From a virus, in the IMG/VR virus record IMGVR_UViG_3300025151_000091, positions 1 to 41,828 of that record: a stretch of DNA of 41,828 nucleotides; one strand, 5' to 3'. Numbering within the stretch: position 1 is the stretch's first letter; each line of letters starts with the position of its first letter. Below are positions 1-41,828 of the stretch, piece by piece. The translations under genes were made by a program, and so were the position numbers. The notes beneath the pieces are model-generated. The model saw nothing but the letters and a program-made list of their open reading frames with translations, ran no database searches and was not told the DNA's origin.

Positions 1-144
1 GGCTTCAAGTACTTTAACCGTTCGCCTATCAAAACAGCAATGGAAGGAGACTTTGATACCGGTAACATGCGATTCAAGGCACGAGAGCGTTACAGCTTTG
101 GTGTTTCTGATTGGCGTTGTGTCTTCGGTACACCGGGTGCATAA
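1..144 (+). CDS. Probable major capsid protein, C-terminal 47 residues (partial)
   Basis: The open frame enters from the left edge and stops at a TAA. The tail ARERYSFGVSDWRCVFGTPG resembles the C-terminal end of many phage major capsid proteins, where an aromatic, glycine-rich segment closes the polypeptide. The gene sits directly upstream of the virion gene cluster and is followed by a strong terminator, the usual situation for a highly expressed coat gene. The N-terminal bulk lies outside the window, so the fold cannot be judged. The assignment is from position and a remembered C-terminal pattern; another head protein is possible. Confidence 0.55.
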   Translation, partial: GFKYFNRSPIKTAMEGDFDTGNMRFKARERYSFGVSDWRCVFGTPGA

Positions 145-153
145 CCCTTTGTA

Positions 154-174
154 AAATAAGATAAAATCTTATTT
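154..174 (+). repeat. Perfect 9-bp inverted repeat after capsid gene
   Basis: AAATAAGAT and ATCTTATTT face each other across a three-base loop, immediately after the capsid stop codon and 12 bases before a stronger terminator hairpin. It is AT-rich and has no T run of its own. It may protect the 3' end of the capsid transcript or help fold the tandem terminator. Confidence 0.6.
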
Positions 175-186
175 GTGAAGACTAGG

Positions 187-218
187 AAAGGGATAGGTAA
201 AACTATCCCTTTCTTTTT
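187..218 (+). terminator. Rho-independent terminator behind capsid gene
   Basis: AAAGGGATAG and CTATCCCTTT form a perfect 10-bp stem with a six-base loop, followed by CTTTTTG. It separates the capsid gene from the rest of the virion operon and probably gives partial readthrough, since no clear promoter is visible between it and the next gene. Confidence 0.85.
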
Positions 219-295
219 GCTTTAAAGTTTTGTATTCTATAGGTATCCTGACAGCCGCATGGGGTGGCTGACAATTGCCAAGACAGGAGATAAAA

Positions 296-802
296 ATGGC
301 TAATACTACTTTTTCTGGACCAGTACGATCCGAAAACGGATTTGTATCTGTATCTAAAAACGCCACTACTGGCGCAATCACAGACATTACTACTTATGGA
401 GGAGCTCCCGTTTCTTTAGCGGATGCGGATGTAACTCTGACTAATGCTACACACAGCGGCAGGGTTTTACTTGTTCCTGATGGTGGGCAAGACAATACAT
501 ACACCCTTCCGGCACCAATAGCGGGATCGGTATTTAGATTTGTTTATGCTGGAGGAGCCGCAGATGCAACAGATGCGATTATTGTTACTCCGGGCAATAC
601 AAATTTTTATATTGGCGGGGTTACCTTCCTTGATTCAGATAATGAAATCAGTTCTGTGTTTTCTGATGGTAACTCAAACAGCAGTATTCAAATAAATGTA
701 CCACAGGCTTTTGATATAACTATTGTTGGTAAGGACACAACTAATTATCAAATTTTTGGTAATGTTACCTCAGCAACTGCTCCCGCTTTTGCAGATCAAT
801 AA
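296..802 (+). CDS. Small virion protein, possibly capsid decoration protein (168 aa)
   Basis: The start is the ATG at 296, seven bases after AGGAGA; a TTG 21 bases upstream in the same frame has no good ribosome site. The protein is rich in Thr, Ser, Asn and Gly, with few charged residues and no Cys, and alternates short hydrophobic strands. This composition is typical of beta-structured head-decoration or fibre proteins. It begins MANTTFSGPVRSENGF, which I associate with conserved unknown structural proteins of marine phages. Its place right after the coat gene supports a head role. No enzymatic motif is seen. Confidence 0.6.
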   Translation: MANTTFSGPVRSENGFVSVSKNATTGAITDITTYGGAPVSLADADVTLTNATHSGRVLLVPDGGQDNTYTLPAPIAGSVFRFVYAGGAADATDAIIVTPGNTNFYIGGVTFLDSDNEISSVFSDGNSNSSIQINVPQAFDITIVGKDTTNYQIFGNVTSATAPAFADQ

Positions 803-814
803 TAGGAGGTCTAA

Positions 815-1219
815 ATGGCTGATACAGTGGCTACACAGACCCTTGCAGACGGGCCTAAGTATGCAGTAATGAAATTTACAAACATTTCGGACGGAACCGG
901 AGAAAGCGCCGTTACGAAAGTGGATGTAAGTTCTTTGGACAACAGCGCAGACGGCGATGCCTGTACCGGAGTCGTTATTGAACGGATCTGGTGGCAATGT
1001 ATCGGTATGAAAGTGCAAATCTTGTGGGACGCGAGTTCGGACTTGTTTTGTATTGAATTAGGTGAAAACCAAAGTGGAGATCATGATTACACCATTTTTG
1101 GGGGTCTCCTAAACAATGCTGGTTCAGGTAAAACAGGAGACGTTAATTTTACTACAGTCGGTCATTCTAGTAATGATACATATACTGTAATCATGTACTT
1201 ACGCAAAAAGTTTGATTAA
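815..1219 (+). CDS. Conserved virion-associated protein of unknown function (134 aa)
   Basis: The ATG at 815 follows a strong AGGAGG site. The protein looks beta-rich, with one Trp pair (RIWWQC) and a central acidic stretch, and ends in a basic YLRKKFD tail. There is no signal peptide or membrane span. Together with the preceding gene it lies between coat and connector genes, where podoviruses keep decoration or minor head proteins. Function is unrecognised; a structural role is inferred only from position and composition. Confidence 0.55.
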   Translation: MADTVATQTLADGPKYAVMKFTNISDGTGESAVTKVDVSSLDNSADGDACTGVVIERIWWQCIGMKVQILWDASSDLFCIELGENQSGDHDYTIFGGLLNNAGSGKTGDVNFTTVGHSSNDTYTVIMYLRKKFD

Positions 1220-1226
1220 GTGAACA

Positions 1227-1511
1227 ATGGCGACTGTTAAAAACGTAGAGCGTTTGCCTTCAGGACGGTTAAAATACCGGGGAGAAACTTTTGCAGGTTT
1301 TAATAAACCTAAAAAAACCCCCGGTAAACCGAAAAAAAGCGCGGTTCTTGCTAAAAAAGGTGACCAAATCAAGTTAGTTCGGTTTGGGGACCCTAATATG
1401 TCTATTAAAAAAGATCAACCTAGTCGTAGAAAAAGTTTTAGGGCTCGTCATTCTTGTGACACTGCGAAAGATAAATTTTCTGCGCGGTATTGGTCTTGTA
1501 AGGCGTGGTGA
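1227..1511 (+). CDS. Small basic Cys/Trp-containing protein (94 aa)
   Basis: A very basic protein (Lys/Arg throughout, several KPKK clusters at residues 27-37) with a compact C-terminal signature: FGDPNMSIKKDQPSRRKS, then RARHSCD, then ARYWSCKAW at the end. Two Cys and one His could hold a metal, but no standard zinc-finger spacing is seen. I recall the same C-terminal pattern in small proteins of other marine viruses, without known function. It starts eight bases after the preceding stop. DNA binding or condensation in the virion is a reasonable inference from charge. Confidence 0.55.
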   Translation: MATVKNVERLPSGRLKYRGETFAGFNKPKKTPGKPKKSAVLAKKGDQIKLVRFGDPNMSIKKDQPSRRKSFRARHSCDTAKDKFSARYWSCKAW

Positions 1512-1516
1512 TTGAA

Positions 1517-1708
1517 ATGACTAAATTATCTCCAGAAGAGGTTTTAAGCAAATTAGCTCATCACGAAATGAAATGTGACCTTCGATATAAAAATATTGAA
1601 GAACGATTAGATTCGCAAAAAGAAGATTTAAAAGGTTTAAGCAATAAACTTTGGTTTTTAGTTGTTTTAATTATTGTGACTCCGATGGTACACCGTTTGT
1701 GGGGTTAG
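1517..1708 (+). CDS. Coiled-coil protein with one C-terminal membrane span, XhlA-like (63 aa)
   Basis: The ATG at 1517 is preferred; a GTG at 1505 would add VIE and overlap the previous stop. Residues about 5-42 are charged and helical with heptad-like spacing, and residues about 46-58 (LWFLVVLIIVTPM) form a single membrane segment, followed by a short basic end. This is the layout of the XhlA (haemolysin/holin-associated) family in phages. It could be a holin-type lysis protein or a membrane-anchored virion factor; the context among head genes is unusual for lysis. Confidence 0.5.
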   Translation: MTKLSPEEVLSKLAHHEMKCDLRYKNIEERLDSQKEDLKGLSNKLWFLVVLIIVTPMVHRLWG

Positions 1709-1709
1709 T

Positions 1710-1949
1710 ATGGGTTCTAGAGTAAAAACAGGTCCGAATCAAAAACCTTGTGGCGTTACCTACTTTCGAAAAGGTGGGGCTGTTTCTAGTAAGTCAAAGG
1801 GCAGCAAAATTTGCCCGGAGGGAAAAGCTTGGGCTAAACGAACTTTTGACACTTATCCAAGTGCTTATGCAAACTTAGCTGCATCTAAATATTGTAAAGA
1901 TCCTAACTACGCTAAAAAATCCAAAGGCGGTAAACGGAAAGGTCGTTAA
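1710..1949 (+). CDS. Small basic protein with KGG motif (79 aa)
   Basis: A strongly basic protein with a conserved-looking core: KICPEGKAWAKRTFDTYPSA followed by a second Cys (KYCKD). Near the N-terminus it carries FRKGGAV, a short motif that recurs in several other virion proteins of this window. It ends in KSKGGKRKGR. The start codon ATG lies two bases after the previous stop, and the stop TAATG overlaps the next start, so it is translated as part of the chain. No known domain is recognised; probably a minor virion or nucleoprotein component. Confidence 0.55.
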   Translation: MGSRVKTGPNQKPCGVTYFRKGGAVSSKSKGSKICPEGKAWAKRTFDTYPSAYANLAASKYCKDPNYAKKSKGGKRKGR

Positions 1950-2278
1950 TGGGCAAGCTAAAAGAATGGGTAAACCAAGAGTGGGTTCGTATAGACAGCT
2001 CAGGAAATATTGCGGGTCCCTGCGGTACGTCTAAAAACAAAAAGAATCCAGACCGGTGTTTACCTAAAGCTAAAGCTCAAAGTTTAAGTAAATCTGAAAG
2101 AGCCTCGACTGCTCGAAAAAAGAAACGAGAGGGCGCTAAAGGTAAACAGGTTGTGGCTAATACACAAAAAGCTAAAGTAACTAAGATGGAAAAAGGCGGC
2201 GTGGTTGCAATAGGTTGTGGTCAAATTTTGCCTGATAGACGAAAAATTACTACAGGTTCTGTTTCTAAAAGAGCATGA
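1949..2278 (+). CDS. Small basic protein with W-x-NxEWV and PCG/CLP cysteine pair (109 aa)
   Basis: Residues 1-45 hold KEWVNQEWVRIDSSG, then GPCGTSKNKKNPDRCLPKAK; residues 46-85 are a Lys/Arg/Ser/Ala-rich helix-like stretch. The C-terminal part contains MEKGGVVAIG, another instance of the GG motif. The arrangement resembles small unknown-function proteins in aquatic viruses, including some of giant viruses, in my recollection; this needs a profile search. It overlaps both neighbours by one to four bases. Confidence 0.5.
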   Translation: MGKLKEWVNQEWVRIDSSGNIAGPCGTSKNKKNPDRCLPKAKAQSLSKSERASTARKKKREGAKGKQVVANTQKAKVTKMEKGGVVAIGCGQILPDRRKITTGSVSKRA

Positions 2279-2856
2279 CTTTTTTTATAGGAGATCCCGT
2301 AGAGAAAGCGGTAGTGGATGAGATTAAATCTTGGTCTAATAAAGTATTAGAAAAACCTAACGTTTTTTTTAATAATTTACCGCCTTGTCCTTACGCTAAA
2401 AAGGCTTGGCTAGAAGATAAAGTAGCGATTTTGTTTAAAAATGAAGATAGTTATCAAGATCTGTATTCAGCTTTGTCTCAGTGGGAAGACACCTATGACT
2501 TAGCTATATTAGTAGATTTTGCATTTGAAAAAGATCCTGATTTGTTTCACCAGTTTTTAAATGACGTAAACCTTGGAATTTCAAAAGGGTTTTTTATAGA
2601 CAGCGATATGTGGGTTATGGGTTTTCATCCTTATGATGAAGCTCCAGAGTTTTCGGAAGAGGCTGATTTTGAACCTTTGACGGACGTGAACTACGCTATG
2701 ATTTTTGTTCAAAGGCTCTCTAAATTGCAGGAGTCTGCATACAAAATAAAGAAAAACGGGTATTATGATAATTATGATGAGGAGTATAATGCTTCTTATA
2801 TTTTTAAACGTAGAGAAGACTTTTACAGGAGACTAAAAAATGGCAATGGCACCTAA
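2275..2856 (+). CDS. DUF1415-like protein (193 aa)
   Basis: The N-terminal PPCPYAKKAWLEDKVAI, the central LAILVDFAFEKDPDLFHQFL, and the later GFHPYDEAPEFSEE follow the layout I know from the cellular DUF1415 family (a Cys-Pro-x-Ala motif after an Asn, a strand, a DF..FN.FL segment and a FHP motif). The C-terminal TNRSPYP stretch of that family is replaced by TDVNYAMIFVQRL. The biochemical role of DUF1415 is not established. Its presence inside a virion operon, between basic proteins and connector genes, is odd. It starts by ATGA overlap with the preceding gene. Confidence 0.5.
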   Translation: MTFFIGDPVEKAVVDEIKSWSNKVLEKPNVFFNNLPPCPYAKKAWLEDKVAILFKNEDSYQDLYSALSQWEDTYDLAILVDFAFEKDPDLFHQFLNDVNLGISKGFFIDSDMWVMGFHPYDEAPEFSEEADFEPLTDVNYAMIFVQRLSKLQESAYKIKKNGYYDNYDEEYNASYIFKRREDFYRRLKNGNGT

Positions 2857-3010
2857 AAAAATGCGCGGTGGCGGCATGGTTAAAAAAATGCGCGGTGGCG
2901 GCATGGTTAAGAAAATGAAAAAAGGCGGTGAGGCTACTAACGGCATGAGCGTTGCAGAGCTTCGTAAAAAAGCTAAAGAAAAAGGGTACAAATTAGTTAA
3001 GGCAACTTAA
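2840..3010 (+). CDS. 56-aa MRGGGMVKK-repeat protein
   Basis: A short frame running from ATG at 2840, eight bases after an AGGAG-like site (AGGAGA at 2827), to TAA at 3010. It overlaps the end of the previous gene by 17 bases. The protein reads MAMAPKKMRGGGMVKKM, repeats the nine-residue MRGGGMVKK unit, adds MKKGGEA, and ends in a Lys/Ala helix. Two identical 27-bp DNA units encode the repeat. It is extremely basic with no acidic residues in the first half. Likely a minor virion component; function unknown. Confidence 0.6.
   Translation: MAMAPKKMRGGGMVKKMRGGGMVKKMKKGGEATNGMSVAELRKKAKEKGYKLVKAT
2854..2907 (+). repeat. Two identical tandem 27-bp units
   Basis: Positions 2854-2880 and 2881-2907 are identical and in frame, encoding the nine-residue MRGGGMVKK repeat; a degenerate third start follows. 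Identity at every position points to recent slippage or recent duplication. Confidence 0.9.
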
Positions 3011-3012
3011 TC

Positions 3013-3684
3013 ATGGCTACGTCAGGGAGCAAAGATTTTGAGCTAGATGTAGCAGACTACATCGAAGAAGCTTTTGAGCGTTGTGGCTTAGAAGTTAGGA
3101 CCGGTTACGACCTAAAGACAGCTAAACGTTCACTTAATCTGATGCTTGCTGATTGGGCTAACCGTGGGTTAAATCAATGGACCATTAAACAACGGTCCTT
3201 ATCGCTTGTAGTAGATGACGGCGAGTATGATTTATCTGCGGACGTAATAGACGTTTTATCTGTTGTTGTTAGGGTATCCAGTACGGATTATTCCTTAGAG
3301 CGATTAAGCCGCGATGAATATTTAACCATACCTACTAAAACGACATCGGGGCGACCTAATCAGTTTTTTTTAGACAGGCAACTTACGCCTAATTTGAAAA
3401 TATGGCCTGTCCCGGATAGTTCTAGTTCGTACACTATATATTATGATGCTTTGACCCGGATGGATGACGCTGACACTTTTACTAACACAATGGATCTTCC
3501 CTTTAGATTCTATCCTTGTTTGGCGGCGGGTTTGGCGTATTACTTATCTTTAAAGAAAAACCCTAAAATGACTCCGATGTTGAAAACAATATATGAAGAG
3601 GAGTTTCAAAGGGCTGCCGAAGAAGACCGGGATAGAGCTTCTTTTAACGTTGTACCAAAGTTTAGTTATTACAGGTCAGGATAA
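3013..3684 (+). CDS. Head-to-tail connector, P22 gp4/T7 gp11-like (223 aa)
   Basis: The N-terminal half has the connector pattern of a helix with an invariant-looking ERCGLE, a Tyr, then AKRSLNLMLADWANRG, matching the A-x-x-x-L-x-x-M-x-x-W-x-x-x-G spacing of P22 gp4-type head-completion proteins. The middle (LVVDDGEYDLSADVIDVLSV) is beta, and a C-terminal helix pair FRFYPCLAAGLAYYLSLKK follows. These proteins form a ring between portal and nozzle and seal packaged DNA. It is followed by an ATGA-type junction to the next structural gene. Family known; exact assignment by memory of pattern. Confidence 0.7.
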   Translation: MATSGSKDFELDVADYIEEAFERCGLEVRTGYDLKTAKRSLNLMLADWANRGLNQWTIKQRSLSLVVDDGEYDLSADVIDVLSVVVRVSSTDYSLERLSRDEYLTIPTKTTSGRPNQFFLDRQLTPNLKIWPVPDSSSSYTIYYDALTRMDDADTFTNTMDLPFRFYPCLAAGLAYYLSLKKNPKMTPMLKTIYEEEFQRAAEEDRDRASFNVVPKFSYYRSG

Positions 3685-3989
3685 TGGCTAAATTTGCATC
3701 AGGAAAAGACTCTTACGCAATTTGCGACAGATCAGGTTTACGGTATCCGTATAAAGTAATGCGTAAAGAATGGAACGGTTTGCGTGTTGGACCTGATCAA
3801 TATGAGCCAAAGCATCCGCAGTTAGGTCCTTTTAGAAAAGTAGTAGATCCGCAAGCTTTGCAAAATGCTAGACCTGACCGAACTGAGCCTATGGATGTCT
3901 ATGTAGGCGTTCCCACTGTTGAAGATGAAAATTTAAGACCAGCTACCGGTTTTGGTCAAGTTGGTTTGGTTACGGTGACGACATCATGA
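3684..3989 (+). CDS. Conserved structural protein with C-terminal GxVTVTTS tail (101 aa)
   Basis: The N-terminal part reads YAICDRSGLRYPYKVMRKEW then NGLRV and YEPKHPQLGP, a compact signature shared with unknown proteins next to connector genes in aquatic phages (recollection). One Cys only, so no classic zinc site. The last 11 residues GQVGLVTVTTS match the tail of the gene ending at 12373 and the repeats of the gene at 5383. The final codons overlap the ATG of the adaptor gene. Probably a connector-associated virion protein. Confidence 0.55.
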   Translation: MAKFASGKDSYAICDRSGLRYPYKVMRKEWNGLRVGPDQYEPKHPQLGPFRKVVDPQALQNARPDRTEPMDVYVGVPTVEDENLRPATGFGQVGLVTVTTS

Positions 3990-4636
3990 GTTTTACATAT
4001 GCACAATTAAAAACAGCCATTCAAGATTACACAGAAAACGATGAAACATCGTTTGTAAACAATCTGTCCATTTTTATCCAACAGGCGGAAGAACGCATCT
4101 TAAAAAACGTTCAACTTAGCTTATTTAGAAAAAATGTGAGTGGAACTATGACGGCCTCCAATAAATATTTGGCGGCCCCTAGCGATTTTTTAGCGCCTTT
4201 TTCCTTGTCTTTTGTTGACGCTAACAGTGAACATCAGTTCTTAGAATTTAAGGATGCTGATTTTATACAGTCTTTTAACCCCAACGGGGCTACAGAAGGA
4301 AATCCTAGGTATTATGCTGTCTTTGATGTGGATAATTTTATTTTAGGGCCCACACCTAATGCGGCTAGAACGGTCGAGCTACATTATTTTTATCGCCCCG
4401 CTAGTTTAACAGCGGGAGCCGACAGCGGCACTACGTGGTTAAGTGAAAATGCTCAAATAGCCATGCTTTATGGAAGCTTGTTAGAAGCGTATACTTATAT
4501 GAAAGGTGAGCAAGATTTAGTAGCTTTGTATGAAAAACGTTTTGGTGAAGCTTTAGTTGGAATGAAGATGCTGGGTGAAGCTAAAGAAGTTACCGATGAA
4601 TATAGGGTTGGTAAGGTTATTAGGGCTAAACAGTGA
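3986..4636 (+). CDS. Phage head-tail adaptor protein, SU10-adaptor-like (216 aa)
   Basis: The start MSFTYAQLKTAIQDYTEN, the following ETSFVNNLSIFIQQAEERI, the strand KYLAAPSDFLAPFSL and the C-terminal helix LYGSLLEAYTYMKGE are the hallmarks I associate with phage adaptor proteins of the SU10 type. These build a dodecameric ring joining portal to tail. A segment RPASLTAGADSGTTWLSENA precedes the helical part as expected. The gene overlaps its neighbours by four bases on each side, keeping subunit ratios linked. Confidence 0.75.
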   Translation: MSFTYAQLKTAIQDYTENDETSFVNNLSIFIQQAEERILKNVQLSLFRKNVSGTMTASNKYLAAPSDFLAPFSLSFVDANSEHQFLEFKDADFIQSFNPNGATEGNPRYYAVFDVDNFILGPTPNAARTVELHYFYRPASLTAGADSGTTWLSENAQIAMLYGSLLEAYTYMKGEQDLVALYEKRFGEALVGMKMLGEAKEVTDEYRVGKVIRAKQ

Positions 4637-4932
4637 GTATTCCTGCATTGGATTTAAATGTTACGCCGACCTTTAGTGTTGAGGTAAAAACCACGAGTAA
4701 TCGAGGGTTTACCCCAGAAGAGGTAGCGGAACGCTGTGCGGAGAAAATCATATCTATTTCCGATACAGCAAACCCAGTAATACGGGATCAAGCAAGAGCT
4801 TTTAAAAAACATTTAATTAAAGTCCTATCTTTTTACATGAGAGAAGCTATTAAAAGTGATCGAACCACTATTTATAACGCTTTGTCTGATGCGGGACATC
4901 AAGATTTAGCTGAATTAATAAGGAGAATTTAA
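4633..4932 (+). CDS. Unknown virion-operon protein with GTG start (99 aa)
   Basis: GTG at 4633 overlaps the TGA of the adaptor gene, so initiation is probably by coupling. The first 25 residues are extended and the rest is helical: EEVAERCAEKII, then ARAFKKHLIKVLSFYMREAI, and an end DLAELIRRI. It has no signal peptide or clear membrane segment. Similar small helical proteins occur between adaptor and fibre genes in aquatic podoviruses in my recollection. No function is assigned. Confidence 0.6.
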   Translation: MSIPALDLNVTPTFSVEVKTTSNRGFTPEEVAERCAEKIISISDTANPVIRDQARAFKKHLIKVLSFYMREAIKSDRTTIYNALSDAGHQDLAELIRRI

Positions 4933-4933
4933 C

Positions 4934-5383
4934 ATGGCTTTTTCAGGTAATTTCATGTGTACTTCCTTTAAAAAGGAATTGATGTTTGGAGCACATGACT
5001 TCGCAAACGGAGCAGACACGTTTAAGATGGCGCTTTACACGTCTTCTGCTAGTTTAAATGCGTCTACAACAGCGTATACCACAAGTAATGAGACGAGTGG
5101 AACGGGATATAGTGCTGGTGGTCAAGATTTAACTAACGTTGATCCCACCACTAGTAGTACAACGGCTTTTACCGATTTTACAGACGAAACATGGAGTTCT
5201 TCCAGTATTACGGCAAGAGGGGCGTTAATATATAATAGCACTCCTAATACGACTTCAATTTCGTTAACCAATCCTGCTGTCATTGTTCTTGACTTTGGCG
5301 CGGACAAAACTTCTACTACTGGAGATTTTACAGTCGTATTTCCAACAGCCGATGCAAGTAATGCCATAATAAGGATTGCTTAA
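4934..5383 (+). CDS. Beta-rich virion protein (149 aa)
   Basis: It follows an AGGAGAATTTAAC site. Its pattern is MAFSGNFMCTSFKKELMFG, then FKMALYTSS, then TGYSAGGQDLTN, ITARGALIYN, VLDFGADKTSTTGDFTVVF and a final AIIRIA. This is a widespread phage structural family in my memory, usually placed next to fibre genes. The Ser/Thr-rich sequence without Lys clusters suggests an exposed beta sandwich. The stop TAATG overlaps the start of the next gene. Confidence 0.6.
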   Translation: MAFSGNFMCTSFKKELMFGAHDFANGADTFKMALYTSSASLNASTTAYTTSNETSGTGYSAGGQDLTNVDPTTSSTTAFTDFTDETWSSSSITARGALIYNSTPNTTSISLTNPAVIVLDFGADKTSTTGDFTVVFPTADASNAIIRIA

Positions 5384-5886
5384 TGTCTGTTACCGTCACT
5401 TATACGGGCTGGAATAGTTCAGCTTCAGCATGGGGTGACGGGGGCTGGAGTCAAGATCCAGCTTTAACAGGTTTAACCGGGTCTGTTGGTTCGGTAACCG
5501 TTTCAGCTAACGCTGGCGCAAATGTTACGGGTCTTCAAGCACAAAGTGCCCTAGGGTCTGTAACGGTAGTAGGAAAAGCAAATATACCAGTTACTGGGTT
5601 AGCGGCAACTTCAGGAATTGGTTCGGTTACAGTAAACGCCGCATCTGTAGTCACTACAACAGGACTTTCCGCCACGGCTGTTGTAGGATCAGTTACTGCA
5701 CAAGGCGGTACGGAAATACCCGTTACCGGCTTGTCTGCTACTGCTTCTGTGGGGACCGTGTTGGTTTGGGGAGATATTGTTCCTAACCAAAATCCAAGTT
5801 ATAGTACGGTACAACCGTCTCAAAATCCAAGTTATAGTACGGTACAACCGTCTCAAACCCCTAATTGGGAAAAAATAGCCGCATAA
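5383..5886 (+). CDS. Repetitive beta protein with GSVTV repeats and Pro-rich tail (167 aa)
   Basis: After an N-terminal WNSSASAWGDGGWSQD segment, the protein has about five repeats of a 24-residue unit of the form VTGL-x5-8-[GV]SVTV. They start near residues 27, 46, 70, 94 and 116. It ends with two identical 11-residue NPSYSTVQPSQ units and a TPNWEKIAA end. The design suits a trimeric or Ig-like stalk with a flexible C-terminal linker. The same GSVTV ending is found on two other virion genes here. It is likely a collar, appendage or fibre component. Confidence 0.6.
   Translation: MSVTVTYTGWNSSASAWGDGGWSQDPALTGLTGSVGSVTVSANAGANVTGLQAQSALGSVTVVGKANIPVTGLAATSGIGSVTVNAASVVTTTGLSATAVVGSVTAQGGTEIPVTGLSATASVGTVLVWGDIVPNQNPSYSTVQPSQNPSYSTVQPSQTPNWEKIAA
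5788..5853 (+). repeat. Perfect tandem 33-bp repeat
   Basis: Two identical 33-base units (5788-5820 and 5821-5853), each encoding eleven residues with NPSYSTVQPSQ periodicity. Units are in frame; copy number could vary between strains. Confidence 0.95.
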
Positions 5887-5896
5887 GGTGTAAAAA

Positions 5897-7114
5897 ATGC
5901 CAAGCACATATACTACGAATAATGGTATTGAACTCATAGCCACCGGGGAACAATCGGGAACATGGGGCACTACCACCAATACCAACCTAAGTCTTCTAGA
6001 TACATCTTTAGATGGTCAAGTCACTATTACCTTGAGCAGCGCGGGATCTTCGGGGTCTCCGAACGCATTGCCGGTCACAAATGGAGCCGCTTCTAATGGT
6101 AGAAATCGTTTAGTTATTTTTAATGATGGAGGGGACTTAGGCGGCACCGCTTTTGTTCAACTCACTCCTAACGATGCTGAAAAAATTATTTACATACGGA
6201 ATAGTTTATCTGGAAGCAGAAGCATTTTAGTTTTTCAAGGAACGTATAATGCGTCAAACGACTATGAGGTTCCTGCGGGAACGACTGCCGTTATCTATTT
6301 CGACGGTGCCGGGACTGGTGCTGTTGCAGCTAATGTTTTTAATAACGCTTATTTTGATAGCTTGCGGTTGGGTTCTGTATCAGTTACCGCAATACTTGAC
6401 GAAGATAATATGGCTTCCGATAGCAATACTGCGTTGGCTACGCAACAATCTATTAAAGCGTATGTAGATACTCAGCTTACCGCAGAAGATTTAGATTTTG
6501 CGGGTGATAGCGGTACAGGTTCAGTTGATTTAGACAGTCAAAGTCTTACAATCGCAGGCACTTCAAATGAGATAGAAACGTCTGCAAGTGGTCAAACTCT
6601 GACGGTAGGTTTGCCCAGTGGGGTCACCATAGGGACATTAACTTTAACCAACGATTTGACGGTAGCTAACGGCGGCACAGGCGCATCGAGTGCTGCTGAC
6701 GCAAGAAGTAATCTTGGTTTAGTTATTGGTACAAATGTTCAGGCGTATGATGCGGATACAGCTAAAACTGATGTGGCTCAAACTTACACTGCGGGTCAGA
6801 GAGGTGAGATAACTGCACTCAGTGATGGTGCGACGATTACACCAGACATGGCAGATAGTAATAACTTTAGTGTAACTCTAGGTGGCAACCGGACACTTGC
6901 TAATCCAAGCAATCTTACCGCAGGGCAATCAGGTTCTTTTTTTATAACGCAAGATGGCACAGGCAGTCGGACTTTAGCATACGGAAGTCAATATGATTTT
7001 ATTGGAGGTACTGCTCCGACACTTACAACAACTGCAAGCGCAGTGGACAGGATAGATTATGTAGTTAGGACAACTGGCTCAATCCATTGTGTCTTTACGG
7101 GTAACTATTCATGA
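5897..7114 (+). CDS. Tail fibre protein (405 aa)
   Basis: The N-terminal MPSTYTTNNGIELIATGEQS followed by GTWGTTTNTNLSLLD is the common virion-attachment opening of many phage fibre proteins. The middle contains AYFDSLRLGS, TQQSIKAYVDTQL and the fibre hallmark VANGGTGASSAADARSNLGL. The C-terminal part (about 300-405) is a compact beta domain with SGSFFITQDGTGSRTLAYGS. No intramolecular chaperone motif is recognised. The gene ends in an ATGA overlap with the next fibre gene, suggesting a two-protein fibre. Confidence 0.75.
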   Translation: MPSTYTTNNGIELIATGEQSGTWGTTTNTNLSLLDTSLDGQVTITLSSAGSSGSPNALPVTNGAASNGRNRLVIFNDGGDLGGTAFVQLTPNDAEKIIYIRNSLSGSRSILVFQGTYNASNDYEVPAGTTAVIYFDGAGTGAVAANVFNNAYFDSLRLGSVSVTAILDEDNMASDSNTALATQQSIKAYVDTQLTAEDLDFAGDSGTGSVDLDSQSLTIAGTSNEIETSASGQTLTVGLPSGVTIGTLTLTNDLTVANGGTGASSAADARSNLGLVIGTNVQAYDADTAKTDVAQTYTAGQRGEITALSDGATITPDMADSNNFSVTLGGNRTLANPSNLTAGQSGSFFITQDGTGSRTLAYGSQYDFIGGTAPTLTTTASAVDRIDYVVRTTGSIHCVFTGNYS

Positions 7115-9492
7115 GTGTAATTGGCTCAAATATAATCGCAGGTTCCTCTGGAAATCAAGGAGAATACACGATAGACCAGAGTTTAAGACTACGCAGTGCT
7201 GCGTCTGCAATGTTTCGTAGAACGCCAAGTAGTGGTGGTAATCGTAAAACCTGGACATTGAGCTGGTGGGCAAAACGAGGGCTGTTAGGTAGCTCAGGGT
7301 TTACTGTATTTTCAGCAGGTACCTCTGCCACTGGAGATACAGGTGAGTTAATTATTAAGTATGACAATAATAATCCAGACTCACTAGCAATTCAAACTGG
7401 GTCTACTAACATAAGATTCACAAATGCAAAGTACCGCGATCAGGCTGCATGGCATCATGTGGTGGTAGCATTTGATACGACTCAAGCATCTGGAAGTGAC
7501 AGACATAAAGTTTATGTAAATGGTGAACAAATCACATCATTTAGCACTAGTAACGATTTAGCTCAGGATACGCAAACGGCTGTAAACGATACTGTGCAGC
7601 AGGCGTTTGGTTACTTTGGCAGACTTAACGCACAGTATTTTGACGGTTATTTAACTGAAATAAATTTGATTGACGGTCAGCAGTTGACTGCAAGTTCTTT
7701 TGGTGAGTACGATACGGACACTGGCGTTTGGAAGCCTAAAGAGTATACGGGATCTTATGGGACAAATGGTGTTCATTTGGATGGCACTGGGACCTCGGCC
7801 ATCGAGGACGTATCTGGAAACAACAACGATTACACAATCGTTAATTTACAGCTAACAACTTCAACTGCATCGACTTATGACTCGATGAAAGATGTTCCAA
7901 CTTTGACTGACGAGGACAAGGCAAACTACTGTACACTCCAACCAACTGCGTCTAATGCTGCATGCACGATGAGTAACGGCAACCTTACAGGAGCAACTAG
8001 CACCGCTAATTCAGAAATCGTGCTTGCTAGTCTGACAATGACTTCGGGTAAGTGGTATTGGGAAATGACTCCGACAGCAATTACGAACGGTGGCTGCATG
8101 ATTGGTGTGCAGGAAGCTACTGATTGGAATATGCACGTTTTTAATTTTATTAGTAGTAACAACGGTGTTGGTTATTACACAAACGGAAACAAATACACAC
8201 CAGGGTCTGCGGTTGCGTATGGGGCAACTTACACGACCAATGATGTTATTGGTGTCGCCTTAGATATGGACTCAGGCAATATTGAGTTTTTTAAAAACAA
8301 TGCTAGTCAAGGGAGCATTTCGGCAGGGTTAAGTGGTCGATATGTGCCTGGGTTTAGTAACGGTGGTGGTACATCTGCTTGTACTGTTGAAGCAAATTTT
8401 GGACAACGACCTTTTGCTTACACTCCACCTAGCGGATACAAGGCCGTAAATAGTTATAACTTAGCGGACTCGACTATTGAGGATGGATCAGATTACTTTA
8501 ATACGGTGTTGTACACAGGAACGGGTTCTAGTCAAAGCATTACAGGTGTTGGCTTTCAACCGGATTGGACTTGGATTAAGGAACGTAACGGTGTTGCAGA
8601 TCACGGGCTTTATGACGCAGTGAGAGGTGTTCAGAAACAAATAGAAAGCAGTACAACTGCGGCAGAGACAACTGAGAGCACTGGATTGACTGCCTTTGGT
8701 TCTGACGGTTTTACGGTTGGGGCTTTAGCGCAGTTGAATACAAACACCGACACTTATGTGTCATGGAATTGGAAAGCCAACGGATCTGGTTCTAGTAACA
8801 CAGTCGGAGATATAAACTCCACAGTCTCTGCAAACACTACGGCTGGATTTAGTGTTGTCAGCTATACGGGTAACGGCACAGCAGGTGATACTGTTGGTCA
8901 CGGGTTGGGTGCTGCCCCTAAGATGATTATCGTTAAAAATCGTGACCAAGCAGATGCGTGGCAAGTTTATCATGCTAGTAATACCGCAAATCCTGAGACA
9001 GATTACCTTGTCCTAAATACTACGGCAGCTACTGCCGACAACATAAACAGATGGAATGACACTGCACCAACTTCAACTGTTTTTTCTTTGGGAGATGCTG
9101 ATGAGGTCAACACAAACACCGAAAAATACATAGCCTATGTGTTTGCAGAAATAGAAGGCTACTCAGCCTTTGGTCGATACACGGGTAACGGATCTACCAA
9201 TGGTCCATTCATTTACACAGGATTCAGACCTGCATTCCTTATCACTAAAAACTCAACTGGCACAGGTGGATGGCACATGACAGATACAACTAGATTTGCG
9301 TTTAACTCGTCATCTCAAATGGGATACTCAGACGCAGATACTTCTGCTGCTGAAGTTGCTTCTCGAATCTACAATGTTTTTTCAAATGGAGCTCAAATCA
9401 GAAACAGCGGTAGCGTGGTAAACACTGACGGTAGCGAATATATCTACATGGCATTTGCTGAAAACCCTTTTAAAAATTCACTAGCGAGATAA
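7111..9492 (+). CDS. Large tail fibre/adhesin with LamG-like and SPRY-like domains (793 aa)
   Basis: Residues about 20-205 form a LamG/concanavalin-like domain: KTWTLSWWAKRG, WHHVVVAFDTTQ, HKVYVNGEQI, YFDGYLTEINLIDGQQL. Residues about 265-435 look SPRY-like (SGKWYWEMTP, DVIGVALDMDSGNIEFFKN, YVPGFSNGGG). From about 470 to the end are two related beta modules, with QPDWTWIKERN, YVSWNWKANG, GLGAAPKMIIVKNRD, YIAYVFAEIEGYSAFGRYTG and YIYMAFAENPFK. I know this last pattern as a marine phage repeat (DUF7483-like). It is a carbohydrate- or surface-binding receptor protein by family knowledge. Confidence 0.8.
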   Translation: MSVIGSNIIAGSSGNQGEYTIDQSLRLRSAASAMFRRTPSSGGNRKTWTLSWWAKRGLLGSSGFTVFSAGTSATGDTGELIIKYDNNNPDSLAIQTGSTNIRFTNAKYRDQAAWHHVVVAFDTTQASGSDRHKVYVNGEQITSFSTSNDLAQDTQTAVNDTVQQAFGYFGRLNAQYFDGYLTEINLIDGQQLTASSFGEYDTDTGVWKPKEYTGSYGTNGVHLDGTGTSAIEDVSGNNNDYTIVNLQLTTSTASTYDSMKDVPTLTDEDKANYCTLQPTASNAACTMSNGNLTGATSTANSEIVLASLTMTSGKWYWEMTPTAITNGGCMIGVQEATDWNMHVFNFISSNNGVGYYTNGNKYTPGSAVAYGATYTTNDVIGVALDMDSGNIEFFKNNASQGSISAGLSGRYVPGFSNGGGTSACTVEANFGQRPFAYTPPSGYKAVNSYNLADSTIEDGSDYFNTVLYTGTGSSQSITGVGFQPDWTWIKERNGVADHGLYDAVRGVQKQIESSTTAAETTESTGLTAFGSDGFTVGALAQLNTNTDTYVSWNWKANGSGSSNTVGDINSTVSANTTAGFSVVSYTGNGTAGDTVGHGLGAAPKMIIVKNRDQADAWQVYHASNTANPETDYLVLNTTAATADNINRWNDTAPTSTVFSLGDADEVNTNTEKYIAYVFAEIEGYSAFGRYTGNGSTNGPFIYTGFRPAFLITKNSTGTGGWHMTDTTRFAFNSSSQMGYSDADTSAAEVASRIYNVFSNGAQIRNSGSVVNTDGSEYIYMAFAENPFKNSLAR

Positions 9493-9494
9493 CT

Positions 9495-9956
9495 ATGTAT
9501 TATCAAAATGACAAACCTTTGAAAATTGGACAAGCATTTACTTACAATGATGTTCAATACCCCGCCAACTGGCTTCAACTCTCGACAGCGGAAGATAGAG
9601 CAGCAATCAACATTACTTGGCAGGCTGATCCAGTTAGAGCGGATGATCGGTTTTACTGGAACGGGAACACTGATACTCCAAAAAATTTAGATGATGTTAC
9701 TGAGAATGGCGTAGTCACCAAAGGTCTAAAATCCACATGGATCGCACAGGTTAAGCATACGGCAAACACGATGCTGGCTCAGACTGATTGGATGGTGATT
9801 CGTAAAGCAGAGAGAGATGTAGCTATACCCTCTGCGACTGTGACTAAACGTGCTGCGATTGTGACTGAGTGCTCGAGGCTCGAAACAGCAATTACCAATG
9901 CCGCCGATATGAACGCATTTATTGCAGTAGTACAAGACCAACGATGGCCTGAGTAA
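9495..9956 (+). CDS. Tail-fibre assembly chaperone-like protein (153 aa)
   Basis: The N-terminal half (LKIGQAFTYNDVQYPANWLQ) is a short beta domain. The C-terminal half has TDWMVIRKAERDVAIPSATV then a helical RAAIVTECSRLETAIT, the pattern seen in phage tail-fibre assembly and DUF4376-like proteins. It sits two bases after the 793-aa adhesin, the expected place for a fibre-specific chaperone. No membrane or metal motif is present. Confidence 0.6.
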   Translation: MYYQNDKPLKIGQAFTYNDVQYPANWLQLSTAEDRAAINITWQADPVRADDRFYWNGNTDTPKNLDDVTENGVVTKGLKSTWIAQVKHTANTMLAQTDWMVIRKAERDVAIPSATVTKRAAIVTECSRLETAITNAADMNAFIAVVQDQRWPE

Positions 9957-9962
9957 AGCAAC

Positions 9963-12077
9963 ATGCCCTTAACAAAGCTTCAATTTAAACCGGGCGTTAA
10001 TCGAGAGACTACCTCATACAGCAACGAGGGTGGTTGGTTTGATTGCGATAAAATCAGATTTAGGTTTGGTTTTCCAGAAAAAATAGGCGGCTGGGAAAAA
10101 ATTTCAGGTTCTTTCTTTTTGGGAACGTGTCGTGCGCTACATCCTTGGGTAGCCTTAGATGCAAGTAAATACATAGGGGTAGGGACCAATCTTAAATACT
10201 ATATTAACGAAGGAGGCGGTTACAATGATATTACGCCCATTCGTTTAACAACCTCCGCGGGAGACGTAACTTTTTCCGCCTCCGCAAATACCTTAGCCTC
10301 TGACGTTGCCGCTGGCGATTTAACGATTACTTTAACAAGTGCTTCGGGATTTCCAGACTCAGGCCGGATAAAGATAAACAGCGAAATTATAACTTATACG
10401 GCTATTTCAACTAACACCCTAACGGGATGTCTCCGAGCTCAAAATGAAACAACGGCGGCGGCTCATAGCTCAGGGGCAGCCGTAACTTGCGCGACCCTTA
10501 TTGTCACGGATACCGCTCATGGTGCCATTGAAAACGATTTTGTAACTTTTTCAGGAGCAGCAACTTTAGGTGGGGTTGTAACTGCAAATGTACTAAACCA
10601 AGAATATCAAATTACTTCTGTTATTAATGCTAATTCTTATCAAGTAGAGGCAAGAGAGGTGGCCACTATAAGTAGTATTACCACCACGTCGGGTTTAAAC
10701 CCAACTTTTGTGTTTGCTAATTCAAGTGATAGTGGTAATGGTGGTGGAAGTGTTGTGGGCGCTTACCAAATAAACACGGGTCTGGATACTGCGGTTTCTG
10801 GCACGGGCTGGGGTGCAGGCACATGGTCTAGAGGAACTTGGGGATCTGCTGCAACCACCACTACCTCTGGGCAACAACTACAAATATGGACTCACGATAA
10901 TTTTGGTGAAGACTTGTTAATCAATGTTCGAGATAATGGCATTTATTATTGGGATAAAACCTCTGGCCTTAGCTCCAGAGCGGTGGCCTTAAACTCTTTA
11001 TCAGGCTCTACTTCTGCACCTACTGTAGCCAAACAAGTTTTAATTTCAGATAGGGACCGGCACGTTATTGCTTTTGGGTGTGACCCGGAAAACAACATAG
11101 GAACACAAGACCCTTTACTAATAAGGTTTTCTGATCAGGAAAGTTTAACTGATTGGGCTGCTACGCCTACTAACTCTGCGGGAGATCTTCGAATTGGTTC
11201 CGGGTCTGAGATAATTACTGCGGTAGAAACAAGACAGCAGGTCTTGGTATTTACAGACGTATCGTTACACGCTATGCAGTTTTTGGGACCGCCTTTCACT
11301 TTCGGCATCAACACCGTTTCCGAAAACATAACTATTGCGGGGCCTTTAGCGGTTACTTCGGTAGAAGATAACGTGTTTTGGATGGGCCAAGAAGAGTTTT
11401 ATGTTTACCGCGGTACTGTCCAACGTATACCATGCACTGTTAGAGATTTTGTATTTAGTGACTTAAACGAGGCTCAATTTAACAAGGTAGAGGCTTCTAC
11501 GAATACGGCTTATTCTGAGGTTTGGTGGTTTTATCCTTCGGCCTCTAGCACCGAGTGTGATAGATATGTCGTGTTCAATTATCAACAAAACATTTGGTAC
11601 TACGGTGAATTAAACAGAACTGCTTGGATAGACCGAGGCGTAGAGTCTAATCCAATAGCGGCCAGCACAGATCATGCGTTGTATTATCACGAGTCTGGTT
11701 TAGATGATGGTAGTGTGACTCCGGCGGCAGCTATATCTGCTTATGTAGAAAGTAGTCAGGTAGACATAAGCGATGGTAATAACTTCATGTTTATCCGACG
11801 ATTAATACCGGACATGACCTTTAGAGATAGCACTAACTCAACGCCTACGGCTACGATGACGCTAGAGGTTCGTAATTTTCCGGGAGCCAACTACGACACG
11901 GTAACTAATAGTACGATAACTAAAACAGCTTCCGTTCCCGTAGAACAATTTACCGATGATGTGCATGTTCGATTAAGGGGTCGGTCGATGGCGTTTAAAA
12001 TTTCTAGTTCAGACACGGGCATTGCTTGGAGGCTTGGTTCACCGAGGGTAGAGGTAAAACCGGATGGGCGTAGATAA
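9963..12077 (+). CDS. Nozzle/tail tubular protein B-like (704 aa)
   Basis: It opens with LQFKPGVNRETTSYSNEGGW followed by DKIRFRFGFPEKIGGWEK, a signature of large podovirus proteins equivalent to T7 gp12 and P22 gp10. Several blade-like segments follow: DRDRHVIAFG, VFTDVSLHAMQFLG, DNVFWMGQEEFYVYRG, AYSEVWWFYPS, RYVVFNYQQNIWYYGEL. The inserted region at about 100-290 is Thr/Ser-rich (TLTGCLRAQNETTAAAHSSG) and may be an extra external domain. The protein should form the hexameric nozzle below the connector. The stop overlaps the next ATG as TAATG. Confidence 0.7.
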   Translation: MPLTKLQFKPGVNRETTSYSNEGGWFDCDKIRFRFGFPEKIGGWEKISGSFFLGTCRALHPWVALDASKYIGVGTNLKYYINEGGGYNDITPIRLTTSAGDVTFSASANTLASDVAAGDLTITLTSASGFPDSGRIKINSEIITYTAISTNTLTGCLRAQNETTAAAHSSGAAVTCATLIVTDTAHGAIENDFVTFSGAATLGGVVTANVLNQEYQITSVINANSYQVEAREVATISSITTTSGLNPTFVFANSSDSGNGGGSVVGAYQINTGLDTAVSGTGWGAGTWSRGTWGSAATTTTSGQQLQIWTHDNFGEDLLINVRDNGIYYWDKTSGLSSRAVALNSLSGSTSAPTVAKQVLISDRDRHVIAFGCDPENNIGTQDPLLIRFSDQESLTDWAATPTNSAGDLRIGSGSEIITAVETRQQVLVFTDVSLHAMQFLGPPFTFGINTVSENITIAGPLAVTSVEDNVFWMGQEEFYVYRGTVQRIPCTVRDFVFSDLNEAQFNKVEASTNTAYSEVWWFYPSASSTECDRYVVFNYQQNIWYYGELNRTAWIDRGVESNPIAASTDHALYYHESGLDDGSVTPAAAISAYVESSQVDISDGNNFMFIRRLIPDMTFRDSTNSTPTATMTLEVRNFPGANYDTVTNSTITKTASVPVEQFTDDVHVRLRGRSMAFKISSSDTGIAWRLGSPRVEVKPDGRR

Positions 12078-12373
12078 TGTCCAGAAATCTGGTATTACCG
12101 TTTTTTCCAATACCACCTAGCGAATATGACCGTGAGTATTTAGCAGAAGTTGTTCGATCTTTTTCTGTTTACTTGGAGCAGATACAAAATCCGGGTGAGG
12201 GAAGAAACACAGGGTTAGTTCTTACTAACCTACAGACAGATGACAGCGGGTTAGAAACAGGGGCTTTGTTTCAACAAGCAGGTTTTGTTAAAATAACTTT
12301 AGTAAACACGCCTCATGTCCGTGGTCAACAAGCAACAGGCTCCGTAGGGAGCGTAACGGTGACAACATCATGA
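12077..12373 (+). CDS. Small virion protein with GSVTVTTS tail (98 aa)
   Basis: The N-terminus LVLPFFPIPPSEYDREYLAE is followed by a helix VVRSFSVYLEQIQNP, a pattern common in short proteins after the nozzle gene. The end ATGSVGSVTVTTS is nearly the same as that of the gene ending at 3989, including the DNA around the stop (ACGGTGAC-ACATCATGAG). Probably a minor tail or ejection-complex protein. Confidence 0.6.
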   Translation: MSRNLVLPFFPIPPSEYDREYLAEVVRSFSVYLEQIQNPGEGRNTGLVLTNLQTDDSGLETGALFQQAGFVKITLVNTPHVRGQQATGSVGSVTVTTS

Positions 12374-12603
12374 GTGACGAAACGATTATTACAATGGCTA
12401 ATGGCTCCACTTGGAGACCAGCCACCAGCCAAGATCTAATTCATTGTGCTAATTGCGGCAATGCGGTGGACACCCCTGAAGAATTACTATCCTATCCGTC
12501 TGGAAATTGCCCAGATTGCGGTAATTCATGGACGGGGACTGAAAGTAAAAGTACAATAATTCAAGTAACTATGCCTGAGAGCATATCTGGTGGAGCAGGA
12601 TAA
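12370..12603 (+). CDS. Zinc-ribbon-like small protein (77 aa)
   Basis: Two CxxC knuckles, CANC at about residues 26-29 and CPDC at about 47-50, are spaced 17 residues apart as in a zinc ribbon. The N-terminal TIITMANGSTWRPATSQD is extended. The gene overlaps its neighbours by ATGA and TAATG. In a virion operon this could be a structural zinc protein or an assembly factor; no catalytic residues are visible. Confidence 0.6.
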   Translation: MSDETIITMANGSTWRPATSQDLIHCANCGNAVDTPEELLSYPSGNCPDCGNSWTGTESKSTIIQVTMPESISGGAG

Positions 12604-14477
12604 TGGCTGAGATGACCGCAGAAATGGATCAAATACAAGTCCCTGACGGGGGTGTAGCTAGTTTCATGATGTCCGACGAGGACATTGCTAATTTAGAACG
12701 CGAAGAAGATCAACAGTTAGCCGAAGAAGTTTACGGCGGCGAGGGCATCAGTCAGTTTACGGATGTGGCGGCTCAGATGGCTTCTCTAGGCCGTTTTGGT
12801 GATGACGTTATTGTTCACGCTCAGACGGGTGAGTTGGTTATTCCTAAAAGGATTCTAGACGACAATCCTGAAATAAAACAAATGGTGTTTGAGCAACTGA
12901 TGGCTCAAGGGATTGAAGACCCTGAGCAGTATGTTGTGGGTTCTGGATCGGCTTCCATTAATCCAGAGACAGGTTTAGCGGAATATTTTTTTAAAGGAAT
13001 TAGACGAGCTATTTCCAAGGTCGCTAAAGGCGTAAAGAAGGTAGCCAGCAAGGTTGTTAAGGTAGCCAAAAAGGTTGCTCCGATTGTATTGCCGATTGCT
13101 TTGGCGATGACTCCTCTAGGTCCTATTTATGGAGCTGCTCTTGGCTCTGGTATTGGAACGTTAATGCAAGGGGGTAGTTTTAAGGATGCTCTTAAATCAG
13201 CAGCTATTTCGGGATTAAGTGGTGCCGCTTTCCAAGGCTTTAAGGGACCGGGAACATTTACTGAGAATATCGGTGTGGCCTTAGAAGCTCCGGGGGCTCG
13301 ATTTAGTCAAACCCTAGCGGGAGCCACTGGTCCGGATAAGTTCTTTAGGCCATATGTTGGCGACCCTGTTTCGCCAGCGGGTCAAACGCCAACGGGTTCT
13401 TCTACAGGTCCTTCTACTAGTCCTTCGGGCGCTTCGGAGTATTCTTTAGCGGGACAAGCCAACCGACAATCTGTTACGCCAGAAGGAGTTTTTGAGCAAG
13501 ACATTTCTAGAACGGCTCCATCTAGCTCTGGTACTGCTGATCTTAGGGGACCACAGGGAGGAATCTTTGAAGAAACCGTTTCTGACGCTGTTCAAAAACC
13601 AACCTCCTTTATGGATACGGCTAAAGATTATTATCAAAAAGGTAAAGACTTTTTATTCCCATCTGGGCCAAGTGGAGCAGATTTAGCTGCCGAACAAGCT
13701 AAATTTAGTGAGTCGTATGCTAAGGGTCTGATGGAAGCAAATCCCGGTTTAAGTGCCGCAGAGGCTAAAACTGCTGCGGATGCGGTTGCCCGACAACAAA
13801 TAACTATGGAAAGTATTCAACCGGGTATTATTAGTAAATACGGGCCTCTGGCCGCAACAGGTCTAGGAGCGATGTATTTAAGCGGCGGTTTTGACACGCC
13901 GGAGCCCACTCCAGAAGAAGACTCACCGCTTGGCGTGAAGCGTGGTCCGACAGGCGTGGACTTGTTCCAAGCAGATCCAACTAAATACACCGTAGACGTT
14001 GGCACAGCGGCTCCGGTAACGTATAGAGCCCCCGAGACGCAGTACCGAAGTTATTTAAACACCTTGAGTCCTCAGCTAACCTATAACCCAGTTTTACCGT
14101 CAAGCCGCCCTACCGAAGGCAGTCCTTTTTATAGAGACACTAGACGGGATTTAAACTTATTGGGAGAGTCGGTAGGCTATGAATTACGAGAGCCCCCTTT
14201 TTATAGAGACACTAGACGGGATTTAAACTTATTGGGAGAGTCAGTAGGCTATCAATTACGGGCAAAAGGTGGTGAGATATTTCCTCGAAGAACGGGCGGA
14301 ATAATGCCTGATGAGGGGGTGCCGGGCAAAGATAGCGTCCGGGCGATGTTAATGCCGGGTGAGTTTGTCATGACTACCGATGCAGTAAAGGGTATGGGCA
14401 ACGGAAACCTAAGACAAGGAATAAAAAACATGTATGGAGTTATGGCTAACCTTGAGAGAAAAGGAAGGATGGCATAA
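12603..14477 (+). CDS. Internal virion protein with cationic amphipathic helix (624 aa)
   Basis: Residues 60-100 carry GDDVIVHAQTGELVIPKRIL, a motif of phage tape or internal proteins. Residues about 131-158 (IRRAISKVAKGVKKVASKVV) are a Lys-rich amphipathic helix, followed by a hydrophobic, Gly/Ala-rich region to about 212. The middle is low-complexity Pro/Ser/Thr. Near 505-555 is a duplicated 24-residue unit, then AKGGEIFPRRTGG and GKDSVRAMLMPGEFVMTTDA, the 'AML.PGEFV' end typical of ejection and tape-measure proteins. I infer a DNA-ejection protein that inserts in the host membrane. Confidence 0.65.
   Translation: MAEMTAEMDQIQVPDGGVASFMMSDEDIANLEREEDQQLAEEVYGGEGISQFTDVAAQMASLGRFGDDVIVHAQTGELVIPKRILDDNPEIKQMVFEQLMAQGIEDPEQYVVGSGSASINPETGLAEYFFKGIRRAISKVAKGVKKVASKVVKVAKKVAPIVLPIALAMTPLGPIYGAALGSGIGTLMQGGSFKDALKSAAISGLSGAAFQGFKGPGTFTENIGVALEAPGARFSQTLAGATGPDKFFRPYVGDPVSPAGQTPTGSSTGPSTSPSGASEYSLAGQANRQSVTPEGVFEQDISRTAPSSSGTADLRGPQGGIFEETVSDAVQKPTSFMDTAKDYYQKGKDFLFPSGPSGADLAAEQAKFSESYAKGLMEANPGLSAAEAKTAADAVARQQITMESIQPGIISKYGPLAATGLGAMYLSGGFDTPEPTPEEDSPLGVKRGPTGVDLFQADPTKYTVDVGTAAPVTYRAPETQYRSYLNTLSPQLTYNPVLPSSRPTEGSPFYRDTRRDLNLLGESVGYELREPPFYRDTRRDLNLLGESVGYQLRAKGGEIFPRRTGGIMPDEGVPGKDSVRAMLMPGEFVMTTDAVKGMGNGNLRQGIKNMYGVMANLERKGRMA
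14124..14261 (+). repeat. In-frame tandem duplication, 72-bp period
   Basis: Copies at 14124-14189 and 14196-14261 differ at only two or three positions and encode PFYRDTRRDLNLLGESVGY twice. The short interval between copies also keeps the frame. It lies just before the GG-motif C-terminal domain of the internal protein. Confidence 0.9.
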
Positions 14478-15634
14478 TGGCCGTTGAAACCACAGAACAA
14501 ATAGTCCGCGAAGCGCCAGAAATAGAGGCGATTAAACTAGGGCTTTTAGAATCAGCAAAACAATTAGCCGATAAACCTGTAGCAATACCGGCCCAGCAGA
14601 TTGCGGGGTTTTCTCCGTTACAGCAAGCGGCTTTTGGGGCGGCGGAACAAGGCGTTGGTGCTTTTCAACCGTATTTAACCGAGGCGGGCTTTACGCTAGG
14701 TGATGCTCAAACTGCGTTGGGCGGAACAATGGCGGGTGCAACACCGTTTCAACAAGAGTCGGCAGCCGGTATACGACAAGCGATGGCGGGCATTAGCCCA
14801 CAAGTCGCGGCTTCTCAGTTAGGTATTGAAGGGGCGTTAGCCGGTGCGGCAGAAGCAACCGGTAGATTTGATCCGGCAGACATTGCGTTGTACCAAAGTC
14901 CTTATGAAGATTTAGCGGTACAACAAGCCTTAGCGGATATTGCTAGACAGGGAGAGATTCAACAACAACAGGTAGGCGCACAGGCCGTGGGCGCTGGAGC
15001 GTTTGGCGGGTCACGTCAAGCTATAGCCGAGCAGGAACTAGCTCGTAACATTTTGGACCAGCAAGCACGGACCGCGGCTCAGATGAGGGCTTCAGGGTTT
15101 GGCACTGCGGCGCAATTAGCAAGAGACGCTTATGAGCAACAACAAGCTCGTAAATTACAGACAGGTCAGTTAGGCATTCAAGGTGCACAGCAGGCCGGTC
15201 AATTAGGTTTGTCTGGGCAACAATTAGGCGGTCAATTAGCGCAAGGTCTTGGTAGTTTAGGTATTGATTACGGTGGATTAGGTTTGAGGCAAGGCGAGGC
15301 TTTGGGCACACTTGGTTTAAGACAGGCTTCTTTAGGTCAGCAGCAACAGGAGTTAGGGCAGCAAGAGGCAGGGTTCTTGTTTGATATTGGTCAGAGACAA
15401 CAACAGCAACAGCAAGCCGAGCTTGAGGCAGCACGGTCCACGGACCTACAAGCAGCGTATGAGCCGTATCAGCGTTTAGCCTTCTTGTCTGATATTTACA
15501 AAGGTGCACCATCTACACAAATGTCTGTAGCTGGGGCAAGTAGTCCTAGTGTATCGACGGGTGAGAAGCTTCTTGGATTGGGTATTGCAGGTCTTTCGGC
15601 AGCCGCCGGAGCAAGTAAAGCGGGGTTATTTTAA
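14477..15634 (+). CDS. Gln/Ala-rich internal virion protein (385 aa)
   Basis: Residues 135-210 hold YQSPYEDLAVQQALADIARQ and AVGAGAFGGSRQAIAEQELA, a signature I know from internal proteins of aquatic podoviruses. Residues about 225-320 are tandem LGxQGLGxQ-type repeats, including a run of six Gln. The C-terminal 25 residues (KLLGLGIAGLSAAAGASKAG) are Gly/Ala-rich and hydrophobic, so they could contact or cross a membrane. By position it is one of the ejection complex proteins. Long glutamine-rich helices would suit a trans-envelope conduit, which is inference. Confidence 0.65.
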   Translation: MAVETTEQIVREAPEIEAIKLGLLESAKQLADKPVAIPAQQIAGFSPLQQAAFGAAEQGVGAFQPYLTEAGFTLGDAQTALGGTMAGATPFQQESAAGIRQAMAGISPQVAASQLGIEGALAGAAEATGRFDPADIALYQSPYEDLAVQQALADIARQGEIQQQQVGAQAVGAGAFGGSRQAIAEQELARNILDQQARTAAQMRASGFGTAAQLARDAYEQQQARKLQTGQLGIQGAQQAGQLGLSGQQLGGQLAQGLGSLGIDYGGLGLRQGEALGTLGLRQASLGQQQQELGQQEAGFLFDIGQRQQQQQQAELEAARSTDLQAAYEPYQRLAFLSDIYKGAPSTQMSVAGASSPSVSTGEKLLGLGIAGLSAAAGASKAGLF

Positions 15635-18549
15635 TGATGAATCGAAATTTAATGAATCGACAGATGTTTAGAAAAGGCGGTGCGGCTTTTCCCGATCTTA
15701 GCGGGGATGGCAAAGTAACGCAAAAAGACATCTTAATAGGACGTGGTGTTGTGCCGATGCAAGAAGGCGGTGTGGCACCCATGTCTGCTCAGGCCATGAT
15801 GCCTGCGGCACCTCCGCAAGAGGCCATGATGCCGGAGATGGCGCAAGCGCAACAAGCGGGTATGGACCCCGCCATACTAGAAAGTATGTTAGCTCAAGCT
15901 AGTCAAGGTATTGCTTCACTAGACGAAGCTGAAGACTACGAGCAAGTCATGAATTCGATGAGAGAAAACGACGCTACCATTGAGGAGCGGCGAATGGAAC
16001 TTGCAGATATTGTAGGTGAGCAGGATGCTCAACAAACTCCAGAATCCGTTCTTACTTTAGTGCAACCCGTCATGATGATGGCAAAGGTTGATGAAGGTGT
16101 AGGGTCGTTAGCTCAAGACGAGATGACCGAAGAGGTAACTGGAGATATGGCCGGAGGCATTATGTCTACTGTCAATATGGGTTCTGAGGAGGGCCCTGCT
16201 CCTGTAAATTTTAACCAAGGCGGTGTAGTTGGAATGCAAGAGGGTGGAGATCCATTCACTGCGCCGCCTGCAAATATGATAAAAAGTCCTTTACAGCAAG
16301 AATACGAATTACAACGTGATTTGTACGGACAACTTTTAGATAAAGATGCCCAGACTAGAGCGCTCCAAGGTCAACAAGATTTGACTCAAGCGCAAATGTT
16401 GTTTGATTTAGCGCAGACCGGACTAGCAATCGCGGCCCCCGGCCCACAACGTATGAGTCTTGCTGAGAAACTTGCGTATGCTGCACAACAAACAGAATTG
16501 TTTCCTAAAATAGGTGCTCGTGCTGCTGAATTAGAAAAGTTTAAACAAGAACAAGAACAAGAGTCTCGTAAATTTGATATAGCTGCCGCCCAAGGTGCTA
16601 TTGACTTGCGTAATCAACGCCTAGCGGATGAGATGAAAGGAATTGATACCCCTTACGATATTCGAGTTATAGATCAAAAGGGTAATGTTATAGGTGTAGG
16701 ACGCGGTCCTGTTACTAAAAAAAGACAACGAGAGCTAGAGGAGATGTATCCAAATGCTTCTGTTCAATTTAGTCCTATTTCTACCGACGAAGATAAAGGA
16801 CCTGACTTTCAAACAATTCTAGATGATAAGGGTAAACCTCGCGGAACTTATGATCTTAACAATGCCAGTGATTTAATCAAGGCTAATCAAATTTTAAGTG
16901 ACAATAGAGATAACGGTTGGAGTCTTGGAAAACCTACGTTTTCTGCGGATAAAGATCAAAAACCGTATAACCTAATTAAAGGTGCAGATATTGTTGCGGT
17001 AATTCCCGGTTCTGATAAAGAAGCTGAGTTGTTAGGACTAGGTTACGCAGTTGCAGGCGCGGTTAGCTCACCAGACGAATATGACTTTAAGGGCGTAAAA
17101 CTTAAGATGGACGTTACGATTGATGGGCAACCCTATCAAGCGGGTCAACTTGTTAATTTAAACAGCCGTCAAATTGCAGCGTTAGATCCTACCGCAGTAG
17201 ATTTAACACCGATGACCAAAAAAGACTGGTTATCCATGTTTAAGATGTCCGAAGAAAAATACAATTCTTTAAGTGAAAATGAATTAAACATTTTATCGGG
17301 TCTAGCTACAGTAGAAAATTACTTTAGTAAGTTTGGCATGAGCAAAGAGAACTTCTTAGCGTTACCTGAAGAAAAACGTTTGAAGTTAGTGGGTCTTGCT
17401 CCTGAAGAAAAACTGATGACTTTAGCTAACAACTCTATTGTCTCGGTTAAAAGTAAAGAAGGCGGTGGTTTTGAAATAGAAACCCTTCACACTCCTGACG
17501 TATTTCAACTTGTTAAAGGGGAGAATGGGGAGTTATTACAGGTAGATGCCCAATCGGGTAAGGTAGTTACTTTAAGAGAAGCGGTCGATTCTAAAAAGCC
17601 TGAGTACAGAACAATCCGAGACACCCGAACCGACGTAGTTACTTACGTTGATATTAATACCGAAGAGGGTCAGAAAGCCATAGATAACGTTACCGCTGAA
17701 AATTTAGCAACGGGCGCTACCGTTCTAAGGATAGGCACCATTCCTGCGGATAAACAGCAAGCGGCTAAAGCTTACTACATTGAAGGTGAAAAACAAATAG
17801 TTCTGAGCTTTGACGGTGGAAGAACTTACGTTAATGCAGACGGCCAAGTAAAAGAAATTCCCACTGAGGATGCGGTTCCTGTAAGTGATACGATAGCTAA
17901 TCAAGTTTTGCGAGCAAGCAAGCTTAGACGGTTAGCTGGGGATCAATTAAGACAATACCTTGGCTCAGAAGCTCTTAACGTCAAGCAAGGTGAGCGGGGA
18001 GATACAAAACAACTTTCTGCACAACAAGCAAATAATGTTAGAACTGCTTACGAAGCGGCCTTAAATGGAACGGGAACTTATGCCAAATTCCAAGTTTTCT
18101 TAGATAACTATTTTGCAGGAGTAGCTTTACCTGAAAATGCTTTCCAACAAACTCAATCGGACAGGCAGTTCTTGGAGACTATAGTAATACTAGGCAGATC
18201 TGCTTTAGTGTTAAACCCTAGATTCCCTGTTGCTGAAATGGAAAGAGTACAAGGTCTTTTCCCCGATACAGAAGCTTTATTTGTTAACAATAAGACTCAA
18301 GCCAATAAATTGATCGAGTTAAAAGACGCTGTTTTAAAGCAGAAAAAACGTAATTTATCTGAGTTGGCAAACAACACAATGTTAGACCAAAAAGGCATGC
18401 AAGCTATTGTGTCTAACAACTCTGAAATTGATCGGTTGCTAGACTTGTTAGCCGGTGTACCGGATAAATATACGGGTCAAGATCTAGCGGACAGAGACGC
18501 TTTAGACAAAGTACTTCGAGAACAAAGAGAAAAGCGACTGAGGAAATAA
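15634..18549 (+). CDS. Large internal virion protein with N-terminal EF-hand-like loop (971 aa)
   Basis: Residues 21-32, DLSGDGKVTQKD, match the calcium loop D-x-[DNS]-x-D-G-x-hydrophobic-x3-D of EF-hand or dockerin repeats. GG motifs occur at FRKGGAA, MQEGGVAPM, FNQGGVVGMQEGGDP. Residues 55-110 are Met/Gln/Ala-rich; 210-330 are charged helices; the rest is a mix with YRTIRDTRTDVVTYVDINTE-type beta pieces and a helical C-terminus (residues 790-971). No enzymatic motif is recognised. It begins by TAATG overlap. It probably enters the cell with the DNA, as with T7 gp15/gp16; this is by position and size. Confidence 0.65.
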   Translation: MMNRNLMNRQMFRKGGAAFPDLSGDGKVTQKDILIGRGVVPMQEGGVAPMSAQAMMPAAPPQEAMMPEMAQAQQAGMDPAILESMLAQASQGIASLDEAEDYEQVMNSMRENDATIEERRMELADIVGEQDAQQTPESVLTLVQPVMMMAKVDEGVGSLAQDEMTEEVTGDMAGGIMSTVNMGSEEGPAPVNFNQGGVVGMQEGGDPFTAPPANMIKSPLQQEYELQRDLYGQLLDKDAQTRALQGQQDLTQAQMLFDLAQTGLAIAAPGPQRMSLAEKLAYAAQQTELFPKIGARAAELEKFKQEQEQESRKFDIAAAQGAIDLRNQRLADEMKGIDTPYDIRVIDQKGNVIGVGRGPVTKKRQRELEEMYPNASVQFSPISTDEDKGPDFQTILDDKGKPRGTYDLNNASDLIKANQILSDNRDNGWSLGKPTFSADKDQKPYNLIKGADIVAVIPGSDKEAELLGLGYAVAGAVSSPDEYDFKGVKLKMDVTIDGQPYQAGQLVNLNSRQIAALDPTAVDLTPMTKKDWLSMFKMSEEKYNSLSENELNILSGLATVENYFSKFGMSKENFLALPEEKRLKLVGLAPEEKLMTLANNSIVSVKSKEGGGFEIETLHTPDVFQLVKGENGELLQVDAQSGKVVTLREAVDSKKPEYRTIRDTRTDVVTYVDINTEEGQKAIDNVTAENLATGATVLRIGTIPADKQQAAKAYYIEGEKQIVLSFDGGRTYVNADGQVKEIPTEDAVPVSDTIANQVLRASKLRRLAGDQLRQYLGSEALNVKQGERGDTKQLSAQQANNVRTAYEAALNGTGTYAKFQVFLDNYFAGVALPENAFQQTQSDRQFLETIVILGRSALVLNPRFPVAEMERVQGLFPDTEALFVNNKTQANKLIELKDAVLKQKKRNLSELANNTMLDQKGMQAIVSNNSEIDRLLDLLAGVPDKYTGQDLADRDALDKVLREQREKRLRK

Positions 18550-18552
18550 ATA

Positions 18553-21500
18553 ATGGCCGAAAACATAGAAATAGATCCTATAACTGTTTCCGTAGATGAG
18601 CCTAAGCCTGAACTTATTTTAGGTTCTCAAGTTGATCTTCAAACTGAAGAAGCAGGAACGGGTTCACCTCTTGAAGCACAAGGGGTGACAGAATTTTCCT
18701 ATTCGTTGAGCACCGCTCCTTTCGCGTCTATCTCTAAAGAAGAGTTAGACTCTATAGCACAGTTGTATCAAGATAAAAAAACAAAATTTGTCCCCTCTTT
18801 TGCTAGACAAATAGCGGGAGAGTTAGCTGTAGAAGACCCGGCTTTTTCTTACGAAAACTTATCTTCCGGCAAAGGTGCTTTTTTTGAGTTAAATGAAAGC
18901 GAAACAATTAGAAACATGAGGCCTGAGTTAAGAGCGCTTTCAGACAGACAAATTATAGAACAATTTACGGTTGATCCAGAAGGTCGCCCGTTGACTAAAG
19001 CTACTCAGACGGAAGGTTTTTTTAGGGATGCAATTCCGCAATTTGGAGGGTTTGCTGGGGCTGTTGGTGGTGCTAAAACAGGGGTTAGAGTACCCGGACC
19101 TCCTCAAGTTAAACTTGCCTCTGGAACTGTTTTAGGGGTGTTAGGCGGATTAGGTCTTTTTAAAACAGGAAATCTAGCTACCGATGCTTTAATGGGTAAA
19201 GAAAGACCTTTGTTACCCGGAGAAAAAGTTGAATATGAAAAAGGAAGAACAGCCGCAGGGGTCCTTCCGTGGTTGTTTTTACCTTGGACTTTAAGCAAAA
19301 ACGTTTCTTTAGGCACGGCAGAGTACATTGCTAATTTAGCCAAAGGTTCGAAAACACCCGGAGGTGTAAAATTAGCGGAAAAAGCTGAAAAATTTTTACA
19401 AAGAACAGGGCAAGAGGGTAGAGAAAAATACATTCGAACTCCTCTTATTGAAGGTATTATCGGTTACGGTCAAGTACAGGGCGCGGGTTTTGCGGAAGAA
19501 ACCTTTGAAGATTCTGGGATTGCAAGAATTCTTTCTGAAACAGGGGGCGGAATTGGAGCGTCTCTTTTAGCTAACCCCGCACTTAATCTTTTTAGATATG
19601 GCGGTGAACTTTATAACACATTTAAAGGACTAGCCGAGGACATTTCAACAAAAGGTTTTAAAAGCGTTGTAGGAAATCCTTTAAAATTAAAAAGACAAAA
19701 TCTTGCGGTAAACAAAATAATAAATATTTTGGAAAAAGAAGCTCTTGACGTAATAGAGCTTCCAGAAAAGTTTACAGAAAAAGCAATTAATAGTTTACCG
19801 TCGTCTCAAAGAATAATTAGAGAACAAGAAAGAGACGAATATTTAAAAAAAGCACAGCAAGAATATGTCAACCTTGTAATTAACAATTTAGCGTCTGATG
19901 ATCTTGCAAAAGAGTTAATTGATGACGCTGGAAATCCAATTAACTTAACGGCCGGGCAAAAAGGAGGTAGCGCCTCTTTGCTTGCTATAGAAAAATCTTT
20001 AGACAAATTAGGTCAAGGTTTAGGGGACGAACGACGGGTAGCCTCAACTAAAGCAATTGCAGCATTACGAAACACCATATTGGCGTTGGCTCAAACAAAC
20101 GATAAAGAAGCAACTAAACTAGCCGCAGATATAGCAGAAAAAGTGTTTAGTTCCAACATGCAAAACGAACTGGAAGTAGCTAGTAAACGAATTATAGAGG
20201 CTGCTGAAAAAGTTTATGGAAAAAATCCAGAAAGCAATTTACTTATTTCGGAACGTCTATTTGACGTAGTTAACACTGAGTTAGGTTTAGCTAGAAGGCA
20301 AGAAAAAATATTGTGGAGAGCGGTCCCTGAAATAAACATAACTTCTTTTTTAGATCCAGAGGGAAACACTACCAATATCCCCGAGTTTATCCGTGCTTTT
20401 GACAATATCGGAACGACCCCTGAATATGTAGAAGAGTTGATTAAAGGACTTCCGGGCTTTGTTAAATTTGTAGCACGGAAGAAAAAAGAACTGGGCATCG
20501 GTGTTACAGAAGTAGCGGAAGATCAACTTTCTTTGTTTGAGGATGTTGCTCAGGAAGCCGTTGAAGAAGCCGGAGTAACTACTAAAGAACTTGCCGAGAT
20601 GAGAAGTTTAGTATTAGATTATGCAAGACAATTGACAGATCAGCCAAACAAAGCTCGAATTGCCTACGACATGGCCGACGCTCTTTTGTCAGACTTAAAT
20701 AATGCGCCGGATGTAGATGCCGATTGGAGAACGGCATATGACATGGCTAGAAGTTATTCTAAAGCTTTAAATGACACGTACACACGAGCTTTCGGAGGAG
20801 AAGTTTTAGCCAAAAAAAGATCCGGCGCGGAAAAAATGGCTCCAGAATTATTAGCTAAACGTCTCTTACAAGGTGGAAATGACCCTACTTATTTAAGGAT
20901 CGAACAAATCAATGAAATAGGTAGGTTTGCTGAAAAGTATGGTTTAGAGGGGGCCGAAGAAACTGTAGGCACTTTAGCCGGTTTAACTGAAACCATATTA
21001 AGGAACGCAAGAAAAGCTTCTTTTGATCCAGAGACAGGAGCAATTAATCATAAAACTTTAAAAAAATGGATCAACGATAACGCCGATTTAATGAACCAAT
21101 TTCCTGCTTTAAAAAGCGATTTAGAACAAGCATCGACGGCTAATGTTTTACTAGACCAAACTAAAAAAGCACACAAAGAGAGAATTGCTAAAATAAAGAG
21201 CCAAATAAGTTTTATGGACCTTCTTTCAAATGAAGTAGATAGTCCTACACTAGTAGTTGGAAAAGCTTTATCGAGCAAAAAACCCCTTACAGGTTTAAAT
21301 GAGTTAGCTCAAATTGTGGACAATCCTGCGTTACCGGAAGACGTTCGTCAGCAAGCTAAAAACGGATTAAAAGCAAGTGTATTAGAGTATGTTTTTACTA
21401 GAGCGGGGGGTTCGCATTCTGCAAACTTACGGCCAAGCGTAATATATGATTCTTTTTTCCGACCTATAAAAAATTCAATAAACGATATTAGTTTAGCTGA

Positions 21501-22278
21501 ATGGCTTAGGTCTAAAAAGTTAATAACCGAAGGTGAAGTAGAAAACTTAAGAACCATGCTAGCAGACATGGTTAAATATGAAGTTTCCGAGACTATTGGA
21601 GATGCCGAAAATATTGTAGAAGGTGCCGGTCCCATGTTAGACCTATATTTATCTATTACGGGTTCGGCTTTAGGTACGAGACTACAAAGACTCATGGGTG
21701 GAGAGGGGCCGGGGTCTCTCATTGCAGCCGGTAGAGGTGCACAAGCTATGCGTCAAGCGTTTCTTAACGTACCCCAAGGACTTCAAATTGATGTTATGAC
21801 GGAGTTAATGCAAAATCCTAAGTTGTTAGCGGAATTTATGAGAAAGCCTGCTTCACAAAGAGAAAGTCTTAGGATTCGAGAACGTTTGGCACAGACTTTA
21901 TTTAACTTGGGTTTATCCCCTTCCAAAGCATTACCGGCTCCAGTGTTTAGAGAGACGATGGAAGATGACGTGGAAAGATTATATTTGCCGGGTGAAGAGC
22001 CTGAACAAGACATCCCCGGAATAGACAGCCCCTTAGTACAACGCGAAAGATCACTTGACGTTCCTCCCACCGTCAGTGCAAGCGCCCCTGAACCGCGTCC
22101 ATCTATAGTTGCGAGAGCGCCCGTGGTCTCACGACCACCGACACCCCCAACCGCGGACAGTTCAGGGGTAGCTAGTTTATTACCCCCACAGTCAACCCCC
22201 GTATCACAACAACGATACGCAGCGGCTTACCCTAACGATCCTATTTCAGATCTTATTAGAATGCGAGGCACCGCTTAA
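18553..22278 (+). CDS. Very large internal virion/ejection protein (1241 aa)
   Basis: The largest gene of the window. Residues 1-60 are acidic and flexible; 78-110 read FVPSFARQIAGELAVEDPAF; 155-260 contain hydrophobic Gly-rich pieces (FGGFAGAVGGAKTG, TVLGVLGGLGLFKTG, GVLPWLFLPWTLS) that could insert in membrane. From about 370 to 1070 the chain is long, charged and predicted helical, with many Lys/Glu heptads. The end (1150-1241) is Pro/Ser-rich and closes with YPNDPISDLIRMRGTA. This matches the T7 gp16-like class in size and place, but no transglycosylase motif is recognised. Confidence 0.65.
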   Translation: MAENIEIDPITVSVDEPKPELILGSQVDLQTEEAGTGSPLEAQGVTEFSYSLSTAPFASISKEELDSIAQLYQDKKTKFVPSFARQIAGELAVEDPAFSYENLSSGKGAFFELNESETIRNMRPELRALSDRQIIEQFTVDPEGRPLTKATQTEGFFRDAIPQFGGFAGAVGGAKTGVRVPGPPQVKLASGTVLGVLGGLGLFKTGNLATDALMGKERPLLPGEKVEYEKGRTAAGVLPWLFLPWTLSKNVSLGTAEYIANLAKGSKTPGGVKLAEKAEKFLQRTGQEGREKYIRTPLIEGIIGYGQVQGAGFAEETFEDSGIARILSETGGGIGASLLANPALNLFRYGGELYNTFKGLAEDISTKGFKSVVGNPLKLKRQNLAVNKIINILEKEALDVIELPEKFTEKAINSLPSSQRIIREQERDEYLKKAQQEYVNLVINNLASDDLAKELIDDAGNPINLTAGQKGGSASLLAIEKSLDKLGQGLGDERRVASTKAIAALRNTILALAQTNDKEATKLAADIAEKVFSSNMQNELEVASKRIIEAAEKVYGKNPESNLLISERLFDVVNTELGLARRQEKILWRAVPEINITSFLDPEGNTTNIPEFIRAFDNIGTTPEYVEELIKGLPGFVKFVARKKKELGIGVTEVAEDQLSLFEDVAQEAVEEAGVTTKELAEMRSLVLDYARQLTDQPNKARIAYDMADALLSDLNNAPDVDADWRTAYDMARSYSKALNDTYTRAFGGEVLAKKRSGAEKMAPELLAKRLLQGGNDPTYLRIEQINEIGRFAEKYGLEGAEETVGTLAGLTETILRNARKASFDPETGAINHKTLKKWINDNADLMNQFPALKSDLEQASTANVLLDQTKKAHKERIAKIKSQISFMDLLSNEVDSPTLVVGKALSSKKPLTGLNELAQIVDNPALPEDVRQQAKNGLKASVLEYVFTRAGGSHSANLRPSVIYDSFFRPIKNSINDISLAEWLRSKKLITEGEVENLRTMLADMVKYEVSETIGDAENIVEGAGPMLDLYLSITGSALGTRLQRLMGGEGPGSLIAAGRGAQAMRQAFLNVPQGLQIDVMTELMQNPKLLAEFMRKPASQRESLRIRERLAQTLFNLGLSPSKALPAPVFRETMEDDVERLYLPGEEPEQDIPGIDSPLVQRERSLDVPPTVSASAPEPRPSIVARAPVVSRPPTPPTADSSGVASLLPPQSTPVSQQRYAAAYPNDPISDLIRMRGTA

Positions 22279-23579
22279 TGGCGATACCCCGGTTTAGCTT
22301 TGGGGCTGGTTCAAATCCTTTTTACGATCCCAATCGGATACTGGTTCCAACGCAATTGTCTGCGGCTGATCGTGAAAAAGCGGATAAATTTCAAGCCGAA
22401 TCAAAAGCTTACAATGAGGCGATGGAAAAGTTTAGGAGAGAAGCTGAAGCGTACAACGCTCAGGTGGAAGCCTTTAACAGGGGTTTAGACACGGCTCCGG
22501 TTACAACACCAAGCGTTCCCAAAATAGATTCTTCTAGTAGCCGTGGTGGTTATAACCCCAACCCCGCACAAATGTTTGATTCGCGTGATCTTCCTAAATC
22601 CACGCCTGCTCCGACACCTTCGTCAACCGTACCTCAGTTCAACGTAACGGCTCCTGTGCGACCAGCAGATCCCAGTTTTACACAAGCCGATATGGACGCT
22701 TTTGATGCAGAGGCCACGGCCCGCGCACAACAACTGCAACGTTCTCGACAAACGGCGGTGGATCTTTTTCAAAATCCGGGGTATTTTTCCCGAATGTACG
22801 GTATTGGTTCGCTTAGTTTCGAAGAAGGCGGGGATGTACCTTTTTTCTTAGAGGCAGAACCAGCAAGATCTAAGGTTCCTTCTCAAGAAGAGCTTACTAA
22901 AGCACTATTACGATACTTTCCGGTGCTACAGCTACTAAACAAAACTTCAAAAATTTATACAGAGTTGGTCCCTGACCTAATTAATACTTCGGTAAAAATA
23001 ATTAAAAACCCTGAATCAACAGAAGAAGAATATAAAAACCTTAATTTCCGATTAAAAAATAGAGCTGATTCAATTTTAAACATGTTTGGTACTTCTACTG
23101 AAGAACTTATGCCCCGCGACAAAGAACCTGTTTACAAAACGGAGTTCGAAGAAGGCGGCGCGGTAGGTGAGGGGATTGCAAGTTTACGTCCTTCGAAAAC
23201 AACAAGGGGACTAGCTCCTTACGGCATTAGATACAGCGGAGAAGGTGCAAAAGGGTTAGGTTATTTTGGAGAAATAACGTCTCCAAGTGGTCACGTTGTG
23301 ACTGAATATTCTTTGTATAACGAAGACATTGGCGAATACCCTTCAATCGTTCCTACGTTAACTTCAGAGGAACTACAAGATACTATCCGTAAATCTTCTC
23401 AAGGACAGAAACCTTCTGCACAAGTGATAATGAAAGCACGAAGGTATGCAAAAGATAGGTTATCGGAAGGTAAAAGTCCTTTTGCCGGTCCTACTGAATT
23501 ACGTTTTCCCGTGCCTTCAAAATCAGACGAGTACTTATTAAGCCGAATAGACCGTTTTTTAGAGCAGAAGAACCGCTAA
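22278..23579 (+). CDS. Virion protein with C-terminal 'SPSGHVVTEYS…PTLT' domain (433 aa)
   Basis: Residues 28-70 form a charged helix (ADREKADKFQAESKAYNEAM). The middle is Pro/Ser/Thr-rich, with GG motifs FEEGGDVPFF and FEEGGAVGEG bracketing a helical part. The last 130 residues hold GYFGEITSPSGHVVTEYS, EYPSIVPTLTSEEL and KARRYAKDRLSEGKSPFAGP, a domain I recall at the ends of phage internal proteins. Its activity is unknown. It is the last gene of the late operon and its 3' end overlaps an antisense small gene by 21 bases. Confidence 0.6.
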   Translation: MAIPRFSFGAGSNPFYDPNRILVPTQLSAADREKADKFQAESKAYNEAMEKFRREAEAYNAQVEAFNRGLDTAPVTTPSVPKIDSSSSRGGYNPNPAQMFDSRDLPKSTPAPTPSSTVPQFNVTAPVRPADPSFTQADMDAFDAEATARAQQLQRSRQTAVDLFQNPGYFSRMYGIGSLSFEEGGDVPFFLEAEPARSKVPSQEELTKALLRYFPVLQLLNKTSKIYTELVPDLINTSVKIIKNPESTEEEYKNLNFRLKNRADSILNMFGTSTEELMPRDKEPVYKTEFEEGGAVGEGIASLRPSKTTRGLAPYGIRYSGEGAKGLGYFGEITSPSGHVVTEYSLYNEDIGEYPSIVPTLTSEELQDTIRKSSQGQKPSAQVIMKARRYAKDRLSEGKSPFAGPTELRFPVPSKSDEYLLSRIDRFLEQKNR

Positions 23580-23720
23580 TATCCCCGCAATAAATACAAC
23601 ACCCGCCACGTAGAATCGATACTCGTGCTCTTGTTTAAAGTCACTTGGCTTTAAATCGTAACCAAAGGCTTCTTTCGAGGATCTATTAAAGCGTAAAGTC
23701 CAGTTGCTATTGTCTTTCAT
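23559..23720 (-). CDS. Single-span small membrane protein (53 aa)
   Basis: On the minus strand an ATG at 23720 follows a perfect AGGAGG (23730-23725). The first 35 residues are polar and charged; residues 36-53 (FYVAGVVFIAGILAVLLL) are one hydrophobic span running to the C-terminus. The ribosome site overlaps the stop codon of the helicase gene upstream, so the two are translationally coupled. A C-terminal anchor of this type could be a holin, spanin-like or superinfection-exclusion peptide; no family is recognised. Confidence 0.75.
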   Translation of the reverse strand: MKDNSNWTLRFNRSSKEAFGYDLKPSDFKQEHEYRFYVAGVVFIAGILAVLLL

Positions 23721-23729
23721 AACGCCTCC

Positions 23730-25178
23730 TTAAAGTAACCAATCACGGGCTTGTTCGCCCAAAACTTGACCAGCAATATCAATTTTATTTTTCAATGCAC
23801 TTAGAATCTTTTCGTCAATTGTCTGGGGTGACACAAGATCAATGTATGTCACTTTGTTAGTCTGACCAATACGATGCGCTCTGTCTTCCGACTGCAAGCG
23901 TATTTCTAAATCATAACTATTGCTGTAATAAATCACTGTGTTTGCCGCAGTCAACGTAATGCCGTAGCCGCCCGTTTTAGGCTGACCCACGAAAAAACGT
24001 AAAGGACTGTCTTTGTCTTGAAACTCTTCGACAATAGTCTGCCGTTCGTCTTGTGGTGTTTCGCCGTAGTAGCAAGCTACTGATTCTTCACCATATTTTT
24101 CGGCTAACGTATCGCGGATCTTTTTTATGTCGTGTGTGTACGAAGCCCAAATAATGACCTTGCCTTGAGTCTCATCTAAGATGCTTAACAACTCATCCAT
24201 ACGGTTGTTAGCCAGACTCTGGATTTCGCCCTCATCGGGTTGTAAAAAACCACAGCATATCTGTTGAAGACGCATGATCTGCGTTAGCACACTAGCGGTT
24301 GTAGCTAACTCACCATCTTCTAGTTTAGCCAAGGCTAACTTCTTCATCTGCTTGTACAGCCGAGCTTGCTCCGCGGACAACGGCACATCGCGTCGGATAT
24401 AGAGTTTGTCAGGCAAGTCTAAACAGTCTTCTTTTAGTATACGGTTACTAAACTTATCAAGCTTAACGTTAAGCTCGTCTAAGCGCCGATAACCAACGAT
24501 CTGTTGGAAACTGCGGTGACCCATAGCACGTTGTTGCACGTTGGCGTAACGGCCTTGAAAAGCATAGTAGCTGTTAAATCCCAAGCACTTAGGATTTAAA
24601 AACTCGCATTGACTAAACAAATCCATCGGGCTTTTTGTTACTGGAGACCCCGTCAAAATGCGTCGGTACTTGCTAAAGTCTTGTAACTTAATGATATTTT
24701 TTGTTCTAGCCGCTTTTCGATTTTTAATCGTAGTGCTTTCATCAACAATTACCATGTTGTCTGGATTCTTTTTCAAAAAAACTTTTGCAATTTGCACACC
24801 TTTCCGAGTGCTAAAAGCTTCTACGTTCATGACAAATATTTTCATCCCGTCGCACGGGTCTAATACAAACGGTTCTAATTCATCGTGAAATTTTTGTGTA
24901 ATATTTGGTTGCCAACGAACCACTTTTCGAGTTATTCTGTGAGGAAGATGCACGGGGATTTCTTTTCTAACCCAATTATCAAAAACACCTTTCGGTGCGA
25001 TGACAAGCGCGGAGTCAATCTTTTGTTCTTCGTACAACAAAGCCATCGTATCAATGGCGACTTTGGTTTTCCCCGTCCCCATCTCCATGAATAGCGCATA
25101 ATATTGCGCGGCCCACGAATCACGGATCACGTCTAACTGGTGATCGAAGGGTTTAGTCAAGAATTCGTAGTTTTTCAT
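23730..25178 (-). CDS. SNF2-type superfamily 2 helicase/ATPase (482 aa)
   Basis: The ATG at 25178 is chosen over one 24 bases upstream because AAGGA precedes it by six bases. Motif I is MEMGTGKTKVAID at about residue 31; motif II is VDEST near 145 in place of DEAH; motif III is LTGSPV near 175; the C-terminal domain has GKVIIWASYTHDIKKI, TGGYGITLTAANTVIYYSN and motif VI QSEDRAHRIGQ. These define a SNF2 translocase. Such phage enzymes are thought to remodel DNA or proteins during replication or recombination. It is transcribed away from the replication operon from a shared divergent promoter. Confidence 0.92.
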   Translation of the reverse strand: MKNYEFLTKPFDHQLDVIRDSWAAQYYALFMEMGTGKTKVAIDTMALLYEEQKIDSALVIAPKGVFDNWVRKEIPVHLPHRITRKVVRWQPNITQKFHDELEPFVLDPCDGMKIFVMNVEAFSTRKGVQIAKVFLKKNPDNMVIVDESTTIKNRKAARTKNIIKLQDFSKYRRILTGSPVTKSPMDLFSQCEFLNPKCLGFNSYYAFQGRYANVQQRAMGHRSFQQIVGYRRLDELNVKLDKFSNRILKEDCLDLPDKLYIRRDVPLSAEQARLYKQMKKLALAKLEDGELATTASVLTQIMRLQQICCGFLQPDEGEIQSLANNRMDELLSILDETQGKVIIWASYTHDIKKIRDTLAEKYGEESVACYYGETPQDERQTIVEEFQDKDSPLRFFVGQPKTGGYGITLTAANTVIYYSNSYDLEIRLQSEDRAHRIGQTNKVTYIDLVSPQTIDEKILSALKNKIDIAGQVLGEQARDWLL

Positions 25179-25195
25179 TTTTTTCCTTTTTACGG

Positions 25196-25236
25196 TTGAC
25201 ATCTGTACGATATAGTATAATATACGTCTTTGTCAA
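25196..25236. promoter_or_regulatory. Divergent overlapping promoters between helicase and replication operon
   Basis: TTGACA is present on the plus strand at 25196-25201 and on the minus strand at 25236-25231, facing each other over a shared AT-rich core. On the plus strand TATAAT lies at 25216 (14-bp spacer) and TAATAT at 25218 (16-bp spacer). On the minus strand TATATC gives a 16-bp spacer. The whole 41-bp element is a near palindrome, so transcription in the two directions must compete. Confidence 0.75.
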
Positions 25237-25245
25237 GGCCCGATA

Positions 25246-25258
25246 TGGTCTTTAACAA
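25246..25258 (+). promoter_or_regulatory. boxA-like element in 5' leader
   Basis: TGGTCTTTAACAA differs from the E. coli rRNA-leader boxA TGCTCTTTAACAA at one position. It sits between the promoter and the first gene of the replication operon, where a Nus-factor antitermination signal would act. Confidence 0.5.
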
Positions 25259-25272
25259 CGAAAGGAGAAACG

Positions 25273-25854
25273 ATGGACTTGACTAAACTGATGGAAGAAG
25301 ACCTCAGCCCGAATAAAAATTCGGTCGAGAGTCTGAATCAAAGCGGACTAAAATCCGTGGCAACTGTAGCGAAGAAGATTAGAGACAAAGAAGAACTTAT
25401 TTCTGATCTTGAGGAAAAACTATCCGCTGAGAAAAAAGCTTTGCTAAAACTAACCGATGAGGATTTACCTGGGATGTTTATCGAGCTTGGACTAAGTAAA
25501 CTGGAGTTAGACGATGGCTCAACTGTGGAAGTCAAGCAGACTTACGGCGCGTCAATCAAGGTAGATAACAGACCGGCGGCTTACGATTGGCTTCGAGACA
25601 ATGACTACGACGACATCATCAAAAATACTGTGGCTTGTAATTTTGGCAAGGGTGAAGATGAAAACGCAAAACAGTTTGCAGAATTTGCGTTGAAGCATGG
25701 CTTCGATGCCCAAACTAAAACAGAAGTCCATCCACAAACACTTCGTGCTTTTATCAAAGAACGTGTTGAGGCCGGTGACGAGTTCCCGATGGAGCTTTTT
25801 GGCGCATGGGTAGGACAACGCGCAACAATCAAACGTAAAAAGGGGAGTAACTAA
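25273..25854 (+). CDS. Conserved phage replication-operon protein (193 aa)
   Basis: ATG follows AAAGGAGAAACG. Residues 25-60 are a coiled-coil-like helix (KKIRDKEELISDLEEKLSAE). Then come LPGMFIELGLSKLELDDGST and VEVKQTYGASIKV, a helix with CNFGKGEDENAKQF, and VHPQTLRAFIKERVEAGDEF before a basic tail. I recall homologues at the start of replication operons in many podoviruses, annotated only as unknown. Its place upstream of an SSB-like protein suggests a DNA-metabolism role. It overlaps the next start by one base. Confidence 0.65.
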   Translation: MDLTKLMEEDLSPNKNSVESLNQSGLKSVATVAKKIRDKEELISDLEEKLSAEKKALLKLTDEDLPGMFIELGLSKLELDDGSTVEVKQTYGASIKVDNRPAAYDWLRDNDYDDIIKNTVACNFGKGEDENAKQFAEFALKHGFDAQTKTEVHPQTLRAFIKERVEAGDEFPMELFGAWVGQRATIKRKKGSN

Positions 25855-26636
25855 TGGCGACAAAAACCGCTGTAGCAAAGAAAAAAGAACAAAACCTTAC
25901 AGTTTTCGATTCGTCAATTTTTGAGGAGGATGCCGGTAAGGGTTTAGAGAATGTAGGTCAAGAAGATCTGGCACTGCCTTTTGTTAAAGTCCTGTCAGGT
26001 AACGATCCCGTGCTCGACGAAAATGAGGAAGCCCGAAAAGGGGACATTTATAACACTGTTACGGGTCGTATCTACAAAGGCAAAACTGGAATAAGAGTTA
26101 TTCCATGTGCGTATCAAAGACGTTTTATTCAATGGGCTCCTCGTGGTTCTGGCACTGGCGCACCTAGTGCTATCTACACACCACAAGACGAGCGCCCAAA
26201 GACCGAACGCTCTGCGGAGGATAACAAAGAGTATGTGGTTGGCGGTAGCGGCGAATACATCGAAGAGACGCATCAACATTTTGTATTGGTTCTAAATGAT
26301 GATGGTTCTATTGAGACAGCCCTGATTGCCATGAAATCCACTCAGTTGAAGAAATCGCGCAAGTGGAATTCAATGATGGCAAGCCGCGTTATGCAAGGTC
26401 AGTACGGAACCTTTACTCCGCCGAGATATAGTCACATTTACACCTTGAAAACGATCCAAGAGGAAAACTCTAAAGGCTCGTGGCACGGCTGGGAAATGGC
26501 ACTTGAGGGGCAGATTGAGGATGCCGCAATGTATCAGCAAGCAAAGAAGTTTTCTGAGGATATTACGGCGGGTGACGTTGTAGTCAAACACGACAATGGA
26601 GAGGGTGATTCTAACGGAGATCAAATACCGTTTTAA
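25854..26636 (+). CDS. Putative single-stranded DNA-binding protein (260 aa)
   Basis: The core contains LALPFVKVLSGNDPVL, GDIYNTVTGRIYKGKTGIRV and PCAYQRRFIQWAPRG, then FVLVLNDDGSIETALIAMKS, a beta-rich OB-like stretch. The end is acidic and finishes GDQIPF, close to the bacterial SSB tail DDIPF that recruits replication proteins. I recall this family in phages, sometimes annotated as SSB. It lies between a conserved unknown and the primase. The family call is from memory; the SSB tail is seen. Confidence 0.55.
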   Translation: MATKTAVAKKKEQNLTVFDSSIFEEDAGKGLENVGQEDLALPFVKVLSGNDPVLDENEEARKGDIYNTVTGRIYKGKTGIRVIPCAYQRRFIQWAPRGSGTGAPSAIYTPQDERPKTERSAEDNKEYVVGGSGEYIEETHQHFVLVLNDDGSIETALIAMKSTQLKKSRKWNSMMASRVMQGQYGTFTPPRYSHIYTLKTIQEENSKGSWHGWEMALEGQIEDAAMYQQAKKFSEDITAGDVVVKHDNGEGDSNGDQIPF

Positions 26637-26644
26637 TCATTCTG

Positions 26645-26662
26645 GGGCGGGGAAACCCGCCC
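26645..26662 (+). other. Strong GC hairpin with GAAA tetraloop
   Basis: GGGCGGG and CCCGCCC pair perfectly around GAAA. It lies in the 45-base gap between the SSB-like gene and the primase gene and is followed by TTCC, not a T run, so it is probably not a normal terminator. A GNRA loop on a GC stem suggests an mRNA-stability or processing element. Confidence 0.75.
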
Positions 26663-26681
26663 TTCCAACGTGGGAGATTAT

Positions 26682-28217
26682 ATGTCAGTTGAGAAGTTTG
26701 CGGTTATTTTTGAGGGTCTCAAGTCCGCTCACGGCTATTTTCAAATAGAAAAACAAAAAGCTAATGGGAAACAGGCGGGTAAGGCGGGGGTCATTCATAA
26801 AGAACCTACCTTGGCTTTATTCGAAGAGCACCTTGAAGGGAAGGGCAAGGGTTTAGGTATAATACCCATTAACGAAACAGATTCATGTAAGTGGGGTTGT
26901 ATTGATATCGACCAGTACCCGCTCGATCATGCGGCGCTCATTAAAAAAATACGGGGACTTGAGCTTCCCTTGGTTGTCTGCCGGTCTAAATCTGGTGGAG
27001 CGCATTGCTTCTTGTTTAGCAAAGAGTGGGTTTCGGCAAAAGATATGCAAAAAGCTCTTAAAAACATGTCGGCGGCGCTAGGCTATGGCGAGAGCGAAAT
27101 CTTTCCCAAACAAATAAAACTACACTTAGATCGTGGGGATGTAGGTAATTTTTTAAACTTACCTTACTACAATAGCGAAGAAGGTCTACGCTACGCTTTT
27201 TTGGACGATGCTACTTCTGCTACCTTGGAAGAGTTCATCGAACTCTACGACAAGTATGTAAAAAGCCCTGATGAAATACAGCATTTGCAAGTGCCAGAGA
27301 TTAAAGAAACAAAGCTCTTGGCAGACGGACCACCGTGCTTACAGATATTAAGTAGACAAAAGATTTCGGAGGGTGGACGGAACAACGGTTTGTTCAACAT
27401 GGGGGTTTATCTCAGAAAAGCACATCCTGACTCTTGGGAATCAGAAATTCTTAAATACAATCAAGAATATTTTCAGCCCTCATTGCCTTTAGCTGAGGTT
27501 AATATAGTGGCTAAACAACTAAATAGAAAAGATTATGCGTACAAGTGTAACGATGCTCCTATTAACGCTCATTGTAACAAGGATTTGTGTAGGACAAGAA
27601 AGCATGGGATTGGCGCGGCAGTTGCTGGAGCCACTATTGCAAACCTTAGAAAATATAACTCCACCCCACCCATTTGGTTTATGGATGTGAATGGTGAACC
27701 GTTAGAGTTAGATACGGACGGTTTGATGAGCCAAGCTTCGTTTCAAAAGGCTTGCCTTGAGCAACTTAACTTTATGCCCCGTTCGATGAAGCGTCAGAAC
27801 TGGGAAGGTCGTGTCAGTGGTTTGCTCTCTGAGATGAAAGAAAACGATGGCGCGATTATTGAGGTGTCTAAAGATGTTACGTCATCCGGTCAATTTTACG
27901 ATTACCTTGAAGAGTTTTGTACGAACATGCAACAGGCTCAAGACAAAGAAGAAATCTTATTGCGTCGGCCTTGGTCTGATGAGGAAAACAGTCTCACGTT
28001 TTTCCGGCTTAAAGATTTTGAGGATTATTTAAAGAAAAACAAGTTTTTTGAATTTAAACGAAATAAGATAGGAAAATACTTGCGTGACATTCAAGGTGAA
28101 AACACTGTTATGAAAATTAAAGGCAGAGCCGTTAGAGTCTGGAAAATACCTAGCTTTGATAGCTCTGACGTAGAAATAAATATCCCATCATTCAAATCAA
28201 AGGAGTCTCCGTTTTGA
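26682..28217 (+). CDS. Archaeo-eukaryotic-type primase/primase-polymerase (511 aa)
   Basis: ATG at 26682 follows GGGAGA; an upstream GTG (26670) is less likely. The catalytic domain has the two acids in WGCIDIDQYP (D75, D77), the conserved SKSGGAHCF (H108), and HLDRGDVGNFLNLPYY near 150-163. These are the signatures of archaeo-eukaryotic primases of the kind found in TOTE-type and phage proteins. Around residues 280-310 KCNDAPINAHCNKDLCRTRK gives a probable Cys/His metal site. The C-terminal part is helical and ends in a winged-helix-like segment. It should prime replication and perhaps replace a DnaG-type enzyme. Confidence 0.8.
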   Translation: MSVEKFAVIFEGLKSAHGYFQIEKQKANGKQAGKAGVIHKEPTLALFEEHLEGKGKGLGIIPINETDSCKWGCIDIDQYPLDHAALIKKIRGLELPLVVCRSKSGGAHCFLFSKEWVSAKDMQKALKNMSAALGYGESEIFPKQIKLHLDRGDVGNFLNLPYYNSEEGLRYAFLDDATSATLEEFIELYDKYVKSPDEIQHLQVPEIKETKLLADGPPCLQILSRQKISEGGRNNGLFNMGVYLRKAHPDSWESEILKYNQEYFQPSLPLAEVNIVAKQLNRKDYAYKCNDAPINAHCNKDLCRTRKHGIGAAVAGATIANLRKYNSTPPIWFMDVNGEPLELDTDGLMSQASFQKACLEQLNFMPRSMKRQNWEGRVSGLLSEMKENDGAIIEVSKDVTSSGQFYDYLEEFCTNMQQAQDKEEILLRRPWSDEENSLTFFRLKDFEDYLKKNKFFEFKRNKIGKYLRDIQGENTVMKIKGRAVRVWKIPSFDSSDVEINIPSFKSKESPF

Positions 28218-28408
28218 GCGATTTAGACTACGACAAAAGGGCGAAAGACATGTACCAAATGCACGTCAATGAGTATCGAACTCTGACCGCAATTGGTAAG
28301 CGGTATGGCCTGACTAAAGAGCGCGTTCGACAGATCGTGAACAAATACAAAGAAGGATTGGTTGATGTACAGGATATTCGGACCTCCGGGGACAGGGAAG
28401 ACCACTAA
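28214..28408 (+). CDS. Sigma-region-4-like helix-turn-helix protein, TTG start (64 aa)
   Basis: A TTG at 28214 overlaps the primase stop (TTGA), with AGGAG ten bases upstream. Residues 20-45 read RTLTAIGKRYGLTKERVRQI, the classic HTH of sigma factor region 4, then VNKYKEG. There is no region 2, so it cannot act as a full sigma factor by itself. The last 44 bases overlap the helicase gene in another frame. It may bind DNA or RNA polymerase as a small transcription regulator. Confidence 0.65.
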   Translation: MSDLDYDKRAKDMYQMHVNEYRTLTAIGKRYGLTKERVRQIVNKYKEGLVDVQDIRTSGDREDH

Positions 28409-29882
28409 ATTATTGAACATGGTGGATAAGGCTCTTGAGGACGGAATCCATCCGAATGAAATAGCTTTTTTAGCTTTTACGCGCAAGGCCGCAAATGAAG
28501 CAAAAGAACGTGCATCTAATAGATTTAATTTAGATCCGAAAACAGATCTAACTTATTTCAGAACGTTGCACAGTCTTGCGTTAGCTCAGACTTCAATTAA
28601 GTTTGAGAATATCATGAGCGAACAACACTACAAGGAGTTGAGTCAGTCGATTGGCATCACGCTTAACGGAACACGGTCCACGGCTCTAGATGACGACCTT
28701 CCCACAGCCTCTAGCAAAAAAGACCCTATCTTAGGGTTAATTAATTTGGCCCGTCTCAAAAAAACATCCTTGCGAGAGGAATATAATAAAAGCTCTGTTG
28801 AGCTACCTTGGAATACCATCGATTACGTTGACCGTGCCTTTTCTGATTACAAAAAAAATATGGGCCTTTATGACTTTACCGACATGCTTGAGATGTTCAT
28901 CGCGGAAAGTGATAAGTGTTGCCCACAATTTAAACTTACCTTTTTGGACGAAGCACAAGACTTGTCTCCGTTGCAATGGGACATTGCACACATCTTGGAT
29001 AAAAACTCAGAGCGTATGTACTGCGCGGGTGACGATGACCAAGCTATTTATCGTTGGGCGGGGGCTGATGTGAATCAATTTATTATGCTTGAAGGTGGCT
29101 CAGAAACTTTAGAGCAATCGTATCGAATTCCCAGTTCCGTTCACAGCGTGGCAGAGAACGTGGCGAAGAGAATTCATCGTCGATTCCCTAAAACCTACCT
29201 GCCCCGCGAAGAAAAAGGTTTGGTGGAACGAATAAACACTATCGATGCGCTAGACTTTTCTTCAGGCAATTGGCTAATACTGTCTCAAGCCGGATACCAT
29301 TTACAGGCCGTAGCCTCCGATCTGAAATCAAATGGGTACTTGTTTAATTACAAAGGACACCGTTCGATTGGAGAAAAGCTATCTGAGGCGGTAAACGGTT
29401 GGGAACGGTTAAGAAAAGGAAAAGAAGTATCGGGGGCCGTGGCTAAAAAGATTTACAGTTACATGTCGTCGGGTAAACACGTTCAACGTGGCTTTAAAAA
29501 ATTACCGGCACTGGACGAAGCCGACTTTGTGACAATGGATCAACTCGCCGATAACCACGGACTATTGGCTAATAAAAACATGATCTGGTCCGAAGCCATG
29601 GATAAAATACCCGAGACCGAACGGGCCTATATCACAGCATTACTGCGACGTGGGGAGAAGTTTAATGCAGAGCCTCGCATCACAGCGTCCACGATTCACG
29701 GCTCAAAGGGTGGAGAAGCGGACAACGTTGTACTGCTCACGGACCTGAGTCCTGCGGCTGAAAATGAAATGCGTATTAATCCCGATGACATGCATCGGGT
29801 TTTTTACGTTGGCGTAACTAGAGCTAGAAAAAACTTATACATTGTGGACCCTGACGACTTAGGAAGGAGTTATAACTTATGA
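28365..29882 (+). CDS. UvrD/Rep-like superfamily 1 helicase (505 aa)
   Basis: Motif I is GPPGTGKTT at residue 6, motif Ia LAFTRKAANEA near 37, motif II LDEAQD near 194, motif III GDDDQAIYRWAGAD near 222, motif IV LEQSYRIPSSV, motif V ASTIHGSKGGEADNV and motif VI VFYVGVTRARKNLYIV. The helicase is short for UvrD, with reduced 1B/2B inserts, as usual in phage. It may unwind forks or act in repair. ATG at 28365 is chosen because the alternative TTG just upstream is weaker; it ends in ATGA overlap with the next gene. Confidence 0.9.
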   Translation: MYRIFGPPGTGKTTKLLNMVDKALEDGIHPNEIAFLAFTRKAANEAKERASNRFNLDPKTDLTYFRTLHSLALAQTSIKFENIMSEQHYKELSQSIGITLNGTRSTALDDDLPTASSKKDPILGLINLARLKKTSLREEYNKSSVELPWNTIDYVDRAFSDYKKNMGLYDFTDMLEMFIAESDKCCPQFKLTFLDEAQDLSPLQWDIAHILDKNSERMYCAGDDDQAIYRWAGADVNQFIMLEGGSETLEQSYRIPSSVHSVAENVAKRIHRRFPKTYLPREEKGLVERINTIDALDFSSGNWLILSQAGYHLQAVASDLKSNGYLFNYKGHRSIGEKLSEAVNGWERLRKGKEVSGAVAKKIYSYMSSGKHVQRGFKKLPALDEADFVTMDQLADNHGLLANKNMIWSEAMDKIPETERAYITALLRRGEKFNAEPRITASTIHGSKGGEADNVVLLTDLSPAAENEMRINPDDMHRVFYVGVTRARKNLYIVDPDDLGRSYNL

Positions 29883-30052
29883 AATGTTGGCATTGCAATC
29901 ATGAATTAATTTGGGGCGGCGATATTGACATGGATGAAGAAGATGAAAATTTTTCTATAGAAACAAATTTGAGTTGCCCCCAATGCGGCACGTTTGTCTT
30001 AGTTTATTTACCAAAAAAGTATACTGAAGAAAAGGAAGAAAATGCAAAGTAA
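29879..30052 (+). CDS. Small zinc-ribbon protein (57 aa)
   Basis: Two knuckles, CWHC at residues 3-6 and CPQC near 33-36, with an acidic loop (DMDEEDE) between them. ATG overlaps the helicase stop as ATGA and follows AAGGAG. The protein ends in a Lys/Glu tail. No family is recognised; a metal-binding partner of replication or transcription proteins is plausible. Confidence 0.65.
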   Translation: MKCWHCNHELIWGGDIDMDEEDENFSIETNLSCPQCGTFVLVYLPKKYTEEKEENAK

Positions 30053-30251
30053 TAATTATCATGTAGATTACAGCGAGTTTTATTTAAAGGCTCAAAAAGA
30101 ATTTAAAAACATAGAGAAAGCCGTAAACAAAAAGGATTACCAACAAGCAGAAAAACATGCCTTGACTGCAATGGTGGAGATGAAGTTGCTTTGGAATAGC
30201 CTTCAAATATTAAAAGATAAACATAAGGAGCTTTGGAAAAATGCCGGATAG
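30042..30251 (+). CDS. Small helical protein (69 aa)
   Basis: It overlaps the zinc-ribbon gene by 11 bases and starts after AAGGAAGAAA. The whole protein is predicted to be helical with charged heptads (KEFKNIEKAVNKKDYQQAEK, LWNSLQILKDKHKELWK), possibly a two-helix hairpin. It has no Cys and no membrane span. Function not recognised. Confidence 0.55.
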   Translation: MQSNNYHVDYSEFYLKAQKEFKNIEKAVNKKDYQQAEKHALTAMVEMKLLWNSLQILKDKHKELWKNAG

Positions 30252-30534
30252 AACTGATTTACTAATGCAAGCCAATCAGTTAATCAAAGGTGATCGAGCG
30301 AAAGATTATGGTGACGCTTACGAAAATCACGATAGAATAGCTGTAGGATGGGATGTAATAGCAAAATCAGCGATCAATAATCATGGGAGAATTACAGCAT
30401 CACACGTTGCTCTTATGATGGATTGGGTAAAGACAGCACGTCTTTTAAACACGATAGACCACGAAGACTCGTGGATCGACAAGGCTGGCTACACAGCCCT
30501 TGGAGGGGAATTCTCCCCAAAGGACAAAAAGTAA
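30241..30534 (+). CDS. DUF6378-like protein (97 aa)
   Basis: The sequence GDRAKDYGDAYENHDRIAVG, then ASHVALMMDWVKTARLLNT and HEDSWIDKAGYTALGGE follows the pattern I know for DUF6378, a small domain common in phage genomes near nucleotide and replication genes. Aspartate, asparagine and histidine positions look conserved, but no reaction has been established for the family. It overlaps the preceding gene by 11 bases. Confidence 0.65.
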   Translation: MPDRTDLLMQANQLIKGDRAKDYGDAYENHDRIAVGWDVIAKSAINNHGRITASHVALMMDWVKTARLLNTIDHEDSWIDKAGYTALGGEFSPKDKK

Positions 30535-30546
30535 AGAGAGGTTTTT

Positions 30547-32445
30547 ATGGCGGGAAACTTGCAAATGGCTATGTTTACTCCAAAGAGCGAGTGGGTTCCA
30601 CCGATGGAGTTGCCCGATATAACGTCCGCAAAAAAAATTGCTATCGACGTAGAGACAAGAGATCCCGACATCAAAACTAATGGCGCGGGTTGGGCCACTG
30701 GAAACGGAGAGGTTGTAGGCTATGCCGTAGCCGTAGATGGATGGTCAGGTTATATCCCGATTAGGCATCTTGGCGGAGGCAATCTTGATGAAAAGGTTGT
30801 AAATAAATGGCTCAAAAAAGTTTTTGAGTGCCCCGCCGATAAAATTATGCACAACGCTCAGTATGATGCGGGGTGGTTAAAACGGATGGGTTTTAAATTA
30901 GAGGGGCGAATCATCGACACGATGTTAATCGCGTCCTTGTTAGATGAAAATCGCTACAGCTACAGTTTGAACGCTTTGTCTTATGACTTACTTGGTAAAA
31001 CTAAATCAGAGAAAGGTTTAGTCGAGGCCGCCAGAAGTTTCGGCGTTGATCCAAAAGCTGAGATGTGGAAACTCCCCGCGATGCACGTTGGTGCTTACGG
31101 TGAGGCTGATGCCGAACTCGCTCTCGAATTGTGGAATTACTTCAGCGTTCAACTTGGCAAAGAAGACCTCTGGGGGATTGCTGACCTCGAACTGGATCTT
31201 CTCCCATGTCTCATCGAGATGACTTGGCGCGGAGTCAGAGTCGATCAAGATCGGGTTGAGAAAACTAGGAACAGTCTTGTCAAACGCGAACGGCAAGTCA
31301 TGAAAGAGATTAAGAAGATTGCGGGACGTGACGTTGAAATCTGGGCGGCGCAATCGCTTGTGAAAGCTTTCGACAAAGTCGGACTCCGATATCCAAAGAC
31401 CGAAAAGGGCGCACCTAGCTTCACTAAGCTTTTCCTCCAAGAGAACAAGCACCCGCTCGCGCAACTCATCGTCGAGGCTAGGAACCTGAATAAGACCACC
31501 GGCACTTTCCTCAACACAATCATGAAACACTGCCACGCTGATGGCCGAATACATAGTCACATCAACCAAATCCGATCCGATGATGGAGGGACGGTATCCG
31601 GTCGCTTGAGCATGAATAACCCCAACTTGCAACAAATACCCGCAAGAGACCCTGAACTTGGGCCCATGATTCGATCATTGTTTTTACCCGAAGAGGGAGA
31701 GCAATGGGCGGCAATAGACTTCTCGCAACAGGAACCACGGATCTTGGTCCACTATGCTCACGTTTATGGGGAGAGCCGTAATTTGCCTTTGGAAGGTGCG
31801 TCAGATTTTGTAGAAGCATACAATGAAGATCCTAACACAGACTTCCATACAATGGTGGCTGAGATGGCTAACATTCCAAGGAAGCAAGCCAAAGTAATTA
31901 ATTTGGGAATGATGTACGGCATGGGGGTCGGCAAGCTATCAGAGCAGTTAGACATTTCGATGGATGACGCAAAAGAATTAATTGGTCAGTATCACAAACG
32001 AGTGCCCTTTGTTAAAGGTTTAATGAACGGCGTGATGAATCGATTAAACGAAAAAGCCTCGTCAGGTTCTATCCGTTCAATATTAGGTCGTAAATGTCGA
32101 TTTGACCGGTGGGAGCCGGACACCTTTGCCATGAACAAGGCGTTGCCTTACCAAGAGGCCGTTCAAGAATACGGAGCCACCACGAGGCTTAAACGCGCTT
32201 ACACATACAAAGCCTTAAATCGTTTAATCCAAGCCTCAGCGGCGGATATGACAAAGCAAGCGATGGTTAATCTTTACAAAGAGGGCCTAGTCCCCTTGAC
32301 GCAGATTCATGATGAAATTGCAATGTCAGTAAAAGATAAAGAGCAAGCGAAATATATTGCTGATATAATGACTAACGCAGTACCTTTGCAAGTCCCAAAT
32401 AAGTGCGATATTGAAATCGGGCCTAGTTGGGGTGAGGCAAAGTAA
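30547..32445 (+). CDS. Family A DNA polymerase with 3'-5' exonuclease (632 aa)
   Basis: The exonuclease has DVE (D34, E36), NAQYD (N103, D107) and YGEAD (Y184, D188). The polymerase has motif A DFSQQEPR (D391), motif B RKQAKVINLGMMYGMG (R445 to G460) and motif C QIHDEIA (D589, E590). The residue equivalent to E. coli Pol I Phe762 is Leu453. No 5'-3' exonuclease domain is present, and size is typical for podovirus PolA. ATG follows AGAGAGG. It is the main replicative polymerase by context and ends the operon before a strong terminator. Confidence 0.95.
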   Translation: MAGNLQMAMFTPKSEWVPPMELPDITSAKKIAIDVETRDPDIKTNGAGWATGNGEVVGYAVAVDGWSGYIPIRHLGGGNLDEKVVNKWLKKVFECPADKIMHNAQYDAGWLKRMGFKLEGRIIDTMLIASLLDENRYSYSLNALSYDLLGKTKSEKGLVEAARSFGVDPKAEMWKLPAMHVGAYGEADAELALELWNYFSVQLGKEDLWGIADLELDLLPCLIEMTWRGVRVDQDRVEKTRNSLVKRERQVMKEIKKIAGRDVEIWAAQSLVKAFDKVGLRYPKTEKGAPSFTKLFLQENKHPLAQLIVEARNLNKTTGTFLNTIMKHCHADGRIHSHINQIRSDDGGTVSGRLSMNNPNLQQIPARDPELGPMIRSLFLPEEGEQWAAIDFSQQEPRILVHYAHVYGESRNLPLEGASDFVEAYNEDPNTDFHTMVAEMANIPRKQAKVINLGMMYGMGVGKLSEQLDISMDDAKELIGQYHKRVPFVKGLMNGVMNRLNEKASSGSIRSILGRKCRFDRWEPDTFAMNKALPYQEAVQEYGATTRLKRAYTYKALNRLIQASAADMTKQAMVNLYKEGLVPLTQIHDEIAMSVKDKEQAKYIADIMTNAVPLQVPNKCDIEIGPSWGEAK

Positions 32446-32473
32446 CTGTCACTTACTCCTCTGTTTAGTTTTG

Positions 32474-32499
32474 GCCCCGATTCGTTCGGGGCTTTTTTT
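32474..32499 (+). terminator. Rho-independent terminator after DNA polymerase
   Basis: GCCCCGA and TCGGGGC pair perfectly around a five-base loop, followed by seven T. It closes the replication operon. Confidence 0.93.
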
Positions 32500-32500
32500 C

Positions 32501-32529
32501 TTGCGTAATCTTATATATTCGCATATACT
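32501..32529 (+). promoter_or_regulatory. Probable sigma70-like promoter for the ribbon-helix-helix gene
   Basis: TTGCGT at 32501 and TATACT at 32524 with a 17-bp spacer, directly after the polymerase terminator. The -35 is weak, the -10 good; the next gene is otherwise cut off from transcription. Confidence 0.55.
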
Positions 32530-32557
32530 CCCATGTAAACATAAAGAAAGTAATGCT

Positions 32558-32728
32558 ATGGATACCAATAAATGGAAAAGCGTTTTAGTGCCAAGAGAAA
32601 TTTACCTTGTAATCAAGGAGATGTCTAAGGCAGAGGGCCGGACAATCAGTGGTCAACTGCGCGTTATCTTTGATGATTTTGTTCAGAAGTACAAACCTCG
32701 TGACGAGGATGACCGGTTTGATAATTAA
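32558..32728 (+). CDS. Ribbon-helix-helix-like DNA-binding protein (56 aa)
   Basis: ATG at 32558 is preferred over upstream in-frame starts since it follows the terminator and promoter. The N-terminal KSVLVPREIYLVIKEMSKAE and ISGQLRVIFDDFVQKY give strand-helix-helix as in CopG/Arc repressors. Only about 56 residues, ending in an acidic tail. It could regulate its own promoter or the neighbouring divergent units. The family call is by pattern. Confidence 0.55.
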   Translation: MDTNKWKSVLVPREIYLVIKEMSKAEGRTISGQLRVIFDDFVQKYKPRDEDDRFDN

Positions 32729-32821
32729 ACAAGGCACACGCTGAAGTTGAAGTGCTGTAAAATATGCGATACAATTATTTCGTGCATTACGAATCTTTTT
32801 TCATAATGTTCTCCGTGTGAA

Positions 32822-32858
32822 AGCCCTTGGTTGTTTCCCCCGACCGAGGGCTTTTTTT
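32822..32858 (+). terminator. Rho-independent terminator
   Basis: AGCCCTTGGT and ACCGAGGGCT pair with one G-T wobble around an 11-base loop and are followed by seven T. It ends the ribbon-helix-helix transcript. The preceding 90 bases contain AATATGCGATACAATTAT, similar in part to the leader motif of the right-arm cassettes, but no gene. Confidence 0.85.
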
Positions 32859-32875
32859 ATAAAGGTAAAAAAACC

Positions 32876-33151
32876 ATGATAGATATAGATGAGCTAAGTG
32901 TAGATGGCCCTGTCGAAAAACCCGCTAAAGAGTTTATAGATGGGCTCATTGCCAAGAAACCACGGGACACGGCCCCTGAATGGATCAAGTGCAACATAAG
33001 TATTAAGAGGGCAGACTTAGTCAGATGGCTAGAACAAAAAGACGGCGATTGGATAAACGTACAAGTTTGTGAATCTAAGTCAGGAAAGTGGTATGCTGAG
33101 GTGGACAATTGGCAACCAAAGAAAGCGTCCAATGATAAAGGATATAGATGA
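32876..33151 (+). CDS. Unknown small protein (91 aa)
   Basis: ATG at 32876 follows AAAGGT 12 bases downstream of the terminator T run; an earlier in-frame start would cross the terminator. The protein reads MIDIDELSVDGPVEKPAKEF, then WIKCNISIKRADLVRWLEQK and WINVQVCESKSGKWYAEVDN, a small alpha/beta layout with two Cys. No family is recognised. It overlaps the next gene. Confidence 0.6.
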   Translation: MIDIDELSVDGPVEKPAKEFIDGLIAKKPRDTAPEWIKCNISIKRADLVRWLEQKDGDWINVQVCESKSGKWYAEVDNWQPKKASNDKGYR

Positions 33152-33419
33152 GTTTAGGTTAACTGAAGAAGAAGAAGAGTACTTCACATCCGCTAATGAA
33201 ACGGCAGATTTAATGAAAGACCTAGCAAACAGGGGTATCAACCCCGCCGCCGCGATGGGCGGTGCGTTAACGCAATTGCTTACTCAATTGTTTTTAGGTA
33301 GCCCCTCTCAATCAGAAGCTTTGGGCATTCTAGCCTCATGCTTGGCCCAAGCCTCTGAAAACTCAGAAAAGTTTGATTCGTTGATTAACTCGTTGTCCGA
33401 CAGTAGCAAAGTACATTAA
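33132..33419 (+). CDS. Unknown small protein with hydrophobic Gly/Ala/Leu helix (95 aa)
   Basis: ATG at 33132 overlaps the preceding gene by 20 bases. Residues 1-35 are acidic and helical (LTEEEEEYFTSANETADLMK). Residues about 38-75 (GINPAAAMGGALTQLLTQLF, ALGILASCLAQAS) are moderately hydrophobic amphipathic helices, which may bind membrane or a partner. The stop abuts the stop of the convergent gene. Function unknown. Confidence 0.6.
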   Translation: MIKDIDEFRLTEEEEEYFTSANETADLMKDLANRGINPAAAMGGALTQLLTQLFLGSPSQSEALGILASCLAQASENSEKFDSLINSLSDSSKVH

Positions 33420-33818
33420 TTAACCGACTAGACATAACCCTGTTAGCGGGTATCGAGGCTTATTTTTATCTGCGCCAATGTCTGTGCTTACCGTCTGCTC
33501 GTTAATCTTTTCTTTACACAGGTGATACATCTTTTCCGCGACGCTAACGGGATCTTGATCTTCCTTGTACATAGCAAATGCCTCTTGCTTTATCTGCTCA
33601 CCCCAATTCATAGCAGTTTGTAGTTCCTCTGCGGATTGCACGTTGGGAAAGAAAAAGTTTATAAACTCTAACTCTAAACCATCGTTTAACGACTCGACCA
33701 CGCTTCGGGCTAAATAGGCTTTGGTCTTGCACATGGCATCATGGTTTGATGGATTGGAAACCGCGACGGGCATCAAGATCACAAACAACAGTAAGAATAC
33801 AATCGTTTTATTGACCAT
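33420..33818 (-). CDS. Exported protein with signal peptide (132 aa)
   Basis: On the minus strand, ATG at 33818 follows GGAGACTAAAA. Residues 1-21 (VNKTIVFLLLFVILMPVAVS) are a typical signal peptide. The mature part has three Cys and a charged helical body (AEKMYHLCKEKINEQ). It partly overlaps the upstream minus gene by 11 bases, so the two form one unit. An envelope or extracytoplasmic role, such as superinfection exclusion, is inference. No lysis-protein family is recognised. Confidence 0.65.
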   Translation of the reverse strand: MVNKTIVFLLLFVILMPVAVSNPSNHDAMCKTKAYLARSVVESLNDGLELEFINFFFPNVQSAEELQTAMNWGEQIKQEAFAMYKEDQDPVSVAEKMYHLCKEKINEQTVSTDIGADKNKPRYPLTGLCLVG

Positions 33819-34236
33819 TTTTAGTCTCCAACCAGTAACACGCTTCCATAATCTGGTGTTCATTTATAAAGTTCGTGTGGTTCCAATCGTACCACTCCTC
33901 TGCTCCGGGAGGAACCCAAATTATTTTTAGCATGCGTAACTGTTTATCCCCAAGTGCTACTGTAATCGGAGAGATCATGATCTTGTTAGGCCAGTTTTCC
34001 GGTTTGCAGTCGATTCTAAATTTGATACGACGCATAAACACTTGTGTGCCTTCGATGTTACCGTACAGCGTCCAGTAACTCTCCATTTTAGTCGCGCTTA
34101 AACGCTCATTCTTTACAGTTGAATGCGTAACGTTGTCGCGTGACGGTTCATATTTTAGAAACACAGAATCAATTATGTCTTCGGCAACGGCGGGTGATGC
34201 AAACAGCAATGCTACTAGCAACATTATTTTTTTCAT
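33808..34236 (-). CDS. Exported protein with signal peptide (142 aa)
   Basis: ATG at 34236 follows GGAGGG on the minus strand; an upstream in-frame ATG is less well placed. Residues 1-18 (MKKIMLLVALLFASPAVA) are a signal peptide with an A-x-A cleavage site. The mature domain looks beta-rich (SYWTLYGNIEGTQVFMRRIK, LRMLKIIWVPPGAEEW), with two Cys (RIDCKPE, ACYWLE) that could form a disulphide. Family unrecognised. Likely periplasmic. Confidence 0.65.
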   Translation of the reverse strand: MKKIMLLVALLFASPAVAEDIIDSVFLKYEPSRDNVTHSTVKNERLSATKMESYWTLYGNIEGTQVFMRRIKFRIDCKPENWPNKIMISPITVALGDKQLRMLKIIWVPPGAEEWYDWNHTNFINEHQIMEACYWLETKNGQ

Positions 34237-34255
34237 TAAACCCTCCAATTTTGCA

Positions 34256-34594
34256 TTAGTCGGTTAAACCAGCCGACAAGGTTGTTAAATCATCATCTAA
34301 TTCGACTATCCTTCTTCGACGACGATTCTCTCGAAGTAAACGTTTTACTTCAAACCGCTTGATCTTTTCGATCCATCCTTTTGGTATGTGAATTTTAGCA
34401 TTAGACTCGTCAAATGACACGGTACTGGCAATACAGATGGCTTTATCGTTTTCTGCTACCACGAAGCCCATGGTTCGGCAAGGATGCGCTTCAGCATCTT
34501 CGGTTGCCTCCCAATTGGCATCTGCCACAGCATCCCACCATTCGACATAAGCTAACTCTTGATATTTCTTTGATTCGTCTGTAAGTTGACTCAT
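34256..34594 (-). CDS. Unknown charged protein (112 aa)
   Basis: The minus-strand ATG at 34594 follows AAGGAAATTACTGTT. The protein begins MSQLTDESKKYQELAYVEWW, has a short beta part (MGFVVAENDKAICIASTVSF, AKIHIPKGWIEKIKR) and an Arg-rich stretch (LLRENRRRRR). No signal peptide, so cytoplasmic, unlike its two downstream partners. An RNA- or DNA-binding role is suggested by charge only. Confidence 0.6.
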   Translation of the reverse strand: MSQLTDESKKYQELAYVEWWDAVADANWEATEDAEAHPCRTMGFVVAENDKAICIASTVSFDESNAKIHIPKGWIEKIKRFEVKRLLRENRRRRRIVELDDDLTTLSAGLTD

Positions 34595-34614
34595 AACAGT
34601 AATTTCCTTAAAAG

Positions 34615-34644
34615 TTGACGTTTAGGTATAGAATCGCATATTAT
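34615..34644. promoter_or_regulatory. Probable divergent promoter region
   Basis: On the plus strand TTGACG at 34615 and TATTAT at 34639 are 18 bp apart, and the small membrane peptide gene follows with an AAGGAGG site. On the minus strand the same interval shows TATAAT and TATACC hexamers and an AATATGCGATTC motif upstream of the exported-protein unit. Exact hexamers for the minus strand are uncertain. Confidence 0.5.
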
Positions 34645-34672
34645 AAAGGCTTCTTAACCAAGGAGGACGCAA

Positions 34673-34774
34673 ATGAAAGAAAAGAAACCTAAATTTAATA
34701 CTCTTTACTCTACACTAATCCCGATCATCGCGGGTTTACTCGCCGGATTAGCTCATCACTTATTTAGCAACTAA
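34673..34774 (+). CDS. 33-aa small membrane peptide
   Basis: ATG at 34673 lies behind a strong AAGGAGG site. After a basic N-terminus (MKEKKPKFN) comes a hydrophobic stretch of about 17 residues (TLIPIIAGLLAGLAHHL) and a short polar end. The layout is that of single-span phage peptides. It is too short for a family call; a holin-like or host-envelope role is only a possibility. Confidence 0.6.
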   Translation: MKEKKPKFNTLYSTLIPIIAGLLAGLAHHLFSN

Positions 34775-34788
34775 ACATCGGAGAACAC

Positions 34789-34977
34789 ATGTTAAAAAAA
34801 GTAATTGCACTCTTATTAATCACGATACCTCTGACTGCTTCGGCGGGTAAGCTACTAAAATGCGAAGGGGTCATGACTAACAACGGTTACAAATATGTGG
34901 GCACGTACTGTATGGATTTTAACTGTACGTATGTTCAACGTTTTGTTTTTGATACGTACTGTCCGTTTAGTGTCTAA
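34789..34977 (+). CDS. Exported Cys-rich peptide (62 aa)
   Basis: ATG follows CGGAGAACAC. Residues 1-19 (LKKVIALLLITIPLTASAG) are a signal peptide. The mature peptide of about 43 residues has four Cys (LLKCEGVM, YCMDFNCTY, TYCPFSV), enough for two disulphides. Function unrecognised; the size resembles periplasmic or secreted phage accessory peptides. The stop overlaps the next gene. Confidence 0.6.
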   Translation: MLKKVIALLLITIPLTASAGKLLKCEGVMTNNGYKYVGTYCMDFNCTYVQRFVFDTYCPFSV

Positions 34978-35221
34978 TTACAACAAATCGTTAGAGGAAA
35001 AGATGATCGAGGCAGAGGCTTGCCTCGATGGTCTTGAAAAAGATAAAGTTAGCCTTGCCGAGTTACTAACGCTTTACCGGAGAGGGGTGGAGTTGATTCA
35101 ATCCTGTCAAGAGGACTTGAGAGCATACGAGTTTAAGATTCAGGCCCTTGATCACCGAACAGGAAAATTAGTGGATGTCAACCCAGAATCCGTCATCAAA
35201 AAACACAAAAACGTCACCTAG
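34970..35221 (+). CDS. Exonuclease VII small-subunit-like protein (83 aa)
   Basis: A GTG at 34970 overlaps the preceding stop; an ATG at 35003 after AGAGGAAAAG would remove the first helix and is the alternative. The core KSLEEKMIEAEACLDGLEKD, then VSLAELLTLYRRGVELIQSC and QEDLRAYEFKIQALDHR follow the two-helix pattern of XseB (S-x-E-x2-L-x-E-x4-L-x8-SL-E-x3-Y-x2-G-x2-L-x2-C). XseB subunits coat the stalk of XseA in ExoVII. No XseA is in the window. It overlaps the resolvase gene by 47 bases. Confidence 0.6.
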   Translation: MSNYNKSLEEKMIEAEACLDGLEKDKVSLAELLTLYRRGVELIQSCQEDLRAYEFKIQALDHRTGKLVDVNPESVIKKHKNVT

Positions 35222-35684
35222 ATCTCGAAAACCACGAATCGATTTACTTTGGCGTGAGAACGAACACGTCGTTGTCTTCTCAGCCGGTCAACCCTCCAAG
35301 TGGATCGGTCGGTGCAAACATTGCGGGGGAGTACACGAACAACAAGGCCGTTCAATTAAGAAAAACTACATGGCCCGTGAGTGTCCCGCCTTTGCTCCCA
35401 GAAACAAAATTTATAAGAACGTCGAGGATAGCAAACTTGTTCTCAAGTACGGAATCACCTTCGACGGATTCAAGACCATACTAAAAGCCCAGAATTTTTC
35501 TTGCGCGATATGCGGGGTTCATCAAACCGAACTCAACTACCGCATGGCCGTGGACCACGATCACTCGACCGGCAAGGTTCGAGGACTGCTTTGCCGTCCG
35601 TGCAACCACGCCATAGGGCTACTGAAAGACGATCCACGGAACGCGGCCCGCGCTTCAGAGTATTTGAAAGCGAACAAAGAATAA
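35175..35684 (+). CDS. Recombination endonuclease VII-like Holliday resolvase (169 aa)
   Basis: The C-terminal half has CAICGVHQTEL, then VDHDHSTGKVRGLLCRPCNH and AIGLLKDDP, the His-Me/beta-beta-alpha-metal nuclease core of T4 endonuclease VII, with two CxxC knuckles holding zinc and HDH as catalytic residues. The N-terminal part has another knuckle (CKHCGG) and a basic opening. The enzyme would resolve branched DNA before packaging. ATG at 35175 lies inside the XseB-like gene, indicating coupling. Confidence 0.85.
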   Translation: MSTQNPSSKNTKTSPRSRKPRIDLLWRENEHVVVFSAGQPSKWIGRCKHCGGVHEQQGRSIKKNYMARECPAFAPRNKIYKNVEDSKLVLKYGITFDGFKTILKAQNFSCAICGVHQTELNYRMAVDHDHSTGKVRGLLCRPCNHAIGLLKDDPRNAARASEYLKANKE

Positions 35685-35703
35685 CTTTTTTTTCGACGTG
35701 GAG

Positions 35704-35739
35704 TTGACAACCTCGCATACCTAGTCCAGAATCGAGGTT
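35704..35739 (+). promoter_or_regulatory. Promoter with 7-bp inverted repeat flanking its spacer
   Basis: TTGACA at 35704 and CAGAAT at 35727 are 17 bp apart. AACCTCG at 35709-35715 and CGAGGTT at 35733-35739 form a perfect inverted repeat that brackets the spacer and -10 box, suggesting an operator for a dimeric repressor. It drives the chain of tiny genes downstream. Confidence 0.6.
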
Positions 35740-35762
35740 CGATCAAACAAACGGAGAACGAA

Positions 35763-35954
35763 ATGAAGACATACGAAGTTTCTTTATCTTTAGATGCGTC
35801 GATCACTGTAGAAGTGACTGCTGAAAATGAATTAGACGCAGAGGAAAAAGCAATAGCGAAATTTTATAACAAAGATTTAGCTCAAGCCGATGCCGATCAT
35901 TATTACGAGATGGGTTTATTAAACGATCATTACGTTACGGAAATCGAGGCATGA
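35763..35954 (+). CDS. Small alpha/beta protein, DpnD-like (63 aa)
   Basis: ATG follows ACGGAGAACGAA. The pattern KTYEVSLSLDASITVEVTAE, a strand followed by NELDAEEKAIAKFY helix and a short acidic end, resembles DpnD/PcfM-type small domains common in phages and plasmids. It is followed by a shorter protein of the same layout. Function unknown. Confidence 0.6.
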   Translation: MKTYEVSLSLDASITVEVTAENELDAEEKAIAKFYNKDLAQADADHYYEMGLLNDHYVTEIEA

Positions 35955-36106
35955 AAAAATACAACGTGAGCATTACGCAGTACCACCGAATCGACGGTAT
36001 CGAGGCCGAGAGCCTTGAAGAAGCCCAACGCATAGCCACCGAAGACCACGCTTGGGACGATCATTTACGGGATGTAGTCATAGACGCAGAGGAGGCCGAA
36101 GAATGA
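35951..36106 (+). CDS. Small DpnD-like protein, paralogue of preceding gene (51 aa)
   Basis: ATG overlaps the preceding stop by ATGA. The protein (MKKYNVSITQYHRIDGIEAE, then SLEEAQRIATEDHAWD) has the same strand-helix arrangement as its neighbour: a Tyr-Val-Ser strand followed by an A-E-S-x-E-E-A helix. Probably a tandem duplicate that has diverged. Confidence 0.6.
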   Translation: MKKYNVSITQYHRIDGIEAESLEEAQRIATEDHAWDDHLRDVVIDAEEAEE

Positions 36107-36294
36107 CACTAGAATTTGAGACCACGCCTCACGTCTGCGCCGAGTGCGGTAGCGACGAATGGCTACACAACACGTTCTATTTAAACAAAACCAAGGAATG
36201 GCACGACGATCCCGATTTTGCCTACTACTGCCATGACTGTGGCGGGGGAACCGAAATCATTCCACAAACCAAATATGAGGAGGTCACAGCATGA
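36103..36294 (+). CDS. Small zinc-ribbon protein (63 aa)
   Basis: ATG overlaps the previous stop; GAGGAGG lies upstream. Knuckles CAEC near 12-15 and CHDC near 45-48 bracket a loop with Trp and His residues (DEWLHNTFY, KEWHDDPDFAYY). A zinc ribbon is the simplest reading. Family not recognised. Confidence 0.65.
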   Translation: MTLEFETTPHVCAECGSDEWLHNTFYLNKTKEWHDDPDFAYYCHDCGGGTEIIPQTKYEEVTA

Positions 36295-36539
36295 ACCGAT
36301 GGAAACTAACCAACGAACTATTCGGAAACGATAAAGACTTGCTGATCTGGAAATCCCTAGAGCGTATCGAAGATGACGAAGAACTCGAACACGTCTACGA
36401 GCTCTTGGCCCACGTGCCACGGCAACACCTTGTCGAATATGTGACCACGGGCCGAAGTGACGAGGCTATCTCCGAGTTGATCGATCAGAAAATAATCAGC
36501 GCCACCGAGGCCAGAGTCTGGGGGGATTATGACCGTTAA
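36291..36539 (+). CDS. Unknown acidic helical protein (82 aa)
   Basis: ATG overlaps the previous stop as ATGA. Sequence is mostly helical and acidic (KDLLIWKSLERIEDDEELEH, VYELLAHVPRQHLVEYV, DEAISELIDQKIIS). No Cys and no signal. It might mimic DNA charge or act as a small regulator, but nothing specific supports either. Confidence 0.6.
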   Translation: MNRWKLTNELFGNDKDLLIWKSLERIEDDEELEHVYELLAHVPRQHLVEYVTTGRSDEAISELIDQKIISATEARVWGDYDR

Positions 36540-36705
36540 AGACATGGGCGATATGTGCCTTGAATGCCGAGAAGATACCTCGTGGGGGAGCGGTCGATTC
36601 GTCAACCGAATCCCCGCCGGTCAAGACACCGAAACCGGATACCTTTGCGCCGAGTGCCTTGAGGCTGACTTTCAAGAGGACGAAAAATTATTTTTAAATG
36701 AGTAG
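36529..36705 (+). CDS. Small double CxxC protein (58 aa)
   Basis: The ATG at 36529 overlaps the previous gene by 11 bases. CLEC near residues 10-13 and CAEC near 41-44 form two knuckles about 28 residues apart, with an Arg/Gly loop between and an acidic C-terminal helix. Similar architecture to the zinc-ribbon proteins at 29879, 36103 and 12370 but no clear sequence identity. Confidence 0.6.
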   Translation: MTVKDMGDMCLECREDTSWGSGRFVNRIPAGQDTETGYLCAECLEADFQEDEKLFLNE

Positions 36706-36886
36706 AACAATGTACCGACTGCTGATCGAACATACAGTAACCGTGCCTTGTGATTCATTTAGCCGTGCCATCGCGCTATGGAATGAATGCTGTTTTGAGT
36801 TAAAATCTTGTGGTAACTGGCGGACGCAAGTCCACTTACAAAAATTCATCCCAAACAAAAACAAATGGCGAACGATTAGAAAATGA
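36698..36886 (+). CDS. Unknown small basic protein (62 aa)
   Basis: ATG overlaps the previous gene by eight bases. It is a compact basic protein (MSRTMYRLLIEHTVTVPCDS, then ALWNECCFELKSCGNWRTQV, then KFIPNKNKWRTIRK) with four Cys in the first 40 residues. No CxxC pair is seen. Function unknown. Confidence 0.55.
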   Translation: MSRTMYRLLIEHTVTVPCDSFSRAIALWNECCFELKSCGNWRTQVHLQKFIPNKNKWRTIRK

Positions 36887-37146
36887 GAAAAGATTACCAA
36901 AAAGAATTTACTGCCAAAGAACTCGAACTTGTGCTCGAAATTATTCAACCCTTGACCATTAAGCTATCACCAGAAAATAAACTCGTGCTCCGATCAGCAT
37001 CCACCAAAATCCAACGAATGATCAATGAACACAATCAACGAAACAAACGCCCCCTCAAAACAATTGAATCCGGCCCTCCAAAAAATAAAGGACTTGGGCC
37101 CGTCAACTGGCTTCACGGATCACGGCGGACACCAATTACTGGCTAA
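36883..37146 (+). CDS. Unknown basic protein (87 aa)
   Basis: ATG overlaps the previous stop (ATGA). Residues 1-55 are helical (KEFTAKELELVLEIIQPLTI, ASTKIQRMINEHNQRNK) and the end is basic and Pro/Gly-rich. The coding end contains GGATCACGG, a sequence repeated in the intergenic region near 37674. Function unrecognised. Confidence 0.55.
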   Translation: MRKDYQKEFTAKELELVLEIIQPLTIKLSPENKLVLRSASTKIQRMINEHNQRNKRPLKTIESGPPKNKGLGPVNWLHGSRRTPITG

Positions 37147-37167
37147 GTCTTTGATTATTATAGGGGG

Positions 37168-37195
37168 TTGACTTTCTCTGAGATAGGAGTATAAT
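37168..37195 (+). promoter_or_regulatory. Strong sigma70-like promoter
   Basis: TTGACT at 37168 and a perfect TATAAT at 37190 are 16 bp apart. It lies 70 bases before the next gene and is the best-matching plus-strand promoter in the right arm. Confidence 0.8.
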
Positions 37196-37201
37196 AGACC
37201 T

Positions 37202-37232
37202 TGTGAGTCGGGGAAAGTAGTAATGACTCACA
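37202..37232 (+). promoter_or_regulatory. Leader stem-loop
   Basis: TGTGAGTC and GACTCACA pair perfectly (8 bp) around a 15-base loop, starting near the expected transcript 5' end. It may stabilise the mRNA or work with the boxA-like sequence that follows it directly. Confidence 0.65.
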
Positions 37233-37233
37233 T

Positions 37234-37246
37234 CGTTCTTTAACAA
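37234..37246 (+). promoter_or_regulatory. boxA-like element in 5' leader
   Basis: CGTTCTTTAACAA is close to the rRNA-leader boxA (TGCTCTTTAACAA), as is the one at 25246. It lies between the promoter and the gene at 37264. Confidence 0.5.
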
Positions 37247-37263
37247 TTTACACGGAGAAAAAT

Positions 37264-37635
37264 ATGTCAAAAGACAATAGCGATTTTGTTTTGCCTAACG
37301 GTTTCTGTTTCCTAGCCGTTACCTTGGGAAACTACGGAGTATGGCGAAAGGCCCGCGATCCAATAACAGCGATCCGCGAAGCCTTCAAAGCTAACAGCTC
37401 TCGTGGTAAACCTACCCCAATAGCAGTCTACTACGGGAAACACGATGAGATCAGCTGTGGCGGTCTATACGGGGGCCTTAAATGGAAACAAGACGGTACG
37501 GTTCCCGTAGTCGTAGGGCTCTACAAAGTCACAACGCATTCGATTAAACCCATGAAACGGGGAGATTTCGGAGAAGATCATCCAGATCAATTCACTTGGA
37601 TGAACGATACGATTCAATACATCGAAGCGCATTAA
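37264..37635 (+). CDS. Unknown early-type protein (123 aa)
   Basis: ATG follows ACGGAGAAAAAT. The protein appears alpha/beta: FCFLAVTLGNYGVWRKARDP, then AIREAFKANSSRGKPTPIAV and GTVPVVVGLYKVTTHSIKP. It carries Cys twice and a basic centre. No family is recognised. It has its own strong promoter, boxA-like leader and terminator, so it is independently controlled, as expected for an early host-takeover gene. Confidence 0.65.
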   Translation: MSKDNSDFVLPNGFCFLAVTLGNYGVWRKARDPITAIREAFKANSSRGKPTPIAVYYGKHDEISCGGLYGGLKWKQDGTVPVVVGLYKVTTHSIKPMKRGDFGEDHPDQFTWMNDTIQYIEAH

Positions 37636-37641
37636 CCACTC

Positions 37642-37672
37642 AGCGGGGGCCACGGCTCCCGCTATTTTTTTT
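37642..37672 (+). terminator. Rho-independent terminator
   Basis: A nine-pair stem with one G-T wobble (AGCGGGGGC with GCTCCCGCT), a four-base loop, and an eight-T tract. It separates the boxA-controlled gene from the non-coding region that follows. Confidence 0.88.
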
Positions 37673-37673
37673 G

Positions 37674-37905
37674 CGGATCACGGGACACGGATCACGGGTC
37701 GTTAAAAACGTTTCTTATATATACCCCTCCAGAAAAATATTTTTTAAAAAATTTTTTCAAAATAGCCGTAACTCGCGTAACTTTGTAACTTAGCCCTGAG
37801 ACCCGCATAGTAGAGCGATTCGAGGTTACATATTGGCGGTTACACTAGGAAATGACAGTAGTTAGTTTGTGTTACTGGCTGTTAAATTCAAAATGGCGTT
37901 AAGGG
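37674..37905. other. Repeat-rich non-coding region, possible replication origin
   Basis: It begins with two direct copies of CGGATCACGGG (37674-37684 and 37688-37698, 14-bp period), then an AT tract (37732-37765). Three GTAACT motifs follow at 37768, 37777 and 37785, and GTTAC in the opposite sense occurs at 37826, 37840 and 37871. No gene of any length fits. Iterons beside an AT-rich tract are classic origin features; function is inferred. The rest, to 38040, includes an eight-G run at 37903, poly-T stretches and a possible -35 TTGACA at 37979. Confidence 0.45.
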
Positions 37906-38040
37906 GGGGGTCTGAAAGTTTTTTTTATTTTTGTTTTTTCAGGAGGGTATATATAGGGATTTTTTGTAAGGAAGGTAGTTGACAAAAACCCATAGCCTAG
38001 ATTAAGCTTGGGGTTCTATTTAACCAAAGGGGAATGACTG

Positions 38041-38151
38041 ATGATTGATTGGGAAAAAGTTAGAGAATCGTTGATTGATTTATTGAACGAGGGGAAGAAT
38101 CCATTCCCTGAAATGAAACCGGAGAAGGAGGGAGAAAAAGATGACGAATGA
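38041..38151 (+). CDS. Unknown 36-aa acidic peptide
   Basis: A short frame beginning ATGATTGATTGG after AAAGGGGAATG, with a helical first half (IDWEKVRESLIDLLNEGKNP) and an acidic end (PEKEGEKDDE). It overlaps the next frame by 11 bases. Supported by the coupled gene series; small size makes it uncertain. Confidence 0.5.
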   Translation: MIDWEKVRESLIDLLNEGKNPFPEMKPEKEGEKDDE

Positions 38152-38263
38152 AGAATTTTTTGAATGGCTCGATACGTGCCCATCTCATAAATTTGAGGTC
38201 ATGGATGAGGACGGGGATTCTGTTCGTGTTTTGTTTAAATTAGAGGGGGACGATAATGACTGA
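38141..38263 (+). CDS. Unknown 40-aa acidic peptide
   Basis: ATG after GGAGGGAGAAAAAG, a good ribosome site. The peptide MTNEEFFEWLDTCPSHKFEV then DEDGDSVRVLFKLEGDDND is very acidic with short strand-helix character. It overlaps both neighbours. Function unknown; acidic small phage proteins may mimic DNA, which is only a possibility here. Confidence 0.55.
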   Translation: MTNEEFFEWLDTCPSHKFEVMDEDGDSVRVLFKLEGDDND

Positions 38264-38477
38264 TCACTTTAAAGTATTAGGACTGATCTACGATGATCTG
38301 GGGTCAATGTATGACCGCGCCGTTCAAGCAGGGATTCGAGACGATAAATTATTGAGGGCCTTGATCCACGCCGAGGATACCGCCCGCGATCTTCAAATTA
38401 AGCTATGCAATGATCGAGCGAAAAGAATCAAGAATTCAAACCTGTTTGACACGGTTTTTGCGGGGGGTGCTCGATAA
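38256..38477 (+). CDS. Unknown helical protein (73 aa)
   Basis: ATG lies in the overlap with the preceding gene. The protein is mainly helical (HFKVLGLIYDDLGSMYDRAV, DKLLRALIHAEDTARDLQIK) with a basic C-terminal third. There are no metal, signal or membrane motifs. Function unrecognised. Confidence 0.6.
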   Translation: MTDHFKVLGLIYDDLGSMYDRAVQAGIRDDKLLRALIHAEDTARDLQIKLCNDRAKRIKNSNLFDTVFAGGAR

Positions 38478-38575
38478 TGTTTTTTCTAATTGATTGGATA
38501 GCAAAACTAATTTTTGGCGAAGAGGCCGTCGAGCGTAGCCGGCAGAGAAAAGTACCGCGCCGCCGTAGGAGATAG
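38477..38575 (+). CDS. 32-aa peptide with hydrophobic start and Arg-rich end
   Basis: ATG overlaps the previous stop by one base (TAATG). The first half (MFFLIDWIAKLIFG) is hydrophobic and the second half is basic and ends in five consecutive Arg. It may be a membrane-peripheral peptide. Its short length and lack of a clear ribosome site make it uncertain. Confidence 0.45.
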   Translation: MFFLIDWIAKLIFGEEAVERSRQRKVPRRRRR

Positions 38576-38682
38576 AACTTTTAGAAATTTTTATTGTGTT
38601 TTAGATTTAGATATGCAAGGATGTCAATATCCCTTATTTATTCGGGTCACGGGATAGGCCCTAAAACACGGAGATTTAAACA

Positions 38683-39825
38683 ATGCATAGTATAGAAAAC
38701 AGCAAAAACACACTTTCACATTTACTACAAAAAGTGCAGGATCAAGCCAATCGAGCACGTGATTTTTTGGCCCCCACTCATGAGCTCCAAAAAGGTACGA
38801 CCGATGATGGTTTACCCTACGTGGTAATGGAAGCCTCCAAAGGCGTACCCACTCAGCTTTTTGACATCAATGATGTAGCATTCGGTCAAATCTCTGCGAA
38901 TGCCGGTATCGACGTTCGAACCGCTAAACGCTTGCAAGAAAAGGTTCCAACTGAGTTTGATTCGGTAGTCAATGCGCTCTGGAGAAAAACCCCCAATGTT
39001 CGAATGCTTCGAACGCATGATCATGTCGAATCGTCCGATAAAACTGTGGTCGGATCGAACGGGAAACTCCGAGCATTTGTGAGCGATAAATTTAAGACAT
39101 TTGATAACGCTCATTTGCTTAACGCTACGTTACCTCAGTTGATGGAATCAGACGCGCAGTGGCAGGTCGTATCTGGTGACATCTCCGAGCGTCGAATGTA
39201 TCTCAGATTAAAGTCGAACGTCCAGACGGGTGAGGGTGCTAACGTTAACGATGTAATGGCGAATGGTATTGGACTCTCGAATTCGGAGGTTGGATCGGGT
39301 TCCATTTCGGTCTATCAAATCGCTTGGACTTTGGCCTGTTTAAACGGAATGCAAACTCAAAATAAAACGCGGTCGAGTCATATCACTAGCGCCCGAGATT
39401 CTGAGGATTGGGGATTGCTATCAGGTGAGGCGAAAGATGCCGATAATCGCGCTCTGGAATTGAAGGTTCGAGACTTGGTACAGTCCTACGCAAACCGTGA
39501 AAATTTTGACGCTGTTTTGGAGTCTATGCGCTTGGCAAAATTAGACGTGATCGAGGGCGAAAAATCCGAGGCCGTCCAGAGTTTGGGCAAAGTCTTACAA
39601 CTCACCAAAAAGGAAACTGCGAATGTTCTCGATGGCTTGCTCAACACTATCGGGCAGGCGGGGTACGAATCCGGCTCCCCCGTTACCCGTGCTACTTTGG
39701 TTAACGCCGTGACCAATGTTGCGAATTCTGCTGATATTGATGACGTTGATTTGTGGCAATCGCGAGGCGGTCAAGTGCTGAATTTAAACCGCAATGATTG
39801 GGCCCGCGTCGCAATGGTCGCATAG
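38683..39825 (+). CDS. DUF932-family protein (380 aa)
   Basis: The core reads MLRTHDHVESSDKTVVGSNG then KLRAFVSDKFKTFDNAHLLN, followed by ISERRMYLRLKSN and NGIGLSNSEVGSGSISVYQI, matching the phage/plasmid DUF932 pattern (a fixed R...FDN..LL segment and a G-S-E-hG-x2-S-hxh segment). The activity of the family is unknown. The gene follows an ACACGGAGATTTAAAC leader of the same kind as the cassettes downstream and is closed by a terminator. Its size and isolation suggest a major accessory function. Confidence 0.7.
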   Translation: MHSIENSKNTLSHLLQKVQDQANRARDFLAPTHELQKGTTDDGLPYVVMEASKGVPTQLFDINDVAFGQISANAGIDVRTAKRLQEKVPTEFDSVVNALWRKTPNVRMLRTHDHVESSDKTVVGSNGKLRAFVSDKFKTFDNAHLLNATLPQLMESDAQWQVVSGDISERRMYLRLKSNVQTGEGANVNDVMANGIGLSNSEVGSGSISVYQIAWTLACLNGMQTQNKTRSSHITSARDSEDWGLLSGEAKDADNRALELKVRDLVQSYANRENFDAVLESMRLAKLDVIEGEKSEAVQSLGKVLQLTKKETANVLDGLLNTIGQAGYESGSPVTRATLVNAVTNVANSADIDDVDLWQSRGGQVLNLNRNDWARVAMVA

Positions 39826-39856
39826 TCAAAAAACAGTATTTTCCGTGTAGCACCTT

Positions 39857-39882
39857 GGCCCCCAAATGGGGGCCTTTTTTTT
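39857..39882 (+). terminator. Rho-independent terminator after DUF932 gene
   Basis: GGCCCCCA and TGGGGGCC pair perfectly around AA (loop opened by end pairs), followed by eight T. It leads straight into the promoter of the next cassette. Confidence 0.93.
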
Positions 39883-39886
39883 GCGC

Positions 39887-39955
39887 TTGACGCATTTTAG
39901 CGTTTTGTGTTTATAATTAATCGTAACATGCGATTTTATCAACTATACGGAGATT
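39887..39955 (+). promoter_or_regulatory. Cassette promoter with conserved 30-nt leader
   Basis: TTGACG at 39887 and TATAAT at 39912 are 19 bp apart, a long spacer. The leader 39926-39955 reads ACATGCGATTTTATCAACTA then TACGGAGATT and nearly repeats at 40447 and 41315. It includes the ribosome site ACGGAG seven to ten bases before the start. Confidence 0.6.
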
Positions 39956-39961
39956 ATAAAA

Positions 39962-40345
39962 ATGAGTTATCCAACATCTTATGACCTTTGTCACGCCGGA
40001 GAATGGAAAAAAGGCGAAAGGCCAATTTCTGATAAATATTTAATGCACGTTAAATACGATGATAAGAATTATTTGTACGTTATTGAGGAATGTAATAGAT
40101 CGGATTTTTTGGATTGGGTTTTACAAACTTTTGGTAGTCCGGAGGCTTTTGAGTGTTGGTTAGGCCATCCATATAACAGTTTTACTTATAATGAGTTTAC
40201 TAGAACGTGCTCGGAGACTATTTATGATCATTTGAGATGGGAAAAAATCTATGTGACTGAAACCTATTTGGCGGACGTGATCAAATTAAATGAGTGCAAT
40301 CCATCGGATTTTTTGGATCGTGTTTTACAAACGGAGGTTTGTTAG
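39962..40345 (+). CDS. Unknown protein with internal duplication (127 aa)
   Basis: It carries VIEECNRSDFLDWVLQTFG near residues 39-57 and NECNPSDFLDRVLQTEVC at the C-terminus; the DNA behind these pieces matches in 27 of 29 positions (40100-40128 and 40304-40332). The middle has FECWLGHPYNSFTYNEFTRT. Acidic overall, several Cys, no signal peptide. No known family. The C-terminal piece looks like a copy of the middle piece, replacing the original end. Confidence 0.6.
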   Translation: MSYPTSYDLCHAGEWKKGERPISDKYLMHVKYDDKNYLYVIEECNRSDFLDWVLQTFGSPEAFECWLGHPYNSFTYNEFTRTCSETIYDHLRWEKIYVTETYLADVIKLNECNPSDFLDRVLQTEVC

Positions 40346-40374
40346 ACGCATCTAATAGTTTTTTTTCTCTATCC

Positions 40375-40400
40375 GGCCCGCCTTTGAGCGGGCCTTTTTT
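40375..40400 (+). terminator. Rho-independent terminator
   Basis: GGCCCGC and GCGGGCC pair perfectly around six bases, then six T. It is followed within seven bases by the next promoter's -35 box. Confidence 0.92.
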
Positions 40401-40406
40401 ATGCGC

Positions 40407-40476
40407 TTGCATGTTTTCCCGCTTTGGTTTTATACTAGATACCGCAATATGCGATTTTATCAACTACACGGAGATT
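40407..40476 (+). promoter_or_regulatory. Cassette promoter with conserved 30-nt leader
   Basis: TTGCAT at 40407 and TATACT at 40431 are 18 bp apart. The leader (40447-40476) is ATATGCGATTTTATCAACTA then CACGGAGATT, differing at two positions from the first cassette leader. Confidence 0.65.
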
Positions 40477-40482
40477 TTAAAC

Positions 40483-41241
40483 ATGAAAAACAAAAAACCT
40501 ACGGGTCAGATAATTTATCAAGGGCCTAGCATGTTAGACGGGTCACAAATTGTTGTGATTGCGATTACGCGATCCACCAATTCGAAGACGGGCGATATGG
40601 TTCAAACGTACGTTTTAAAAAATAACGGCGAACGTCCTACTGTAAACCAACAAACGGGCGCGGATTTTTCGATATGTGGCGATTGTAAACACCGGCCCGC
40701 GAACGGTGGAGCGTGTTACGTGGTGACCGCTCAAGGCCCGAGCATGGTTTATAAATCGTTTTTGAGTGGGAATTACACGGACGCGGGCGGACTGTTAGAG
40801 GCCTCTAAACTATGCGCGGGCCGAATGGTTCGACTAGGTACTTATGGCGATCCGGCCGCCGTGCCTTTTAAGGTTTGGAAAAAGCTAATAAAAAACGCCA
40901 AAGGCCATACCGGTTATACGCACCAATGGCAAAATAAAAATTTTTTAAAACCGCACCGCGAATTTTTAAAAACTTATTGTATGGCCTCCGTGGACAATCA
41001 AAACGAATATTTAAAGGCAAAAAATCGCGGGTGGCGAACTTTTCGCGTTAGGCTTTCAACCGATTCATTAAATAAAAAAGAGGCCATTTGTCCGGCTTCA
41101 ATGGAGGCCGGAAAAAAATTAACCTGTGTAGATTGTGGCGCGTGTGACGGGGGCCAAAAACGTCGCGGGGATATCGCGATTATTAATCACGGATTTAAGG
41201 CCAAACGCTACAAAATACAGCGCGAATTGATATCCGCTTGA
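40483..41241 (+). CDS. Conserved phage Cys-rich protein, DUF7227-like (252 aa)
   Basis: The ATG at 40483 is chosen since it follows the leader ACGGAG site; the longer in-frame start would cross promoter and terminator. The pattern is GPSMLDGSQIVVIAITRSTN, CGDCKHRPANGGACYVV, RLGTYGDPAAVPFKVW, GYTHQWQ, KTYCMASVDN, GWRTFRVRLS, and CPASMEAGKKLTCVDCGACD. I recall this as a phage domain of unknown function. Ten Cys in two clusters suggest zinc or Fe-S binding. Confidence 0.7.
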   Translation: MKNKKPTGQIIYQGPSMLDGSQIVVIAITRSTNSKTGDMVQTYVLKNNGERPTVNQQTGADFSICGDCKHRPANGGACYVVTAQGPSMVYKSFLSGNYTDAGGLLEASKLCAGRMVRLGTYGDPAAVPFKVWKKLIKNAKGHTGYTHQWQNKNFLKPHREFLKTYCMASVDNQNEYLKAKNRGWRTFRVRLSTDSLNKKEAICPASMEAGKKLTCVDCGACDGGQKRRGDIAIINHGFKAKRYKIQRELISA

Positions 41242-41265
41242 TACCGCTCACCAATTCCCAAAAAA

Positions 41266-41292
41266 GGCCCGCCATTGCGCGGGTCTTTTTTT
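41266..41292 (+). terminator. Rho-independent terminator overlapping next promoter
   Basis: GGCCCGC and GCGGGTC pair with one G-T wobble, then seven T. The loop and right arm also contain TTGCGC, a possible -35 box of the following cassette. Confidence 0.85.
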
Positions 41293-41344
41293 CCGTGATA
41301 TATTCTTGTTTCCCACATGGGATTTTATCAACCATACGGAGATT
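41275..41344 (+). promoter_or_regulatory. Cassette promoter with conserved 30-nt leader
   Basis: TTGCGC at 41275 and TATATT at 41299 are 18 bp apart; the -35 lies in the terminator stem. Leader 41315-41344 is ACATGGGATTTTATCAACCA then TACGGAGATT, the third copy of the element. Confidence 0.5.
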
Positions 41345-41349
41345 AAAAA

Positions 41350-41562
41350 ATGGAAAATTTAATAGAAAAAGCGCACCGGCTTATCACGTCCGATCGGGTC
41401 ACAATTGCGGAAGCTTTAGAGCGCGGTATTTGTGGCGATTTCGCCAAAGGTTTGGGCAAATCTTTGATTCACGCGGACAATGGCAACTTGAATTTAATCG
41501 TAAAAACATGGCCGGACATCATCATCAAAGCGCACCGGCTGGCCGTTGATACGGAGGTTTGA
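41350..41562 (+). CDS. Unknown small protein with terminal repeats (70 aa)
   Basis: ATG follows the leader ACGGAG site. The N-terminal EKAHRLITSD and the C-terminal IKAHRLAVDT echo each other, from two copies of AAAGCGCACCGGCT (41368 and 41527). Between them is a Gly-rich helix part (EALERGICGDFAKGLGKSLI). The end is DTEV, like the TEV-C end of the gene at 39962. Function unknown. Confidence 0.55.
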   Translation: MENLIEKAHRLITSDRVTIAEALERGICGDFAKGLGKSLIHADNGNLNLIVKTWPDIIIKAHRLAVDTEV

Positions 41563-41564
41563 AG

Positions 41565-41780
41565 ATGAAAAAATTTGATGATGCGGTAGAGCAAAATTTA
41601 CCCGTAGAAAATATACCAGCGGGCACGTTCGTTAAACGAAACGAAAACGCCAAACGCGTGTTCACTCGGGGCGAATATTGCCGCGCCTCGAAGCGCTACT
41701 CCCTCGAGGCGTGGGATGATATATCCGCGGTCGTCTACGTTCCCCGCGGCACTGTTCTTGTTACGGGGTTCGAGTTCTAA
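41565..41780 (+). CDS. Unknown small basic protein (72 aa)
   Basis: ATG at 41565 is preferred to a TTG six bases upstream; GGAGG ten bases before it is part of the previous gene's stop region. The protein has a helical KKFDDAVEQNLPVENIPAGT start, a basic middle (KRNENAKRVFTRGEYCRASK) and a beta end (ISAVVYVPRGTVLVTGFEF). No family is recognised. It is cotranscribed with the preceding gene and closes with a terminator. Confidence 0.6.
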   Translation: MKKFDDAVEQNLPVENIPAGTFVKRNENAKRVFTRGEYCRASKRYSLEAWDDISAVVYVPRGTVLVTGFEF

Positions 41781-41802
41781 CCGCTACCCGCTCCACCAAT
41801 CC

Positions 41803-41828
41803 GGCCGCCTTCATGGCGGCCTTTTTTT
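41803..41828 (+). terminator. Rho-independent terminator at window end
   Basis: GGCCGCC and GGCGGCC pair perfectly around five bases and run into at least seven T up to the last base of the window. It is the fourth terminator of the repeated cassette series. Confidence 0.92.

Follow-up and report, generated by a model that had tools for sequence, protein, structure and literature searches.

A recurrent GG motif in late proteins of a virus related to pelagiphages: a possible docking tag of internal proteins

Known signals of internal proteins and the late genes of the window

The loading of internal proteins is understood in few phages, mainly in T4. T4 internal proteins bear a capsid targeting sequence (CTS): in this phage the first 10 residues suffice to carry proteins into the head, and CTS-like sequences are present on other basic proteins of T4-related phages (PMC9026906, PMC7411985). 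The CTS is the closest functional parallel to the short GG motif considered here, which occurs in late proteins of the IMG/VR record IMGVR_UViG_3300025151_000091 (positions 1 to 41,828, the whole stretch analyzed, hereafter the window): both are short peptides on dissimilar, often basic proteins that are internal or, in the window, predicted to be so. However, the T4 CTS is N-terminal, occurs singly and is cleaved off by the gp21 protease at a motif with Glu as its last residue, whereas the GG motif, with several copies, lies at either end or in the middle of its proteins, and no protease was recognized in a relative. Its position is N-terminal in 15634 and in the gp84 family of phage HTVC027P, and internal or C-terminal elsewhere. 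By position and known processing, the GG motif is therefore not a member of the T4 CTS class, and no sequence relation is claimed. A literature search found no published description of the motif.

The window, a 41.8-kb virus record, begins with a single forward late-gene cluster spanning the first 23.6 kb, with replication genes after it. The cluster contains genes of small basic proteins, the connector-like 3013 and 3986, the fibre-like 5897 and 7111, 9963, a large structural protein of the virion, and five other large proteins (12603 to 22278), the functional labels of the large proteins being predicted largely from gene order. The late tagged proteins are called virion proteins by virtue of gene order and homology, and gene order suggests that they are located inside the head. 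The pelagiphages HTVC027P and HTVC023P are related isolates with many late gene families in common with the window, and the families common to these isolates include the capsid gene found in close relatives of the window. Phage DSL-LC04 is a more distant relative, in which the counterparts of window genes are annotated as a tail tape measure protein and a hypothetical protein, beside a "DNA transfer protein"; in both the window and DSL-LC04, the large-protein cluster comes after the stabilization/head-closure gene. The structural module of L313, a close relative, comprises terminase, portal, GroES-like protein, scaffold-like protein, capsid protein, M15 endolysin and holin; the GroES-like co-chaperonin gene (L313, 9009–9434) adjoins the scaffold-like and capsid genes.

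The product of 14477 resembles a "DNA ejection protein" family weakly, but the T7 and P22 proteomes, the sources of the ejection proteins compared here, are unenriched in the motif. The C-terminus of 12603 (GG...DSVRAMLMPGEFVMTTDAV) matches phrog_934, phrog_6090 and other profiles of a tape measure element, several of which are matched better by gp81 of HTVC104P. Only this C-terminal element is common to 12603 and tape measure proteins: the profiles match residues 552–605 only, so that 12603 was not identified as a tail tape measure protein, and the gene order of the window is that of a short-tailed phage. The GG motif occurs in other window proteins without any tape-measure-like element, and the C-terminal GG of 12603, lying inside this element, may have a separate role. 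In 15634, the segment DLSGDGKVTQKD fits a 12-residue EF-hand loop, with Dockerin_1 as the best Pfam match; its score of 14.7 bits lies below the cut-off of 22.9, it forms one loop, not two, and it was not assigned to type I dockerins.

Occurrence of the motif in late proteins and in related phages

The strict pattern was defined as [FYWM]-x-[KEQR]-G-G-x-[VAI] and had eight matches among the 25 late proteins, which total 7,746 aa (Table 1), all with K, E or Q directly before GG. Residue shuffling gave an expectation of 0.25 copies, with none of 1000 shuffles reaching eight, and dipeptide-preserving shuffling gave 0.33, with none of 300 reaching eight, both treating family members as unrelated (kinship ignored). 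The early proteins contained no strict copy. It should be noted that GG alone was not enriched in the late proteins (68 vs. 63.5 expected), the enrichment residing in its surroundings: in the motif families, compared with GG contexts elsewhere, F or M was found at −3, Q, E or K at −1, and V, A or I two positions past GG. Among 80 related IMG/VR marine contigs, 96 strict copies were found in forward-strand ORFs and one in reverse-strand ORFs. The GG motif is thus real and not due to chance. The comparisons with shuffled proteins and with related phages had been proposed in the preliminary description of the motif, whose coordinates and gene assignments were correct; 8 of its 12 listed instances fit the pattern it gave, the exceptions being RGGGMV (twice), RAKGGEI and MQEGGDP, and of its "at least six late proteins" five carry strict copies, 12603 being a sixth only in a looser form.

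Table 1. Motif copies and adjoining features in the late genes of the window
Gene	Feature	Position	Strand	Remarks
1710 (1710–1949)	FRKGGAV	1764..1784	+	N-terminal to conserved basic domain (residues 31–78)
1949 (1949–2278)	MEKGGVV	2186..2206	+	immediately past conserved domain (residues 1–79)
2840	whole gene	2840..3010	+	lysine-rich 56-aa protein; MRGGGMV twice and MKKGGEA
2840	MRGGGMV, copy 1	2861..2881	+	off strict pattern
2840	MRGGGMV, copy 2	2888..2908	+	off strict pattern
2840	MKKGGEA	2915..2935	+	strict motif
12603	VPDGGVAS	12639..12662	+	variant; residues 13–20; G17 at least 90% conserved
12603	RAKGGEI	14259..14279	+	non-strict; residues 553–559; G556 invariant, G557 at least 90% conserved
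12603	tape-measure-like C-terminal element GGEIFPRRTGGIMPDEG...DSVRAMLMPGEFVMTTDAV	14268..14402	+	starts with the GG
15634	FRKGGAA	15667..15687	+	residues 12–18; both glycines at least 90% conserved; pLDDT <50
15634	EF-hand/dockerin-like 12-residue loop DLSGDGKVTQKD	15694..15729	+	residues 21–32; between two GG motifs
15634	MQEGGVA	15757..15777	+	residues 42–48
15634	DMAGGIMS	16144..16167	+	residues 171–178; M172 and G175 invariant
15634	FNQGGVV	16210..16230	+	residues 193–199; both glycines invariant
15634	MQEGGDP	16234..16254	+	weaker copy at residue 201; off strict pattern
22278	FEEGGDV	22818..22838	+	residue 181
22278	FEEGGAV	23145..23165	+	residue 290

According to homology to window genes, the motif was restricted to the families of 15634, 22278, 2840, 1949 and 1710; that of 12603, which has looser copies near its N-terminus (PDGGVAS) and C-terminus (RAKGGEI), was weakly enriched. 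The 15634 family had 287 loose matches against 18 expected, the loose form being present in 95/95 homologues, and the 22278 family had the motif in 8/8. A wider clustering of 3,384 proteins agreed with this survey and added the HTVC027P gp84 family (42/42 members, all starting RPMFRKGG-like); the motif was found in all 40 members of the small repeat family, in 15/24 of the 1710 family and in 29/46 of the 1949 family. No strict match occurred in the families of 9963 (102 homologues), 3013, 3986 and 14477, and one occurred in that of 18553; overall, in connectors, fibres, 9963, 14477 and 18553 the motif was absent or at chance level. Its lack in 14477 and 18553, both predicted to be ejection proteins, means that the motif is not required by every internal protein. 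A conserved protein encoded close to the capsid gene (GVFGxGGLxLARxP) gave a regular-expression match, GVFGQGGLILARMP, which was fold-element-like and was not counted. Records L093, L094, L097 and L102 have a recurring C-terminal tail, GGxVxLQxGIGSLYGKR, on another family, and GIGSL or GIASL stands close to GG in 22278.

Among isolates, HTVC027P, whose tagged proteins are gp44, gp47, gp82 and gp84, had 4 strict copies (0.42 expected) and HTVC023P had 3 (0.47 expected), while T7, P22, lambda, P-SSP7, HTVC010P and HTVC011P showed no enrichment; with the last three unenriched and HMO-2011 marginal genome-wide, a motif of all marine phages was rejected. An N-terminal form of the tag is common to unrelated proteins, namely RQMFxKGG, RPMFRKGG and, in HMO-2011-like phages (55/55), KQMELFxEGG. 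HMO-2011 gp49 starts with QMELFDEGGLLQEGG and continues into a GEFV element, which is also carried by HTVC104P gp81, the 12603 C-terminus and tape measure proteins; the GG was kept in 55/55 distinct relatives examined. Related loci of gp49 in IMG/VR numbered 282, and in L165 (38775–41060) the gene lies between head–tail adaptor and coat genes and encodes the GG tag followed by DDIPAQLSEGEFV. The EF-hand-like loop also occurred close to the C-terminus of a 305-aa protein, internally in HTVC104P gp81 and in gp44 (88 aa) of HTVC027P, with GG nearby in each of the three.

Conservation and position of the motif within proteins

In the alignment of 15634 (40 sequences, mean column identity 19%), the GG at residues 15–16 and 45–46 was at least 90% conserved and that at 196–197 was invariant. 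The mean conservation of these three pairs was 96%, as compared with 56% for the remaining disordered residues of the first 212, and V199, two positions past GG, was 97% conserved. In an AlphaFold model, all three pairs fell in segments with pLDDT <50 around a confident helical domain (residues 79–152), and the C-terminal GG sites of 12603 likewise lay in low-confidence segments, these disorder predictions being based on shallow alignments (40 and 46 sequences). The placing of the motif near boundaries between charged and structured parts, proposed earlier, holds for 15634: its three strict copies are found in segments of predicted disorder that flank folded parts. The glycine codon pairs of the first GG were diverse (13 kinds among 86), which indicates selection on the protein and not on the DNA. 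A fold search with the 15634 model gave no match at E <0.001. The N-terminal module of 15634 was confirmed at 466 loci among related contigs, whereas one weak match turned up when 84,980 species genomes were scanned; the module is therefore viral, and a cellular origin was rejected. In HTVC027P, gp84 comes after the 14477 homologue gp83, just as 15634 comes after 14477, so that both appear to stand in one gene slot and may be distant orthologues. They were rejected as detectable homologues: profile comparison left the tags unaligned and joined only 25 helical columns, with a probability of 62%.

In both 1710 and 1949, the tag is placed immediately next to the conserved domain. The HTVC023P homologue of 1710 has a related GG tail at the C-terminus instead of the N-terminus, while the 1949 homologue of C75C1, a genome with no strict copies, ends just short of the tag position. 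As the preliminary description stated, the proteins concerned are otherwise unrelated: the motif has moved between proteins, and late families without homology share it at variable positions. After its GG tag, 1949 has at the C-terminus (2207–2275) a second conserved element, approximately RGCGxVxxxRRKxTKGSV, present in many relatives. The coding DNA of 2840 (2840–3010) contains a near-perfect 27-base tandem repeat, whose copy number and sequence vary widely across relatives. In the 22278 family (22278–23579 in the window), the N-terminal half is conserved and the C-terminal domains are exchanged, which hints that the tag is borne by a carrier of changing cargo.

Docking and alternative readings

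Recurrence in unrelated proteins at variable positions, with conserved residues inside predicted disordered segments, is characteristic of short linear motifs, and we consider it about an even call that this one acts as a docking tag recruiting internal proteins into the head. In its layout, a hydrophobic anchor (F, M or Y) is followed after two residues by a GG kink, and one further residue separates the kink from a small hydrophobic residue (V, A or I). Its bearers, namely, the very large, predicted internal protein 15634, the modular 22278, parts of 12603 and three small basic proteins, would probably be held to a common partner during head building and hence be loaded into the particle, from which they could exit along with the DNA; repeated copies would strengthen the binding. 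Binding to a partner, the presence of that partner in the virion and a packaging purpose are what we infer from this pattern, with the scaffold-like protein, the portal and the motif-free 14477 and 18553 as candidate partners only. The preliminary description had suggested either docking or cleavage. Assembly docking fits best, the near-invariant residues being repeated, situated in predicted disorder at domain edges, and absent from connectors and fibres.

The cleavage half of that suggestion, in which a phage or host protease would cut after GG during head maturation or ejection and remove propeptides, was not borne out and appears quite unlikely. GG precedes cleavage sites in other systems, some copies lie near N-termini, and phage ejection proteins can be processed, the database record of P22 gp7 noting a host-cleaved N-terminus. 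However, no head maturation protease of a known type was recognizable in the structural module of L313, which makes cleavage less likely, and Peptidase_S78 was not found in four related records; moreover, the residue after GG is variable while the residue two past it is conserved, and cuts at every copy would shred the tandem copies of the 56-aa 2840 protein. It is unlikely, though less so, that the motif makes internal proteins bind one another in an internal core or ejection channel, with neither a separate receptor nor a loading role. Several copies per protein, tandem copies in the small 2840 protein and the presence in proteins of a single gene cluster agree with such binding, but 14477 and 18553, the predicted core ejection proteins, are without the motif, and no regular structure is predicted for it.

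Contact with nucleic acid, as in an RGG box, with basic proteins condensing the packaged DNA, would suit the lysine-rich 2840 protein with its KKMRGGGMVKKM repeats; it is nevertheless very unlikely, since acidic and neutral copies are numerous (FEEGGDV, MQEGGVA, FNQGGVV), the conserved positions are hydrophobic anchors and not arginines, and only the 2840 repeats have the arginine of an RGG box before GG. Somewhat less probable again is that each family retains the motif as an ordinary element of its fold, for example a tight turn, that serves the local structure: GG turns are common and the family near the capsid gene has a match of this type, but the window copies lie in predicted disorder and the tag stands at opposite ends of homologous proteins. 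A chance or low-complexity artefact has a negligible probability, even though several of the segments hosting the motif are rich in Met and Pro and 2840 is a DNA repeat; it is contradicted by both kinds of shuffling, the strand control, the restriction to families and the codon diversity, and a chance origin was ruled out accordingly.

Beyond docking in the window, the GG tag, the calcium-binding-like loop and the GEFV element could form a kit, shuffled among unrelated proteins, that decides which of them enter the particle. It is doubtful, yet conceivable, that such a loading code is portable across several short-tailed marine phage lineages (relatives of HTVC023P/HTVC027P, HTVC104P and HMO-2011-like phages), with calcium perhaps releasing the cargo on ejection, the calcium-rich outside serving as the trigger. 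If the docking reading is true, such a shared tag would account for the loading of varied proteins in related marine phages, and late genes of unknown function could be flagged from sequence as likely packaged cargo.

Follow-up and report, generated by a model that had tools for sequence, protein, structure and literature searches.

A lone exonuclease VII small-subunit gene overlapping an endonuclease VII gene in a group of uncultivated marine phages

Exonuclease VII subunits in bacteria and phages

In bacterial exonuclease VII (ExoVII), DNA binding by the large subunit XseA requires the small subunit XseB, and the activity of the enzyme drops when XseA outnumbers XseB (PMC11077951). ExoVII degrades single-stranded and double-stranded DNA cassette ends in lambda Red recombination, which is helped by its removal (PMC3434165). 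The complete enzyme, XseA plus XseB, has been annotated in many Gordonia phages (PMC4939782). In about 20 of these phages (Daredevil gp43/gp44, BrutonGaster gp52/gp53, Yvonnetastic and others) we found the two genes side by side, with XseA directly upstream of XseB. The gene described here is likewise a phage-encoded XseB, yet it stands without XseA and overlaps a gene for an endonuclease VII (EndoVII). Small phage proteins that act on a host recombination nuclease include P22 Abc2 and lambda Gam. The mode of action considered below is similar to theirs; we claim no sequence relation, and to our knowledge neither protein is homologous to any subunit of its target host enzyme.

The original prediction took a phage XseB to be something undescribed. 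The XseA-XseB pairs of Gordonia phages show that phage XseB as such is already known, but the solitary form linked to EndoVII seems to be new: the literature searched, with most subscription journals outside its coverage, yielded no account of a phage XseB standing alone. The other XseB matches checked in the phage collection are unverified contigs with the bacterial xseA-xseB gene order. With XseA upstream of XseB, the 'phage' records MT836401, OR846610, MT835629, MT835471, OR847378 and OR847537 were judged to be bacterial chromosome and discarded. OR850252 (1.9 kb) carries XseB without XseA, followed by a polyprenyl-synthase-like ORF (recognized by eye), as in the discarded bacterial records.

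Identity of the small subunit and absence of the large one

The window, that is, the whole stretch of DNA analysed, is a linear IMG/VR record of 41.8 kb from which the packaging (terminase/portal) region is seemingly missing. The product of its XseB gene (Table 1) is a genuine member of the XseB family, as judged by curated models and by fold. It scores 43 bits against PF02609 (cut-off 24; E 4.8e-11) and 47.3 bits against TIGR01280 (cut-off 35), and this profile similarity bears out the initial assignment of the frame as XseB-like; the XseB proteins of four related contigs (L003, L004, L011 and L098) also pass both cut-offs. In phmmer searches it matched 1VP7 at 1.2e-4 and 8TXR at 0.022, and its GTG start is backed by the aligned ATG starts of the relatives. 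In a structure model based on 33 homologues (mean pLDDT 79.3), helices span residues 8-22 and 29-53 and a beta hairpin of lower certainty comes after them; the model thus contains the two-helix hairpin seen in 1VP7 and 8TXR. The best 11 Foldseek matches of the model in the PDB are all XseB chains of these two entries (probability 0.98-1.00), most of them superposing with an rmsd of about 1 A across about 50 residues; the E-values are weak (0.035-0.27) because the protein is so short.

Table 1. Positions of the XseB locus and of further genes mentioned in the text
Feature	Record	Position	Strand	Remarks
Lone gene for XseB, small subunit of exonuclease VII	window	34970..35221	+	83 aa; GTG start
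Small Cys-rich ORF, signal-peptide-like	window	34789..34977	+	62 aa; from the ORF list; 3' end overlaps XseB start by 8 nt
Endonuclease VII-like HNH nuclease	window	35175..35684	+	169 aa; PF02945 3.6e-22; PHROG endonuclease VII 1.6e-31
Overlap of XseB 3' end and EndoVII 5' end	window	35175..35221	+	47 nt
Pam3 gp33-like (PF23984) and gp34-like (PF23977) proteins	window	25273-26636	+	upstream of primase gene
DruA-like protein	L141 (L010 contig)	6341-6937	-	PF14236, Druantia family, E 2.4e-20; between XseB and EndoVII
CysN-like GTPase (PF00009)	L141	3636-6004	-	adjoins PAPS-reductase-domain gene (CysD-like, PF01507) of the same phage
DNA polymerase sliding clamp-like protein	L143	17005-17628	-	207 aa; by eye; no Pfam match
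Second XseB-like gene, more divergent	L078	2334-2561		after UvrD-like helicase gene
Second XseB-like gene, more divergent	L108	6001-6228		after UvrD-like helicase gene

In a comparison of 11 EndoVII-linked phage XseB proteins with 49 bacterial sequences, both groups shared the core residues E9, E16, E23, L33, L42, C46 and L50, of which the first six are invariant among the phage proteins and L50 is present in 10 of 11. Unlike the bacterial XseB proteins, with which they have this E/L/C core and the hairpin fold in common, the phage proteins are encoded beside EndoVII and have an invariant D61, while E30, E37, R44, Q47 and E54, nearly invariant in the sampled gammaproteobacterial XseB, are mostly changed. 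These changes leave the fit of phage XseB to a host XseA uncertain. A basic residue at position 37 was dropped as a phage-specific mark, since XseB of B. pertussis has R37 too. In trees built from the 80-residue XseB the EndoVII-linked phage proteins form one clade (support 99/98); the donor of the clade was not recovered by these trees, the XseB of the K189A clade being nearest in the small set of sequences and not in the larger.

No XseA was detected in the window, as predicted: PF02601 gave no match at E <= 10 there and none in 46 related records, whereas the same search detected the XseA of Daredevil at 4.3e-71. A complete phage ExoVII, with XseA in the same phage, was therefore not found. 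Since the window is without its packaging region, the absence of XseA rests mainly on a related record of 57.8 kb (G007), in which terminase, portal, capsid, tail and replication genes can be recognized by eye from the sequence; its lack of XseA indicates more than a short-fragment effect.

The gene downstream encodes, by family, a putative nuclease of the Holliday-junction resolvase type, with 78.5 bits against PF02945 (cut-off 23.6) and a CxxC...DHxH...RGLLCxxCN motif (HNH/zinc) that is kept in seven aligned relatives. The predicted overlap of XseB with a resolvase gene proved exact to the base, and 9 of the 11 compared sequences have this same length, while in L098 and L099 it is 86 nt. On the upstream side, the overlap with the Cys-rich ORF might possibly provide translational coupling. 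Homologues of this ORF are sited elsewhere in L003 and L098, so that it appears mobile among the relatives and is no constant partner of XseB.

Conservation and divergence among relatives

A single-sequence search with the window XseB yielded no viral relatives, and IMG/VR relatives were recruited via EndoVII, polymerase and alignment searches. The EndoVII search gave 10 relatives, all with an upstream XseB frame that in nine directly overlaps EndoVII; with the alignment searches added, at least 14 IMG/VR contigs have XseB above the Pfam cut-off. The frame is intact in every copy found, and the search of relatives for the XseB-resolvase pair, suggested along with the prediction, recovered EndoVII together with XseB in 13 of the 14 contigs. 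The sole exception to their co-occurrence, which holds in both directions, is L097, a contig that ends inside XseB. The pair is found in none of the 31 other polymerase relatives listed, all of which extend 3.5 kb or more past the polymerase on its downstream side. The carriers, which are uncultivated marine phages, cluster together with full support in the polymerase tree; the pair therefore need have been gained only once, and the contig counts are not independent. The layout differs in L010, where a DruA-like gene splits XseB from EndoVII; this gap is possibly an insertion hotspot. On the same contig, the CysN-like and CysD-like pair may represent sulfate-activation genes. Table 1 also lists a polymerase clamp-like protein and the Pam3-like proteins of the window.

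Between close relatives XseB is under purifying selection, with dN/dS values of 0.02/0.16, 0.02/0.11, 0.02/0.46 and 0.06/0.48. Among the window, L003, L004, L005 and L007, XseB is only 34-58% identical in 9 of 10 pairs, while in those pairs EndoVII is 87-94% and the polymerase 94-97% identical; silent sites are near saturation in XseB (pS 0.64-0.91) and stand at 0.28-0.50 in EndoVII. This pattern suggests that XseB alleles have been replaced by recombination on a common phage backbone. It also bears on the proposal that XseB and the resolvase form a DNA-processing module: the genes do always travel together, but the much faster divergence of XseB argues against its forming a tight physical complex with EndoVII. 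As EndoVII does not vary along with XseB, the variable partner of XseB is probably a host protein rather than EndoVII.

In L078 and L108 there is a second, more divergent type of XseB-like gene, located after a gene for a UvrD-like helicase. The L078 protein scores 25.7 Pfam bits, slightly above the cut-off, and falls below the TIGR01280 cut-off; its gene overlaps the start of polA. EndoVII was not found on the L078 contig, nor XseA on the L078 or L108 contigs, both of which are short fragments.

Possible action on the ExoVII of the host

Because XseA depends on XseB and responds to the stoichiometry of the two (PMC11077951), extra XseB can matter, and given that ExoVII trims DNA ends that serve phage-type recombination (PMC3434165), a lone phage XseB could raise, redirect or block the host enzyme. 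Action on host ExoVII is plausible, and the divergence pattern favours it. In the mechanism that we propose, the phage would make only the small subunit of ExoVII, presumably expressed in an operon with its EndoVII. Phage XseB would bind host XseA and convert host ExoVII into a phage-controlled enzyme for trimming single-stranded DNA, probably with more or redirected activity, and ExoVII and EndoVII may then act together on branched or single-stranded phage DNA intermediates. We give about even chances to an assembly of phage XseB on host XseA that increases ExoVII activity, or turns it to other ends, while phage DNA is processed. The identity values given above for XseB and EndoVII fit a variable host partner better than EndoVII. 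Somewhat less probable, in our view, is the more specific case in which a fast-diverging, host-matched XseB would re-specify the host XseA holoenzyme for the processing of phage DNA with EndoVII, a hijack by small-subunit replacement.

The main rival is a decoy or inhibitor: phage XseB would tie up host XseA or poison the oligomer, leaving single-stranded recombination or replication intermediates of the phage untrimmed by ExoVII. The hampering of lambda Red recombination by ExoVII end degradation (PMC3434165) would give such an activity a use, several polar positions conserved in bacteria are changed in the phage clade, and the quick divergence of XseB alleles fits an arms race; however, XseB normally supports activity, the core fold positions are kept, and the presence of complete ExoVII in phages suggests that its activity can be useful. 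We consider inhibition rather unlikely, at perhaps half the chance of assembly into an active enzyme, and favour a gain or redirection of activity, since selection preserves the core and other phages encode the whole of ExoVII.

A role apart from XseA is more doubtful still. The XseB fold might have been adapted into a small helical cofactor for EndoVII, whose gene overlaps that of XseB, as the strict co-occurrence of the genes, their conserved overlap and the lack of both in the other polymerase relatives listed might suggest; yet this is improbable when EndoVII changes so little where XseB is mostly so different, when a DruA-like gene can come between the two in L010, and when the XseB-like genes of L078 and L108 lie after a helicase gene, the search of the L078 contig having turned up no EndoVII. 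That XseB is a mere passenger, a host xseB captured along with EndoVII and retained without a selected function, seems very improbable: the gene is small and one gain of the pair suffices on the polymerase tree, but the low dN/dS, the conservation throughout the clade and the intact frame in every copy all speak against it.

If assembly of phage XseB on host XseA is indeed how the protein works, these phages would provide a natural case of viral control exerted on a host repair nuclease by way of the small subunit. They would also offer a handle on the role of the multiple XseB copies per XseA, and on whether the supply of XseB sets the activity of the enzyme, and ExoVII would be named as a phage-relevant host factor.
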